51,971 nt of DNA from Oscillospiraceae bacterium (lineage in GTDB: Bacteria > Bacillota > Clostridia > Oscillospirales > Ruminococcaceae), in contig JAITFZ010000003.1 of assembly GCA_031280965.1 (NCBI GenBank), positions 1-51,971 on the forward strand, written 5' to 3'. The number at the start of each line of letters is the position of its first letter. Position 1 is the first letter of the stretch. The notes below the pieces were generated by a model. It worked only from the letters and a program-made list of their open reading frames with translations. It was not told the origin of the DNA and did not search any database. Below are positions 1 through 51,971 of the stretch, piece by piece. Made by a program: the position numbers and the translations under genes.

Positions 1-804
1 TCATTCTTTTTAGCGCCATACTTTGCCTTTTTTTCAAGAGATACACAAAAAGTATCGCCTCTTGATACGTATACAACGAATCAAAAAATCGAAAACATGT
101 TGGAAAGATACGGGTATAACGATAATATCATTATAGGAAAACCCATTGAAATTATTTTAGGTGATGAGAACGAGGGGGTTTCAAGTTCTTTCGGCGACTT
201 TATTTTCATTGACTATTTATTCCAAGTTACCAATAACCTGACAGGCAATGAATTGCCGGAATTTATCACTGTCCGCAGTCAGCTCGGAACTATATTTGAA
301 ATCGGCAAAGAGTACTGCATTTCTCCCATGCATATAAATAATGCTCTTTGGGATAGTCATACAATACACTCATTCCCTCAATTTATTCCGGCAGAGCATT
401 TAAGCAGAGGAGAAATAAATCGTTTGAAAAACGCTGTTTGGAGCAGAAACGACGGAGATGACCCTCCGCTCAAGGTAGCGGAAAGCGCGTCGCTGTCGCC
501 GGAGTTTATCTCAAGCGTTGATTTAGCGGTGGAAATAACGGTTTTAGACAAGCTCCTGCAATCTTTGTCCACTAATGTATTTAACGTTAATTACGAATTG
601 AATAATATTTTGCACGGAGAGGAGTACGGGCATATACTTACCGACTGGCTTAGGATTAATACTGACGTTGAAGTCGGCGGGACGTATATTGTGCTGTTAA
701 ATGTTATTGACAATGCCTACACTCATCCCGCGGCACGCAGCGGTGTTGTTATAAGCAAAAATTCTCCGGAGTTTGCAGAATATAAAAAAGCGTTTTCAAG
801 TTAA
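1..804 (+). CDS. Hypothetical protein, 5' end cut off by window edge
   Basis: The reading frame is open from base 1, so the first ATG at 97 is probably internal and the true start lies outside the window. Upstream of that ATG the frame reads a hydrophobic stretch (SFFLAPYFAFF) that could be the end of a signal peptide or membrane anchor, followed by a polar region. The remaining 235+ residues are soluble-looking, rich in Asn, Ile and Glu, with no recognisable catalytic motif. The C-terminal part (TDWLRINTDVEVGGTYIVLLNV) has the alternating pattern of a beta-sandwich, which would suit an exported protein. It is followed by a strong inverted repeat at 856-888. Function unknown. Confidence 0.6.
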   Translation, partial: SFFLAPYFAFFSRDTQKVSPLDTYTTNQKIENMLERYGYNDNIIIGKPIEIILGDENEGVSSSFGDFIFIDYLFQVTNNLTGNELPEFITVRSQLGTIFEIGKEYCISPMHINNALWDSHTIHSFPQFIPAEHLSRGEINRLKNAVWSRNDGDDPPLKVAESASLSPEFISSVDLAVEITVLDKLLQSLSTNVFNVNYELNNILHGEEYGHILTDWLRINTDVEVGGTYIVLLNVIDNAYTHPAARSGVVISKNSPEFAEYKKAFSS

Positions 805-855
805 AAAAGCTTAAATAGTTTCCTCACCCATTCAACCTTTCCGTCATAAAATGTT

Positions 856-888
856 AAAGGCAACACTGTATAATGCAGTGTTGCCTTT
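856..888. terminator. Inverted repeat, probable terminator
   Basis: A perfect 13-bp stem (AAAGGCAACACTG and its complement) encloses a 7-nt loop just after the first gene. The T-run is short (CCTTTATT), so termination strength is uncertain. Confidence 0.6.
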
Positions 889-918
889 ATTAAAGACAGA
901 AAGGGTTCGGTTCATAAA

Positions 919-1554
919 ATGTTTTTTAGTTTAACGCAGGCTTTCCTGTTGGTTTTCGCGGTTTCTGCCGATGCGTTTGTCTCCTCGTTTGCATATGGTG
1001 TAAAAAAAATCAAAATCCCCTTTTCCTCGGTCATGGTCATAAGCGTGATTTCCAGTACTATTTTAGCAACTTCTCTTTTTGCGGGCGAGCTTATCCGACC
1101 TTTTTTACATGAAAATACCGCAAATGTTCTCTGCTTTCTTATATTGTTCACACTCGGATTGATTAAACTGCTTGACAACGCAATAAAAACGCTTATTAAA
1201 AAGCATAATCGGATAAACAGGCAATTGAAATTCAAGCTTCTGAACCTTAATTTTATCCTGAATGTTTATGCCAATCCCGAAGACGCGGACGAGGACTGCT
1301 CAAAAGTTCTAAGTCCCGCCGAAGCGGTTCCGCTGGCGATTGCGCTTTCGCTTGACGGGCTTGCGGCAGGTATAGGAACCGCGCTCGGCGGCGCGAACAA
1401 GCCGCTCATTATCGCGTTTTCGCTTATTATAAGCATTATTGTTATTACCCTTGGCAGTATGTCCGGAAATAAGGCGGCGAGCAAATCAAAGGTTGGGTTT
1501 TCGTGGCTCGGCGGCGCGGTGCTTATAATATTAGCGATTCATAAGCTTATATAA
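919..1554 (+). CDS. ytaF: YtaF/MntP-like sporulation membrane protein
   Basis: This 211-residue membrane protein has two homologous halves, each beginning with a polar Asp-containing helix (VSADAFVSSFAYG near residues 15-27 and ALSLDGLAAGIGTALG near 140-155). That is the signature of the MntP/YtaF family of small six-helix transporters. A central charged loop (about residues 95-130) separates the halves. MntP members export Mn2+; YtaF is the Bacillota branch, named for sporulation-linked expression, and its substrate is not established. The length matches YtaF (about 210). The SD (AAAGGG) is rather far from the ATG. Family call firm, transport role inferred. Confidence 0.8.
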   Translation: MFFSLTQAFLLVFAVSADAFVSSFAYGVKKIKIPFSSVMVISVISSTILATSLFAGELIRPFLHENTANVLCFLILFTLGLIKLLDNAIKTLIKKHNRINRQLKFKLLNLNFILNVYANPEDADEDCSKVLSPAEAVPLAIALSLDGLAAGIGTALGGANKPLIIAFSLIISIIVITLGSMSGNKAASKSKVGFSWLGGAVLIILAIHKLI

Positions 1555-1565
1555 ACGAACGGGAA

Positions 1566-1596
1566 AAACGCCTCTGCTTTAAAAACAAAGGCGTTT
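1566..1596. terminator. Terminator shared by convergent genes
   Basis: An 8-bp stem (AAACGCCT/AGGCGTTT) lies between the ytaF stop and the stop of the minus-strand gene. The T-tract follows the stem on the minus strand (GGCGTTTTTC), so it serves mainly the minus-strand gene. Confidence 0.6.
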
Positions 1597-1617
1597 AAAC
1601 TGATTCGGTTTAATTTT

Positions 1618-2124
1618 TCAACAAACCGGTATTAACTCGATTACGTCAAGTCGCGGCGGAAGCCCGAGGCTGATTGAATTAAACCTGATAATAACCTGCC
1701 TTCCCGGACAGAAGAATCTCGCATCGCGTGAATCCGCACGAAGAATTTGGTTATTGGCTATGTTGCGTACAATGAGGAAATTCGGCTCTCTGCGTAATAC
1801 CTGCGCTCTTATTTCTCTCGGCGGCGGAATAAACACGGGAGGTCTTATCGGCGAAACAGGCGGTCTTTGCGGCGGAGGAGCGGGAGGTCTGTGCGGGCCG
1901 GAAGGCGGTCTTTGCGGAACGGCAGGTAAAAGCTGTATGTTGGTGGCGGTGATTTGCGGCGGTTCGCTTGCTGTCATTATTCCGCTATATGTAATTCTGA
2001 CGCGGTCGCCTACATTGAAACGGCGGGGGTTGCTGAAGTTAACGCTCACCACTTCGCCGGTTTCTTCGTTTCTTACATCTAATGTGCGCGGATTTATGGC
2101 AAGTACGATTGCATTCATTGGCAT
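1618..2124 (-). CDS. Duplicated-domain protein with proline-rich linker
   Basis: Unrecognised 168-residue cytosolic protein. The start is the ATG of MPMNA, because GGAGGA sits 8-9 nt upstream; a TTG five codons earlier lies on the SD itself. Residues 4-66 and 106-165 look like two copies of the same small beta domain: both have a V-L...P..L.VRN opening, a later G(D/R)-x-V-x-I strand and a PP-containing end. They are joined by a linker (about 68-105) made mostly of Pro with Arg, Gln and Ser. The beta-rich, V/I-x-V/I pattern suggests an OB or SH3-like barrel. There is no signal peptide. The gene is alone on its strand. Function unknown. Confidence 0.6.
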   Translation of the reverse strand: MPMNAIVLAINPRTLDVRNEETGEVVSVNFSNPRRFNVGDRVRITYSGIMTASEPPQITATNIQLLPAVPQRPPSGPHRPPAPPPQRPPVSPIRPPVFIPPPREIRAQVLRREPNFLIVRNIANNQILRADSRDARFFCPGRQVIIRFNSISLGLPPRLDVIELIPVC

Positions 2125-2228
2125 ATATTTGTCCTCCAAAAAGTTAGTTTAATCTATAATATGATTATTCGGCTTTTTGGTGAAAATATTGACCCGGCAA
2201 TGCTGCCGTGTGAAGAAAAAACCCCTGC

Positions 2229-2257
2229 TTGCAAAACAAGCTGATTTGTGTTATAAT
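2229..2257 (+). promoter_or_regulatory. SigA-type promoter of the vanZ-like gene
   Basis: TTGCAA at 2229-2234, 17-nt spacer, TATAAT at 2252-2257. A small hairpin (ACGCT/AGCGT, 2266-2280) lies in the leader. Confidence 0.6.
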
Positions 2258-2310
2258 GAGTAACAACGCTCAAAAAGCGTGAAATACCGATTTTTATATA
2301 CGAGGTCACA

Positions 2311-2922
2311 ATGGATATTTTTTACTTGCTTGCTATCACTCTCAAAGATTCTTTTATCGGGTTTGCGGTAGCACTCCCTTTTATTGTTGTATATCACGCA
2401 CTAATATTAAAAAATCAAAAGCAACGCAAGACAGCTATTCCGCATATAATCGCCACCTACATATTTTGCTTTATCGTTTCGTTCATTCTTTCCGCAACAG
2501 AAATACCTAATATTCGTAGTATTGAAATGATTGTAAATATTAAATTAACCCCATTTACTATCGCCAGTATCACGGAATATTTATTAAACATTCTGTTGTT
2601 TATTCCGTTTGGTTTTATTGCTCCGTTATTGTGGAAAAAATATCAAAACGCTTTTTTCGCTTTTTTGCTCGGTTTATTCTTTTCGTTATTTATAGAGATT
2701 AGTCAAATATTTAATCACAGAGTTACCGACATTGACGATTTAATCACAAATATAATCGGTTCTTTTATTGGATATTTAATATTCATGTTAATAAGATTGA
2801 TAATACCGAAAACAACCGCTATATTTAACGATTACAACGCATTAAAAACGTCTAAAATGCTTGTTTACTTTGTGATTATTGTTTTGACTTCATTCTTTAT
2901 AAAACCTTTTACTATTCCATAA
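2311..2922 (+). CDS. VanZ-like membrane protein
   Basis: A 203-residue, roughly five-helix membrane protein. The VanZ-family core is visible: NILLFIPFGFIAPLLW (about residues 91-106), then SLFIEISQIFNHRVTDIDDLITNIIGSFIGYLIF (about 128-161), with the conserved E-x-x-Q, R-x-x-D-x-D-D-x-x-x-N series. VanZ-like proteins are widespread in Bacillota; the named member gives low-level teicoplanin resistance, but most have no known job. The gene is much richer in A+T than its neighbours, has its own promoter and no operon partner, which suggests acquisition by transfer. The ATG follows GAGG. Confidence 0.75.
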   Translation: MDIFYLLAITLKDSFIGFAVALPFIVVYHALILKNQKQRKTAIPHIIATYIFCFIVSFILSATEIPNIRSIEMIVNIKLTPFTIASITEYLLNILLFIPFGFIAPLLWKKYQNAFFAFLLGLFFSLFIEISQIFNHRVTDIDDLITNIIGSFIGYLIFMLIRLIIPKTTAIFNDYNALKTSKMLVYFVIIVLTSFFIKPFTIP

Positions 2923-3055
2923 AGTGAAATTTCTATAAGACACCCGGCAAAGAAACTTATCCGTCCCCTGTAAAATCTTCAAATTTTTCTTCCCTTTTTG
3001 CTTTAAATGTGCTATACTATAGTTAAAAACAAGAAAGGCAGACAAAAAAGGAACT

Positions 3056-4045
3056 TTGGAAAAGATATTCAAATTAGGAAAAAGCGAGTTAACAAGCGCG
3101 CTTTTCGGTGCATTTGACGAAAATGTTAATATAATTATGCGGGCTTTTGATGTAAAAATCCTCAACCGCGATGATGATATAAAAATCATCGGCGACGAGG
3201 ACGGAACGCAAAAAGCCCTTTCTGCCGTGGAAAATCTCGCGAAAATCCTCGAACGCGGCGAAGCTGTCAGCGAACAGACAGTGCGGTATGTAGTTTCGTT
3301 GGCAGATGAGGGAGATACGCAGGAGATTGCAGAATTAGCGAAAGACTGCGTTTGCATTACGTTTACGGGAAAGCCTGTTAAACCGAAAACGCTCGGTCAG
3401 AAAAAATATGCCGAAGGTATAAGAAAAAACACCGTGACCTTAGGCGTCGGTCCGGCGGGAACAGGCAAAACCTACCTTGCCGTTGCGCTTGCTGTACGGG
3501 CGTTCAAGAATAAGGAAGTACAGCGAATTATTCTGACGCGTCCCGCTGTTGAGGCAGGAGAGAAACTCGGCTTTTTGCCCGGCGACCTGCAAAATAAAGT
3601 TGACCCGTACCTGCGCCCGTTATATGACGCGCTGTTCGATATGCTCGGCGCGGAGTCTTTTCACCGGAATGTAGAAAAGGGGTATATTGAAGTTGCGCCG
3701 CTTGCTTATATGAGGGGACGGACGCTTGACGACAGCTTCATAATCCTTGACGAAGCGCAGAACACCACCCGCGAGCAGATGAAGATGTTCCTGACGCGTC
3801 TCGGATTCAACAGCAAAATGGTTATTACAGGCGATATAACGCAGATTGACTTACCCGATGTGAAGCGTTCCGGTTTGGTGCAGGCGGTACGGGTACTTAA
3901 AAACATTGACGATATTGCAATCTGTTATTTTACCGAGAAAGATGTGGTAAGGCACAGGCTTGTACAGGATATAGTCAGGGCATACGAGCATGTAGCGGCG
4001 AATATTGTTCGCCCGAAAACCTCACGCCCGAGAAAGGATAAATAA
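3056..4045 (+). CDS. phoH: PhoH-like ATPase
   Basis: PhoH family P-loop ATPase of 329 residues, the usual length. Walker A is GPAGTGKT near residue 133 and Walker B is SFIILDEAQN near 227-236; the stretch LTRPAVEAGEKLGFLPGDL is typical of PhoH/YbeZ. The N-terminal ~100 residues correspond to the family's RNA-binding-like extension. It starts at TTG 3056, preceded by AAGGAA. A TATACT box at 3013-3018 may be the -10 of the operon. PhoH is almost always next to ybeY, as here, and is thought to act with it in RNA and ribosome metabolism; its exact biochemical role is unsettled. Confidence 0.9.
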   Translation: MEKIFKLGKSELTSALFGAFDENVNIIMRAFDVKILNRDDDIKIIGDEDGTQKALSAVENLAKILERGEAVSEQTVRYVVSLADEGDTQEIAELAKDCVCITFTGKPVKPKTLGQKKYAEGIRKNTVTLGVGPAGTGKTYLAVALAVRAFKNKEVQRIILTRPAVEAGEKLGFLPGDLQNKVDPYLRPLYDALFDMLGAESFHRNVEKGYIEVAPLAYMRGRTLDDSFIILDEAQNTTREQMKMFLTRLGFNSKMVITGDITQIDLPDVKRSGLVQAVRVLKNIDDIAICYFTEKDVVRHRLVQDIVRAYEHVAANIVRPKTSRPRKDK

Positions 4046-4084
4046 CGTGAAAAGCCTTTTAATAACCGCTCTCGCTTTAATGCA

Positions 4085-4110
4085 GAAGAAAGGACTTTAA
4101 TGAAAATATG
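4085..4110 (+). repeat. Leader repeat, partial copy (3' end only)
   Basis: Only the last ~26 nt of the dispersed leader repeat are present (GAAGAAAGGACTTTAATG), ending on the ybeY start codon and supplying its Shine-Dalgarno. See the complete copies at 15939, 18453 and 40851. Confidence 0.6.
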
Positions 4111-4557
4111 AAACTAAATTATAACAACAAAGCAAAGCTTGACAAATCTTTCCGTGCGTTGATAAAAAAAAGCTGTGAAGCCGTTTTGCGCGAAGAAATA
4201 TTTTCAGAAAACGCCGAAGTTTCGGTACTTCTGACAAACAACGAAGAAGTCCGTACATTGAACAGCGAGTTTCGCGGAAAAGATGAACCCACCGATGTGC
4301 TTTCGTTTCCGACTGATGAAGTTAACCCCGAAAACGGTTATATAATGCTCGGCGATATTGTTATTAATGCGGAACTCGCCGCAGAGCGGGCGCGGGAATA
4401 TGGTCACAGCCAAGAACGCGAAATAGCGTTTTTGACAGTACATTCGATGCTTCACCTGCTCGGTTACGAGCATGAAAACGATAAAGCGGGCGAGAAATTA
4501 ATGCGGGAGAAGCAAACGAAAATTCTGCGTGAATCAGGACTGAATATACAGGAGTGA
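4108..4557 (+). CDS. ybeY: Endoribonuclease YbeY
   Basis: YbeY is a zinc-dependent single-strand RNase for 16S rRNA 3'-end maturation and ribosome quality control. The signature H-x3-H-x5-H is HSMLHLLGYEH, with metal ligands H112, H116 and H122, followed by the usual ENDKAGEKLM tail. The GEIVI-like strand appears as LGDIVINAELA. At 149 residues it is full length. The ATG follows the SD in the partial leader repeat. It sits between phoH and dgkA, the standard Bacillota order. Confidence 0.95.
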   Translation: MKLNYNNKAKLDKSFRALIKKSCEAVLREEIFSENAEVSVLLTNNEEVRTLNSEFRGKDEPTDVLSFPTDEVNPENGYIMLGDIVINAELAAERAREYGHSQEREIAFLTVHSMLHLLGYEHENDKAGEKLMREKQTKILRESGLNIQE

Positions 4558-4584
4558 ACAGCGTTCACCCGCAGGGAGAGCAAC

Positions 4585-5094
4585 ATGAAACATTTTTTAA
4601 ACAGTTTTAAATATGCTGTGGGCGGCATATTTTTCTGCATTAAATACGAGCGTAATATGCGCATACATATCGTTATCACGATTTATGTGCTTTATTTTTC
4701 AACGTTTTACGAATTTACGAGGGTTGAAACTATTCTGCTTATTCTGACCTGTGTAGCCGCTGTTTCATTGGAGATGGTGAATACGGCAATCGAAGTCGTG
4801 ATTGACAAGGTTTCCCCGAATTATCACACGCTGGCTAAAATAGGCAAAGACGTGGCGGCGGGCGCGGTTTTAATAGCGACAATCGCAGCAGTAGCAATCG
4901 GAATTATGCTGTTTTGGAACACAGAGATGTTTGTTAAAATCTGGTTCTATTTCACAGGTTCGGTAATTAACGGGTTATTAATGCTTGGTTCGGTTTTGTT
5001 AGCGGTGTTTTTTATCAATTCGGGGAAAAAGCGTAAGGCACGTATAAGAAAAAAAGTCGAGCAAGGACAAGAAAAGGAAAAAAATGAAAAATAA
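4585..5094 (+). CDS. dgkA: Diacylglycerol/undecaprenol kinase family protein
   Basis: A small membrane kinase with the family motif E-M-V-N-T-A-I-E (about residues 53-60), which carries the catalytic Glu, followed by VVIDKVSP and the KD-x-A-A-G-A motif (KIGKDVAAGAVLIA). In Bacillota this family phosphorylates undecaprenol, recycling the lipid carrier for cell-wall synthesis. At 169 residues it is longer than the usual ~120-130: a fourth membrane helix (about 128-150) and a highly charged Lys/Arg/Glu tail are added. Its 3' end overlaps era by 11 nt, so the two are translationally coupled. Confidence 0.88.
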   Translation: MKHFLNSFKYAVGGIFFCIKYERNMRIHIVITIYVLYFSTFYEFTRVETILLILTCVAAVSLEMVNTAIEVVIDKVSPNYHTLAKIGKDVAAGAVLIATIAAVAIGIMLFWNTEMFVKIWFYFTGSVINGLLMLGSVLLAVFFINSGKKRKARIRKKVEQGQEKEKNEK

Positions 5095-5995
5095 CGTATT
5101 CGCGGCAATAGCCGGCAGAGCAAACACAGGAAAATCTACGCTTATGAACCTGATTGTAGGCGATAAGGTTGCCATAGTCAGCGAGAAGCCGCAAACCACG
5201 CGCACCCGTATTCACGGAATTGTCACTAAAGACGGCACACAATTCGTTTTTATTGACACGCCGGGCTTTCATCGTGCGAAAAACAGGCTTTCCGAACATA
5301 TGGTGAAGCAGGCACGTTCAGGCGTGGCAGGCGCTGATGTTGTGCTTATGACAGCGGATTGCACCAAGAAGATTACACCATCAGACCGAATGCTTATTGA
5401 GAGCTTTAAGCCGCTCGGTATTGACGTAATTCTGCTTCTCAACAAAGTTGATTTGGTAAAAGACAAGACAAAACTGCTCACTTTGATTGAGGAATATTCA
5501 AAACTGCATGAATTCGCCGAATTAATTCCCATAAGCGCAAAAACAGGCGAAAATACCGCTAAAATTCTGCCGTTACTGCAAAAATATGTAGTTGCTTCCG
5601 AAAATGGCGGGTATTATTTCCCGGAAAATCTTTCAACCGACCAGGCGGAGAAAGTCTGGCTCGCGGAAATCGTAAGGGAGAAGCTTCTGATGTCTATGCA
5701 TGAGGAGATTCCGCACGGGATTGCCGTTGAAATCGAGAGCATGGAGGAGAGCAAGACCAACAGCGGAAAACCGCTTATTGACGTTTCTGTTGTGGTCATA
5801 TGCGAGAAAGCCGGTCATAAAGGCATGATTATCGGAAAACAAGGTGGAAATCTCAAGAAAATCGGCTCGCAGTCGCGGCTTGAAATGGAGGAGTATTTCA
5901 AATGCAAGGTGAACATGAAGCTATGGGTAAAGGTCAAGGAAGACTGGCGAAACAAGGAGGGTTTCATCGCCGACTTAGGCTTGAATTCAGACTGA
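5084..5995 (+). CDS. era: GTPase Era
   Basis: Era is a ribosome-associated GTPase that binds the 3' end of 16S rRNA and assists 30S assembly. G1 is GRANTGKS (residues 11-18), a variant of the common GRPNVGKS; G3 is DTPG and G4 is NKVD. The C-terminal KH domain has GMIIGKQGGNLKKIGSQSR, the GxxGxxG loop. At 303 residues it is full length. The ATG overlaps the dgkA end, with AAAAGGA upstream. It is followed after 1 nt by recO, a very common pairing. Confidence 0.97.
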   Translation: MKNNVFAAIAGRANTGKSTLMNLIVGDKVAIVSEKPQTTRTRIHGIVTKDGTQFVFIDTPGFHRAKNRLSEHMVKQARSGVAGADVVLMTADCTKKITPSDRMLIESFKPLGIDVILLLNKVDLVKDKTKLLTLIEEYSKLHEFAELIPISAKTGENTAKILPLLQKYVVASENGGYYFPENLSTDQAEKVWLAEIVREKLLMSMHEEIPHGIAVEIESMEESKTNSGKPLIDVSVVVICEKAGHKGMIIGKQGGNLKKIGSQSRLEMEEYFKCKVNMKLWVKVKEDWRNKEGFIADLGLNSD

Positions 5996-5996
5996 T

Positions 5997-6767
5997 ATGT
6001 TAATTACACTTGACGGAATTGTAATAGGCCGGCGCAGTGTCGGCGAAAACAGCCGCTATCTTGATATACTGACCGAGGAACTCGGCGTGATTGAGGTTAC
6101 AGCCCACGCCGTAAAGAAAATCGGCAGTAAAAACGCAGGCAGTGCCGCGCTGTTTACTTATTCCAAATTCTGCCTGAACAAGTCGAAATCACGGGCGGGC
6201 GCCGGTTTTAATTATTCCATCAACAGCGCCGAGCCAATCTACAGCTTTCATAAGCTCTCATCGGACTTCACCGCACTGTCGCTTGCGGCTTACTTCGCCG
6301 ATTTAATTAAATACACATCGGCTTCCGAGCAAAGTTCGGGCGGACTGCTACGCTTTCTTGCGATTAGTCTTTACGAATTAGAAAAAGAAAACACTAATAT
6401 TTCCCGCATTAAAGCTGTTTTTGAACTGAAACTGCTACAGATTCTCGGATTGTCGCCGGATTTGATTACCTGTGCGGAATGTATGCGTTATGAGCATGAG
6501 GAAATGTTTTTTTTAATCGGCGAAGGGATTATAATATGCGCTGATTGCTTTGATGATGCGAAAATAGGGCAGAAAACCCGATATGTACTGAATCACGCGC
6601 TTTTACGGGCAATGCGCTTTATTATCTTCTCGCCGAGCGAAAAAACCTATAAATTTGAGCTTGGTGAAAAAAATCTGCGGGAACTCGGCTTCATAACCGA
6701 AAGCTATCTGCTGTATCATTTAGGGCGGGGATTCAGGACACTCGACTATTTTAAAAGGAATATGTAA
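5997..6767 (+). CDS. recO: DNA repair protein RecO
   Basis: RecO loads RecA with RecR at gaps and breaks (RecFOR pathway). The N-terminal OB fold opens with the family's LDGIVIGRRSVGENSRYLDILTEE-type sequence. The four-cysteine zinc site is C-A-E-C (about residue 158) and C-A-D-C (about 180). At 256 residues the length is normal. The start lies 1 nt after the era stop, and the last base of the stop is shared with the mutS2 ATG. Confidence 0.93.
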   Translation: MLITLDGIVIGRRSVGENSRYLDILTEELGVIEVTAHAVKKIGSKNAGSAALFTYSKFCLNKSKSRAGAGFNYSINSAEPIYSFHKLSSDFTALSLAAYFADLIKYTSASEQSSGGLLRFLAISLYELEKENTNISRIKAVFELKLLQILGLSPDLITCAECMRYEHEEMFFLIGEGIIICADCFDDAKIGQKTRYVLNHALLRAMRFIIFSPSEKTYKFELGEKNLRELGFITESYLLYHLGRGFRTLDYFKRNM

Positions 6768-9172
6768 TGACAAACGACTATAAAAAATTAGAATTAGATA
6801 AAATTTTAAGTCTGCTTTCCGAGCAGGCGTGGAGTGACGGCTGTAAAGAAAAAATCGCCGGAATTGAACCGCTTTTCAAAATAAGCGTTATCCGCGAAGA
6901 ACTGCAAAAAACCGACGATGCTTTCACGCTGTCGGCGAAATTCGGCACACCGCGCTTTTCGCGGATTAAAGACACCTGTGACTGCGTAAAACGCGCCGGA
7001 AGCGGCGCGTCATTGTCACTGCGCGAACTGTTAGACATCTGCGCGGTGATTAAAAGCATCGGCGGACTTGTAAGCTGGTACTCGCAGTGTTCAGGGATTG
7101 AAAATACGCTTGCGGGGTATTTTTCCGTGCTTGTCCCGAACAAAGCCTTGTCCGAGAAAATAGACAACGCAATCCTGTCTGATGAAGCGCTTTCCGACAG
7201 TGCAAGCCCCGAACTTGCCCGAATTCGCAAAGCCATAATTCGCCAGGGACAACACATAAGAGAACAGCTTGATAAGCTTGTCAAGAACCCCGATAAGCAA
7301 AAGTTCCTGCAAGAAAATATCATTACCACAAGGGACGGGCGTTTCGTTGTACCTGTGAGAATCGAGTATAAGGGCGAAATCAGCGGTTTGGTTCATGACA
7401 CATCGGCAAGCGGGCAAACGCTGTTTATAGAGCCTATGGCGGTTGTTGAGGCAAATAATGAAATAAGGCTCTTAAAAGGGCAGGAACAGGCAGAAGTCGA
7501 GCGTATTATCGCAGAACTGAGCAGTGATGTCGGGGATTTTTCGGAAGCGTTGATTCTCGGCTATGAAACGCTTATAAAACTTGAAATGTATTTCGCCAAA
7601 GCCAATCTCGGCGCACGAATGAAAGCAGTAACACCCGAAATAGTTGAATATCGCGACCTGCATAACCGAACGCCCGTTCTGCGCCTGATTAAGGCGAGGC
7701 ACCCTCTTATAAATCAGGATACTGTCGTTCCGGTTACGATTGAACTCGGATTTGATTACACCTGTTTAATTATTACAGGTCCGAACACGGGCGGTAAAAC
7801 CGTGGCTATTAAAACAGCCGGACTTCTTACGTTAATGGCTATGTGCGGGCTTATGATTCCGGCGGCTGACGGAAGCAAGGTCGGGCTTTTCGGCGGCGTG
7901 TACGCCGACATAGGCGATGAACAAAGCATCGAGCAGAGTTTGTCCACGTTTTCATCTCATATGAACAACATCACGCGAATTCTCAAAGCCGCAAATCAAA
8001 ACTCGCTTGTCCTGCTTGATGAACTCGGTTCCGGCACTGACCCGGTTGAAGGTTCGGCGCTTGCGGTTTCGATTCTCGAATACCTTAAAAGCCGCTCGTG
8101 CCTTGTGCTTGCAACCACGCACTATCAGGAAGTTAAGATGTTTGCGATTGAGGAAGAAGGCGTTGAAAACGCAAGCTGTGAATTTGATATAAATACATTG
8201 AAGCCGACCTACAGACTGATTACGGGAATGCCGGGGAAATCGCAGGCGTTTGCGATTGCACAGCGGCTCGGCTTAGACGAGCAGATTATCAAAAGCGCAG
8301 AAAGGCATGTAACGGGCGAGAGTAAACGCTTTGAAAAAACTGTAGAAGCGCTTGAAGCGGCTCGGATTGAACTCGAAGCCGCAAAATCCGAGATTGAGGA
8401 AGAGCGCATAAAAACACTGCGGAACAGTCAATCAGCCGAGAAAATGCGCGAGCAAACCGAATTTGCAAAGGAAAAAGAATTGCAGGCGGCGCGTAACAAA
8501 GCATCGGGGATTATAAACGAGGTCAGACATATTGCGGACGGATTCATTGACGAATTAGAGCAGTTACGCAGGGAAAAAGACAAGGAGGACTTCTCTGAAC
8601 GGGTCAGAAGTGCGCGCTCAAAACTCAATAAAACACTTGATAAAATGCACGACACTGCAAATCCGGTATCAATAAAAAAGCAGGAAACGTACATTCTGCC
8701 GCGCCCGCTTAAAATATATGATACAGTTTTGCTTGTTGACATTGACAAGAAAGGTACGCTTCTGACTTTACCGGATAAATCGGGTAATTGCATGGTTCAG
8801 GTCGGATTAATGAAAACCAAGACAAACCAATCTCAGTTGCGGCTTATTGAGGAAAAAGCCGAAGATAAAATTAAAATCAACAGCAGACATATTTCAACAA
8901 AGGGTTTGCAAAGCAATGCAACACGACAAACCGGCATGGAACTTGACATTCGCGGAATGGCGGCTGATGAGGGTGTCTTAGAAGTTGACCGCTTCATTGA
9001 TTCAAGCATAATGGGCGGACTTCAATTGATTACAATTATCCACGGAAAGGGTACGGGAATTTTGCGCGGCGCGGTTCATCAATTCTTAAAAGGTCACAGA
9101 CAGGTTAAAAACTACAGGCTCGGTGTTTACGGTGAAGGCGAGAGCGGAGTTACTGTCATCGAACTAAAATAA
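6767..9172 (+). CDS. mutS2: Endonuclease MutS2
   Basis: MutS2 is a MutS-like ATPase/nuclease acting on branched DNA and, in Bacillota, on collided ribosomes. An N-terminal core and clamp (residues 1-320) lead into the ATPase: Walker A GPNTGGKT (about 338-345) and Walker B VLLDELGSGTD (about 415-425). A Glu/Lys-rich coiled coil (about 520-620) is followed by a linker and the C-terminal Smr nuclease domain, with LDIRG (about 726) and HGKGTGILR (about 758). At 801 residues it is full length. It is the last gene of the phoH operon. Confidence 0.97.
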   Translation: MTNDYKKLELDKILSLLSEQAWSDGCKEKIAGIEPLFKISVIREELQKTDDAFTLSAKFGTPRFSRIKDTCDCVKRAGSGASLSLRELLDICAVIKSIGGLVSWYSQCSGIENTLAGYFSVLVPNKALSEKIDNAILSDEALSDSASPELARIRKAIIRQGQHIREQLDKLVKNPDKQKFLQENIITTRDGRFVVPVRIEYKGEISGLVHDTSASGQTLFIEPMAVVEANNEIRLLKGQEQAEVERIIAELSSDVGDFSEALILGYETLIKLEMYFAKANLGARMKAVTPEIVEYRDLHNRTPVLRLIKARHPLINQDTVVPVTIELGFDYTCLIITGPNTGGKTVAIKTAGLLTLMAMCGLMIPAADGSKVGLFGGVYADIGDEQSIEQSLSTFSSHMNNITRILKAANQNSLVLLDELGSGTDPVEGSALAVSILEYLKSRSCLVLATTHYQEVKMFAIEEEGVENASCEFDINTLKPTYRLITGMPGKSQAFAIAQRLGLDEQIIKSAERHVTGESKRFEKTVEALEAARIELEAAKSEIEEERIKTLRNSQSAEKMREQTEFAKEKELQAARNKASGIINEVRHIADGFIDELEQLRREKDKEDFSERVRSARSKLNKTLDKMHDTANPVSIKKQETYILPRPLKIYDTVLLVDIDKKGTLLTLPDKSGNCMVQVGLMKTKTNQSQLRLIEEKAEDKIKINSRHISTKGLQSNATRQTGMELDIRGMAADEGVLEVDRFIDSSIMGGLQLITIIHGKGTGILRGAVHQFLKGHRQVKNYRLGVYGEGESGVTVIELK

Positions 9173-9252
9173 TAACATAAAATACGCCATATAATTAATA
9201 TAAAGGTTTTCTCTTTTAACGGGGACGATTATTTATAACGGAGGCGTAGATT

Positions 9253-9894
9253 ATGGATAACAGGAGCGTAAACAAATGCAGGTGCTGTTGCCGCGGACCG
9301 CAGGGACCAAGGGGCGAGCGGGGTGAACAGGGGCTAAAAGGCGAACGCGGACCAAGGGGTTGCCGCGGGTTTCGGGGTGAGCAGGGACCGCCCGGCGAGT
9401 GCAATTGTGAGTGCGTGTCGTCAGGCGAGCTGATTAAAAATGGCGGGATGGAGCATTTCACAGGAAATATCCCAAACGACTGGGTTACTGCTTCGCCTGA
9501 CGCAATTTCACACAATGTTCAAAGCGGAGCCGTGCATACAGGTGAATCGGCGGTGTCAATAGCAGGCGGCGGCGATTTGAGCCAGATTGTACACGTCTTT
9601 GAGGGATGTTTCTACGAGCTGGCTTTCTTTGTGCGCGGCGAAGGCGAAAGAATTGGTTTAACGGCAGAGGTTACTTTCATTACGGAAATAGGCGGCGCTC
9701 CGGCTTTAGCTTCAGGGTTGCGAATCGCTGTAAGGCAACAGGATTTGCCGAGCGGTACGGGAAATTTCGGTTTTTACAGGGGCATTACAACGCGCGCTCC
9801 CGAGGGTGCGACAAGTGCGGAAATAAGATTTGATGTAACGGGTGAGAACGAACAACATTTAGATTTGGATGACGTTTCTTTTATTTTTTCTTAA
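9253..9894 (+). CDS. Short collagen-like protein with C-terminal beta-sandwich
   Basis: A 213-residue protein. Residues 9-13 form a cysteine cluster (CRCCC). Residues 14-49 are about a dozen Gly-x-y triplets rich in Pro, Arg, Glu and Gln, a collagen-like triple helix. A second cysteine cluster (CNCEC) follows. The rest (about 57-213) begins [10 protein letters not shown] and ends [10 protein letters not shown], the frame of carbohydrate-binding-like jelly-roll domains such as the NTTRR-F1 type found on collagen-like surface or spore-coat proteins of Bacillota. There is no signal peptide. GGAGG precedes the ATG. The two Cys clusters could staple the trimer. A spore or cell-surface place is inference. 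Confidence 0.75.
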
Positions 9895-11914
9895 TTTTAA
9901 ATACACTTACAATATTTCTGAGCGAATTAGCCTGCCCGTTCATCTCGTCGGACATAGCGGCAGTTTCTTCGGCTGTCGAGGCTGTTCTTTGCGTAATATC
10001 AGATACTATATTTAAGTCCTTATTCATCAGTGAAATATCTGAATCGTTTTTATGTGAGTTCATCTCTATCTTCTTAATAATTTCCTCGGTTTTATTAATC
10101 CCGCTTATTATTTTTGATAATGATTCGGCTGTAATTACTGCCAAATTTTCGCCCGCTTCCGCCTTCCGGGTTGAAACCCCGACAAGGTGCGCGGTTTCTT
10201 TTGCCGCTTCCGCGCTCTTTGCGGCAAGGTTGCGAACCTCTTCCGCAACAACAGCGAAGCCTTTTCCGTGCTGTCCTGCGCGCGCCGCCTCAACAGCGGC
10301 GTTCAACGCGAGAATATTGGTTTGAAACGCTATGTCCTCAATGGCTTTCAGAATTTTATGAATACCCTTACTGGCTTCGTTGATTTCACGGACGGTTTCT
10401 GAAAGCTTCTTCATATTGTCATCGCCTGCCCGTGCGTCATTCTTAACCATGCTTTCGATTTTTAGGGCTTCTTCAAGCATAACAACATTATCTTTGTTGC
10501 TGTTAACAATATTGTCCATAATATCTATCAGCTCATTTACAGCTTTGGATTGCTCTAAGCAACCCTCCGACAGAGTATTGCTGCCGTCCGCCAAGTTTGC
10601 TGATTCCGATTGTAATTCCTCGGCTATTATATTAAGATTCAAAAACATCTCATTCAGGGTTTTGAGGGTGTCATTTAAAGCTATTCCGGCGACATCGCCG
10701 TTGAAAGCAAGCTCAACCGTTTCGGTTAAATTACATTCGGAAATTGTTTTTACGCGAGCTGTTAAATATGCAAGGCGCAATCGCAGGTTGTGCGAAACGC
10801 GGGCAAGAGTCCCTATTTCATCGGGTATTTCCAGAATCTTCTGCGAAAGGGGCGCTGAATAATCTCCGCTTGCGATTGTTTCGAGATGCTCCGAAACAAT
10901 TACAATGGGCTTGCTTATTGACTTTCCTACAAAGAAGCTTAAAAACAAAACAATTACAAATATAGACGGGAAAAGTATGGCAAACCTGATTAATGATTCT
11001 ATATTTTCAGAATTATATTCATTTTTCGGCACTAAGATAAAAACAGAGAAATCGTTTATTAAACTGTCACGGATTCCCATATAAGAAGCGCCGTTTAAGC
11101 TAATTTCAAAAATATCGCCGTTGTTTACGGAATCAGCGGCAGCAATAAGACTTTCCCTTTCAAGAGCAGAAAGACCGATTATGAAATTGTTGGTTTCAAA
11201 AAAATCGTATTGATGTTTAAGAAGCGCGAATCCGGAACTGTAAATTACATAATTGCTTATCATATCTTTAATGTCATTAATATCTATATCGATGCCTGCA
11301 ATGCCTATTGTTTCACCATTAACGACAATAGGCTCCGAAAAGGAAATAACAATTTCTCCGCTCACAAAATCCTCATAAGGATTAGTCCAGTACGGTCTGC
11401 CAGAATTAAAAGCGCCGAAAAACCATTCCATATCCTCCGAGTTTTCATCTAAATACTCCTCATAAGGATAGGGTTCTTCTTCAATTATATTTCCGTCTTC
11501 GTCCCTTTCAAAGAAAATTTCGCCTATGAATTGATTGCCCGACAACTTAGGGTTAAGCGAAAAATAAGCACCGTTAATAAAATCCGAGCTTTTTACAATA
11601 TTAAAAATAAACCCGCTCATAACCGGTCGGACTTCATTTTCAAAATAACCCTCGGGGTCGCTTCTGTATGCGTTGGTATCAAAATATGATTCAACGAAAT
11701 TTCTTACACTTTTGACTATGTATATGGCGTCCGTAAAAGGCAGATTATAATCCCCTGTTTTAGCGGTAATCTCATTTCTGAGTATTTCCTGCGAATACTG
11801 GTTTAAACGGAGCGATAAGCGGGCTTGGAAAATGCCGGAGGTTGTTCCGGCTACGGTTACAACGGTCACGGCAATTATTAAAGCAATTTTTCGTGATATT
11901 TTTTTGAATTTCAT
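9881..11914 (-). CDS. Methyl-accepting chemotaxis protein
   Basis: A 677-residue transmembrane receptor. TM1 is at about residues 9-29, and a periplasmic-side dCache-type sensor follows (about 40-300) with [21 protein letters not shown], typical of Cache domains. TM2 (about 308-330) leads to HAMP (about 331-385). The signalling domain carries the hairpin tip [23 protein letters not shown] (about 565), which contacts CheA and CheW. Ligand unknown; Cache receptors often bind amino or organic acids. AAGGAG lies 9 nt before the ATG. Its 3' end overlaps the collagen-like gene on the other strand by 14 bp, leaving no space for a terminator. Confidence 0.93.
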
Positions 11915-11962
11915 AAGAAAATCTCCTTTAACCTTACAAAAGATTTAAGAACAATAAATTGA

Positions 11963-11981
11963 GGGCGGCGGTAAGCCGCCC
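11963..11981 (-). terminator. GC-rich hairpin after tRNA-Pro
   Basis: A 7-bp perfect stem GGGCGGC/GCCGCCC with a 5-nt loop lies just 3' of tRNA-Pro and before the chemotaxis gene. The T-run is poor, so it may only attenuate readthrough. It resembles the hairpins at 26344 and 30846. Confidence 0.45.
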
Positions 11982-11995
11982 GAAGGGTTCTCTTA

Positions 11996-12069
11996 TCGAG
12001 GCGACAGGACTCGAACCTGCGGCATCTTGGTCCCAAACCAAGCACTCTACCAAACTGAGCTACGCCTCG
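11996..12069 (-). tRNA. tRNA-Pro(TGG)
   Basis: On the minus strand, a 7-bp acceptor stem CGAGGCG/CGCCTCG, D-arm TAGCTCAG..GGTAG, anticodon arm with loop TTTGGGA (anticodon TGG) and T-arm GGTTCGAGTCC fold into a complete cloverleaf. The discriminator base is A and CCA is not encoded. A UGG anticodon reads CCA and CCG and often all Pro codons. The leader just upstream is unusual (see the repeat at 12080-12147). Confidence 0.96.
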
Positions 12070-12079
12070 TATTTATTAA

Positions 12080-12147
12080 GAGGCGTAGCTCATTAGCTAC
12101 CTGCCTCGTATTTATAAGAGGCGTAGCTCATTAGCTACCTGCCTCGT
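12080..12147 (-). repeat. Tandem duplicated leader hairpin of tRNA-Pro
   Basis: Two 30-nt units, identical and 38 nt apart (12080-12109 and 12118-12147), lie between the tRNA promoter and the tRNA. On the transcript each folds into an 11-bp hairpin (GAGGC/GCCTC plus GTAGCT/AGCTAC, loop AATG). The 3' arm, TGAGCTACGCCTC, is also a perfect 13-nt complement of the tRNA 5' end GAGGCGTAGCTCA, so each unit could invade the acceptor and D stems. Similar AT-rich spacers separate unit from unit and unit from tRNA. Confidence 0.85.
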
Positions 12148-12161
12148 GAATCAACTTCTTA

Positions 12162-12190
12162 ATTATACACTGTGCGCGTTTTTTTGTCAA
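12162..12190 (-). promoter_or_regulatory. Consensus promoter of tRNA-Pro
   Basis: On the minus strand TTGACA (12190-12185), a 17-nt spacer and TATAAT (12167-12162) are a perfect SigA promoter. Predicted start is near 12155, giving an ~85-nt leader that contains both hairpin units. Confidence 0.85.
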
Positions 12191-12205
12191 GCCTGCTTTT
12201 TTCTG

Positions 12206-12234
12206 TTGACGAGTTAATTAATTTATGTTATAAT
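12206..12234 (+). promoter_or_regulatory. SigA-type promoter of gatCAB
   Basis: TTGACG at 12206-12211, 17-nt spacer, TATAAT at 12229-12234. It is back to back with the tRNA-Pro promoter. Confidence 0.8.
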
Positions 12235-12276
12235 TAACCAAATACAGACAACATTATCTTATATAAAGGAGCCTTT

Positions 12277-12555
12277 ATGGATACCTTAACTTTTAATCTT
12301 TTATGTGAAGCCTCGCAGATTTCCTTCCCTGAAGCGGAAAAGGAAGATTTCATGCGGCGGCTTGACTCTATTATTGATTTTGCGGGCGCGGTTAAGCAGT
12401 TTGACTGCGATTGCAGTACCGGAGAAGACTTAGGCAGTGTTCGTCTTGATGATTTACGCGAAGATACAGCCGCGCAATCACTCCCGCCCGAAAAACTGCT
12501 CGCTAACACCCAACCGCTTTTCAACTGTTACGTAATCCCGAAATTAATGGAATAA
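12277..12555 (+). CDS. gatC: Glu-tRNA(Gln)/Asp-tRNA(Asn) amidotransferase subunit C
   Basis: GatC is the small belt subunit that wraps around GatA and holds it to GatB. At 92 residues it has the family layout: N-terminal helix (TFNLLCEASQISFPEAEKEDF), second helix with LDSIIDFAGAVKQFD, and the conserved LREDTA near residue 60. TAAAGGAG precedes the ATG. First gene of gatCAB, 14 nt before gatA. Confidence 0.85.
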   Translation: MDTLTFNLLCEASQISFPEAEKEDFMRRLDSIIDFAGAVKQFDCDCSTGEDLGSVRLDDLREDTAAQSLPPEKLLANTQPLFNCYVIPKLME

Positions 12556-12569
12556 AAAGGAAGACAATC

Positions 12570-13934
12570 ATGGACTTCACACAAGAAACCGTAAAGAATC
12601 TTCGCGCCATTCTCGACAGCCGTAAAATAAGCGCCGAAGAACTCTGCTCCGAGTATTTGGAACTTATAAAAACGATGAACCCTGATTTGAAAGCTTTTGC
12701 CGGAGTTACGGCCGAAGAAGCACTTTCGTCCGCTAAAGCGGTTCAGTCCCGTATTAACGCGGGCGAAGCTTCTGCGCTGACCGGGATTCCCGCCGCTGTA
12801 AACGATAATATTATGACCGAGGGTTTAATTACATCCTGCGGCTCGAAAATGTTAGCGGACTTCATTCCGCCTTATGATGCGGGGGTAATTGAACTGCTTA
12901 AAGAAGCCGGTTACGTGCTTCTCGGCAAGGCGGCTGTAGATGAATTTTCAACCAGCGGTTCGCCGCGTTCGGGCGCGGCGGTAAGCGTTGGGCTTGCTCC
13001 TTACTCGCTCGGCACAGACACAGGCGGCGCAATCAGACGGGCGGCGGCTTTTTACGGGCTGACGGGGCTTCGCCCTACTTACGGGCGGGTTTCAAGGTTC
13101 GGGCTGGCGGCTTTTGCCAGTTCGCTTGACCAAATCGGACCGATTGCCAAAACCGCTGAAGACTGCGCGATAATTTTAAACGCGATTTGTGCGCGTGACT
13201 CACGGGACGCATCTTCGTTCGGCAATCCGAAAAACGAAGATTTCACCAGCGGAATAAACACCGGGGTTAAAGGGCTCAAAATCGCTGTTCCTAAAGAATT
13301 CTTCGGCGACAATGTTTCCGAAGATGTTAAAACTGCTGTCATCGAATCCGCGAAAATACTCGAAAAGCAAGGCGCAGAGCTTATTGACATATCTGTTGAA
13401 ATGACCCGCTACGCAGCCCAGGCCTTTTGCATAATATCAAGTGCTGAAGCCTCAAGCAATCTTTCGCGCTATGATGGTGTTAACTTCGGGCTTCGCGGTG
13501 AGGGAGCAACTTACGCCGAACAGATTGAAGACTCGCGAAACAAAGGTTTCGGCAGTGAAGTAAAACGCAGAATCATGTTCGGTAATTTCGTGCTGTCACA
13601 AGGAAATTATGATGATTACTTCCAAAAAGCACGGGCGTTGCGGCAAAAAATCCGCGCTGAATACGATGAAATTTTTAAGTCTGCCGATATTATATTAACT
13701 CCAACGGTTTCCAACGCATATGAAGTCAATACCCCCGCCCGCAGAGTAATTGCAGACTTTTGCACGGCCTCGGCAAGTTTAGCGGAGCTTCCCTGTGTTT
13801 CAACAACCTGCGCTTACAAAACCAACGGGCTTCCCGTAGGAATGTCACTTACAGGCAGAAAATACGGCGAAGCTACGATTTTGCAAGCCGCTGATTTCTT
13901 TGAACGTACATTCAATCCTGAAAATTTTTCATAA
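12570..13934 (+). CDS. gatA: GatA homologue lacking the amidase catalytic triad
   Basis: GatA normally hydrolyses glutamine and passes ammonia to GatB. The fold is clearly GatA: GIPAAVNDNI, TDTGGAIRRAAAFYGL, LRPTYGRVSRFG, FASSLDQIGP, ASSNLSRYDG, and SEVKRRIMFGNFVLS. The Lys-Ser-Ser triad of amidase-signature enzymes is gone. The lysine of the usual I-K-D-N-I is N78; the nucleophile serine of DTGGS is A154; the GGSSGGS loop with the cis-serine is reduced to a TSGSPRSG-like remnant after an internal loss of about 23 residues between DEF and DTGG. The protein has 454 residues instead of ~485. There is no stop or frameshift, so it is maintained, presumably as a structural partner of GatB. Family certain; loss of glutaminase activity inferred. 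Confidence 0.93.
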   Translation: MDFTQETVKNLRAILDSRKISAEELCSEYLELIKTMNPDLKAFAGVTAEEALSSAKAVQSRINAGEASALTGIPAAVNDNIMTEGLITSCGSKMLADFIPPYDAGVIELLKEAGYVLLGKAAVDEFSTSGSPRSGAAVSVGLAPYSLGTDTGGAIRRAAAFYGLTGLRPTYGRVSRFGLAAFASSLDQIGPIAKTAEDCAIILNAICARDSRDASSFGNPKNEDFTSGINTGVKGLKIAVPKEFFGDNVSEDVKTAVIESAKILEKQGAELIDISVEMTRYAAQAFCIISSAEASSNLSRYDGVNFGLRGEGATYAEQIEDSRNKGFGSEVKRRIMFGNFVLSQGNYDDYFQKARALRQKIRAEYDEIFKSADIILTPTVSNAYEVNTPARRVIADFCTASASLAELPCVSTTCAYKTNGLPVGMSLTGRKYGEATILQAADFFERTFNPENFS

Positions 13935-13952
13935 GACTTATGAGGTATCAGC

Positions 13953-15368
13953 ATGAAATTAATCCCGACTATCGGACTTGAAATACACGCGGAGCTTATG
14001 ACCGCTTCCAAGGTTTTCTGCTCTTGTTCCGCCGAATTCGGCGGTAATCCAAATACCCGCTGCTGTCCCGGATGCTCGGCGTTTCCGGGGACAATACCAT
14101 CGCTTAACAAGAAAGCCGTTGAACTTATAATCAAAGCCGGAGCGGTTCTGAACTGCGAGATTTCCCGCCTTACCGCATGGGACAGAAAAAACTACTTCTA
14201 CCCCGACCTGCCCCGCGCTTATCAGATTTCACAGCTTTTTAAGCCTGTCTGCACGAACGGCTTCGTTGCTCTCGGCGAAAAGCGTATCAGAATTAAGCAA
14301 ATCCATCTTGAAGAAGATGCGGGAAAACTCATTCACGACCAGTCGCCTAAGTACAGCTTAGCCGATTATAACAGAGCCGGTATGTGTTTAATTGAAATTG
14401 TAACAGAGCCGGATATTCATAACGCCGAGGAAGCCTGCATGTTCGTTGAAAAAATCCGCGCCATGCTTCAATACGCAGACGTGTGCAATGGCAGAATGGA
14501 GCAGGGCGCGTTACGGTGCGATGTTAATATTTCATTAGCTCCCGAGGGTGCGCCTCTTGGAGTCCGTGCCGAAATCAAGAACCTCAACTCTATCCGCTCA
14601 ATTGCGCGGGCAATTGAATACGAGATTCACCGTCAGACCGAGACGATTCAAAAAGGCAGTTCTTTAATACAGGAAACAAGACGCTTTTCTGACGCAACTG
14701 GCGAAACCTTTTCAATGAGAACAAAAGAAAACGCCCACGATTACCGCTATTTCCCCGACCCGGACATTCCGCCGCTTGTGCTTAAAGACAGCGAACTTGA
14801 AGCTATATTCGCCTCCATTCCCGAAATGCCCGAAAAACGTTATGCGCGGTATACGAACGAATACGGCATTACCGCCAACGATGCGGAAATTCTCACAGGA
14901 AACAAGATTTTAAGCGACTTTTTTGAAGATGCGCTGAAAGAATACAACCACCCGAAAGCCGTCTGCGCTTTTATCGTAACCGAACTTTTGCGCCGCGTGA
15001 ACCTTGAAGAAATAAAGCTTGAAGCACTTCCCTTCTCTGCTTCAGATTTCGGGCTTCTTGTAAAATACGGTTACACCGATAAAATCAACCGCGGCGATAT
15101 GAAGGAAGTTCTGCGGGAAATGATTAATTCGAGCAACAGCCCCGAATCTGTCTGTGAACTCGGCGGCTACTGGATTAAAGAAGATTTGGGTCTTGTTGAA
15201 AGCGTGATTGACGAAGTTATCAAAAACAACCCGAACCCCGTTGCACAGTACAGAAACGGCGAGCAGAAAGTTTTCGGCTTCCTGATGGGACAGGCAAGCA
15301 AAGAACTAAAAGGTAAGGCAACACCGGCGATAATCAAGGAAACGCTTGAGAAAAAATTAAAAGGTTAA
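13953..15368 (+). CDS. gatB: Glu-tRNA(Gln)/Asp-tRNA(Asn) amidotransferase subunit B
   Basis: GatB activates the tRNA-bound carboxylate with ATP and amidates it. Full length (471 residues). The N-terminus reads IGLEIHAEL, then a cysteine set (CSCS...CCPGC) matching the zinc site of many GatB proteins, DRKNYFYPDLPRAYQISQ, HLEEDAGK, and NRAGMCLIEIVTEPD. DYRYFPDPDIPP lies in the core, and the C-terminal YqeY-like tail ends near NGEQKVFGFLMGQ. All recognisable kinase-transamidase motifs look intact, in contrast to the GatA beside it. Confidence 0.96.
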   Translation: MKLIPTIGLEIHAELMTASKVFCSCSAEFGGNPNTRCCPGCSAFPGTIPSLNKKAVELIIKAGAVLNCEISRLTAWDRKNYFYPDLPRAYQISQLFKPVCTNGFVALGEKRIRIKQIHLEEDAGKLIHDQSPKYSLADYNRAGMCLIEIVTEPDIHNAEEACMFVEKIRAMLQYADVCNGRMEQGALRCDVNISLAPEGAPLGVRAEIKNLNSIRSIARAIEYEIHRQTETIQKGSSLIQETRRFSDATGETFSMRTKENAHDYRYFPDPDIPPLVLKDSELEAIFASIPEMPEKRYARYTNEYGITANDAEILTGNKILSDFFEDALKEYNHPKAVCAFIVTELLRRVNLEEIKLEALPFSASDFGLLVKYGYTDKINRGDMKEVLREMINSSNSPESVCELGGYWIKEDLGLVESVIDEVIKNNPNPVAQYRNGEQKVFGFLMGQASKELKGKATPAIIKETLEKKLKG

Positions 15369-15441
15369 ATAAGGAAAAGAGAATCTTTATAAACATACCG
15401 TTTTTTACACCTGCCAAATAAAACAACAAAGGAGCAATATA

Positions 15442-15891
15442 ATGAAAGTAATTCTTTTACAGGACGTTCAGGGTACCGGAAAAAAAGGCGAGATAAAGGA
15501 AGTCAAGGACGGCTACGCCCGTAACATGCTTTTGCCAAAAGGACTCGCGATTGAAGCAACCAAGGCTAATTTAACTATGCTTGAACAGAAAAAAGCCTCG
15601 GCACAGCATAAAATTGACACAGCACGCGAAACCGCCGAAAAAACCGCAAACTCGCTTTCCGGTAAAATCATAAAAGTTACCGCAAGAGCCGGCGATGACG
15701 GCAGACTTTTCGGCTCTGTTACAACTAAAGACGTTGCGGCGGCGCTGTGCAAGGAAGGCTTTGATATTGATAAAAAGAAGCTGAATGTCCCGGGAGACAT
15801 TAAAAACTGCGGTACTTATGAGGCAGAAGCCAAGCTGTACAGCGGCGTGAACGCGAAGTTTACGCTTGATGTAACAGCTGAACAGGCTTAA
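15442..15891 (+). CDS. rplI: Ribosomal protein L9
   Basis: L9 binds 23S rRNA at the base of the L1 stalk. Its N-terminal domain is standard ([36 protein letters not shown]), followed by the long connecting helix (about 45-75) and the C-terminal RNA-binding domain beginning GRLFGSVT. 149 residues, normal. AAAGGAG lies upstream. It precedes dnaB, a common order. Confidence 0.97.
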
Positions 15892-15938
15892 TTAACAGAC
15901 AAATAAATCAAAGCAAATTGAAACCGAGGAAGAATAAA

Positions 15939-16019
15939 GGTTGAAACAAAACATAACTTAAACGGGGAAAACGTCGTTTTCATTCCCTGTTGGTGAAGAA
16001 AGGACTTTATGAAAATAAC
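15939..16019 (+). repeat. Leader repeat, short form, before dnaB
   Basis: An ~81-nt copy of the dispersed repeat. It begins TTGAAACAAAACATAACTT, runs through GGGGAAAACGTCG and GTTGGTGAAGAAAGG, and ends at the dnaB ATG. The central palindrome seen in the long form is absent. The ATG inside the repeat (16009) opens a 7-codon ORF overlapping the dnaB start out of frame. Confidence 0.85.
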
Positions 16020-17369
16020 ATGGCGAATTTAGATAATGCTAACCTCCCCTACAGCCTTGACGCGGAACAAGCCGTCTTAGGTTCAATTCTGCTTGACTCA
16101 AAGCTAATCACTGAAGTCACGGACAAGCTTAATCCGCAAAGCTTTCACGTTGGCTTGCACAGCGAGATTTTCGGAGTAATGATGCAGATGTTCGTTACAG
16201 GGCAACCGATTGACATTATTACAGTAATGGAAAATACCGTGCGTCAGGGCGCTTTCGATAATCAGGCAGACGCGAAGTTGTATCTTGCCAAGCTCATGGA
16301 ATCCGCAATCAGCCCGTCAAGTATTGAAAGCTATGCGACGATTATCGCCGAGAAATATATGGTAAGACAGCTCATGTTCGCCTCAAACGAGATTTTCGAC
16401 CTCGCGAGTTCAGGCACGGAAGAACCGCAAAGCCTGCTTGATTTCGCTGAAACCAAGATTTATAATATAAGAAGCGAAAAGGATATAACGGGATTGATGC
16501 CGATTAAATCCACGGTTCTTGAAAAAGTAAAAGAGTTGTCAGAAATCGCCGCAAATCCCGAAACTTATTATAAAAAGTACACCTCCACTTCCTTTGAACG
16601 ACTGGATAAAATGATTTTCGGGCTTGCGCCTGCCGATTTAATCGTAGTCGCAGGCAGACCGGGTATGGGAAAAACCACCTTTGCGGTAAACATTGCCGTT
16701 AATGTATCAAAAAAATACCGCAACAAAAAAATTGCCGTATTCACATTCGAGATGTCGCGTGAACAGCTTGTTGAGAGGATTTTAGCTTCGGAAGCGCGGG
16801 TCGAAACCGACCGAATGGTTAAAGGCGATATTGACCGTAACGGCTGGAAAAAAATAAGTGAAGCCACCGAGTTTCTTTCAACTCTTGAAATTTACATTGA
16901 TGATACACCAAGCGTTTCTGTAGGCGAAATGAAGGCTAAACTCCGCCGAATGAAAGACGTCGGCGTTGTGGTAATCGACTACTTGCAGCTTATGTCAACC
17001 GGCGGAAAACACACGAACAGAGTTGCAGAGGTCGGCGAAATCACGAGAAGCCTTAAAATAATGGCTAAAGAACTTGGCGTACCGGTAATTTTGGCGTCAC
17101 AGCTTTCCCGCGATGTAGAAAAACGCTCGGGTGATAAGCGCCCGATAGCGTCCGACCTTCGCGATTCGGGTACAATCGAGCAGGACGCAGACATTGTTAT
17201 AATGCTGTACAGAGAAAGCTTTTATAATAAGGAAACCGAGTTCCCAAACAAGTGCGAGTGTATAATTGTAAAGAACCGGCGCGGTGAAACCGGCACTTTC
17301 GATTTGAACTTTGAGGGAGAATACTACAGCTTTACATCAGCGGAGTTTATTCATGTTAGCGAATATTAA
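16020..17369 (+). CDS. dnaB: Replicative DNA helicase DnaB
   Basis: Hexameric replicative helicase (DnaC of B. subtilis naming). The N-terminal domain begins LPYSLDAEQAVLGSILLD; the RecA-like ATPase has Walker A AGRPGMGKTT (about residue 210), Walker B VVVIDYLQLM, and the arginine-finger region LRDSGTIEQDADIVIMLYR. I chose ATG 16020 (MANLDN), giving 449 residues. The frame extends upstream to TTG 15990, but those codons are leader repeat, also found before hpt, so they are not protein. The 3' end overlaps tilS by 17 nt. Confidence 0.96.
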   Translation: MANLDNANLPYSLDAEQAVLGSILLDSKLITEVTDKLNPQSFHVGLHSEIFGVMMQMFVTGQPIDIITVMENTVRQGAFDNQADAKLYLAKLMESAISPSSIESYATIIAEKYMVRQLMFASNEIFDLASSGTEEPQSLLDFAETKIYNIRSEKDITGLMPIKSTVLEKVKELSEIAANPETYYKKYTSTSFERLDKMIFGLAPADLIVVAGRPGMGKTTFAVNIAVNVSKKYRNKKIAVFTFEMSREQLVERILASEARVETDRMVKGDIDRNGWKKISEATEFLSTLEIYIDDTPSVSVGEMKAKLRRMKDVGVVVIDYLQLMSTGGKHTNRVAEVGEITRSLKIMAKELGVPVILASQLSRDVEKRSGDKRPIASDLRDSGTIEQDADIVIMLYRESFYNKETEFPNKCECIIVKNRRGETGTFDLNFEGEYYSFTSAEFIHVSEY

Positions 17370-18327
17370 AAATGTTATTAAAAAATATAATATGCTTTCT
17401 TTATCGGGTAAACAGTGTTCGCCCGTAAGGATAATAGTCGCTCTCTCCGGTGGCGCGGACAGTGTTTGTCTGCTTCTTGCACTTCATGAGCTGCGGGATG
17501 AGCTTAATATTGAACTTCAAGCCTGCCACGTTAACCACAAACTTCGCGGCAACAGCAGTGACAGCGATGAACGGTTTGTGCGGGAATTATGCGGGCGGCT
17601 CGGCATTGAGCTTCATGTGCGCGCAATCAATGTAAAAGCGCTTCAAAAGAAGCACCGAAGCCTTGAGGAATGTGCGAGGGAAGCAAGGTATTCATATTTT
17701 TCCGAAATAGGAACGAAAGCAATTATTGCCACCGCTCACACAGCCGGCGATAACTGTGAAACGGTTCTTTTTAATCTTGTGCGCGGAACGGGGCTTCGCG
17801 GGTTGTGCGGGATTCCGCCTGTGAGGGATAATATTATCCGCCCTCTTATTGAAACCGCACGGGCAGAGGTTTTAGCGTTTCTTGAAGCGGAAAACGCAGA
17901 ATACGTAACCGATGAAAGCAATTATTCGGAAGAGTTCACGCGGAATTATCTGCGTCTCAGCGTAATTCCGCAACTCGAAAAAATTAATCCGTCGCTTACG
18001 GACGGACTTACGAGAATGTGCAGTGTTTTACGTCACGATGAGGAATACCTGCGTATGACTGCGCTCCTTGCACTTGAAGAAGCGCATGTCAAAGGCGGCG
18101 TTTATAAGCTTTCGATACTTATAAACCAACTGCCGGCAATTCAAAGCCGTATAATTTCCCTGCTCTTGTCCCAAAATAATATATCACCCTCTAATCTTCG
18201 TATTACAAGCGTTATTTCTTTACTAAAAACAGGCGGTAAAATTAACCTCGCGAGAGATAAATTCGCGATTGTACGCGATAATTTACTCTATATAAAGATA
18301 ATTCCTCAAAATTACAGAAAAAATTGA
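17353..18327 (+). CDS. tilS: tRNA(Ile)-lysidine synthase TilS
   Basis: TilS adds lysine to C34 of the CAU-anticodon tRNA-Ile so that it reads AUA. The PP-loop is VALSGGADS (residues 30-38), followed by CHVNHKLRG and ATAHTAGDNCETVLFNL. It is 324 residues from ATG 17353, chosen because GGAG lies 7 nt upstream; an in-frame ATG at 17311 lies inside dnaB. The C-terminal substrate-binding domain is shorter than in E. coli. It lies in the classical tilS-hpt-ftsH order. Confidence 0.93.
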   Translation: MLANIKNVIKKYNMLSLSGKQCSPVRIIVALSGGADSVCLLLALHELRDELNIELQACHVNHKLRGNSSDSDERFVRELCGRLGIELHVRAINVKALQKKHRSLEECAREARYSYFSEIGTKAIIATAHTAGDNCETVLFNLVRGTGLRGLCGIPPVRDNIIRPLIETARAEVLAFLEAENAEYVTDESNYSEEFTRNYLRLSVIPQLEKINPSLTDGLTRMCSVLRHDEEYLRMTALLALEEAHVKGGVYKLSILINQLPAIQSRIISLLLSQNNISPSNLRITSVISLLKTGGKINLARDKFAIVRDNLLYIKIIPQNYRKN

Positions 18328-18356
18328 TTGATTTTTTATTTTTTTTATGTTATACT
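18328..18356 (+). promoter_or_regulatory. Promoter of hpt-ftsH
   Basis: TTGATT (18328-18333), a 17-nt T-rich spacer, TATACT (18351-18356). The predicted transcript carries a ~190-nt leader made largely of two tandem leader repeats. Confidence 0.55.
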
Positions 18357-18395
18357 TATTTGGTTAGGGTATTCAAAATGACAGAGACAGATAAA

Positions 18396-18452
18396 AAGTT
18401 TGAAACAAAATATAATTAAAATGTTGGTGAGGAAAGGACTTTATGAAAATAA
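18396..18452 (+). repeat. Leader repeat, internally deleted copy (first of a tandem)
   Basis: It starts AAGTTTGAAACAAAATATAA, lacks the middle, and resumes at GTTGGTGAGGAAAGGAC, ending ATGAAAATAAGC. It is joined directly to the next copy, so units can be arranged head to tail. Confidence 0.85.
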
Positions 18453-18547
18453 GCTTGAAACAAAAAATAACTGAAATGGGGAAAATGTCGTTTTCGCTTC
18501 GTTTAAAAACGAAGCCATCCTCTGTTGGTGAGGAAAGGACTTTATGA
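18443..18547 (+). CDS. Possible 34-codon leader peptide within the repeats
   Basis: ATG 18443 sits 4 nt after AAAGGAC of the first repeat and opens a 34-codon frame spanning the whole second repeat, ending TGA at 18545. The peptide would be basic and Ser/Thr-rich (MKISLKQKITEMGKMS...). Its stop overlaps ATG 18544 of a three-codon ORF (M-K-K-stop), whose stop overlaps the hpt ATG (18552), giving an ATGA-ATGA relay suited to translational coupling. The same frame stays open in the copy at 40851 (conserved ...TLFSLRFKTKLSSVSEERTL), which starts with TTG. Translation is unproven. Confidence 0.3.
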   Translation: MKISLKQKITEMGKMSFSLRLKTKPSSVGEERTL

Positions 18548-18551
18548 AAAA
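18453..18551 (+). repeat. Leader repeat, long form with palindrome, before hpt
   Basis: A full ~99-nt unit: TTGAAACAAAAAATAACTG, GGGGAAAATGTCG, then the palindrome GCTTCGTTT-AA-AAACGAAGC (18496-18515), CATCCTCTGTTGGTGAGG, and AAAGGACTTTATG. It ends on the hpt start codon. Confidence 0.88.
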
Positions 18552-19088
18552 ATGAACAACGATGTCGAAAGAATTATATGCAGTGAGGAGCAAATTGCCG
18601 TGGCTGTAAAACAGCTCGGGGCGAGGATTACAGAAGATTACGCCGGAAAGCGACCTGTTTTACTCTGCGTCTTGAAAGGCGCATCGCTTTTCCACGCCGA
18701 TTTAATAAGAGCTGTTAATCTGCCCTGCGAAGTTGATTTTATCACAGCAAAATCTTACGGCATGGGCGCGAAAAGCTCGGGAAAGCTTCGTATTCTGAAA
18801 GAACCCGACATTAATATATGCGGGCGTGACTTAATCATAGTCGAGGATATTCTCGACACGGCCGTAACATTATCAGCGCTGATACATACCCTTTTGGAAA
18901 GTAAGCCGTCTTCAATCAAAACCGCGGTTTTCTTAGATAAGAACATTGGACGCGAAAAGCCGGTTAAAGCCGATTATAAGTGCTTTGATGCTGAAAACGA
19001 GTTTCTTGTGGGGTACGGGCTTGATTATGCCGAGAGGTACAGGAATCTGCCTTATGTAGGCGTTTTAAAAAGAGAAATTTACGAATGA
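18552..19088 (+). CDS. hpt: Hypoxanthine phosphoribosyltransferase
   Basis: Purine salvage enzyme making IMP and GMP from hypoxanthine or guanine and PRPP. The PRPP loop is LIIVEDILDTAVTLSAL (about residue 96-112); the usual D-(S/T)-G is D-T-A here, a mild deviation. LLCVLKGASLFHADLIR and FLVGYGLDYAERYRNLPYVGVL are family hallmarks. It has 178 residues from ATG 18552; upstream in-frame codons belong to the leader repeat. It is followed by ftsH, as usual in Bacillota. Confidence 0.93.
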   Translation: MNNDVERIICSEEQIAVAVKQLGARITEDYAGKRPVLLCVLKGASLFHADLIRAVNLPCEVDFITAKSYGMGAKSSGKLRILKEPDINICGRDLIIVEDILDTAVTLSALIHTLLESKPSSIKTAVFLDKNIGREKPVKADYKCFDAENEFLVGYGLDYAERYRNLPYVGVLKREIYE

Positions 19089-19144
19089 CAGTTTAAATAT
19101 AAACACGAAAGGGCGGGGTCTGCCTGCCCTCGAAAGGTGGCAAA

Positions 19145-21163
19145 ATGCAGTCTAAACACAGAGGAACGCTAATTTACGTAGCTATAATCATTGCATTGAT
19201 TATAGGGCTTATTTCTATGTTGAATCTTTTGGGGAGCGGTGTAAGACCCGAAAATTATTCAAGTGTAATCACACACTTCGACAACTTTAACGTATCAGCT
19301 TACGAAATTGACCTCGGTTCCGGTTTGCTTAGGTATAATTTACGCTCCGACCCTAATCAACACCTTGTGGACGGGAGTTATAATCATCATTACTCCGTCC
19401 CTCACGTTGGTATGTTTCTTAACGAAACCTCCGAATACAGGAAAGAATACAATGAGAGATACAGCACTCCGTTAATTCAAAATTTCATCAGACCAAGCGA
19501 TAATACGTTTTTAACCAACTTCCTGCCTTATCTGCTTGTGATTGCGCTCATGATTGGCTTCACCTATTTCATCATGCGGCAAACTGCAGGCGGCGGAAAG
19601 ATGTCATCATTCTCAAAGGCAAACACGCGCCATCAGCCGTCAACCGGCAAGAAGATGACTTTTAACGATGTTGCGGGCGCCGATGAGGAAAAGGAAGAGC
19701 TTGCCGAAATAGTGGACTTCCTCAAAAACCCCCGCAAGTATCAGGAAATAGGCGCACGCGTACCAAAGGGCGTACTTCTCGTAGGACCTCCCGGTACCGG
19801 TAAAACCCTGCTCGCCAAGGCGGTTTCAGGTGAGGCGGGCGTGCCTTTCTTTTCAATAAGCGGCTCGGACTTCGTGGAAATGTTCGTGGGTGTGGGCGCG
19901 TCGCGTGTCCGCGACCTGTTCGACCAGGCGAAAAAACATACACCGTCAATTATATTTATAGATGAAATCGACGCTGTCGGACGGCACAGAGGTGCCGGTC
20001 TCGGCGGGGGACATGATGAACGCGAACAGACATTGAATCAGTTGCTTGTTGAAATGGACGGGTTCGCTGAAAACGAGGGTATTATCATCATCGCCGCAAC
20101 TAACAGGCGTGATATTCTCGACCCTGCCCTGCTCCGTCCGGGGCGCTTCGACAGGCAGGTTGTAGTGAATTATCCCGATATAAAAGGACGTGAGGAAATT
20201 TTGCAGGTTCATGTCCGCAATAAAAACTTGGCACCCGATGTTGTGCTTTCAACAATTGCGAAATCTACAGCCGGCTTTACCGGCGCCGACTTGGAAAACC
20301 TTGTTAACGAAGCCGCATTGCTCGCGGCACGCGCCAACAGAAAATCCATCACCGAAAAAGACATAGAAGAAGCGACTATCAAGGTAATCGCAGGTCCCGA
20401 AAAGAAATCAAAAGTCGTCACCGAAAAGGAAAAGAATCTGACCGCCTATCATGAAGCCGGGCACGCAATCTGCACCTATTTCTGCTCTACGCAGGACAAG
20501 GTTCATCAGGTTTCAATTATCCCGAGGGGAATGGCGGGCGGATACACTATTTCACTGCCCGAACACGACAGAAGCTATAAGAGCAAAACCGAATTTGAGG
20601 AAGAAATTATTGTTCTGCTCGGCGGGCGGGTCGCGGAAAAGATTATACTCGACGATATTTCAACAGGCGCATCAAGCGATATAGTAAGAGCCACGCAAAT
20701 CGCCCGCAGTATGGTGACTCGTTACGGTTTTTCGGAAAAGCTCGGGTCTGTTGTTTACGGACATGAAAACCCCGAGGTTTTCCTCGGACGCGACTATTCG
20801 CAGGGACGGAACTACTCGGAACATGTAGCGGCTGAAATCGACGGAGAAATCCGCAATCTAATCGATACAGGCTACGAAAAAGCTAAAGATATTCTTGAAC
20901 TGAATATAGCTCAGCTTCATGTTGTTGCGAATTATCTGCTTGAAAAAGAGAAAATTGACGGCGAGGATTTCGTGATGCTGATGGAAGGCAGACTCGAAGA
21001 AATCAAAGAAAGGGACTTGAAGGAAGAAGCTAAAGCCTCCCTTGAGGAACCTCCGGCTGATACCGATAAACCCGAAGCGGAATTCGCGGAACAACTGAAG
21101 AAAGTTATCGAGAATCAGGACAACGGAGAAAATCGGGACAAAAACAAGAATGATGAACCTTAA
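19145..21163 (+). CDS. ftsH: ATP-dependent zinc metalloprotease FtsH
   Basis: Membrane-anchored AAA+ protease. Two N-terminal helices (about residues 8-30 and 122-142) flank an extracytoplasmic domain. AAA+ has Walker A GPPGTGKT (about 213-220), Walker [12 protein letters not shown] and [11 protein letters not shown]. The zinc-protease motif HEAGH lies at about 435. At 672 residues it is normal, with a charged Glu/Asp/Lys tail. AAAGGTGG precedes the ATG. Confidence 0.97.
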
Positions 21164-21836
21164 AAATATAATCATAGTTACTGGGCATTACGGCTCGGGA
21201 AAGACTAATTTTTCCGCGAATTTGGCTTTGAAACTGGCGAAAAAGAGCGCGGTTTCCGTAGTTGACCTTGATATTGTTAATCCGTTTTTCAGAACAGCGG
21301 ACTTTAAAGACCTGTTCGCCGGAAATAACATCAGTCTCATCGCCTCTAAGTATGCAAATTCGAGCCTTGATATTCCCGCGCTCGGCTTTGGTATTTCGGG
21401 CGCTGTTAAGAACAGCGGCGACAGAACATCCGTTGGCAACGGAACATCCGTTTCAAGCTATACAATTATTGATACAGGCGGCGACGACGAGGGTGCAAAG
21501 GCACTCGGCAGATATTCTGACATACTTGCTAACCGGCAGTATGAAATGCTTTATGTCGTTAATATGTACAGATATCATACGAGAAAACCCGAAGAAGCGC
21601 TTGAATTACTCTGTGCGATTGAAACCGTTTCGGGACTCAAATGTACAGGCATTGTTAATAACTCGCACCTTTGCGGAGAAACCACGCCGGAAATCATTGC
21701 GGCTTCCCTCCCATACGCGAATGAAATCGCCGGAAAAGCGGGTGTACCGCTTTTGTTCACGGTCGGAAAACGCGGGATTAACTGTGAATCGGTTGATTTC
21801 CCGGCAGAAGTATTAGTAAAAACTACCTGGCAATAA
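21150..21836 (+). CDS. P-loop ATP-binding protein (MinD/ParA-CobQ type)
   Basis: A 228-residue single-domain nucleotide-binding protein. Walker A is [10 protein letters not shown] (residues 12-21), then [12 protein letters not shown] (deviant Walker A' Asp of the SIMIBI class) and [17 protein letters not shown] (switch II). It overlaps ftsH by 14 nt. Homologues of this kind are commonly seen upstream of ferredoxin and 2-oxoacid:ferredoxin oxidoreductase genes in Clostridia, as here, which hints at a role in Fe-S cluster or cofactor delivery; that is inference. ATG 21153 is an equally possible start. Confidence 0.75.
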
Positions 21837-21868
21837 CCGGAAAAATTTAATCAGTATTTTCGTATTTC

Positions 21869-21951
21869 ATATTTTCTTAAAAACCCTTTCTTTACCAACA
21901 AGGAATGAAAATAACATTTTTCCCGCTTCAGTTGTATTTTGTTTCAAACTT
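21869..21951 (-). repeat. Leader repeat, short form, inverted orientation
   Basis: On the minus strand: AAGTTTGAAACAAAATACAA, CTGAAGCGGGAAAAATG, TTTTCATTCCTTGTTGGTAA and AGAAAGGGTTTTTAAG. It lacks the palindrome, as does the dnaB copy. It is the only copy pointing away from its downstream gene (the ferredoxin on the plus strand), showing that the element can be inverted. Confidence 0.8.
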
Positions 21952-21988
21952 AATTACCTAAAAATAAATAAAAAGGAGACTAAACAAA

Positions 21989-22198
21989 ATGGAAAAGTTC
22001 AAAATCGAATTTGACCGCTGTAAAGGATGCGGGCTTTGCACAACCGCCTGCCCTAAAAAAATCGTGGAAATGCAAAGCGAGAAGCTTAACAAAGAAGGCT
22101 TCAGTACAGCCGTCTGTATTAATCAGGCCGAGTGTACTGCATGTGCGTTATGCGCGATTATGTGCCCGGACTGCGCTATTACAATTACTAAGAGCTAA
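21989..22198 (+). CDS. korD: 4Fe-4S ferredoxin subunit of 2-oxoacid oxidoreductase
   Basis: A 69-residue two-cluster ferredoxin with CKGCGLCTTACP and CTACALCAIMCP, both C-x2-C-x2-C-x3-CP. It accepts electrons from the KorAB core encoded next. AAAGGAG precedes the ATG. First gene of a four-gene operon (delta, alpha, beta, gamma). Confidence 0.88.
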   Translation: MEKFKIEFDRCKGCGLCTTACPKKIVEMQSEKLNKEGFSTAVCINQAECTACALCAIMCPDCAITITKS

Positions 22199-22231
22199 AA
22201 CTAAAGAAACTACATAAAAAAGGAGAAAAAC

Positions 22232-23290
22232 ATGGAAAAAAGTTTGATGAAAGGCAACGAAGCTTGTGCAGAAGCGGCAATACGCGCAGGCTGTAAATGT
22301 TATTTCGGCTATCCGATTACGCCGCAGAATGAAATTACCGCTTATATGTCCAAGTGTCTGCCGAAAATAGAAGGCGGCGTGTTTGTGCAGGCCGAGTCTG
22401 AAATCGGTGCCGTTAACATGCTTTACGGCTGTGCGGGAAGCGGAGTCAGGTGCATGACCAGTTCTTCCTCACCCGGAATTTCACTTAAAGCGGAGGGTAT
22501 TTCTTACTTAGCGGGCGCAGACTTGCCCTGCGTAATTGTAAATATACAACGCGGCGGTCCCGGTCTTGGTACTATTCAGCCGTCTCAGGCTGACTATTGG
22601 CAGGCGACAAAGGCGATGGGGCACGGCGACCTGCGTATTCCCACGCTCGCACCCAATTCCGTACAGGAAATGGTTGACATGACTACAAAGGCATTCAAAA
22701 TCGCCGAAAAATACCGCACTCCCGTTATGATTTTAGCAGACGGACTGCTCGGGCAGATGATGGAACCGGTAAACTTCAGCGATGAAACGCTTTCATGTGA
22801 GCCGTATTCATTCGGTGCGAACGGTCACGGAAATAAACGCCCGAAGAACATAATAAACTCGCTGTACTTAGACCCTCTTAAATTAGAAGAGCGTATTAAC
22901 GAGCGTTTCGCACGTTACGAAAAAATCAGGCTGAATGAATCCGCCGCAGATTATGACAAAGGCGCAAAAATCGTTGTTGCGGCTTACGGTTCAACAGCAA
23001 GAGTAGCAAGAAGCGCTGTAGATAAAGCGCGCGCCGAAGGCATTAACGCCGGACTTTTCCGTCCGCAGACGCTCTGGCCGTTCCCCGAAAAGCAAATCAA
23101 AGATGCAACCGTAAACGCGAAAGCTGTTTTGGTTTCGGAAATGTCGATGGGTCAGATGGTGGACGATGTTAAGATGGCGCTTGAATTTAAACTGCCGGTT
23201 GAGTTTTTCGGAAGGCAAGGCGGCTTTGTACCGAATCCTGATGAAATTCTCGCTAAAATAAAGGAAATGGAGGGAAAATATAATGCCTGA
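22232..23290 (+). CDS. korA: 2-oxoacid:ferredoxin oxidoreductase, alpha subunit
   Basis: Pyrimidine-binding and transketolase C-terminal-like half of a 2-oxoglutarate or branched-chain 2-oxoacid:ferredoxin oxidoreductase (KorA/VorB type), 352 residues. Motifs: GNEACAEAAIRAGCKCYFGYPITPQNE, VQAESEIGAVNMLYGCAGSG, SSSPGISLKAEGISYL, and NIQRGGPGLGTIQPSQADY. The reaction is oxidative decarboxylation of a 2-oxoacid to acyl-CoA with reduced ferredoxin. Sequence alone does not separate 2-oxoglutarate from 2-oxoisovalerate. It overlaps korB by 8 nt. Confidence 0.9.
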   Translation: MEKSLMKGNEACAEAAIRAGCKCYFGYPITPQNEITAYMSKCLPKIEGGVFVQAESEIGAVNMLYGCAGSGVRCMTSSSSPGISLKAEGISYLAGADLPCVIVNIQRGGPGLGTIQPSQADYWQATKAMGHGDLRIPTLAPNSVQEMVDMTTKAFKIAEKYRTPVMILADGLLGQMMEPVNFSDETLSCEPYSFGANGHGNKRPKNIINSLYLDPLKLEERINERFARYEKIRLNESAADYDKGAKIVVAAYGSTARVARSAVDKARAEGINAGLFRPQTLWPFPEKQIKDATVNAKAVLVSEMSMGQMVDDVKMALEFKLPVEFFGRQGGFVPNPDEILAKIKEMEGKYNA

Positions 23291-24026
23291 TTTCAAAAGA
23301 CCAAACGCTTTAATAGATATACCGAACCATTATTGTCCGGGCTGTACCCACGGGATTATTCACCGCCTTGTTGCGGAGGTAATCGATGAGATGGGAATTG
23401 AGGGCGACACAATAGGCGTCTGTCCCGTTGGCTGTTCGGTTTTGGAATACGTTTACTTCAGTTGTGATATGATGCAGGCGTCACACGGACGCTCCCCCGC
23501 TGTTGCTACAGGAATTAAACGCGCTAACCCCGATAAGTTCGTATTTACATACCAGGGCGACGGGGACTTAGCCGCAATCGGAACTGCCGAAACTGTTCAT
23601 GCCGCGGCGAGAGGTGAAAATATCACTATTATATTCGTTAACAATGCAATCTACGGCATGACGGGCGGTCAGATGGCGCCCACTACCCTGCCCGGTCAGT
23701 ATTCGCAGACTACTCCCTACGGCAGAGATACGACAAGAGAAGGCTTCCCGATTAGGGTGAGCGAAATGCTCGCTACACTTGACGGGGTGGCTTATGCCGA
23801 GCGTACAATGGCGGTTGACCCTAAGAGCATAATCGCTACTAAAAAAGCAATCAGAAAAGGTTTTGAGATTCAAAAGAACAAAAAAGGCTTCTCGATTATT
23901 GAGATACTTTCAACCTGTCCCACTAACTGGGGACTTACTCCGCTTAAAGCGCTCGATTGGCTTAAAGACAATATGCTTCCCTATTATCCTCTTGGAGTTT
24001 ACGCCGATAAAGGAGGGAATGTTTAA
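23283..24026 (+). CDS. korB: 2-oxoacid:ferredoxin oxidoreductase, beta subunit
   Basis: Thiamine-diphosphate-binding subunit, 247 residues. The TPP motif is GDGDLAAIG...NNAIYGMTGGQ, with the cluster cysteines at HYCPGCTHG and CPVGCS. Together with KorA it forms the active site. It overlaps korA by 8 nt and korC by 1 nt, so stoichiometric coupled translation is expected. Confidence 0.92.
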   Translation: MPDFKRPNALIDIPNHYCPGCTHGIIHRLVAEVIDEMGIEGDTIGVCPVGCSVLEYVYFSCDMMQASHGRSPAVATGIKRANPDKFVFTYQGDGDLAAIGTAETVHAAARGENITIIFVNNAIYGMTGGQMAPTTLPGQYSQTTPYGRDTTREGFPIRVSEMLATLDGVAYAERTMAVDPKSIIATKKAIRKGFEIQKNKKGFSIIEILSTCPTNWGLTPLKALDWLKDNMLPYYPLGVYADKGGNV

Positions 24027-24568
24027 TGAAAACATATGAAATTTTAACCGCCGGGTTTGGCGGGCAAGGCATACTTTTCGCGGGGAAACTGCTCGCCGAA
24101 ATCGGGCTTCTTGACAATAAGGAAGTTTCATGGTTCCCTTCTTACGGTCCCGCAATGCGCGGAGGCACCTGCAACTGTTCGGTAGTTGTCAGCGATACGC
24201 CGATTGGCTCTCCGGTAGTTTCCGAGCCGAATCTGCTTATTGCCATGAACGGTCCGAGTTATGAGAAATTCATCGGTGTTGTAAAATCCGGCGGTAAGGC
24301 GTTCATAGACTCTACATTGGCGAATACCGCGGCTTCAAGCGTTAAGGCGGGCGCCGGCGTTGAGGTTTATGAAGTACCCGCGACTAAGCTTGCGGTTGAC
24401 AATGACCTGATAGGTATGGCGAACATCATCATGCTCGGTAAATTAATCAAAGAAACAAATTTTGCTTCTCCCGACATCGTTGAAAAAGCGATGAAGTTAG
24501 TCACGGAAGGCAAAGAGCATCTTTACGACCTGAACATGAAAGCGCTCAAAATCGGAAAGGAATTCTAA
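24026..24568 (+). CDS. korC: 2-oxoacid:ferredoxin oxidoreductase, gamma subunit
   Basis: A 180-residue gamma domain with [18 protein letters not shown] at the N-terminus and [19 protein letters not shown], both hallmarks of the POR gamma family. Last gene of the operon; the long hairpin at 24579-24637 follows at once. Confidence 0.93.
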
Positions 24569-24578
24569 ATGACAGTAT

Positions 24579-24637
24579 AAAATACGGTAGAATGGCAATT
24601 CTAAAAACGAGGTGAATTGTCATGACTACCGTATTTT
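24579..24637 (+). promoter_or_regulatory. 22-bp hairpin enclosing the start of the next gene
   Basis: AAAATACGGTAG (24579-24590) pairs with CTACCGTATTTT (24626-24637) and ATGGCAATTC (24592-24601) pairs with GAATTGTCAT (24614-24623), one G-U pair included. The 12-nt loop holds the SD (CGAGGT) and the stem holds the ATG at 24622. It could end the kor transcript, control translation, or both. Confidence 0.7.
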
Positions 24638-25164
24638 TAATAGGCGAATGCAACGACACAGGGCTTGAGAGTCTTGTGAAAAGCAACCTGACTAATACTT
24701 ACAGCGTTACTTATATTAAAGACAGCGCGGTTTCAAGATGCGGCAAGGGTTATGATATTCTTGTAATGGACACGCCGCATCTCGGGATTATTGAACTCAG
24801 TGAGTGTATAGTCGTTATGAAAGATTACGGGGAAGTGCCGTCTGTTAAACTCCCCGAAAAGAGCATTGTCATCGCTAATTCAGAAAACACACAGCAACTT
24901 GAGCGCCTTGAAGCTTTCAAGCAGCGGGTGATTACATGCGGTAAGGGCGGGCGTGATACTTTTTCGTACACAAGCCTGACTTATGATGGCATAGTGATTT
25001 CGCTGAACAGAGAAATCACTGCTTTTTCCGGCAAAAAAGTTCAGCCGCTTGAAATTCCGGTTAAATTTACCGTTATGCCGGATAATGTATATGATACAAT
25101 CGCGTATACGGCATTAAGGCTTGTGCTTGATGATTATGACTCGGAAATAGGTTTGCTTTACTAA
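24622..25164 (+). CDS. Conserved-looking hypothetical protein
   Basis: A 180-residue protein I cannot assign. There is no signal peptide or membrane helix. The pattern VFLIGECNDTGLESL at the N-terminus, YDILVMDTPHLG, then IVVMKDYGEVPSVKLPEKSIVIANSEN is alpha/beta, Rossmann-like. The C-terminal half (VITCGKGGRDTFSYTSLTYDGIVISLNREI) resembles the way Mur-ligase-like domains end a strand, but no ligase motif is present. Its translation start is buried in a hairpin. Its stop codon overlaps the MarR stop by 4 bp (CTAA read on both strands). Confidence 0.65.
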   Translation: MTTVFLIGECNDTGLESLVKSNLTNTYSVTYIKDSAVSRCGKGYDILVMDTPHLGIIELSECIVVMKDYGEVPSVKLPEKSIVIANSENTQQLERLEAFKQRVITCGKGGRDTFSYTSLTYDGIVISLNREITAFSGKKVQPLEIPVKFTVMPDNVYDTIAYTALRLVLDDYDSEIGLLY

Positions 25165-25640
25165 TCTTCAATAAAAAATTCATCGTCAGCCGGGATTCCG
25201 CTTATTTTCTCCATGTTTTCTTTCATTTTACCGAGAAAGCTCACCAGCTGTTCCTTTTCGTCCGCGCTCATGCCGTAAAGAAACGCTCTTTCGATTTTTG
25301 CGCCCGAAGCACGCATTTTCTTTTCGGTTTCCTTGCCTTTTTCGGTAATATAAACCCTCGTGGCTCTCGCATCATCTTTATCGGTTTCGCGCTTAACTAA
25401 GCCGTCTGTTTCCATATTTCTGAGCGTTGTGCTGATTGTGGGTGCTTTCAGCTTGGTAATTCTGACAAGGTCAAGCTGAGTTACGCCGTCCTTCAATGAC
25501 AGCGGGTAAAGAAGTTGCCTGTATGAGGCTCTCATACCATTCTTAAACATTTCAATCCGCATATGTGCGTCAAACAACTTAGCAATATCGTTCACATGTG
25601 TAACCGGTGAATTCTTCGTCTTTTTAATAGTTTTTGCCAT
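25161..25640 (-). CDS. MarR family transcriptional regulator
   Basis: A 159-residue winged-helix repressor. The recognition helix region is LDLVRITKLKAPTISTTLRNMETDGLVKRETDKDDARATRVYITEKGKE, the classical MarR DNA-binding and wing sequence. N- and C-terminal helices form the dimer interface. AGGAGGG precedes the ATG. The gene has its own consensus promoter overlapping a 12-bp palindrome, so autoregulation is likely. The divergent membrane gene at 25792 is a possible target. Confidence 0.9.
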   Translation of the reverse strand: MAKTIKKTKNSPVTHVNDIAKLFDAHMRIEMFKNGMRASYRQLLYPLSLKDGVTQLDLVRITKLKAPTISTTLRNMETDGLVKRETDKDDARATRVYITEKGKETEKKMRASGAKIERAFLYGMSADEKEQLVSFLGKMKENMEKISGIPADDEFFIED

Positions 25641-25670
25641 TTATAGCCCTCCTTTTATGCTACCCTCCTC

Positions 25671-25712
25671 AGTTATATAACTAATTATAGTATATCGTTA
25701 AGTAAATGTCAA
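25671..25712 (-). promoter_or_regulatory. MarR promoter with palindromic operator
   Basis: On the minus strand TTGACA (25712-25707), 17 nt, TATAAT (25689-25684). The perfect palindrome AGTTATATAACT (25671-25682) covers the predicted start site. This placement fits repression by the MarR protein itself. Confidence 0.7.
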
Positions 25713-25791
25713 GAGCGAAAATGAATATTTTCGAGAAACTGTAACTAATTTGTATCTTTTTATAAATATAATAGACAAAACGGAGTTGAAT

Positions 25792-26343
25792 ATGGGGAAT
25801 TTTAAGCAACTAAGTCACAAAATCGCTTACTGCGGAATCATTTGCGCCTTGTCCGTTATGGTCATGCTTATTTCACTTATACCGGGGTTTGCATATGCCG
25901 TTCCGGCAGTTTCGGGAATTTTCATATGGTCTATATGTTTCTTCATTAATTACAAGTGGGCTTTGTTATCGTATGCGGCGTCTTCTCTGCTGTTGTTAAT
26001 TTTAGTGGCGCAGTCGTTAGAGGCAAACATAGTTTACATAATTTTCTTCGGCTATTACCCAATAATCAGAGATAAGCTTATTATAATAAAACCTGTTGTT
26101 CTGCGGTTTATTGTGAAGTTAGCGGTTTTTAACGCCGCCTGTGTGCTTGCTTTTCGGGTTATTACTCTGTTCATTGAGGTTGAAAAGGTACTTGAGGGTA
26201 TGGAGTTTGCTGGAGAATTGGCGGTTTATGCTTTTTGGGGTGCGGCGAACTTCGCGTTTATATGCTACGAAATCTGCCTCAATCAGCTTCAGTTCGTAAT
26301 TGAAAAATGGATTAAACCTAAATTTTTCAAGCGCATAAAGTAG
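25792..26343 (+). CDS. Integral membrane protein, possibly ECF-substrate-binding type
   Basis: A 183-residue protein with about five or six hydrophobic helices and few charged residues. The opening KIAYCGIICALSVMVMLISLIPG looks like the first helix of ECF-transporter substrate-binding (S) components, but no substrate motif can be read. I chose ATG 25792 because GGAG lies 9 nt upstream; the frame extends back to 25750. It is divergent from marR and convergent with metA. Confidence 0.6.
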   Translation: MGNFKQLSHKIAYCGIICALSVMVMLISLIPGFAYAVPAVSGIFIWSICFFINYKWALLSYAASSLLLLILVAQSLEANIVYIIFFGYYPIIRDKLIIIKPVVLRFIVKLAVFNAACVLAFRVITLFIEVEKVLEGMEFAGELAVYAFWGAANFAFICYEICLNQLQFVIEKWIKPKFFKRIK

Positions 26344-26363
26344 GGGCGGATTGTAATCCGCCC
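26344..26363. terminator. GGGCGGATT hairpin between convergent genes
   Basis: GGGCGGATT (26344-26352) and AATCCGCCC (26355-26363) form a perfect 9-bp stem one base after the stop of the membrane gene. There is no T-run. Hairpins of the form GGGGCG-N-CGCCCC are dispersed in many Bacillota genomes, so this may be a repeat doing duty as a bidirectional terminator. Confidence 0.55.
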
Positions 26364-26391
26364 GTCAATGCTCAATATTCCGTTAATTTTT

Positions 26392-27321
26392 TTATATTAC
26401 CAACGGCTCAATTTTGCTTATATCAAACGACGTTTTTTGATACACGCAGAAGTTGAGCCAGTTTGAAAACATCAGGCTTGCATGTCCGAGCCATGAGTTT
26501 ATCGGTTCCTTGGTCGGGTCGTCGTTCGGAAAGTAGTTGTAGGGCATCGCGGTATCAAGCCCTTTTTCAACATCGCGTACATACTCGCCTTTCAAGGTTT
26601 CGCGGTCATATTCGGGATGCCCGGTTATAAATAACTGCCTACCCGACTTATCGGAAATTAAATACGCTCCCGAAAGCTCCGAAGACGCTAAAAGTGTCAG
26701 CTTCGGGTGATTTTTTATGTCCTCAATGCTGTTTTCGGTGTAGATTGAATACGGGACGTTAAAAACATCATCGAAACCTTTAAACAGCGGGTGATTATCG
26801 ACATGGACTTTCTGCGGAAATATTCCGAACATCTTTTTTTCAAGCGGGCGTTTTTCTATTCCGTAATGGTAGTAAAGCCCTGCCTGCGCGCCCCAGCATA
26901 TATGAACTGTGTTGTAGGCGTTGCTTTTCGACCACTGCATGACTTTGCACAGTTCTTCCCAGTACGTCACCTGCTCAAACGGCAGTTTCTCAACCGGCGC
27001 GCCTGTGATAAACAGCGCGTCGAAATACTTTTCTTTTATGTCCTCAAAAGTAGTGTAGAACATGGAAAGGTGTTCTTTCGGTGTGTTTTTGGATAAGTGG
27101 GTGGCGGTTCTGATAAAGGTCACATTTACCTGAATAGGTGTGTTTGACAGCAACCGCAGAAACTGGGTTTCGGTTTCGATTTTTGTAGGCATGAGGTTGA
27201 CTATGGCTACCTCGAGCGGACGTATGTCCTGCTTCTGGGCTAATTCTTCGCACATTACAAAAACGTTCTCGTCCGAAAGTGTTTGAAATGCGGGAAGGTT
27301 TTTTGGTATGTTGATGGGCAT
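26392..27321 (-). CDS. metAA: Homoserine O-acetyltransferase (MetA family)
   Basis: First step of methionine synthesis from homoserine. MetA fold of 309 residues with catalytic C142 in HICWGAQAG and the His of ITGHPEYDRETL. Residue 111 (TGAPVEKLPFEQV) is Glu; in the family a Glu here marks acetyl-CoA specificity, while Gly marks succinyl-CoA, so acetyl transfer is predicted despite the MetA fold. It lies 12 nt downstream of maa on the same strand and the two probably form an operon. Confidence 0.93.
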   Translation of the reverse strand: MPINIPKNLPAFQTLSDENVFVMCEELAQKQDIRPLEVAIVNLMPTKIETETQFLRLLSNTPIQVNVTFIRTATHLSKNTPKEHLSMFYTTFEDIKEKYFDALFITGAPVEKLPFEQVTYWEELCKVMQWSKSNAYNTVHICWGAQAGLYYHYGIEKRPLEKKMFGIFPQKVHVDNHPLFKGFDDVFNVPYSIYTENSIEDIKNHPKLTLLASSELSGAYLISDKSGRQLFITGHPEYDRETLKGEYVRDVEKGLDTAMPYNYFPNDDPTKEPINSWLGHASLMFSNWLNFCVYQKTSFDISKIEPLVI

Positions 27322-27333
27322 TAGTTTATCTCC

Positions 27334-27948
27334 TTACGTTATATCTATTTCTAAGTTTTTATAATAGTATTCCATATCTTTTTTGCTGATTTCACGCATT
27401 ATTTTGCACGGATTCCCGACGGCGACTACGTTAGACGGAATATCCTTTGTTACAATGCTTCCCGCGCCTATTACGCTGTTTTCGCCGATAGTAATTCCGG
27501 GCAGTACAACCGCGCCCGCTCCGAGCCATACGTTCCTGCCTATATGAATTTCGGCGTTATACTGCCCCTGCCTGCTTCTGAGCGGCGGGTGAATCGGGTG
27601 CGTTGCGGTTGTTATAACTACATTCGGCGCGAAAAGCACGTGGTCGCCCACATAAATGTGCGTATCGTCAACCATCGTAAGGTTGAAGTTCGCATAAACG
27701 TTATTTCCGAAATGTACGTGCTTCCCTGCCCAATTTGCGTGGAACGGCGGCTCGATGTAACAGTCTTTTCCTATCTCCGCGAACATCTCTTTAAGCATCG
27801 CCTGCCGCTTTTTTTGCTCGGACGGGCGGGTTCGGTTAAAGTCGTACAGCATTTCAAGGCGTTCAAGCTGCTCCTTTACAAGCCGCTTATCATTACAAAA
27901 GTACAGTTTTTTACTGTGCATCCTGGTTATAATCTCGTTGAGTTCCAT
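27334..27948 (-). CDS. maa: Sugar O-acetyltransferase (Maa/LacA type)
   Basis: A 204-residue hexapeptide-repeat acetyltransferase. The N-terminal Mac domain has EQLERLEMLYDFNRTRPSEQ; the left-handed beta-helix has hexads such as IHIGRNVWLGAGAVVLPGITIGENSVIGAGSIVTKDIP, with catalytic His in ATHPIHPPLR. The substrate is a sugar or similar acceptor. Its place before metA could mean a methionine-linked role, but the sequence gives no support beyond position. GGAGG precedes the ATG. Confidence 0.9.
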   Translation of the reverse strand: MELNEIITRMHSKKLYFCNDKRLVKEQLERLEMLYDFNRTRPSEQKKRQAMLKEMFAEIGKDCYIEPPFHANWAGKHVHFGNNVYANFNLTMVDDTHIYVGDHVLFAPNVVITTATHPIHPPLRSRQGQYNAEIHIGRNVWLGAGAVVLPGITIGENSVIGAGSIVTKDIPSNVVAVGNPCKIMREISKKDMEYYYKNLEIDIT

Positions 27949-28030
27949 GTCAGTCCTCCTATATTACGTTATTATTGTAGCATACATTGTGAAAAATTTC
28001 AATAGTATATATTAATCGGAGGACAAACTA

Positions 28031-29662
28031 TTGAAAAATAAAAGTATGATTGAAAACGCCGCTATCCTCTTTATTGCGATGGGTATTTCAAAAATAGTCG
28101 GTGCGATACTTAAAATTCCGCTCGCCAATATCCTCGGCGGACTCGGAATGAGTTATTTTTCCTCGGCATACAGTGTATTCGGGCCGGTATTCGCGCTGAC
28201 AACAGCGGCGATTCCGACAGTGCTTACAAAAATTATCGCTCAGAACGCCGCCGCCGGAAAATTCAAAAATGTACGAAAAATAAGAAAAGTCGCGCTCAAG
28301 ACGGCGGCTCTGCTCGGCTTCGGCGGAACGGTATTAATCCTTGTTATAACCGTGCCTTTTACACGCTTCGTTGCCGATGCGCCCAAAAGTATCCCGTCAA
28401 TGCTGATAATCGCGCCTTCCGTGTTTTTCTGCTGTATTACGGCGGTGTACCGCGGATATTACGAAGGACTGCGAAATACGCTTCCTACAGCAATCTCGCA
28501 GGTGATTGAAGCCATCGTGAAGTCGGCGCTCGGCGTAACCTTAGCATACATTGTTCTGCTTAGAACCGCTTCCCTGCCCTACGCGGCGGCGGCGGCTGTG
28601 CTTGGCATTACAATCAGCGAGATTGCGGGTTTGCTTTATATATTTTTACGAAGCTTCAAAAGCGACGGCATATCAAAGGAAGAGTTGGACTTCAGCCCGC
28701 CGCCCGAAAGCGGCATGAGGTTATTAAAGAAATTTTTTGTTGAAGCTTTTCCCGTTACACTCGGCGCACTTGCGATTAATCTTAACTCGCTGATTGACTT
28801 ACTTACCATAACTAACTGCATTAACTTCGCGGTTAACCAAAACCGCTCGTTCTTTCTGCGGGAATTTACTTACGGATTACAGGGCGGTATCGCGGTTGAG
28901 GATTTAGGTAATTTCATCTACGGAAGTTATACAGGTATTGTAACTTCGCTTTTCACGCTTATCCCCGCAATGACGGGAATGTTAAGCAAAAGCGCTCTCC
29001 CTGCCGTTGCGGCGGCTTTTGAGCGGCGTAATAATGCTCTGCTTACCTCTAATTTAAAAATCCTTTTCAAGGGTACATTTGTCGTCGGTTTGCCGCTCTG
29101 TCTCGGAATGGCAACACTCTCCGAACCTATTCTTAATCTGCTCTACAGCGCAAAACCCGCCGAAGCCTACATCTGCGCCCGCCCGCTGTTAATTCTCAGC
29201 CTTGGTGGGATTACGCTGTCGCTGACGGGTACGCTGTTCAGTATCTTTCTTGCGGCCGGGCGCGCCGACTTACCGGTAAAACTGATGCTTGCAGGTTCAA
29301 CGGTCAAGTTAGTCCTGAATCTGCGGTTGCTTCGTATACCGGAACTTAACATAAGCGGTGCGGCGATTTCAACAGTCGGCTGTTACACGGTTATATGTAT
29401 TTTAGGGTTTATCTGCCTTTCCGGGCTTGTTAAAGTAAAACTCGGACTGCCTGTATTCTTTTTAAAAGCACTGTTTAACTCTGCCGCCTGTGCCGCTTTT
29501 GCACTGTTATCTTATAATTTTATCTTCATCGGACAGGGGCAAATAATCAGGCTTTTCCTTTCAATTACTACGGGCGCGGTAATTTATTCTGCGGGAACAT
29601 TCGCGCTTGACAGAGAAATGCTGATGAGTTATATTATAAAGCTGAGGAAAAGGCGGGCTTAG
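28031..29662 (+). CDS. SpoVB/MurJ-type polysaccharide flippase
   Basis: A 543-residue protein with about 14 membrane helices of the MATE-like MOP superfamily. The N-terminus AAILFIAMGISKIVGAILKIPLANILGGLGMSYFSSAY matches SpoVB and relatives, which flip lipid-linked cell-wall or spore-cortex precursors. It begins with TTG at 28031, supported by GGAGG about 9 nt upstream. A rare insertion with FAVNQNRSFFLREFTYGLQGG sits in the middle cytoplasmic or outer loop (about 275-300). Which of lipid II, teichoic or cortex precursor it carries cannot be read. Confidence 0.85.
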   Translation: MKNKSMIENAAILFIAMGISKIVGAILKIPLANILGGLGMSYFSSAYSVFGPVFALTTAAIPTVLTKIIAQNAAAGKFKNVRKIRKVALKTAALLGFGGTVLILVITVPFTRFVADAPKSIPSMLIIAPSVFFCCITAVYRGYYEGLRNTLPTAISQVIEAIVKSALGVTLAYIVLLRTASLPYAAAAAVLGITISEIAGLLYIFLRSFKSDGISKEELDFSPPPESGMRLLKKFFVEAFPVTLGALAINLNSLIDLLTITNCINFAVNQNRSFFLREFTYGLQGGIAVEDLGNFIYGSYTGIVTSLFTLIPAMTGMLSKSALPAVAAAFERRNNALLTSNLKILFKGTFVVGLPLCLGMATLSEPILNLLYSAKPAEAYICARPLLILSLGGITLSLTGTLFSIFLAAGRADLPVKLMLAGSTVKLVLNLRLLRIPELNISGAAISTVGCYTVICILGFICLSGLVKVKLGLPVFFLKALFNSAACAAFALLSYNFIFIGQGQIIRLFLSITTGAVIYSAGTFALDREMLMSYIIKLRKRRA

Positions 29663-29668
29663 TTATAC

Positions 29669-30823
29669 TCATTTTACTGTAAAATCAAGCTCACCCGCCG
29701 TCTTTTTCCCTTCCGCCGCGCTTACGAAAGCTTTTATGTTCTTATAAATATCGCGCTTCTCAAAATCATAATCTAAAGAGGTATTCGCGATTTCGTCGCA
29801 GTATTTTTCAAGCAGTTTGTAAAAGGAAAGTCTGCGCGCGATTTTAAGCGAATCTGTGAAATTTTTGTCATCGCTTAGAATTAACCGCGAAAACACGCGT
29901 CCTATGTCGCCGATTCCGCAATAGAGCGTGTAGTTTTTCTTAATCAGCCCTGTTATGTTAATGTTAATTTCGGGTAACGGCAGGTTTTTAAGCGCCCCGG
30001 TCATTTTAAAGGCGCGCGCTTTAATTTCCCCGCTGTTTTCATTGAACACAAGCTCAAAAACCTCCTGACCCGCAAGCCGTTTTTTATCATCGGCTTCACG
30101 GTTGGGTTGAAGCGTAAAAATACCGTCTACCGAATAAAGGTCATTCAAGCTCAATCCGCAAAACGTAATTGCGTAAAGCGAGATGAAACCCATTCTCTCC
30201 CGCATGTCTGAAAGGTCAATAATTTTTGTGTATTTTTCCTCTTCATAAATGCCTGTAACGGTTTCTTTTGTAAACGACAAACCTTTAGCGGTAAGGTTTT
30301 GATGAAACATTTCGCTGTTGAAATGCACAATAAAATCAAAGTCGCGTTTTGCCGATGTTACTAATCCTTTGATTGCTTCCCTGTTGATTTCGGCAAGGAA
30401 ACCGGTTATTTTTTCAATGTGCGCTTTACTTACAGAAGCTGCTTTCTGCTTTTTTTGAAAGCGGCTGTTTATTTTTTGCAGTTTTTTACTGTTTGGTTTT
30501 TCTATTTCAAAGGTAATCTGCTCGGGAGGAGTGAATTCAAAACACCCGGAATTCATGAAAGGACGACTGAAATAAACATTCTTACCTTTCAAAATCAGTT
30601 TTAACAGGAGCAGACGTCTTGCGTTGTCAGCGGACACGCCCTTAGCGCTTATTTTGAATGAAGCAAGCGGTTTTGCGTCAATCAGAATAAGCTCAAACCT
30701 GTTTATATTGTACCTTTGAGTCAGGCGCAGGGTTTCGCGGTCTATGATTTCACCCTCGATGCTTTCGGCGTAAGGCAGATTATTTTTATAAAGCAGAGGG
30801 TTGTCTTTTAGTGTAACTTTCAT
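29669..30823 (-). CDS. Hypothetical protein
   Basis: A 384-residue cytosolic-looking protein without any motif I recognise. Its N-terminal half is Lys-rich with beta pattern (KVTLKDNPLLYKNNLPYAESIEGEIIDRETLRLTQRYN); a basic coiled segment lies near residues 110-130 (KKLQKINSRFQKKQKAAS). The start is ATG 30823 (MKVTLK), because AAGGA lies 7 nt upstream; earlier in-frame ATGs have no SD. It is convergent with the flippase gene (6 nt between stops) and divergent from guaA, with overlapping promoters. Confidence 0.6.
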   Translation of the reverse strand: MKVTLKDNPLLYKNNLPYAESIEGEIIDRETLRLTQRYNINRFELILIDAKPLASFKISAKGVSADNARRLLLLKLILKGKNVYFSRPFMNSGCFEFTPPEQITFEIEKPNSKKLQKINSRFQKKQKAASVSKAHIEKITGFLAEINREAIKGLVTSAKRDFDFIVHFNSEMFHQNLTAKGLSFTKETVTGIYEEEKYTKIIDLSDMRERMGFISLYAITFCGLSLNDLYSVDGIFTLQPNREADDKKRLAGQEVFELVFNENSGEIKARAFKMTGALKNLPLPEININITGLIKKNYTLYCGIGDIGRVFSRLILSDDKNFTDSLKIARRLSFYKLLEKYCDEIANTSLDYDFEKRDIYKNIKAFVSAAEGKKTAGELDFTVK

Positions 30824-30845
30824 TCTAATGTCCTTGATTTTCATT

Positions 30846-30865
30846 GGGCGGCTATTAATCGCCCC
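30846..30865. repeat. GGGCG/CGCCC imperfect hairpin
   Basis: A degenerate relative of the hairpin at 26344, lying in the leader of the minus-strand gene between its promoter and start codon. GGGCG (30846-30850) can pair with CGCCC (30860-30864). Confidence 0.4.
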
Positions 30866-30874
30866 TGCTTTATT

Positions 30875-30903
30875 ATTATAACACAAATTTGCATTTATAG
30901 CAA
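30875..30903 (-). promoter_or_regulatory. Promoter of the minus-strand hypothetical gene
   Basis: Minus strand TTGCTA (30903-30898), 17 nt, TATAAT (30880-30875). It overlaps the guaA promoter on the other strand. Confidence 0.6.
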
Positions 30904-30917
30904 ATTTATGTTATAAT
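30889..30917 (+). promoter_or_regulatory. Promoter of guaA
   Basis: TTGCAT (30889-30894), 17 nt, TATAAT (30912-30917). Fifteen base pairs are shared with the divergent promoter, so the two cannot be occupied together. Confidence 0.65.
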
Positions 30918-30947
30918 AAATTAAAATAATCAAGGAGTGTGTAAAAC

Positions 30948-31886
30948 ATGAGGAATCTCAAGACGTATAAAGATAAAATGCTCAAGGAACTCAAAGAGAA
31001 AATAGGCGGGAAAAAGGTTCTTTTGGGATTATCGGGCGGGGTTGACAGCTCGGTATGTGCCGCTTTGCTTTCAGAAGCAGTCGGACGACAGCTTACTTGT
31101 ATTTTCGTAGACCACGGACTTATGAGAAAGGATGAAGCGGAAGAAGTTGAGGCGGCTTTCGGCAACTTCGATTTTAACTTAATAACCGTTAACGCCGAAG
31201 AACGGTTCCTGTCTAAATTAAAAGGCATAACCAATCCCGAAGCCAAGCGTAAAATCATCGGCGAGGAGTTCATCAGCGTTTTCGAGGAGGAAGCAAAAAA
31301 GCTCGGCACAGTGGATTTTTTAGCGCAGGGAACTATTTCCCTTGACGTGATTGAATCAAACAACGCAATAAAGAGCCACCACAATGTCGGCGGTTTACCC
31401 GAGCATATCAGCTTCAATGAAATTATCGAACCCGTTCGCGAGCTGTACAAAGATGAAGTCAGAGAACTCGGAAAAATTCTCGGTCTGCCCGATTACTTAA
31501 CCAACAGGCAACCATTCCCCGGACCGGGGCTTGCGATTCGCTGTATAGGCGAACTCACTAAAGAGCGGTTGAATATTCTGCGGGATGCGGATTATATTTT
31601 CCGCTCCGAGCTTACAGCGGCGGGATTAGATAATGAAATAAATCAGTGCTTCGCCGCACTTACCGATATGAAAGCTGTCGGAGTTAAAAACGAGAAGCGC
31701 ACTTATGGTTATATTGCGGTTCTTCGCGCTGTAAAAACAACCGATTTTATGAACGCAGAATTTGTTAAGTTGCCTTTTGAAGTTTTAGAAAAGATTTCAG
31801 CGAGAATCACAAGCGAAATTGACGGAATCAGCCGTGTGGTTTATGATATTACAAATAAGCCGCCGGGGACAATTGAGTTTGAGTAA
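30948..31886 (+). CDS. guaA: GMP synthase, ATP-pyrophosphatase part only
   Basis: Makes GMP from XMP. The protein has 312 residues and begins where the second domain of ordinary ~510-residue bacterial GuaA begins: the PP-loop is [11 protein letters not shown] (residues 25-35), then [39 protein letters not shown], and the dimerisation domain ending [19 protein letters not shown]. The N-terminal class I glutaminase domain (~200 residues) is absent, not displaced: its own promoter and AAGGAG lie immediately upstream, and no glutaminase gene is found in the window. Archaea use a separate GuaAa subunit; otherwise the enzyme must use free ammonia. Confidence 0.93.
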
Positions 31887-31983
31887 CAACCACGCTCAAA
31901 TTGCAAAGAAAGAAATGGGGATACTTGACAAAGAGTTTCATTTGTTAATCAATCATATATGAAAGAATTTTTATAATAGTTGA

Positions 31984-32160
31984 CTTCACCTAATAATCAT
32001 TAGGAATAGTACGACAAGACAGAATGTAGAGCAAACAGTAGCCCACTGCTGGAACGAGTACCAACAGAGCCTTCCACAGCAACGCCTTATCGGCGTGATG
32101 CACAAGGTTCTCGGTGTTTCCGCCGACCTACGCGGCGACATCTTGATTTACCACACATAA
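31984..32160 (+). pseudogene. Possible 3' remnant of an IS110-like transposase
   Basis: A 58-codon open frame without a start codon reads ...VEQTVAHCWNEYQQSLPQQ RLIGVMHKVLGVS... and ends at TAA 32158. The V-M-H-K-L/V segment resembles the C-terminal helix of IS110-family transposases, but the match is short and the call is tentative. The DUF2726 remnant starts immediately after in another frame. Confidence 0.3.
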
Positions 32161-32559
32161 ACTAACCCAAACAGTTTTTACCGATAAGGAAGCTATATTT
32201 TATCATGCATTATTTCCTATTGCGTATGCGCTCGGATTAACCATTTTCACAAAAATGCGTATAGCTGACCTCGTATATATTCCAAAAAACCACCCCGAAT
32301 TCATAAGGTGGTTTAATTACATAAGGTCAAAACATGTTGATTTTATATTATGCAACGCAGAATTAAAACCAGTTTTGATTATTGAAATTGACGACAACAC
32401 ACATAATTGCGAAAACAGAAAAAACGCGATATTTTTGTAAAAAATATTTTTAATCAACTTGATTTACCGATTTTGCACATAAGGCGTTGGCAGAGTAACG
32501 AATTAGAAGCACAAATTAAAGAAACGCTTGGAAAAAACGAAAAAGCAGAGGACAAATAA
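32147..32559 (+). pseudogene. DUF2726-type nuclease-like fragment, frameshifted
   Basis: The frame from 32147 reads TDKEAIFYHALFPIAYALGL, TKMRIADLVYIP, SKHVDFILCNAELKPVLIIEIDD, the DUF2726 pattern with a restriction-nuclease-like D...E-x-D core. It has no start codon before ATG 32255 and meets a stop at 32438. One extra A in the A6 run at 32419-32424 would restore ENRKKRDIFVKNIFNQLDLPILHIRR and continue to TAA 32557. So it lacks its N-terminus and carries a -1 frameshift. Confidence 0.75.
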
Positions 32560-32571
32560 TCCCCTGCTTTT
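32541..32571 (+). terminator. Terminator at the end of the DUF2726 remnant
   Basis: AAAAGCAG (32541-32548) pairs with CTGCTTTT (32564-32571), with GG/CC extending the stem. The left arm lies inside the remnant's last codons. Confidence 0.7.
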
Positions 32572-32786
32572 GTGATTCAATATTTATGGACGTCACTCTG
32601 ATGAGCGTGACGGTGCGGAGGTTTTGAGTTACAACTATCTCCCACTGCCCTTTTCCCTCAAATGTTTTCTTAATTAATATTATACGCGGTTGGGCATATT
32701 CAAATTTCCTGTCAAGTCCTTTTTTACTTTGTCCTCAATTACATAGCATTATTGACGACTCATTAAACTCATGCTATAATATAATT
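32560..32786. other. Intergenic stretch before mazG
   Basis: Nothing coding is visible. It holds a 6-bp hairpin (CGTCAC/GTGACG, 32591-32612) and the mazG promoter at the right end. Confidence 0.5.
32752..32780 (+). promoter_or_regulatory. Promoter of mazG, implying a leaderless mRNA
   Basis: TTGACG (32752-32757), 17 nt, TATAAT (32775-32780). The ATG of mazG starts 6 nt after the -10 box, at the expected transcription start, and there is no Shine-Dalgarno. Confidence 0.75.
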
Positions 32787-33500
32787 ATGATTAAATTTAA
32801 AGACAATTACACCATCACCGACCTTCTTGACATAATGCGGCTGCTACGTTCCGATAGCGGCTGTCCGTGGGACCGTGAGCAAACCCACGACTCAATACGT
32901 ATGAACGTCCTTGAAGAAGCTTACGAAACTGCCGAGGCCATTGACGCGGGCAACAGCGAGTTTTTGAAAGAAGAACTCGGCGATTTGCTTTTGCAGGTAG
33001 TTTTTCACGCACAAATCGGTGTTGAAAACGGTAGTTTTGATTTTGATAGTGTCTGTGATGTAATTTGCAAAAAACTGATTTATCGGCATCCTCATGTTTT
33101 CGGCGAATTAACCGTCGAAAATTCTGGCGAAGTGCTTAAAAACTGGGAAGAACTCAAAAGCAGGTCTAAGGGTGAGCAGAAAGCCTCCGACAGCCTTGAA
33201 AATGTTCCGAAACTCCTCCCCGCCCTCATGCGCGGCGAAAAAGTAGGAAAAAAAGCGGCAAATGCGGGCTTCGATTTCGGTAACGCGAACGAAGTCATAC
33301 AAAAGTTAAAGGAGAAGATACAGGAACTCGAATTTGCTGTTATTTATAAAAATGATGGCGAAATAGAAGAAGAATTTGGTGATATTTTATTTACGTGTTG
33401 CAATTTGGGGAGATTTTTAAAAAAAGATAGTGAAAAAGCCTTGACAAGAGCGATAAATAAGTTTATAATGCGATTTAGGGCATGGGAAATTTCTAAATAA
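32787..33500 (+). CDS. mazG: Nucleoside triphosphate pyrophosphohydrolase MazG
   Basis: House-cleaning NTPase. The N-terminal MazG domain has CPWDREQTHDSIRMNVLEEAYETAEAID and EELGDLLLQVVFHA, the E-E-x2-E...E-x2-D metal site; a second, degenerate half ends EEEFGDILFTCCNLGRFL (EEx2-D also kept). 237 residues, slightly short of the ~260 of E. coli. No SD is present at ATG 32787 or at the next ATG, consistent with leaderless translation. It is followed by hup. Confidence 0.92.
   Translation: MIKFKDNYTITDLLDIMRLLRSDSGCPWDREQTHDSIRMNVLEEAYETAEAIDAGNSEFLKEELGDLLLQVVFHAQIGVENGSFDFDSVCDVICKKLIYRHPHVFGELTVENSGEVLKNWEELKSRSKGEQKASDSLENVPKLLPALMRGEKVGKKAANAGFDFGNANEVIQKLKEKIQELEFAVIYKNDGEIEEEFGDILFTCCNLGRFLKKDSEKALTRAINKFIMRFRAWEISK
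33441..33469 (+). promoter_or_regulatory. Consensus promoter of hup inside mazG
   Basis: TTGACA (33441-33446), 17 nt, TATAAT (33464-33469), a perfect SigA promoter in the 3' end of mazG, about 70 nt before the hup start. Confidence 0.7.
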
Positions 33501-33542
33501 CGCTTATGCCGCGAAAACATAAAATATTTTGGAGGTAAAAAC

Positions 33543-33815
33543 ATGACAAAAGCAGAATTAGTCTCTGCAGTTGCGGAGAAAGCCGAATTAACCAAGAAAG
33601 ATGCGGACGCAGCCATTACAGCGTTCATCGATTCTGTTACCGAAGCACTTAAAAAAGGCGAAAAGGTTCAGCTCGTGGGCTTCGGCTCATTTGAAGTACG
33701 CCAGCGTGCGGCAAGAGAAGGTGTTAACCCGCAGACACAAAAGAAAATCAAGATTCCGGCAAGCAAAACTCCAGCTTTTAAAGCGGGAAAAGCTCTTAAA
33801 GAAGCTGTTTCCTAA
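33543..33815 (+). CDS. hup: DNA-binding protein HU
   Basis: Nucleoid protein of 90 residues. [65 protein letters not shown] is a textbook HU sequence, with the DNA-binding arm at [34 protein letters not shown] precedes the ATG. Strong own promoter and terminator. Confidence 0.98.
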
Positions 33816-33831
33816 GCGGTTTATACAACTA

Positions 33832-33870
33832 AAAAAGGGGCAGGCGATTATTTCGCCGAAGCCCCTTTTT
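33832..33870. terminator. Bidirectional terminator between hup and mltG
   Basis: AAAAAGGGGC/GCCCCTTTTT stem (33832-33841, 33861-33870) with an inner GGCGA/TCGCC stem. It has A/T tails on both sides and serves both converging genes. Confidence 0.88.
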
Positions 33871-33879
33871 GATTGTAAT

Positions 33880-35346
33880 TCAACCGCCCTGCCCCGCCGC
33901 CATCGCCTCTGCCACTCTTTGCAAATTCGCCTCGTGGTCAGCTAAATTAGTCGCGTAGAAAACCTCGCGTGTCTCAATATTAGCGCAGAAATAATAGTAA
34001 GGAGAACTCGGCGCTTCCAAAACAGCCATAATCGCTTCTATTCCGGGGTTGTTAATCGGTCCCGGCGGTAATCCCGCTGTCTGATAAGTGTCGTAGGCTT
34101 CCATCAAAGGCTGATACATATTGAGTTCCCACGGTGCAACCCGCGGTCTGATAAAGTCACGGACATAATACGTCGTGGGGTCGGATTGCAACAGAAAAGT
34201 TCCGTCTGTATAATTCAGCCTGTTTAAAAATACAGAAGCGACATAGCGCATGTCGTGGGGGGTTGCCGCCTCCGCCTGAACCATAGAAGCAAGCGTTATA
34301 AGCTCGTCAAGCGTAAAACCCTGCTCGTGCATAGTTTTATACATTTCCGGCGTTATAACCGAGTTGAAATTATCGAACATCCGAAACGCCGCGGTTCTCG
34401 CGTTACTCTCAAGCGCCGTCCTTTGCGTCTCGGTAAGCGAATCCGGCTCTGCCCCGTCCTGCAACGCAGTCATAACAAAAAATTCATACGTGTCGGGAAA
34501 AAGATGACCTTCAAGCTGATGAAACTTCATCGGGCTTTCGTTTACGCGCCTTTCAAAACTGAATACATTCAGCTTATCTTTGTAATACTGCTCAAAATCC
34601 AAAGCAAGGCAAACGAAGTTTTCTTCAAGCAGGAGTCCAATTTCCTCCGCAGTTAAACCCTCGGGAATTGTCACCCAAACTGTTTCCCGCGTTCTTGCGA
34701 CTGTTTGAAGCGTTCTAATTATGGCGCTGTAGGACATAGAGGATTCAAGCGCGAAAGTTCCGTAAAGAAACTTCCCGTCATAACCGAAAAGCTGGGAATA
34801 AAGCGTGAAAAATCCCGGCTGAGATATAATTCCCTTATCATAAAGAATATGTGCAACCTCCTCGGTAGTTGCGTTGGGAGGAATTTCCACCTGTATTTCA
34901 AATTCATTTCGGGTTATTCCCGTAAAATCAAGAGAAATATGCACTATATTATATGAGATAATCGCAGACGAGGTTATAATAAGAACAACAAGCAATATCC
35001 CGCTCAACACGTGTACGAAGGTTTTTCTGCTTTGACGCGCATTGTGCTGTCTAATCAGCCGCTCCCTTCTGTGCGCTCTCTTTCGTCTTTTCCGAGCTTT
35101 ATTCAAAGTCGTGTTTTCTACCCGAAACGGCTGACCTGAGTCGTCTTCATCGTCATCTTCACTAACGGCAACCGGTGTGGGCGGCGGACTTTTTGCCCGG
35201 TTGTCAACCTGAACCCTATCCATAACAGTAGTCTGTTCAAGTGTATTTTTCTTTGCGAATATAGAAGCGAGAGCGTCTTCCTCGCGCCTGTCTTCTTTTT
35301 TTGCATCAGTCAGCGTAAAAACGCCTGTCCTGTCTTCATAAGCCAA
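33880..35346 (-). CDS. mltG: Endolytic transglycosylase MltG
   Basis: YceG/MltG cleaves nascent glycan strands and sets their length. A 488-residue protein with an unusually long cytoplasmic N-terminal part (about 105 residues: acidic EDDDEDDSG, then very basic KARKRRKRAHRRERLIRQ), a single TM helix (about 112-132), LysM-like and YceG domains. The catalytic Glu is in ASMVQAEAATPHDMRYVASVFLNRL (about 340). It starts at TTG 35346 with GGGGG 7 nt upstream, overlapping the end of the cyclo-ligase gene by 11 nt. Confidence 0.93.
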   Translation of the reverse strand: MAYEDRTGVFTLTDAKKEDRREEDALASIFAKKNTLEQTTVMDRVQVDNRAKSPPPTPVAVSEDDDEDDSGQPFRVENTTLNKARKRRKRAHRRERLIRQHNARQSRKTFVHVLSGILLVVLIITSSAIISYNIVHISLDFTGITRNEFEIQVEIPPNATTEEVAHILYDKGIISQPGFFTLYSQLFGYDGKFLYGTFALESSMSYSAIIRTLQTVARTRETVWVTIPEGLTAEEIGLLLEENFVCLALDFEQYYKDKLNVFSFERRVNESPMKFHQLEGHLFPDTYEFFVMTALQDGAEPDSLTETQRTALESNARTAAFRMFDNFNSVITPEMYKTMHEQGFTLDELITLASMVQAEAATPHDMRYVASVFLNRLNYTDGTFLLQSDPTTYYVRDFIRPRVAPWELNMYQPLMEAYDTYQTAGLPPGPINNPGIEAIMAVLEAPSSPYYYFCANIETREVFYATNLADHEANLQRVAEAMAAGQGG

Positions 35347-35893
35347 AGCCGAACCCCCTTTCCGTTATAATCATATCAACGGCGCAGTCGTGCGCTTCAA
35401 CCGGAATTCCGATAATGTTATCAAAGTAACACAAAGCCGCACTGTAACCGATGTATTCAGCTAAAAAGCGGTCGTAATACCCGCCGCCGTAACCCAAGCG
35501 ATAGCCGCGTTTGTCACAAGCCAGAGCCGGAACAACGCAAAACGTATTATTATTATTAATTTGCTCGTTAAGATGCGCGCTATCCGCTTCATGTATTATA
35601 AGCGGCTCCGGAATGCCGAATTTGCCTTTTATAGTGTTATCAAGGTTGATTATTTCATAAAACATCATTTTGTGAACAGCGATTTTTGGGACAGCCACCC
35701 GCTTTCCGAGTTCAAAGCATTTATTAATAAACTCACGGGTGTCAATTTCACTTTCCGCAGAAATATAAGTCAATACCAAATCTGCTTTCTTAAATTCATT
35801 CAAAGAAAGCAGATTTTCTAAAACTAAGCGGTCTTTTTGCGGGTCAGGGCGGCGGTTTTGAAGTAAATTCCGGCGTAACTCCGCCTTATTCAT
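35336..35893 (-). CDS. 5-formyltetrahydrofolate cyclo-ligase
   Basis: Converts 5-formyl-THF to 5,10-methenyl-THF with ATP. About 185 residues. MNKAELRRNLLQNRR at the N-terminus and LACDKRGYRLGYGGGYYDRFLA (the ATP-binding glycine loop) are diagnostic. ATG 35893 overlaps the DJ-1 stop by 8 nt; a GTG at 35908 is possible. It shares an operon with mltG and the DJ-1 gene. Confidence 0.92.
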   Translation of the reverse strand: MNKAELRRNLLQNRRPDPQKDRLVLENLLSLNEFKKADLVLTYISAESEIDTREFINKCFELGKRVAVPKIAVHKMMFYEIINLDNTIKGKFGIPEPLIIHEADSAHLNEQINNNNTFCVVPALACDKRGYRLGYGGGYYDRFLAEYIGYSAALCYFDNIIGIPVEAHDCAVDMIITERGFGFGL

Positions 35894-36446
35894 ACCCAAT
35901 GGCGACACCTAATTTTTCCCTCGCCTTTGCACCGCAAAGCAATTCCACAAGCATAAAGCTAAATTGCATGGAAACGCCCGCGCTTCTCGCGGTTATAAAT
36001 TTTCCGTCAACAACCACAGCTTCATCAAAAATTTCCGCACCTTCAAGGTATTTCTCAAAACCGGGGTAACAGGTCGCTTTTTTACCTTTGAGCAAATCCA
36101 TCTTGCCGAGAATGGACGGCGCGGCACAAATCGAGGCTATAAAAATGTTATTTTCGGCGCAGAATTCTATAGCGTTTCTGACCTTATCGCATGCGTAAAG
36201 ATTATCGACTCCGGGCAAGCCGCCGGGGAGAATAAGCATTTCAAGCTCGGAATCAAGCTTCATTTCCGCCATTTCAATATCAGCGATAACTTTAATGTTG
36301 CTTCTGCCGGTTACTTCCCTGTCGGGAGCGTCTGCTCCGCCGTCGATACTAACAGTAAAGACCTGCTTCCCTGCCCTTCTAAGCAGGTCTGCGGGAGTTA
36401 AAGCTTCGATTTCTTCAAATCCGTTTGCTAATAATAAATAAATCAT
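35886..36446 (-). CDS. DJ-1/PfpI family protein
   Basis: A 186-residue DJ-1 superfamily protein. The nucleophile-elbow Cys lies in IASICAAPSILG (about 108) and the partner Glu in LANGFEEIEALTPADLLRRAG (about 11-15). Members act as deglycase/chaperone-like or unknown redox proteins; substrate not readable. It overlaps its neighbours on both sides (8 nt and 4 nt), a tight operon. Confidence 0.9.
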   Translation of the reverse strand: MIYLLLANGFEEIEALTPADLLRRAGKQVFTVSIDGGADAPDREVTGRSNIKVIADIEMAEMKLDSELEMLILPGGLPGVDNLYACDKVRNAIEFCAENNIFIASICAAPSILGKMDLLKGKKATCYPGFEKYLEGAEIFDEAVVVDGKFITARSAGVSMQFSFMLVELLCGAKAREKLGVAIGYE

Positions 36447-37570
36447 TCTGCGTTGCTTTCCTCCGGAAGCTCGTTAACGGTTGCCTTAAAATAATCGGTC
36501 TGACAGATTGGTCTGCCAAATTCATCATATTGCTCGGCTTGGTCAACAGAACCGCCGCCGAAACCGCCGCTTTGCCATCCGTTTGCTGTATTGGTTGTGT
36601 CGGCAGAGTTAATAGTCTGTCCCGTGCTGTTATATTGATTTTCCTGCCCGTTATATAGGTTAACATCGGGCTGCTCAATTGACTGTTGCTGAATCGGTTC
36701 AAGGTTCCTGATTGCCTTAGGTATCGCTATAACCGCAAATCCGCAGATTATGAAGAACTCAACGAGCCATATAAGCCAAAGTATAATTCCTCTTATATTT
36801 GTACTTGTTGAATTTTCACTGGGAAATGAGCTGGCACTGTAACTCCAGCGCCCCTCGTTATTAATTCTGACAATAGTATTGATTAATTGAGCGGGATTTG
36901 TTAAATAATAAATCGCTGTCGGATAATCTTGATATTTCAATAAGTGATTATAATAACTGAACCAGCTTAAATTATATTCATCTATTATAACCCTCACGGC
37001 ATCGCTGACCGAACCGTACGACAGATATTCGTAATACCCCATATATTCATAGAAAGTATAATCCTTTAAAATCTGTAAGTCCTCTTTATCCCATAAGCTG
37101 AGTTCCCACAGTTCTTCCTGCCCATATGTTATTATGTATTCATACGCACTCATTTCCCGCATGTCTGTTATGATTTCACGCAGTTCGGAATCGGAATAGA
37201 GAACCCTCTCGCTGTTCAAAAAGTCATCCTCAAAAGCGAAAAAGTACCATTCTGTATAACTTTCACTTATATCGCTTGAAGCGTCCGTCGCAACATATAA
37301 CGCCCACTTGAAACAAGTAAACACTAAGCAACCGAGTATAACGGCGGTAATCGCGAGCGCGAGCGTTTTAATCTTGAACAGCTTTATTATCATCGCGGAA
37401 ACTAAGCCCATAACCGCACCAAGAGCAACCGCCGCCAGTACGCATAAGTAGATAAAAGGTATTACTCTGTTAACCCATAAGTAAAAAAAACTAAGTACAG
37501 AGCCGGCAAGTGCGGTTCCCGCAAACAGGAATAACAAACCGATTGGGTTTACTTTACTTTCAGAATTCAT
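36443..37570 (-). CDS. Hypothetical membrane protein
   Basis: A 375-residue protein. Three hydrophobic helices lie at about residues 10-32, 37-60 and 68-90, and a fourth at about 275-298. Between them a soluble region (about 95-270) is very rich in Tyr, Glu and Ser (TYGQEELWELSLWDKEDLQILKDY...). The C-terminal tail is low-complexity Gln/Asn/Gly/Ser. No family recognised. Its ATGA overlaps the DJ-1 start. Confidence 0.6.
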   Translation of the reverse strand: MNSESKVNPIGLLFLFAGTALAGSVLSFFYLWVNRVIPFIYLCVLAAVALGAVMGLVSAMIIKLFKIKTLALAITAVILGCLVFTCFKWALYVATDASSDISESYTEWYFFAFEDDFLNSERVLYSDSELREIITDMREMSAYEYIITYGQEELWELSLWDKEDLQILKDYTFYEYMGYYEYLSYGSVSDAVRVIIDEYNLSWFSYYNHLLKYQDYPTAIYYLTNPAQLINTIVRINNEGRWSYSASSFPSENSTSTNIRGIILWLIWLVEFFIICGFAVIAIPKAIRNLEPIQQQSIEQPDVNLYNGQENQYNSTGQTINSADTTNTANGWQSGGFGGGSVDQAEQYDEFGRPICQTDYFKATVNELPEESNAE

Positions 37571-37590
37571 GATGTTTCTCCTTTAGTTAA

Positions 37591-37992
37591 TTATTTATGC
37601 TCTTTGTAGTATTTACCGAACTGACTGTCAGCGGATTTAATGTGTTTTACTATCCAGCCGACAATTGAATTGCTGAGTGTCAGCGTGAATTTAGGCGAAG
37701 GCCCGTTTGCGGCAAACTCGGTTTTAAGTTTTTGGAATTCTGCAATGTATTGCTTGTGCAGGTTTTGATGCGTTTGAAACTGCGGGTAATTGCATTGTTT
37801 TTGAAGCTCTTCCTCGTCACGGAAATGCTTAACGATATAATCGCCGAGCAAGTCAATGGTTTTCTGAGTTTCTTCTTTTGAAATAGATTTTAGCCCCATC
37901 GATGTAACGGCGTTAATTCTGTCAACTAACTCCATATGCTGTTCATCGATTTTTTTTACACCGGTTTCCATGTCTTTTGATAATGTAATCAT
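37591..37992 (-). CDS. Bacteriohemerythrin
   Basis: A 133-residue four-helix non-heme di-iron O2-binding protein. The complete ligand set is present: H19, H56 and E60 (HFRDE), H75 and H79 (HQNLH), H117 and D122 (HIKSAD). In anaerobes such proteins are thought to store or scavenge O2 or sense it. It lies just downstream of the oxygen-sensitive IorA on the same strand, so protection of that enzyme is an attractive but unproven idea. Confidence 0.93.
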   Translation of the reverse strand: MITLSKDMETGVKKIDEQHMELVDRINAVTSMGLKSISKEETQKTIDLLGDYIVKHFRDEEELQKQCNYPQFQTHQNLHKQYIAEFQKLKTEFAANGPSPKFTLTLSNSIVGWIVKHIKSADSQFGKYYKEHK

Positions 37993-38021
37993 GTTTGCTT
38001 TCCTTTCGGGTTATTTTCTGC

Positions 38022-39773
38022 TTATGAAAATGCATCGAATTTACAAAGCTGCGCGCAAATACCGCACCCTACACAAAGCGTCCTGTTTATAACCGCTTTC
38101 TTGTTCTTCATGGTAAGCGCGGGACAGCCGATTTTCATGCAAATCCTGCAGCCTGTACATTTTTCCGCGTCGCACTTAATGGCGGGTTTGTGCTTCACGC
38201 CTTTAATAAGCGCGCAGGGCTTTCTGAATATAATAACGGCGGGTTCTTCAAGCGCAAGGTATTCTTTTATTACCTTTTCGATTTCAACTAAATTTTCGGG
38301 GATGACAGTCATGACTTTAGAAATCCCGATTGCTTTGCAAAGTGCCTCGAAGTCAACTTCGGGAGCAGGGTCGTCATAAATGTCAAGCCCGTTGCCCGGA
38401 TGATTCTGACCGCCGGTCATGCCCGTTGTCCTGTTATCAAGGAGCAGGGTTAATGTGTTGCTTCTGTTATAAGCAATGTCAATAAGGCTGGTGATTCCGT
38501 TGTGAATGAAGGTTGAGTCGCCCATAAGCCCGACAGTCTTGTCCGCATAATCAGGTCTTACCTTTACGAAGCCGTGCGCCATGCTTATTCCGGCGCCCAT
38601 GCAGATTTGCATATCCATAGCGGAAAGCGGAGGCGTCGCCGCAAGCGTATAACAGCCGATGTCGCCGCTGACGACAATTCCGAGTTTATTCAAAACATAA
38701 AACACGCCTCTGTGCGAACAGCCCGCGCAAAGCACCGGAGGGCGAACGGGTACAGCTTCGGGGAATTCTTTATATTCAGACTGCTTGCCCGTGATTGCTT
38801 CTTTGATGATGTTTTGCGAGTATTCGCCAATGTTGGAGAAAATCGGGGCAGTTTTACCGCCGGGCAACTTTCCAATCGGTTCAAGCCCAATCACGCGGCA
38901 ATGTGTTTCAATCACTGGGTCGAGTTCTTCAACTACGTAGAGCTTTTTTACTTTAGATGCAAAGTCTTTAATAAGATTTACGGGAAGCGGGTTAACTATG
39001 CCGAGTTTAAGGTAGCTTGCGCTGTCGCCGAGTGCTTCCTTTGCGTATTGATACGCAACCCCCGATGAAATTATTCCGATTTCGGCTTTTTCATTAATTT
39101 CAACTTTGTTCAGCGGTGAGGTTTCGGCGTATTCCCTAAGCTTATTAATGCGCTCTTCAACCAAAACATGCTTCGCCCTTGCAAAAAGGGGCATCATAAC
39201 ATACTTATGCAAATCCTTTTTATAAGGCTCTTTAACTCTTTCTTTACGTTCGCCTTTTTCAATTATTCCCTGCGAGTGGCAAACTCTTGTGGAAAGCCTT
39301 ATAAGTACGGGCGTATCGAACTCCTCGGAAATATCAAACGCTAATTTTGTAAATTCAAAGCAGTCTTTTGTATCTGTAGGCTCAAGCATAGCCACCTTTG
39401 CGCCGATGGCATGGGTGCGGGAATCCTGCTCGTTCTGCGATGAATGCATTCCGGGGTCGTCTGCTACGGCAAATACAAGCCCGCCGTTTACGCCGGCATA
39501 TGATGCGGTATAAAGCGGGTCGGCGGCTACGTTCAGCCCTACATGCTTCATACCCGAAAACGCTCTTGCGCCTGCTATGCTTGCGCCGATTGCAACTTCC
39601 GCGCCGACTTTTTCGTTTGGCGACCATTCCGCATACATTCCCGTGCCTTTGTAAGCGGCGCAGTTCATTGTTATTTCCGAGCTTGGGGTTCCGGGATAGC
39701 TTGAAACGAGTTCTACTCCCGCTTCATACAACGCTCTCGTAATCGCGTGATTACCGAGTAATAATTCTTTCAT
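38022..39773 (-). CDS. iorA: Indolepyruvate:ferredoxin oxidoreductase, alpha subunit
   Basis: Oxidatively decarboxylates aryl-pyruvates from aromatic amino acids to aryl-acetyl-CoA with reduced ferredoxin. A 583-residue protein: N-terminal POR domain (LLGNHAITRALYEAGVELVSSYPGTPSSEI), C-terminal TPP domain (GDSTFIHNGITSLIDIAYNRSNTLTLLLDNRTTGMTGGQ), and two 4Fe-4S motifs at the end (CTGCRICMKIGCP, CVGCGICAQLCK). The usual partner iorB is not adjacent, so it must lie elsewhere in the genome. Confidence 0.94.
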   Translation of the reverse strand: MKELLLGNHAITRALYEAGVELVSSYPGTPSSEITMNCAAYKGTGMYAEWSPNEKVGAEVAIGASIAGARAFSGMKHVGLNVAADPLYTASYAGVNGGLVFAVADDPGMHSSQNEQDSRTHAIGAKVAMLEPTDTKDCFEFTKLAFDISEEFDTPVLIRLSTRVCHSQGIIEKGERKERVKEPYKKDLHKYVMMPLFARAKHVLVEERINKLREYAETSPLNKVEINEKAEIGIISSGVAYQYAKEALGDSASYLKLGIVNPLPVNLIKDFASKVKKLYVVEELDPVIETHCRVIGLEPIGKLPGGKTAPIFSNIGEYSQNIIKEAITGKQSEYKEFPEAVPVRPPVLCAGCSHRGVFYVLNKLGIVVSGDIGCYTLAATPPLSAMDMQICMGAGISMAHGFVKVRPDYADKTVGLMGDSTFIHNGITSLIDIAYNRSNTLTLLLDNRTTGMTGGQNHPGNGLDIYDDPAPEVDFEALCKAIGISKVMTVIPENLVEIEKVIKEYLALEEPAVIIFRKPCALIKGVKHKPAIKCDAEKCTGCRICMKIGCPALTMKNKKAVINRTLCVGCGICAQLCKFDAFS

Positions 39774-39809
39774 TCTTTTTTCTCGCTTTCTTTTTAATAT
39801 ACATGATTA

Positions 39810-39855
39810 AGTATAACATAAAATTATTGACGCGTCAACAAATTTGTGATAGAAT
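39810..39855. promoter_or_regulatory. Divergent promoters sharing a palindromic -35
   Basis: The palindrome TTGACGCGTCAA (39827-39838) provides TTGACG to both strands. Plus: 17 nt, then TAGAAT (39850-39855). Minus: 17 nt, then TATACT (39815-39810). The plus promoter drives the lipoprotein gene, the minus one iorA. Confidence 0.75.
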
Positions 39856-39883
39856 TTAATTACTAAGTAAACGGAGAGTAAAA

Positions 39884-40852
39884 ATGAAAAAACTGACATG
39901 CTTAATTCTGACCGCAGTATTAATAATTACAATGGCGGGATGCAATGAAAAAGAAACGGCTGATAACGGGCAACCGACAATCGGTCAGAATAACACACAC
40001 GAAACATCTTCAAATAACTATAATGAAGAAGTTACAACCGAACCCGAAAATCCGCTCGAACCACCGGAGCCGCCGGACCCCCCTGATTATATCGCGATTG
40101 CAAAACGGTTGCAAAACGACAGTCACGGCAGGATTTATATCGGTATGGCTGACCTTATGAACCCGAACGGCTACAGGTATGCAGACGAACCGGGCACGAT
40201 TCACCCTGCGAGTACAATCAAGTGTATGATTATGGAATATGCCCTTTTGCAGATTGAGTCGGGAAACGCAGAGCTTAGCAGTATACAGGACGGTTACACG
40301 CTCTTATACCTTATTGAGCGAATGATACAAGTTTCGTGCAACGACAGCACAGGCTCGCTGATTGCCCGCTTCGGACGCGAAAATATTGATAACTGGCTAC
40401 AGGAGAATTACGGTGATACCCGTCTTTATTCCGACTGGCGCGGATATAATCACCAAAACAGGTATAATCAGACGAGCGTTGAAGACACTATAGTTTTTTT
40501 AGAGAAAATGTGGGTAAACAGAACCGCACAGCCTTATGAAAGAATGCTCGATATTATGTACGGAACGACTTTTTCGCGTGAAAAAATCCCTGCCGCCACA
40601 GAAGGAATCCCGGGTGTCAAGGTTGGTAATAAAACAGGTTCGTTTGTTGACGGAGCGGGTACCGCCGACCATGATATGGCGGTTGTCGTGAAGTTCGGTT
40701 CGGACGGTGAAATTGAGTTTGCCTATGCTTTAACGTTCTACTCGTTTTCGCAGCATGTCGAGAGTACTTATTCCGTAGCACGTCCCGCAATCGTAGCGAT
40801 GGCGCGTGATATTTACGAGCAGGTCAGTTCATTTCACTTTTCGGAAGAATAA
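39884..40852 (+). CDS. Beta-lactamase-fold serine hydrolase lipoprotein
   Basis: A 322-residue secreted lipoprotein with lipobox TMAGC (Cys20), a Pro/Glu/Thr/Asn-rich linker (about 25-70), then a class-A beta-lactamase-like domain. The catalytic SxxK is S110-T-I-K113 (HPASTIKCM), the SxN motif is S151-C-N153 and KTG is K250-T-G. A class A Glu166 equivalent is not obvious, so penicillin-binding or carboxypeptidase-like function is as likely as lactam hydrolysis. It is transcribed divergently from iorA. Confidence 0.85.
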   Translation: MKKLTCLILTAVLIITMAGCNEKETADNGQPTIGQNNTHETSSNNYNEEVTTEPENPLEPPEPPDPPDYIAIAKRLQNDSHGRIYIGMADLMNPNGYRYADEPGTIHPASTIKCMIMEYALLQIESGNAELSSIQDGYTLLYLIERMIQVSCNDSTGSLIARFGRENIDNWLQENYGDTRLYSDWRGYNHQNRYNQTSVEDTIVFLEKMWVNRTAQPYERMLDIMYGTTFSREKIPAATEGIPGVKVGNKTGSFVDGAGTADHDMAVVVKFGSDGEIEFAYALTFYSFSQHVESTYSVARPAIVAMARDIYEQVSSFHFSEE

Positions 40853-40952
40853 GTTTGAAACAAAATACAACTAAAACGGGAAAAACGTTGTTTTCGCTTC
40901 GTTTTAAAACGAAGCTATCCTCTGTTAGTGAAGAAAGAACTTTATGAAAATA
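40851..40952 (+). repeat. Leader repeat, long form, after the lipoprotein gene
   Basis: A full ~102-nt copy beginning on the stop codon of the lipoprotein gene. It contains the perfect 20-nt palindrome GCTTCGTTTTAAAACGAAGC (40896-40915) and ends GAAAGAACTTTATGAAAATAA. Here no gene follows directly; a terminator does. Confidence 0.88.
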
Positions 40953-40958
40953 AAGTTA

Positions 40959-40999
40959 AAATAAATAAAGCCGTAAATTTCTTACGACTTTATTTATTT
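40959..40999 (+). terminator. Long AT-rich terminator hairpin
   Basis: A 12-bp stem AAATAAATAAAG/CTTTATTTATTT (40959-40970, 40988-40999) plus an inner CGTAA/TTACG. The right arm runs into the -35 of the next promoter. Confidence 0.75.
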
Positions 41000-41025
41000 G
41001 ACTTTTTATTTATTTATGTTATACT
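40998..41025 (+). promoter_or_regulatory. Promoter of the GH10-like gene
   Basis: TTGACT (40998-41003), 16 nt, TATACT (41020-41025), overlapping the terminator end. Confidence 0.6.
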
Positions 41026-41066
41026 TATTCATAAGTGAAAATTTTATTTTACCGGAGATGAATTAT

Positions 41067-42521
41067 ATGAAAAAGCGTATTTTTTCCTTATTTTTAACTG
41101 TATCTTTAATTCTTGTTCCGTTTACGGCTCTTGCCGAAACGCCTTTAATGCAAACCATCGACTTTGAAGACGGTACGCGAAACGGCTTCACAGGTAACGC
41201 GCCTAATGTAAGATTAGCGGTTTCCACAGTTCAAGCCCGCTCCGGCAACCGCTCGCTTCTGACGACGGGTCGCGAACTTAAACAGGACGGACCGTCGCTC
41301 CATATTGAGCAGTACGTTGAGCCTGAAGTTGTTTACACGGTTTCGGCGTGGGTTCGGCTCAGAACGCCCGCTTCTGCCGAGGTTTCCCTGATGACGCAGG
41401 CGGCGGGTACAACGCGGCGCGTCATCGATACAAAAACCGCCGTAAGAACAGGCTGGGTTCTGTTAACCGGGCGTGTTTCATACAGCGTGGAAGACGTTAT
41501 TTCCGAGCAGATAACCATTTATATCCAAAGCGCCGATGAAACCGCCGAATTTTACATAGACGATGTTTCCCTTGTTCCGTTCGTTGATACAACTCTTGAG
41601 CTCGAACTCGCTTTACAGGCGTCTGAATTACCCGCACTGAATAAATTTTACAGCGACCACTTCCCTCTCGGAGTTATTGCCGAAGCTGAAAATCCGGAAG
41701 AACTCCAGGCTTTTCAGCACCACTTCGGCACGGTTGAATCCGAAAATAACATAAAATCGGTTGGTGTAACAGGTGAAAACGACTTTGATTATATCTACGA
41801 CACCTTTGTTTCTGCAAGATTGGAAAATTTGGAGAAAAAGCTTTATTATATTGATGAAAGCTTTTATGATTTAACAAAAGTTCGCTCTGCCATTATCATA
41901 ATCAGAGAAATCAACGCTCGCTGGGCAAACGACCCACGCAACATCGTCCCTGACCGCCTGCTTGTTGAAGGCGTAAGCAACCAATCGCACTTTAACACAA
42001 AAACAGACCTTTATAACGTGGAGGAAGCGCTGAAGCTTTTCATTACAACCGGTGTTTACGTAGATATTACCGAGCTTGATGTAAGCATAGCGGCTTCCGC
42101 AACCCCCACGAGCCTGAACACGGTTCCCGCGCCGATTGACTTTCACGAGCAAGCCGAAATGTACGCAAACCTTATGCAGTTATACAAAAAATATTCAGAC
42201 TATATTTCAAGGGTTTCGTTTAATGCGCTCCCCTTTAACGGCGACCTGACGCCGAATCTCGCTTATTTCGCCATAGCCGACCCCGAGGGTTATCTCGCCG
42301 GAAACTTCGATACCTTGGAAAAAGTTAATGCGTGGCTTGAAGCAAGCACCATACCCGATGAACCGTTCACCGAAGACGATGCGCTGATTATCCTTAAAAG
42401 CGAAGTCGGTTTGCTTACGCTGACGGCATGGCAGAAAAGAATCTACGACTTAAACGGTGACGGCGTTATTGATTCGGACGACGCGCTGATTATACTTAAA
42501 ATGATTGTTGGGCTGATTTAA
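41067..42521 (+). CDS. CBM22-GH10-like-dockerin protein with deleted catalytic core
   Basis: A 484-residue secreted protein: signal peptide (1-23, cut after ALA), CBM22-like xylan-binding module (about 28-172), GH10 xylanase-like region (about 180-425) and a C-terminal dockerin-like segment (about 435-484). The GH10 part starts normally (PALNKFYSDHFPLGV) to SENNIKS, then jumps to a late segment (KLYYIDESFYDL, SNQSHFN, VYVDITELDVS). The nucleophile Glu is kept (E336), but about 100 residues with HTLVWH and the acid/base Glu of the DVVNE motif are missing. Only the second dockerin repeat keeps a Ca2+ loop (DLNGDGVIDSDD); the first is eroded. It probably binds rather than cuts. ATG 41067 is preceded by GGAG. 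Confidence 0.85.
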   Translation: MKKRIFSLFLTVSLILVPFTALAETPLMQTIDFEDGTRNGFTGNAPNVRLAVSTVQARSGNRSLLTTGRELKQDGPSLHIEQYVEPEVVYTVSAWVRLRTPASAEVSLMTQAAGTTRRVIDTKTAVRTGWVLLTGRVSYSVEDVISEQITIYIQSADETAEFYIDDVSLVPFVDTTLELELALQASELPALNKFYSDHFPLGVIAEAENPEELQAFQHHFGTVESENNIKSVGVTGENDFDYIYDTFVSARLENLEKKLYYIDESFYDLTKVRSAIIIIREINARWANDPRNIVPDRLLVEGVSNQSHFNTKTDLYNVEEALKLFITTGVYVDITELDVSIAASATPTSLNTVPAPIDFHEQAEMYANLMQLYKKYSDYISRVSFNALPFNGDLTPNLAYFAIADPEGYLAGNFDTLEKVNAWLEASTIPDEPFTEDDALIILKSEVGLLTLTAWQKRIYDLNGDGVIDSDDALIILKMIVGLI

Positions 42522-42539
42522 AAAAACGAGGAAACTAAG

Positions 42540-42630
42540 ATGAAGAAAGGATTTTATAAATAAAATATAACTGAAATGGGGAAAATGTCGTTAAAATTCC
42601 TCGTTGGTGAAGAAAGGACTTTATTAAAAT
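42540..42630 (+). repeat. Leader repeat, tandem short form
   Basis: A truncated end (ATGAAGAAAGGATTTTAT) is followed directly by a nearly full short unit (ATAACTGAAATGGGGAAAATG, TTGGTGAAGAAAGG) that abuts the next ATG. The same head-to-tail junction is seen before hpt. The repeat's own ATG is mutated to ATT. Confidence 0.85.
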
Positions 42631-43077
42631 ATGAAAGCGGCAAAAATTACTGTCAGGGTTTTGGTGATTCTGCTGACATCTGTATGGGGATTTTTCTTCG
42701 GTATTCTTGCGCCTATTGTCTTAATGAACGGCGACCTTGAAGTTTCCTCGCACTATATAATGAAGGTCTGGCTTGTTGCCGCGATTGCGGGGTATTTTGT
42801 GCCATGCTTCCTGATTATGCTCGGCAGAGCGAAAATTGCGGCTTGCTTTGCAATCGCGGGGACAGCACTGACACTGTTTATTCATGTAATTTTGGAACCG
42901 ATTACAGTCGAAAACGCTTCGTTCATGTATCTGCCGCAAATTTTCATTACGATTTTGATAATATTATATGTTTTTATTACAAACCCGCATTATATCAGCG
43001 ATATAAAACAAAAACGCTACGAGCGGCTTAATGCCCCCGCACCATCTATATTAAGCAAACACGAAAAGGAGAAATAG
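42631..43077 (+). CDS. Small membrane protein
   Basis: A 148-residue protein with four hydrophobic helices (about 8-30, 45-65, 68-88, 98-116) and a basic C-terminus. No family recognised. Its SD (AAAGGA) comes from the leader repeat, 12 nt from the ATG, a long spacing. Two bases separate it from the nucleoside phosphorylase gene, so they are probably cotranscribed. Confidence 0.6.
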   Translation: MKAAKITVRVLVILLTSVWGFFFGILAPIVLMNGDLEVSSHYIMKVWLVAAIAGYFVPCFLIMLGRAKIAACFAIAGTALTLFIHVILEPITVENASFMYLPQIFITILIILYVFITNPHYISDIKQKRYERLNAPAPSILSKHEKEK

Positions 43078-43079
43078 TC

Positions 43080-43865
43080 ATGGGAATTATGAGCGGCGAG
43101 CTTCAATTTCACATCAGGACAAATCATGAACAAATCGGGAAGTATGTTATACTCCCCGGCGACCCCGGGCGTGTGCCGCTTATTGCGGCTAAATTAGACG
43201 GCGCCGAGCAGGTTGCCTGTAACCGCGAGTACAACGTCTTCACGGGTTATCTCGGCGGCGAAAAGGTCAGCGTCTGCTCTACGGGAATCGGCGGACCCTC
43301 GGCGGCTATTGCGGTCGAGGAGCTTATAAAGTGCGGCGCGCATACTTTTGTAAGGGTCGGGACAAGCGGCGGCATGGACTTAAAAGTCACGGGCGGCGAT
43401 TTGGTGGTGGCGCAGGCGGCGATTCGCGGAGACGGGACAAGCAGAGAATACCTTACACCCGATTATCCCGCCGTTGCCGACTTTACCGTAACGAAAGCCC
43501 TTGCCGAAGAAGCCGCGGCGCTTTCCGAAGATACGGACGGCAGGCGGTTTCATGTAGGCGTAGTTCAGAGCAAGGACAGCTTTTACGGTGAGGTTGAACC
43601 GGAAACCATGCCGGTCGGCGATTTCCTTGAAAAGCGCTGGGAAAGCTATATAAAATCAGGTTGCCTTACTTCCGAGATGGAAGCGGCGACAATTTTCGCG
43701 GTTGCGCTGACAAGGCGCGTAAGAGCGGGCGGGGTTATGCTTGCGATTTGGAACGTCGAGCGTTCTAAGGCAGGGCTTCCCGACATTGTTACAAAAGATA
43801 CCGAAAGGGCGATTATGTGTGCTGTCGGCGCAGTGAAAAGGCTAATCGCGGCGGATAAAAAATAA
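43080..43865 (+). CDS. udp: Uridine phosphorylase-type nucleoside phosphorylase
   Basis: A PNP/UDP family enzyme of 261 residues: reversible phosphorolysis of uridine (or related nucleosides). Phosphate loop YVILPGDPGRVPLIA (about 20-34), FVRVGTSGGMDLKV (about 88-101) and substrate-site SEMEAATIFAVAL (about 197) fit uridine phosphorylase better than purine enzymes. AAGGAG lies 8 nt before the ATG. One base separates it from the HAD gene. Confidence 0.85.
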   Translation: MGIMSGELQFHIRTNHEQIGKYVILPGDPGRVPLIAAKLDGAEQVACNREYNVFTGYLGGEKVSVCSTGIGGPSAAIAVEELIKCGAHTFVRVGTSGGMDLKVTGGDLVVAQAAIRGDGTSREYLTPDYPAVADFTVTKALAEEAAALSEDTDGRRFHVGVVQSKDSFYGEVEPETMPVGDFLEKRWESYIKSGCLTSEMEAATIFAVALTRRVRAGGVMLAIWNVERSKAGLPDIVTKDTERAIMCAVGAVKRLIAADKK

Positions 43866-43866
43866 A

Positions 43867-44532
43867 ATGAATTTTGATTATATTCTATTGGATTTAGACG
43901 GTACATTGACAAACCCTATTGAGGGTATAACAAAGTCAATCAATTACGCAATGAAAAAAATGGGAAAACCGCTTGTACCCGATGAATTGATTTCAAGGCA
44001 CATCGGGCCGCCGCTCAGAGCCGGTTACATACAAAACCTCGGCTTCACCGAAGAAGAAGCCGAGCGCGCTGTTGAGCTGTACCGCGAAAGATATATGCCG
44101 ACCGGGTTATATGAAAACGAGCTAATCGAAGGCGCGGCAGAACTGCTTGAGCGGCTTTCCGGAGCGGGTAAGGTTATAGCTATGGCAACCTCAAAGCCCG
44201 AAGAAATGGCAGTTAGGCTTATGGAACATTTTGACTTAATAAAGTATTTCGATTTTATTTCGGGAGCAGCGATGGACGCGGGCGGACGTCACGAGAAAAC
44301 CGATATAATCCTGCACGCTCTTGAAAATCTCGGTATTGACACGCCCGAAAAGCTTTCAAAAACCGTAATGGTCGGCGACCGTTTTCACGACATCAAAGGA
44401 GCCGAGAATACCGGCGTTAAATCGCTTGCAGTACTTTCGGGCTTCGGGAGCCGCGAGGAATTCGAGGAGTACGGCGCAGATTTTATTGCCGAAAATCTGA
44501 TTCAGGCATGTAATATAATTCTGAATGCATAA
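43867..44532 (+). CDS. HAD phosphatase (phosphoglycolate phosphatase-like)
   Basis: A 221-residue HAD hydrolase. Motif I DLDGTLTNP (Asp9/Asp11), motif II ATSKP, motif III lysine in HEKTDIILHAL and motif IV VGDRFHDIKGAE are all present. A helical C1 cap lies at about 17-85. Substrate could be 5'-nucleotide, phosphoglycolate or pyrophosphate; linkage to a nucleoside phosphorylase favours nucleotide turnover, as inference. Confidence 0.88.
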   Translation: MNFDYILLDLDGTLTNPIEGITKSINYAMKKMGKPLVPDELISRHIGPPLRAGYIQNLGFTEEEAERAVELYRERYMPTGLYENELIEGAAELLERLSGAGKVIAMATSKPEEMAVRLMEHFDLIKYFDFISGAAMDAGGRHEKTDIILHALENLGIDTPEKLSKTVMVGDRFHDIKGAENTGVKSLAVLSGFGSREEFEEYGADFIAENLIQACNIILNA

Positions 44533-44583
44533 TTCTCTTTTTTTTGCGGAAAATAAACATAAACCCGTGAAAGGAGAACTAAT

Positions 44584-44751
44584 ATGGCGGAATTTGTAAA
44601 TAAAGCAATCGCGTGTACAATTTATAACTGCGTAAACCACTGCGACGACGAAGAATACTGCTCACTTAAAAAAATTCAAGTCGGAACTCACGAAAATGAC
44701 CCCGAACAGGTCGAGTGTACCGACTGTCAGTCATTCAAAGAACGGCGCTAA
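44584..44751 (+). CDS. DUF1540 small cysteine protein
   Basis: A 55-residue protein (MAEFVNKAIACTIYNCVNHC...CTDCQSF). The Cys pattern C-x4-C-x3-C-x7-C and the closing C-x2-C-x-S-F match DUF1540, small probably metal-binding proteins of Bacillota. AAAGGAG lies 8 nt before the ATG. Function unknown. Confidence 0.85.
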   Translation: MAEFVNKAIACTIYNCVNHCDDEEYCSLKKIQVGTHENDPEQVECTDCQSFKERR

Positions 44752-44771
44752 TTCTGTAAAAAATATACAAA

Positions 44772-44797
44772 AAGCCGCCGTTTTGTATCGGCGGCTT
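44772..44797 (+). terminator. GC-rich hairpin after the DUF1540 gene
   Basis: A 9-bp perfect stem AAGCCGCCG/CGGCGGCTT with an 8-nt loop. No T-run on the plus strand. Confidence 0.6.
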
Positions 44798-44889
44798 GCC
44801 AATTGTGACTAATATGTAACTAATATTGGGCATATTTTATACTTTTTCACAAATTTTTCATAAAATATGTAAATTATTTGTAAAAAGTA

Positions 44890-44918
44890 TTGCAAATTTA
44901 TTTCTTTTACTGTATAAT
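44890..44918 (+). promoter_or_regulatory. Promoter of the GGDEF/EAL gene
   Basis: TTGCAA (44890-44895), 17 nt, TATAAT (44913-44918). The leader has the palindrome AACAATTGTT at about 44936-44945. The preceding stretch 44798-44889 is AT-rich and shows nothing else. Confidence 0.65.
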
Positions 44919-44964
44919 ATAAATGTATACAGCAAACAATTGTTGTTTTAAGGGGAGATGACTG

Positions 44965-47223
44965 ATGAAAAGCGCCATAAAATCCGGTAAAATGAAGTAT
45001 ATAGCAGTTCTTTCGTTAATTACCGCCGCGTTTGTACTTATCAGTGTTTTTTATTTATTCGGTGTCAGTATTGTTTTGGAAGAAGACAACCGGATTTATT
45101 TTGATGAAATAGCTTTCGAGACGGCTAATACAGTCGAAAGTCGGCTGAACAACCTTCTAAACTCGATAAGAAACTATTCTTACCGCTTTACGGAGTTTGA
45201 AGGGTTAACCGAAGCTGAGCAGAATACGCTTCTTCATGAAACGGCAAACGCAAGCGGTTTTCATGATTTTGTTTACATAAACGCAGATGGGAACGCTTTA
45301 TCCGCAAGGTACGGCGAAGCCGTTCTTAGCAATCGTGATTATTTCCGTAACCCTTTTCTTTTGGGAACGGATTATGTTTCTGTCGGTATTGTGGGTCACT
45401 TCACTACCGAAGTTATGAACATGTTCTCTGTTCCTGTTTTATCAAAGGGTGAAATTTCGGGGGTCTTGTCGGGTGCGCTCGAAAGTGTTTACGTCAAAGA
45501 GCTGATTAACACAGACACATTCGACGGGAAATCTTCAAGCTACATAATGAACTCCGAGGGATTAATCCTGCTTATCCCAAACAACGACATATTAAATATA
45601 GATGCGGGGTTTTCCCTGCTTGAAATGGCGGAGCTTACCTCCGGCAGTGAAGATGCTGTCTTTGAGTTGCTGGGCGCTAACAACGCTTTCGGAAACTTTT
45701 CCTTTACTTTTGAAAATGAAAATTATTTCGCTTCCTTTAAATCCATAGGTATAAGCGAGTGGATGGTCATCACCGTAATCCGCACCGGCGATATTGCCGC
45801 TGTTACATTCAATGTTTTCGGCATGGTTGTAATTTTCACGTTTATATCAATGCTAATAACCTCCGTAGCCATAATCATCTTAGGTATACGGCACTGGGTT
45901 TTCAACAAGAAGTTCAGAGAAACCTCCGATGAGCGCGATAACTTTAAAAATACCGATTTACTTACGGGCGGTCCTTCTTTTGACAAATTCATTACGAACG
46001 TAGTAGATATTTTCGATAAAACAGAACCGGATACCGGCACTTACGCGATGATTTCTATGGATATAAACAAGTTCCGTACCGTTAACGACCATCTCGGTCA
46101 CGATGAGGGAAGCAGAATTTTGATTAAACTCTCCGAACTCATTCAGCGTAATTTAACCGAGAACGAAACTTACACCCGCAAAAACGCCGACTCTTTCTAC
46201 ATATTAATTAAATACGTCAGCGATATTGATATATTCGGGCGGCTTGATACCTTAATAAATGATACATACTATCAGGTTGAGGAGTTTAAGTTAATCCTTT
46301 CGTTCGGTATTTATAAGATTGATGATTTAACGATGGATGTCCGTTCAATTATCGACCGCGCCGACCTCGCCCGCAGAACCATTAAAGACAACAACGAAAG
46401 CTCCTATGCGTTCTTTGATGATAATATGCTCACCAAAATCCGCGAAGAAAAACGTATAGAAAGCATCATGGAATTTGCCCTTGAAAGCAATGAATTTAAG
46501 GTTTATCTCCAGCCTAAGTATGACCTTAACAACCACACGTACATTATCGGCGCGGAAGCGCTTGTAAGGTGGTTCAGAGATGGCAAGATGATTCCGCCGG
46601 GCGGATTTATCCCCATCTTCGAGAGGAACGGATTTATAGTTAAAATTGACCGTTTCGTGTTTGAAGAAGTATGCAAACAGCAGAAAATCTGGCTTAACCG
46701 CGGTTACGAAATGAGGACGATTTCCGTTAACATGTCCCGTATGAACCTTCAGGAACCGCGCTTTGTACGAGATTTGTACGAGATTTGCACAAAGTATAAT
46801 GTGCCTACCAAATATTTTGAAATTGAAATAACCGAAAGTGTTGCTTTCGAGAATTTAGAAACATTGACGCGTGTGTTTAACGAACTCAAGAATTACGGCT
46901 TCCACATTTCCATTGACGACTTCGGAACAGGTTATTCCTCGCTCAATATGCTTAAAAATCTGCCTGTTGACGTTTTGAAAATCGACCGTTCTTTCCTTGC
47001 CGACGCGAAGGACGAGCGCGCAAACAATATTATCTCCCATGTTATTTCACTCGCACTTTCGCTTCATATGAAAACAATCTGCGAAGGAATCGAAACCGAG
47101 GAACAGGTCAATCTGCTTAGCGGACTTAATTGCGATATGGCGCAGGGGTTCTACTTTGCACGACCGATGCCGATTGACGATTACGAGAAATTGCTCTACA
47201 GTGATAATAAGGTTACGAGTTAG
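44965..47223 (+). CDS. c-di-GMP phosphodiesterase with degenerate GGDEF
   Basis: A 752-residue membrane sensor: TM1 (about 11-33), dCache-like sensor (about 40-275), TM2 (about 280-307), GGDEF domain (about 325-495), EAL domain (about 500-748). The GGDEF signature is replaced by N-A-D-S-F (about 405-409), so it should not make c-di-GMP. The EAL site looks complete: AEALVRW, SVNMS, EITES, IDDFGTGYSS, KIDRSF, EGIET. It therefore most likely degrades c-di-GMP, with the GGDEF as GTP-sensing or structural part. SD AGGGGAG precedes the ATG. Confidence 0.93.
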   Translation: MKSAIKSGKMKYIAVLSLITAAFVLISVFYLFGVSIVLEEDNRIYFDEIAFETANTVESRLNNLLNSIRNYSYRFTEFEGLTEAEQNTLLHETANASGFHDFVYINADGNALSARYGEAVLSNRDYFRNPFLLGTDYVSVGIVGHFTTEVMNMFSVPVLSKGEISGVLSGALESVYVKELINTDTFDGKSSSYIMNSEGLILLIPNNDILNIDAGFSLLEMAELTSGSEDAVFELLGANNAFGNFSFTFENENYFASFKSIGISEWMVITVIRTGDIAAVTFNVFGMVVIFTFISMLITSVAIIILGIRHWVFNKKFRETSDERDNFKNTDLLTGGPSFDKFITNVVDIFDKTEPDTGTYAMISMDINKFRTVNDHLGHDEGSRILIKLSELIQRNLTENETYTRKNADSFYILIKYVSDIDIFGRLDTLINDTYYQVEEFKLILSFGIYKIDDLTMDVRSIIDRADLARRTIKDNNESSYAFFDDNMLTKIREEKRIESIMEFALESNEFKVYLQPKYDLNNHTYIIGAEALVRWFRDGKMIPPGGFIPIFERNGFIVKIDRFVFEEVCKQQKIWLNRGYEMRTISVNMSRMNLQEPRFVRDLYEICTKYNVPTKYFEIEITESVAFENLETLTRVFNELKNYGFHISIDDFGTGYSSLNMLKNLPVDVLKIDRSFLADAKDERANNIISHVISLALSLHMKTICEGIETEEQVNLLSGLNCDMAQGFYFARPMPIDDYEKLLYSDNKVTS

Positions 47224-47316
47224 TTTTGTCAGCACTTATTAGCATAATTTTATTGACACTGCCCGGTTACGGGCGGTGTCATGATATTAAACGATTACAT
47301 AGCAAGGAGCGCATAA

Positions 47317-47931
47317 ATGGATTTTGAATTTAAAGAAAGAACAATTCTGACCGAAATGGTCGAACACACCGCAGAATCACTTTTTAACACGATGAAGTAT
47401 ATCTACGTATTATCTGAAAGCGATTTCTATAATATAAACTGCAAAGATATTTTCAAAGTCGCACTTTCCGATGTTACGAACCCGAACATTCTCGACAACC
47501 TCGGAATTCAGGTCAGCGACTCCAAAATCGGGGAAATGGCTTCCGAGGAATTCGCCCGTGTGAAGTCTATGCTGCATTATGCATTTGTGCTTCGTCTTCC
47601 CTTCCTTAGGCGCGCAATGGAATTTTGCCCGCTTAAAGAAACGCATATTAAAGACCTATATGCATTAGCGGTAAGGCGCGGCGCCGAAAACTACGGCGAG
47701 ATTATTGAGGAAGACTTGAAAACCATGCTGAAAATCGCACGCAACCGTCAGCCCGAACCCGCATTTGACGGCGAGTGGTTCAGGCGCTGGATTTATACAA
47801 GGGGGAAAGAACTTTCGGTAATAAACAACAGGAATATGTTTCTGCTCGGTTGCATGGACGCAATGTTCCCGCTTTATTATTCGGCACTGACAGAGAAATT
47901 AACAACATTGCTTTTAAAATGGCAGGAGTAA
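47317..47931 (+). CDS. Hypothetical protein
   Basis: A 204-residue, mainly helical, soluble protein. No motif recognised. Mixed charged helices (HTAESLFNTMKYIYVLSESDFYN; SEEFARVKSMLHYAFVLRLPFLRRAMEFCP) suggest an all-alpha fold. AAGGAGC lies 8 nt before the ATG. It has a strong terminator of its own and lies after the c-di-GMP gene, but the 90-nt gap makes cotranscription only possible. Confidence 0.6.
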   Translation: MDFEFKERTILTEMVEHTAESLFNTMKYIYVLSESDFYNINCKDIFKVALSDVTNPNILDNLGIQVSDSKIGEMASEEFARVKSMLHYAFVLRLPFLRRAMEFCPLKETHIKDLYALAVRRGAENYGEIIEEDLKTMLKIARNRQPEPAFDGEWFRRWIYTRGKELSVINNRNMFLLGCMDAMFPLYYSALTEKLTTLLLKWQE

Positions 47932-47944
47932 ATTAATCAACATT

Positions 47945-47975
47945 AAAACAGCCGCTCGCAAAGAGCGGCTGTTTT
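47945..47975 (+). terminator. Strong intrinsic terminator
   Basis: A 13-bp perfect stem AAAACAGCCGCTC/GAGCGGCTGTTTT, loop of 5, then a T-rich run (GTCTTTTTTT). Confidence 0.92.
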
Positions 47976-47986
47976 GTCTTTTTTTA

Positions 47987-48020
47987 CTAAAATCCAATAA
48001 ACAAGTTTATTGGATTTTAG
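47987..48020. repeat. 16-bp perfect inverted repeat
   Basis: CTAAAATCCAATAAAC (47987-48002) and its exact complement (48005-48020), loop of 2 nt, between converging genes. A second palindrome, CTGTTGCAACAG (48029-48040), abuts the stop codon of the VWA gene. Probably termination for the minus strand, although T-runs are absent. Confidence 0.7.
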
Positions 48021-48040
48021 GGATGGCGCTGTTGCAACAG

Positions 48041-48628
48041 TTAGTTTCTTATTACGTCTATTATACGCTCTGATAATTTTGCAAGCGCTTTCGCGAAAAA
48101 GTTCTCTTCCTCGATGTCGAAAAGTATTGTATGCTCAGGTAAAATTCCGAGCTGCTCCATTATAAGCGACTCGTTTGTCATGCAAAAGAACTTCCATTTA
48201 TAAACATAAGATTGATGTGCGACCATTTCGGCGACTTGATTGTAGGTGAAGCTTTTGCTTGCGTTGTCTCTTCCAAAGGTTGTTAAAACGACAATAACGT
48301 TTTCGGGGTGTTCGCTTTCATCAGCGTCACTGTACGCCTTGCCTTTTTCATTTATGGTTTCAGCGATTGAGTCGAAGACATTACGCACGCCGTCTCCCCC
48401 TCCAAAATGCTTGGTAGTAAGTCTTACAGCCGCGACCGGAGTATCATTGGTGTAGAACTTATAACCATCACCAAAAGCGCCGAGAGTAATTCTGATTTCG
48501 CCCTCACCTTGCGCTTTTTTCATAGTTTCCAAAAATATTTTTCCGTTTTTCCTTGCCAATTCCTCAAAATTTTCAACAGGTACATTGTTGTCGTGGAGAA
48601 CAATAATTTCTGTTAAACCGCTTTTCAT
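48041..48628 (-). CDS. VWA-like protein without MIDAS residues
   Basis: A 195-residue protein with the layout of small von Willebrand A proteins: GLTEIIVLHDNNVPVENF at strand 1, RITLGAFGD, FGGGDGVRNVFDSIAETI, ENVIVVLTTFGRDNASKSFTYNQVAEMV, YKWKFFCMTN. The D-x-S-x-S metal site at the end of strand 1 is D-N-N-V, and the usual G-x-T is G-G-D, so metal-dependent adhesion is unlikely. ATG 48628 was chosen over GTG 48637 for SD spacing. Confidence 0.7.
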   Translation of the reverse strand: MKSGLTEIIVLHDNNVPVENFEELARKNGKIFLETMKKAQGEGEIRITLGAFGDGYKFYTNDTPVAAVRLTTKHFGGGDGVRNVFDSIAETINEKGKAYSDADESEHPENVIVVLTTFGRDNASKSFTYNQVAEMVAHQSYVYKWKFFCMTNESLIMEQLGILPEHTILFDIEEENFFAKALAKLSERIIDVIRN

Positions 48629-48692
48629 GCCGTTCACCGCCTTTCATAATTGTTAAATGATGTAACAAAGTGCAAAACACACTTGTACTATA

Positions 48693-48721
48693 ATTATATC
48701 AGACAATTCGTTATTTTTCAA
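48693..48721 (-). promoter_or_regulatory. Promoter of the VWA-like gene
   Basis: Minus strand TTGAAA (48721-48716), 17 nt, TATAAT (48698-48693). Confidence 0.65.
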
Positions 48722-48780
48722 TGCTTTTTTAAATTTTATTTTCACCTGCGGCTTTTTTGTACATTTTCACAATAAATAAT

Positions 48781-48809
48781 TTGACATATTTCTTTATCGG
48801 TGCTATAAT
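48781..48809 (+). promoter_or_regulatory. Consensus promoter of thrS
   Basis: TTGACA (48781-48786), 17 nt, TATAAT (48804-48809). The expected leader is only ~27 nt, too short for the T-box often found before Bacillota thrS. Confidence 0.85.
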
Positions 48810-48842
48810 AAAAGGCAGATAAAAAATGAAAGAAGGCAGTTT

Positions 48843-50747
48843 ATGTTTATTATAACTTTAAAAGACGGCGTTCAAAAAGAATTCGCTGAACCGCTCTCTG
48901 CTTATGACGTGGCGAAATCAATAGGCGCAGGACTCGCAAAAGCCGCATGCGCTACGAAAGTTAACGGCGAGGTCTGTGACCTGCGAACTATGATAAAGGC
49001 AGATTGTACACTTGATATTCTCACGTTTGATACTCCCGAAGGCAGATGGTCTTTCCGTCACACAGCCGCGCATATTTTAGCGCAGGCTGTTAAAAGGCTC
49101 TACCCCGGCGTAAAATTTGCGATTGGTCCCGCGATTGACGACGGCTTCTACTATGACTTTGATGTTGAAAAGCCGTTCACGCCCGAAGACTTGGAAAAAA
49201 TCGAAGCTGAAATGAAAAAAATAATCAAAGAAGACACGGAGCTTGAACAATTTGAACTTACATTTGAAGAAGCGTTGAATTTATTTAAAGACGAGCCTTA
49301 TAAAATTGAGTTGATTGAAGAACTGCGCGGTAAAGGCGAGGGCATTTCTTTTTATAAGCAGACAGAATTCACCGACCTGTGTGCGGGTCCGCACCTTATG
49401 TCAACCGGCGCTGTTAAGGCGTTTAAGCTTTTAACAAGTACAGGCGCGTATTGGCGCGGGAGCGAGAAAAATAAAATGTTGTGCAGAATTTACGGCACAG
49501 CGTTCCCGAAAGCTTCGCTGCTTGAGGAGCATTTGGCAAGAATCGAAGAAGCCAGGAAGCGCGACCACCGCAAACTCGGAAAAGAACTCGGCTTATTCAT
49601 GCTCACTGACGAAGGAATCGGGTTCCCGTTTTTCTTTCCGAACGGCATGATTATAAAGAATCTGCTTATTGATTATTGGCGTGAACTGCACATCGAAGCG
49701 GGTTATCACGAAATTTCCACACCCGTTATGCTTACCCGCGATTTATGGGAGCGTTCGGGACACTGGGAACATTACAGTGAGAATATTTATACATCGGAAA
49801 TCGACGATAAATGCTACGCAATAAAACCCATGAATTGTCCCGGCGGGATTTTATATTACATGGCAAACCCGCACTCTTACAAGGAATTCCCGCTTAGAGT
49901 AGGCGAACTCGGTCATGTTCATCGTCACGAAAAATCCGGCGCTTTGCACGGGCTGATGAGGGTACGGTGTTTTACGCAGGACGATGCACATATATTTATG
50001 ACGAAAGAGCAAATCAAAGACGAAATAAAAGATGTCGCCTCACTCATTGATAAGATTTACAGTGTCTTCGGATTCAATTATCGCATTGAGCTTTCGACAA
50101 TGCCGGAAGACCACATGGGTAGCGAAGAAGACTGGAAAATCGCCATCGAAGCACTTGAAAACGCTTTAAAAGAAATTGGTTGTGAGTATTTTATTAATGA
50201 AGGCGATGGTGCATTTTACGGGCCGAAAATTGATTTCCACCTTGAGGATTCTATTGGCAGGACGTGGCAGTGCGGCACGATTCAACTTGATTTTCAGCTT
50301 CCTGAACGCTTTGAACTTGAATACACCGGCGCAGATGGCGCAAAGCATAGACCTATTATGATTCACAGAGCTATTTACGGCTCTATAGAGCGGTTTATTG
50401 CAATATTGATAGAGCATTTCGCAGGCGCGTTCCCGCTTTGGCTTGCCCCCGAGCAGGTGCGGATTCTGCCAATCGCCGACCGCCACAATGAGTTTTGTGA
50501 AAGTTTAGTGAAAACGCTAAAGTTTCACTCAGTTCGTGCCGATATAGATAGTAGAAGTGAAAAAGTAGGCTTTAAAATCCGCGAGGCACAGTTGCAAAAA
50601 ATCCCCTACATGCTGATTATCGGAGATAACGAGGTCGAATCGGAGCAGATTTCGGTTCGCTCTCGAAAAGAGGGAGATTTGGGTGCAATGTCTGTCAGCG
50701 CATTTTGTGAGAAGCTTAGTTTGGAAATAACCGGGAAAGTTATTTAA
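48843..50747 (+). CDS. thrS: Threonyl-tRNA synthetase
   Basis: A full-length 634-residue class II synthetase: TGS domain (1-60), editing domain with HTAAHILAQAVKRLYP (about 74) and DLCAGPHLMSTG, catalytic core with PMNCPGG, RVGELGHVHRHEKSGALHGLMRVRCFTQDDAHIF and MIHRAIYGSIERFIAILIEHFAGAFP, and the anticodon-binding domain at the end. The zinc ligands (Cys in MNCPGG and two His) are in place. SD GAAGGCAG precedes the ATG. Confidence 0.97.
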   Translation: MFIITLKDGVQKEFAEPLSAYDVAKSIGAGLAKAACATKVNGEVCDLRTMIKADCTLDILTFDTPEGRWSFRHTAAHILAQAVKRLYPGVKFAIGPAIDDGFYYDFDVEKPFTPEDLEKIEAEMKKIIKEDTELEQFELTFEEALNLFKDEPYKIELIEELRGKGEGISFYKQTEFTDLCAGPHLMSTGAVKAFKLLTSTGAYWRGSEKNKMLCRIYGTAFPKASLLEEHLARIEEARKRDHRKLGKELGLFMLTDEGIGFPFFFPNGMIIKNLLIDYWRELHIEAGYHEISTPVMLTRDLWERSGHWEHYSENIYTSEIDDKCYAIKPMNCPGGILYYMANPHSYKEFPLRVGELGHVHRHEKSGALHGLMRVRCFTQDDAHIFMTKEQIKDEIKDVASLIDKIYSVFGFNYRIELSTMPEDHMGSEEDWKIAIEALENALKEIGCEYFINEGDGAFYGPKIDFHLEDSIGRTWQCGTIQLDFQLPERFELEYTGADGAKHRPIMIHRAIYGSIERFIAILIEHFAGAFPLWLAPEQVRILPIADRHNEFCESLVKTLKFHSVRADIDSRSEKVGFKIREAQLQKIPYMLIIGDNEVESEQISVRSRKEGDLGAMSVSAFCEKLSLEITGKVI

Positions 50748-50760
50748 GGAGGGTTTATTA

Positions 50761-50970
50761 ATGGGAACAGGGTTTGAATCTGCGCTTCTCAGATTGGGGT
50801 CATCGGCATCGCTCGCTAATTCTGACGGCTTGATGTCAATTAAAATGCTGAGCAAAATGCTCCGCGCCGATACGCAGGTCGCAGCTTCGCTTATTTCTTC
50901 TATGTCGGAGATGCTTCCTCCTGCCGCCGGTGTTGGTGAGGTCGGTGGAATGCTTGATGTTAGGGGCTGA
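50761..50970 (+). CDS. YjfB-like putative motility protein
   Basis: A 69-residue protein with the helical M-S-x-x-x-L...I-K-M-L-x-K-M-L core and a C-terminal G-x-M-L-D-V-R-G resembling the N-I-D-I-R end of the YjfB family, annotated as putative motility proteins. GGAGG lies upstream. It is 13 nt after thrS and followed by a terminator. Confidence 0.6.
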   Translation: MGTGFESALLRLGSSASLANSDGLMSIKMLSKMLRADTQVAASLISSMSEMLPPAAGVGEVGGMLDVRG

Positions 50971-50984
50971 AAATAAAATAATAT

Positions 50985-51008
50985 AACCGTCTGTTAAGTT
51001 AGACGGTT
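50985..51008 (+). terminator. Intrinsic terminator after yjfB-like gene
   Basis: An AACCGTCT/AGACGGTT stem with 8-nt loop, running into TTTTTT. Confidence 0.92.
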
Positions 51009-51013
51009 TTTTA

Positions 51014-51042
51014 TTGACATGAGGACGATATTATGTTATACT
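51014..51042 (+). promoter_or_regulatory. Promoter of tRNA-Ser
   Basis: TTGACA (51014-51019), 17 nt, TATACT (51037-51042), with transcription expected to start at or just before the tRNA. Confidence 0.8.
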
Positions 51043-51050
51043 GTTTTAGT

Positions 51051-51136
51051 GGAAGCGTATCGAAGAGGTCATAACGAGCCTGACTCGAAATCAGGTTGTC
51101 CGAAAGGGCACGTGAGTTCGAATCTCACCGCTTCCG
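51051..51136 (+). tRNA. tRNA-Ser(CGA)
   Basis: A class II tRNA with acceptor GGAAGCG/CGCTTCC, D-arm, anticodon stem CCTGA/TCAGG with loop CTCGAAA (anticodon CGA, codon UCG), a long variable arm (TTGTCCGAAAGGGCAC) and T-arm GTGAGTTCGAATCTCAC. Discriminator G; CCA not encoded. Confidence 0.96.
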
Positions 51137-51218
51137 TCAAACGGTTCTTATAAGAACCCCATATATTTCAATGGCGGTTATGCCATTATGGTGTACTTGT
51201 AGAGCCCAAAATAGGAAA

Positions 51219-51253
51219 CAGCGTTAAGGTTTTAACCCTGACGTTGTTTTTTT
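51219..51253 (+). terminator. Terminator-like hairpin with T7 run
   Basis: A 13-position stem (51219-51246, one mismatch and two G-U pairs) is followed by TTTTTTT. It lies 80 nt after tRNA-Ser, leaving a short structured RNA between. Confidence 0.75.
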
Positions 51254-51299
51254 GTTTCCGTGCCTTAACAAAAAACCCATGATAATCTCCGGTTTACCG

Positions 51300-51326
51300 C
51301 CCCACACGACGCTGTTCGTGTCGGGG
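51300..51326 (+). terminator. Second terminator-like hairpin
   Basis: CCCCACACGA pairs with TCGTGT-C-GGGG (one bulged C), followed by TTGTTTT. Confidence 0.7.
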
Positions 51327-51405
51327 TTGTTTTAAATGGTGTTGTATAAAGCAAAGTTTTAAGATTACACAGCAGTCCCACTATAATATAAGAGGAGTCA
51401 ACACA

Positions 51406-51858
51406 ATGTCTACATTAAATCAAAATCCAAAACTTCCCGAATATATATCCGCGCTTATCGACAAAAACACGTATGAACAATTGACTAAATTAGCGAATAC
51501 ATTTATACAGCCCAAAATCAAGTTTGAAGCAATCAAAACCAAGGCGCGGGAAATCGCGGCAGCAACAAACGAAAAGAACAAAAACAAATCTCCGGGCGAA
51601 GAGTTAGAAAAACCCACAAGCACAATTCCCGAAGTTCAGGCTATGTTCAATATGACCGACGAAGAATACGAGAAGTTTGAAAAGACTGTTTCAGAGCACG
51701 AGAATAAAAACTTCAGTTGGCTTACTCACTGCTGTAATATCGGTTTGCTGCCGAAATCATCGGAGAGCGATTCGACGAGCGATTATCTTTTGAGAATGTT
51801 GTATATAAAAGAGTATGAGCTGTTCTTAAAATTAACAAATGTAGTACTTGAATGTTAA
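51406..51858 (+). CDS. Hypothetical protein
   Basis: A 150-residue soluble helical protein, rich in Lys, Glu and Asn, with no recognised motif. The middle (about 50-75) is Lys/Asn/Pro-rich and looks flexible. AGAGGAG precedes the ATG by 8 nt and a TATAAT box lies at 51382. The last 113 bases of the window after it show nothing. Confidence 0.6.
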   Translation: MSTLNQNPKLPEYISALIDKNTYEQLTKLANTFIQPKIKFEAIKTKAREIAAATNEKNKNKSPGEELEKPTSTIPEVQAMFNMTDEEYEKFEKTVSEHENKNFSWLTHCCNIGLLPKSSESDSTSDYLLRMLYIKEYELFLKLTNVVLEC

Positions 51859-51971
51859 AATCCTCGAAAAATAATAAAAAAACAAGCTTTAAAACTCACG
51901 CTAAATAAGTATAATCTCATCAATCTGAATTTCCCAAAGTCAAATAACGTGGTAAAATGTACTCCTAAATA

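Follow-up and report, generated by a model that had tools for sequence, protein, structure and literature searches.

Eukaryotic SINEs are nonautonomous elements with subfamilies, a fixed 3' end and 5'-shortened copies. REP/RAYT and IS200/IS605-derived elements lack terminal inverted repeats and target duplication and take one orientation relative to their target. BOX, RUP and SPRITE are short dispersed repeats of the 2-Mb pneumococcal genome and are described, in the available part of PMC3049150, as over-represented between convergent genes, gaps in which such repeats do little harm. In the same part of that source, BOX is built from modules, the middle one being variable, boxA/boxC are reported to raise the expression of downstream genes, and the terminal inverted repeats of RUP resemble those of IS630-Spn1 (PMC3049150). 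A search of the literature, with subscription papers mostly outside its scope, returned no mobile repeat that targets start codons or carries a ribosome-binding site (RBS), which is weak evidence of absence. Here we describe a dispersed repeat that stands directly before the start codons of varied genes and would supply a Shine-Dalgarno sequence (SD) to them.

The repeat in the window and in three genomes

The window, that is the whole 51,971-nt stretch of DNA analysed, belongs to the draft genome G000 (2.01 Mb) and contains all seven units listed by a sequence-only reading (4085, 15939, 18396, 18453, 21869 on the minus strand, 40851 and 42540). That reading also had the repeat abutting start codons in four places, and it does so at ybeY (4108), dnaB (16020), an hpt-like gene (18552) and the gene at 42631. 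On the plus strand, as is every feature below unless stated, the unit at 4085..4107 consists of the 3' end only (GAAGAAAGGACTTTAATGAAAAT) and adjoins the ATG of its target gene ybeY (4108..4557; endoribonuclease YbeY, Pfam PF02130, E 2.5e-43). A full 80-nt unit of the GGTTG subfamily (15938..16019) lies behind a native SD-like GAGGAAG and adjoins the ATG of dnaB, encoding the replicative helicase (16020..17369; Pfam PF03796/PF00772). Units can stand head to tail, as had been proposed: one that lacks the central block by sequence reading (18396..18451) is directly followed by a full 99-nt unit with hairpin (18452..18551), which adjoins the ATG of the hpt-like phosphoribosyltransferase gene (18552..19088; Pfam PF00156). 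In another pair, a 3' fragment recognised by sequence reading (42542..42560) is followed by a nearly complete unit missing its 5' end (42558..42630), which adjoins the ATG of a small protein without Pfam family (42631..43077), a membrane protein according to the sequence-only reading. A gene in another genome, G148, by eye shares the N-terminus of this protein (L145) and carries a different subfamily of the element.

Two orphan units have no gene behind them. The inverted one lies, as claimed, on the minus strand (21869..21951); it is a full 80-nt unit, and its own ATG opens a 7-codon ORF only (MKYENTD, then stop). The other, a full 99-nt unit with hairpin (40851..40951), overlaps the stop codon of the preceding gene and has an SD-like CGGAAG directly 5' of it. 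Units measure ~80 nt, or ~99 nt with the hairpin, and the consensus is AAGTTTGAAAC...GGGGAAAA...GTTGGTGAAGAAAGGACTTWATGAAAAT followed by ATG. The palindrome is indeed an optional block, confined to the 99-nt form and absent from the 80-nt form; it is seen in the sequence and as an MFE stem in GCTTCGTTTAAAAACGAAGC (18496..18515) and GCTTCGTTTTAAAACGAAGC (40896..40915).

A genome-wide count, proposed earlier as a check, gave many copies, far more than chance would produce, with 131 matches to the 17-nt 3' motif in G000 and 2 for the reversed control. G148 and G149, two other Oscillospiraceae MAGs taken here as relatives, have 105 and 330 pattern matches, the latter in 2.2 Mb, and none in controls (≤3 mismatches); pattern counts include chance matches, such as L021 and L025 at 3 mismatches. 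By BLAST, one 101-nt unit has at least 29 matches of ≥60 nt in G000 among the 40 of 110 candidates that were scored. Each of the three carrier genomes has separate subfamilies, and in G148 a young one has 5 of 29 full units identical; having subfamilies of its own in each relative, the element has moved in each lineage.

Beyond these carriers, a family profile found the element in 0/7 congeners, although this profile is insensitive (12 candidates per genome, 17 matches in G000), and the 5' motif has no match in the congener G132. Raw match counts are modestly above control in some relatives (G089 21 vs 4, G005 20 vs 6, G135 22 vs 17). A search across 84,980 species for exact 21-mers detects the CTTTATG form only, and species with other subfamilies could escape it. 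An 81-nt unit had no match in phage and plasmid collections. A copy is present on a phage contig, and its insertion place is empty in 11 of 12 related phages among the matches listed, the closest phage relative being unalignable there. Locus L270 shares 800 identical nucleotides with L123 of G149 and was not counted as a second case.

Placement before start codons

The distance of copies to start codons, the second check proposed, revealed a strong excess directly before them. An ORF (≥60 codons, or running off the end of the examined stretch) directly follows 88 of the 94 terminal units in G000, and 6 have none; these 94 sites were read among the matches listed, which include 100 of the 131 matches to the 3' motif, and cover part of all sites. 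Because the G000 search patterns end before the start codon, the count is not circular. The start lies at one exact offset, one base past GAAAA, in 66/94 units, compared with 0.7% of random positions, and the three main offsets together account for 2.4% of random positions. The 3' pattern for G148 and G149 contains ATG, which makes their position and start counts (31/31 and 34/34 ATG) partly circular, and conclusions there rest instead on loci found by the 5' motif, with the exact offset in 14/17 and 6/11, respectively.

A native SD is found directly 5' of full-length first units in 30/48, 18/22 and 19/32 cases in the three carriers in turn, when compared to 3, 4 and 3 in control windows, and is not seen in the other 18, 4 and 13. 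As the native SD is still upstream of most full-length copies, the element would enter between SD and start codon, in the sense orientation. Judged by sequence, it is the element that separates the native SD and the start codon. In contrast to the full-length copies, shortened first units of G000 retain a native SD in 3/33 cases, so that in most of them the AGAAAGGA of the element is the sole SD left.

Start codon and SD of the element

Behind the element the start codon is ATG in 88/88 G000 cases, against 88/109 starts without it (background starts here and below being SD-first guesses on ORFs of ≥150 codons), and in 27/27 cases of the 5'-motif subset of G148 and G149. In both relatives, pheT and lysC are without the element and have TTG as their start codon. 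The element apparently brings its own ATG. Its AGGA is intact in 143/153 last units and in 30/38 inner units (p=0.011), a contrast that is absent in G148 (29/31 vs 8/8) and weak in G149 (p=0.11). The 16S tail CCTCCTTTCT, complementary to AGAAAGGA, was seen in the congener G132 and was not found in G000, G148, G149 or G206. AGGA lies 12 nt from the ATG in the element, and the commonest distance is shorter, at 7-8 nt.

These starts could be read differently if the element's own ATG (ATGAAAAYATGA) began a 3-codon ORF with its stop overlapping the gene ATG, the gene being translated by termination-reinitiation. We hold this as a tentative possibility, on balance doubtful. It agrees with the 88/139 terminal units in which the frame stops on a TGA overlapping the gene ATG, and with the A at +4 in 64/78 element starts vs 53/109 background starts. 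However, 28/139 terminal units lack such an ATG, which is hardly better kept in last (120/153) than in inner units (28/38), and the ORF is open from the element's own ATG in 9/94 G000 cases, of which L024, L033 and L090 have a second in-frame ATG that may be the true start.

Ends of the element and possible mobilising partners

The 3' end of the element is fixed, being reached by 114 of 117 G000 units, and the 5' ends are variable, 33 of 94 first units being shortened; one of the 33 (18396 in the window) keeps its 5' end without the middle, an internal deletion, and a further six are preceded by a weak 5'-like match, possibly by chance. Such a pattern would be left by a SINE-like retroposon, in which an mRNA leader is reverse-transcribed with start codons as priming sites through AUG microhomology, and we regard this origin as rather unlikely. 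The constant sense orientation, the apparent arrival of the ATG with the element, the bare 3' end before hisS in G000 at an otherwise conserved site, and the enrichment of AAC as codon 2 (17/78 element starts vs 3/109 background) would all fit it, as would a 5'-truncated second copy in L141 flanked by a 12-bp repeat (ATGATAGTTACA). That repeat could equally well arise from tandem duplication, though, and 5' truncation was dropped as proof of reverse transcription because the shortened copies mostly have no native SD, a state better explained by deletion at a later time than by arrival in truncated form. Target duplication is not above chance in 88 copies (weak for 1-2 nt), and no RVT_1 protein was found in the carrier richest in copies, G149. 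RVT_1 and the Y1 transposase were the two families searched for a mobiliser. RVT_1 frames of 233 aa in G000, 599 aa in G148 and 501 aa in the element-free congener G132 were found, no unit lies near such genes in the stretches examined, and no reverse-transcriptase partner common to all three carriers was found.

It is less probable still, and in our view unlikely, that the repeat is a MITE of the ordinary kind or derives from an IS, with insertions made widely and surviving selection only at start codons. Short length, nonautonomy, high copy number and a hairpin in some units would suit such a repeat. Terminal inverted repeats are nevertheless absent, the best local match between the ends scoring 4, a value equalled or exceeded by 97% of shuffles. 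Across 88 copies, the flanks match over 1-6 nt as often as shuffled pairs do, a test that is weak for 1-2 nt as nearly all copies share a preceding A and a following ATG. A suspected 2-bp YA target duplication was likewise rejected, with no excess over shuffled pairs. The Y1 transposase (PF01797), the only transposase family searched, is absent from all three carriers, which are draft genomes, and has 7 matches in the congener G132; an IS200-type mover was rejected on this ground. Finally, insertions at harmless sites should also be expected, which is at odds with sense placement at one exact offset in 66/94 units.

Empty sites in relatives

Comparison of orthologous loci in relatives, also suggested by the sequence-only reading, yielded empty sites, among them those of hisS (both relatives), dxr (G148) and metF (G149), with further ones among the orthologues of lysC, pheT, rpe and rsmG. 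No unit was scored in 12/23 orthologues of G149 and 13/19 of G148 (rows below 48% identity were dropped; in G148, rbr is represented by a paralogue, and L249, probably the orthologue, looks empty; the gpmI row is aligned to where the upstream gene ends; and the profile missed a carA remnant), and the congener G206 has units at 0/9. Some orthologues have units at the same gene (gmk, pfkA, glmU, pyrH), and rplT is preceded by apparently old degenerate copies in both relatives.

In 34 diverse 80-nt units RNAalifold detected no consensus pair, and the structured RNA reading was rejected; single units fold with z of -0.35 to -1.56, and the hairpin of the 99-nt form does exist. Rfam matched only two tRNAs in the whole window and, in the stretch 18380-18570, gave four matches far under the gathering threshold (E 2-4.6). 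By eye, no -35/-10 promoter pair is present in the unit. An ancient leader with a regulatory role, of the regulon or riboswitch kind, passed down vertically and retained for the control of many genes, could account for the shared and degenerate units but is highly improbable given the orthologues without a unit, sets of target genes that in part differ between species, the different subfamilies at the same gene in different genomes, targets made up of varied genes plus a phage, and the absence of both a conserved fold and an Rfam match.

Discussion

Altogether, copy number, placement and empty sites support the earlier proposal of a dispersed repeat that carries an RBS to unrelated genes. From its sequence context, the family is very probably a short nonautonomous mobile cassette of start codon and RBS that inserts in sense between the native SD and the start codon. 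Its insertion would push the native SD 80-100 nt away, too far to serve, and the extended SD of the element (AGAAAGGA) with the arriving ATG would become the initiation site of the gene. The native SD and the 5' part of the element would then be dispensable and could be deleted, and the 3' SD and ATG would be kept by selection. Only the last unit would be read in arrays, which occur at 19 of the 94 G000 sites read. Least firmly, a putative trans-acting recombination machinery might choose start sites because the 3' end of the element (SD, spacer, ATG) resembles its target, and arrays might form when a unit is duplicated locally or one site is used repeatedly. A circular DNA form of the element would carry the joint GAAAATAAGTTTG.

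More broadly, we lean slightly towards a new class of mobile element which targets the translation start site through its SD-spacer-ATG signature, on DNA or on mRNA at the initiating ribosome, and which has replaced the RBS in a sizeable share of the genes of a genome, given the 330 pattern matches in G149, and entered phages. If so, it would be a natural mobile RBS that lands on the translation-start signal and persists by working as its replacement. It would also offer many before/after pairs in which SD strength, spacing and start-codon choice can be tested against expression, point to machinery that locates start codons, and be able to mislead the annotation of gene starts.

Among known systems, the element resembles SINEs in being nonautonomous, with subfamilies, a fixed 3' end and 5'-shortened copies, but it lies at start codons, its target duplication is at chance level, and no reverse transcriptase partner was identified. 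With REP/RAYT and IS200/IS605-derived elements it shares the absence of terminal inverted repeats and target duplication and a single orientation relative to the target, whereas its carriers have no Y1 transposase and its ends no conserved hairpins. It is short, nonautonomous and of high copy number, as are MITEs by the definition in the available part of PMC3049150, yet, unlike them, it lacks terminal inverted repeats, has target duplication at chance level and shows no conserved base-paired structure. In that part of the source none of BOX, RUP and SPRITE is described as bringing an SD to start codons, which sets the element apart from them by description; it is like them a short dispersed repeat of a 2-Mb genome, with an optional middle module.

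A short repeat directly ahead of start codons

The unit is about 80 nt long, with the profile consensus AGTTTGAAACAAAATACAACTGAAACGGGGAAAACGTTGTTTTCATTCCTCGTTGGTGAAGAAAGGACTTAATGAAAAT; an A usually stands before it and an ATG after it. The genome of the window (G000) reads CTTTATG at a place where CTTAATG predominates in two other carriers (G148 and G149). A 99-nt form has a central hairpin, GCTTCGTTTTAAAACGAAGC. A consensus-fold test on 34 diverse 80-nt units found no conserved pairing. The seven units from which the sequence-only reading had proposed a dispersed leader bringing a ribosome-binding site to unrelated genes are all present, and the last unit of a copy or array adjoins the start of ybeY (4108), dnaB (16020), an hpt-like phosphoribosyltransferase gene (18552) and a small protein gene (42631). 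Two orphan copies, at 21869 on the minus strand and at 40851, have no gene after them, the latter overlapping the stop codon of a Beta-lactamase2-domain gene (PF13354, 39884-40852). Elsewhere in the window, two perfect 33-nt direct repeats with starts 38 nt apart (12077-12147) lie beside a tRNA-Pro gene (11996-12069), and a GH10 gene with CBM_4_9 (41028-42521) encodes a C terminus that by eye is dockerin-repeat-like (NGDGVIDSDDALIILKMIVGL).

Copies are numerous genome-wide, in keeping with the proposed dispersal: G000 (2.01 Mb, 36 contigs, 98.8% complete) contains 131 matches to the 17-mer RAAGGACTTTATGAAAA with at most two mismatches, 68 and 63 by strand, against 2 for the reversed pattern. 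An exact 21-mer scan of 84,980 species identified the two other carriers, the Oscillospiraceae MAGs Pal332_bin19 (G148) and Lab288P3bin172 (G149), where a local 21-mer with at most three mismatches gave 105 and 330 matches, respectively (controls 0). From isolate names, we presume a termite-gut origin. The runner-up among 148 family genomes, G135, had 22 matches to the 17-mer, with a control of 17. A sequence profile run on 396 family genomes, an insensitive search scoring 12 candidates per genome, yielded 17 matches in G000 and a single weak match apiece in three further genomes, the seven listed congeners having none; the 5' motif is absent from congeners G015 and G132.

In the G000 stretches read, the profile delineated 117 distinct units; they occupy 94 sites, of which 75 hold one unit, 15 two and 4 three. 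An ORF, counted if at least 60 codons long or running off the stretch, follows 88 of the 94 terminal units; of these ORFs, 66 begin directly behind GAAAAT, 12 begin 3 nt further on, one at +11 and nine at an element-internal ATG (aroQ, rdgB and others). Random positions in the same DNA reach the exact offset in 0.7% of cases and the three main offsets in 2.4%, and the excess right before start codons anticipated by the sequence-only reading is therefore real. The 5'-motif loci behave similarly in G148 (14/17 at the exact offset) and G149 (6/11, the other five at most 4 nt off). Because at least three of the six ORF-less G000 units (window 40851, L057, L079) keep an SD-like run directly upstream, we infer that these six would be start sites whose gene was lost.

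The element separates the native SD from the start codon

An SD motif lies directly upstream of full-length first units in 30/48 cases in G000, 18/22 in G148 and 19/32 in G149; control windows placed further upstream gave 3, 4 and 3, respectively. Examples, with a slash at the junction, are ggaggtatta/AAGTTTG (L087), ccggaggacat/AAGTTTG (L099) and aggaggataaaa/AAGTTTA (L033). In G000, 25 of the 30 motifs stop 4-7 nt short of the junction, a common spacing between SD and start codon.

Orthologues of 25 element-bearing G000 genes were compared, rows below 48% identity being dropped, and empty sites were indeed present in relatives. G149 has a unit upstream of 11/23 and none at 12/23; G148 has one at 5/19, a weak remnant at coaD and 13 scoring none, including carA, where a remnant is visible by eye; in congener G206 all nine sites lack a unit. 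The clearest case is hisS, with gataatgaggtaatacaATG and gataacgaggtaattaaATG in relatives versus gataatgagataaaGGAGAAGAAAGGACTTTATGAAAATATG in G000. Where two species both have a unit at a gene, the subfamilies differ in several cases (pfkA, rbr and, judged by eye, the gene at 42631), which points to separate insertions. In a young G148 subfamily (GAAACAAAATACGACTG...), 5/29 full units are identical. A degenerate, apparently old unit stands at matching positions of G148 and G149, ahead of a gene read as rplT (L137, L154). In G148 (L120 and L161) the middle of a unit continues into an extended region with several hairpins (TAGTCGTTT..AAACGACTA..), and this region recurs upstream of carA, where just the far 3' end of a unit is recognisable.

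A viral contig with head, tail-sheath and tape-measure genes (IMGVR_UViG_3300010167_000078) has a unit of the G149 type lying between GGAGGTAAAC and ATGAGC, and stops ten codons past this ATGAGC. In related phage contigs the upstream gene is followed directly by the next ATG, without a unit, in 11 of the 12 listed among 38 matches, these unit-free relatives having about 40-54% protein identity; the nearest relative reaches 85% in the sheath, the site itself not being alignable. A second viral match (L270) has the same sequence as a G149 locus and is hence no independent case.

The last unit as a predicted ribosome-binding site

The 3' end of the element contains AGAAAGGA, complementary to the 16S tail CCTCCTTTCT of congener G132; this tail was not found when searched in G000, G148, G149 and G206. 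Genes behind a unit start with ATG in 88/88 cases in G000 and 27/27 in the 5'-motif subset of G148 and G149, while 21/109 element-free SD-bearing G000 starts are TTG or GTG. As pheT and lysC have a TTG start in the two relatives, where these genes lack the element, and an ATG start in G000, where they have it, the element seems to bring the ATG along. At shortened first units an upstream SD is present in only 3/33 cases (control 4/33), so that the element's SD is mostly the sole one there. Besides, AGGA is kept in 143/153 last units versus 30/38 inner units (p=0.011), a contrast that G000 shows clearly enough to be seen, G149 shows weakly and G148 lacks. Altogether, 16S complementarity, ATG starts, the mostly missing upstream SD at shortened units and AGGA retention suggest the last unit as the ribosome-binding site in use.

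Shortening, arrays and targeting

The fixed 3' end and variable 5' end of the units look like products of reverse transcription, but are equally explained by deletion of parts become useless, and we favour deletion because shortened copies lack the native SD. RVT_1 occurs in two carriers, G000 and G148, as well as in element-free G132, and was not found in G149; a 233-aa reverse-transcriptase-like ORF in G000 (C16:4307-4771, L207) has no element copy in the stretch examined around it. Among 88 copies, neither terminal inverted repeats nor target duplication above chance were found, nor was an IS200-type transposase in the three carriers.

Within G000 arrays, neighbouring units resemble each other more closely (0.923, n=10) than other pairs do (0.844), so local duplication probably accounts for at least part of array growth. 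In two G149 arrays (L180, L202) inner joints retain ATG (GAAAATATGTTTGAAA) and not AAG, as if insertion duplicated the start codon. At L141 / L153 in G148, a second copy without 5' end is flanked by a 12-bp repeat, ATGATAGTTACA, derived from the gene start, which may be either a target or a tandem duplication. Since harmless sites elsewhere seem unused, we consider genuine targeting of start sites likelier than selection alone.

Comparison with known repeats

The nearest kind of known system is the short interspersed repeat. PMC3049150 describes MITEs by target duplications, a base-paired structure and terminal inverted repeats, none of which was found for the element, and reports BOX, RUP and SPRITE as over-represented between convergent genes. 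The extended SD of the element fits the extended SD motifs mentioned for S. aureus in the abstract of PMC13009471. No start-codon-targeted mobile repeat was found in the literature searched, which covered few subscription papers. We know of no kind that joins mobility with insertion into the gap between SD and start codon and, on this and that search, we regard the element as a new kind of repeat.
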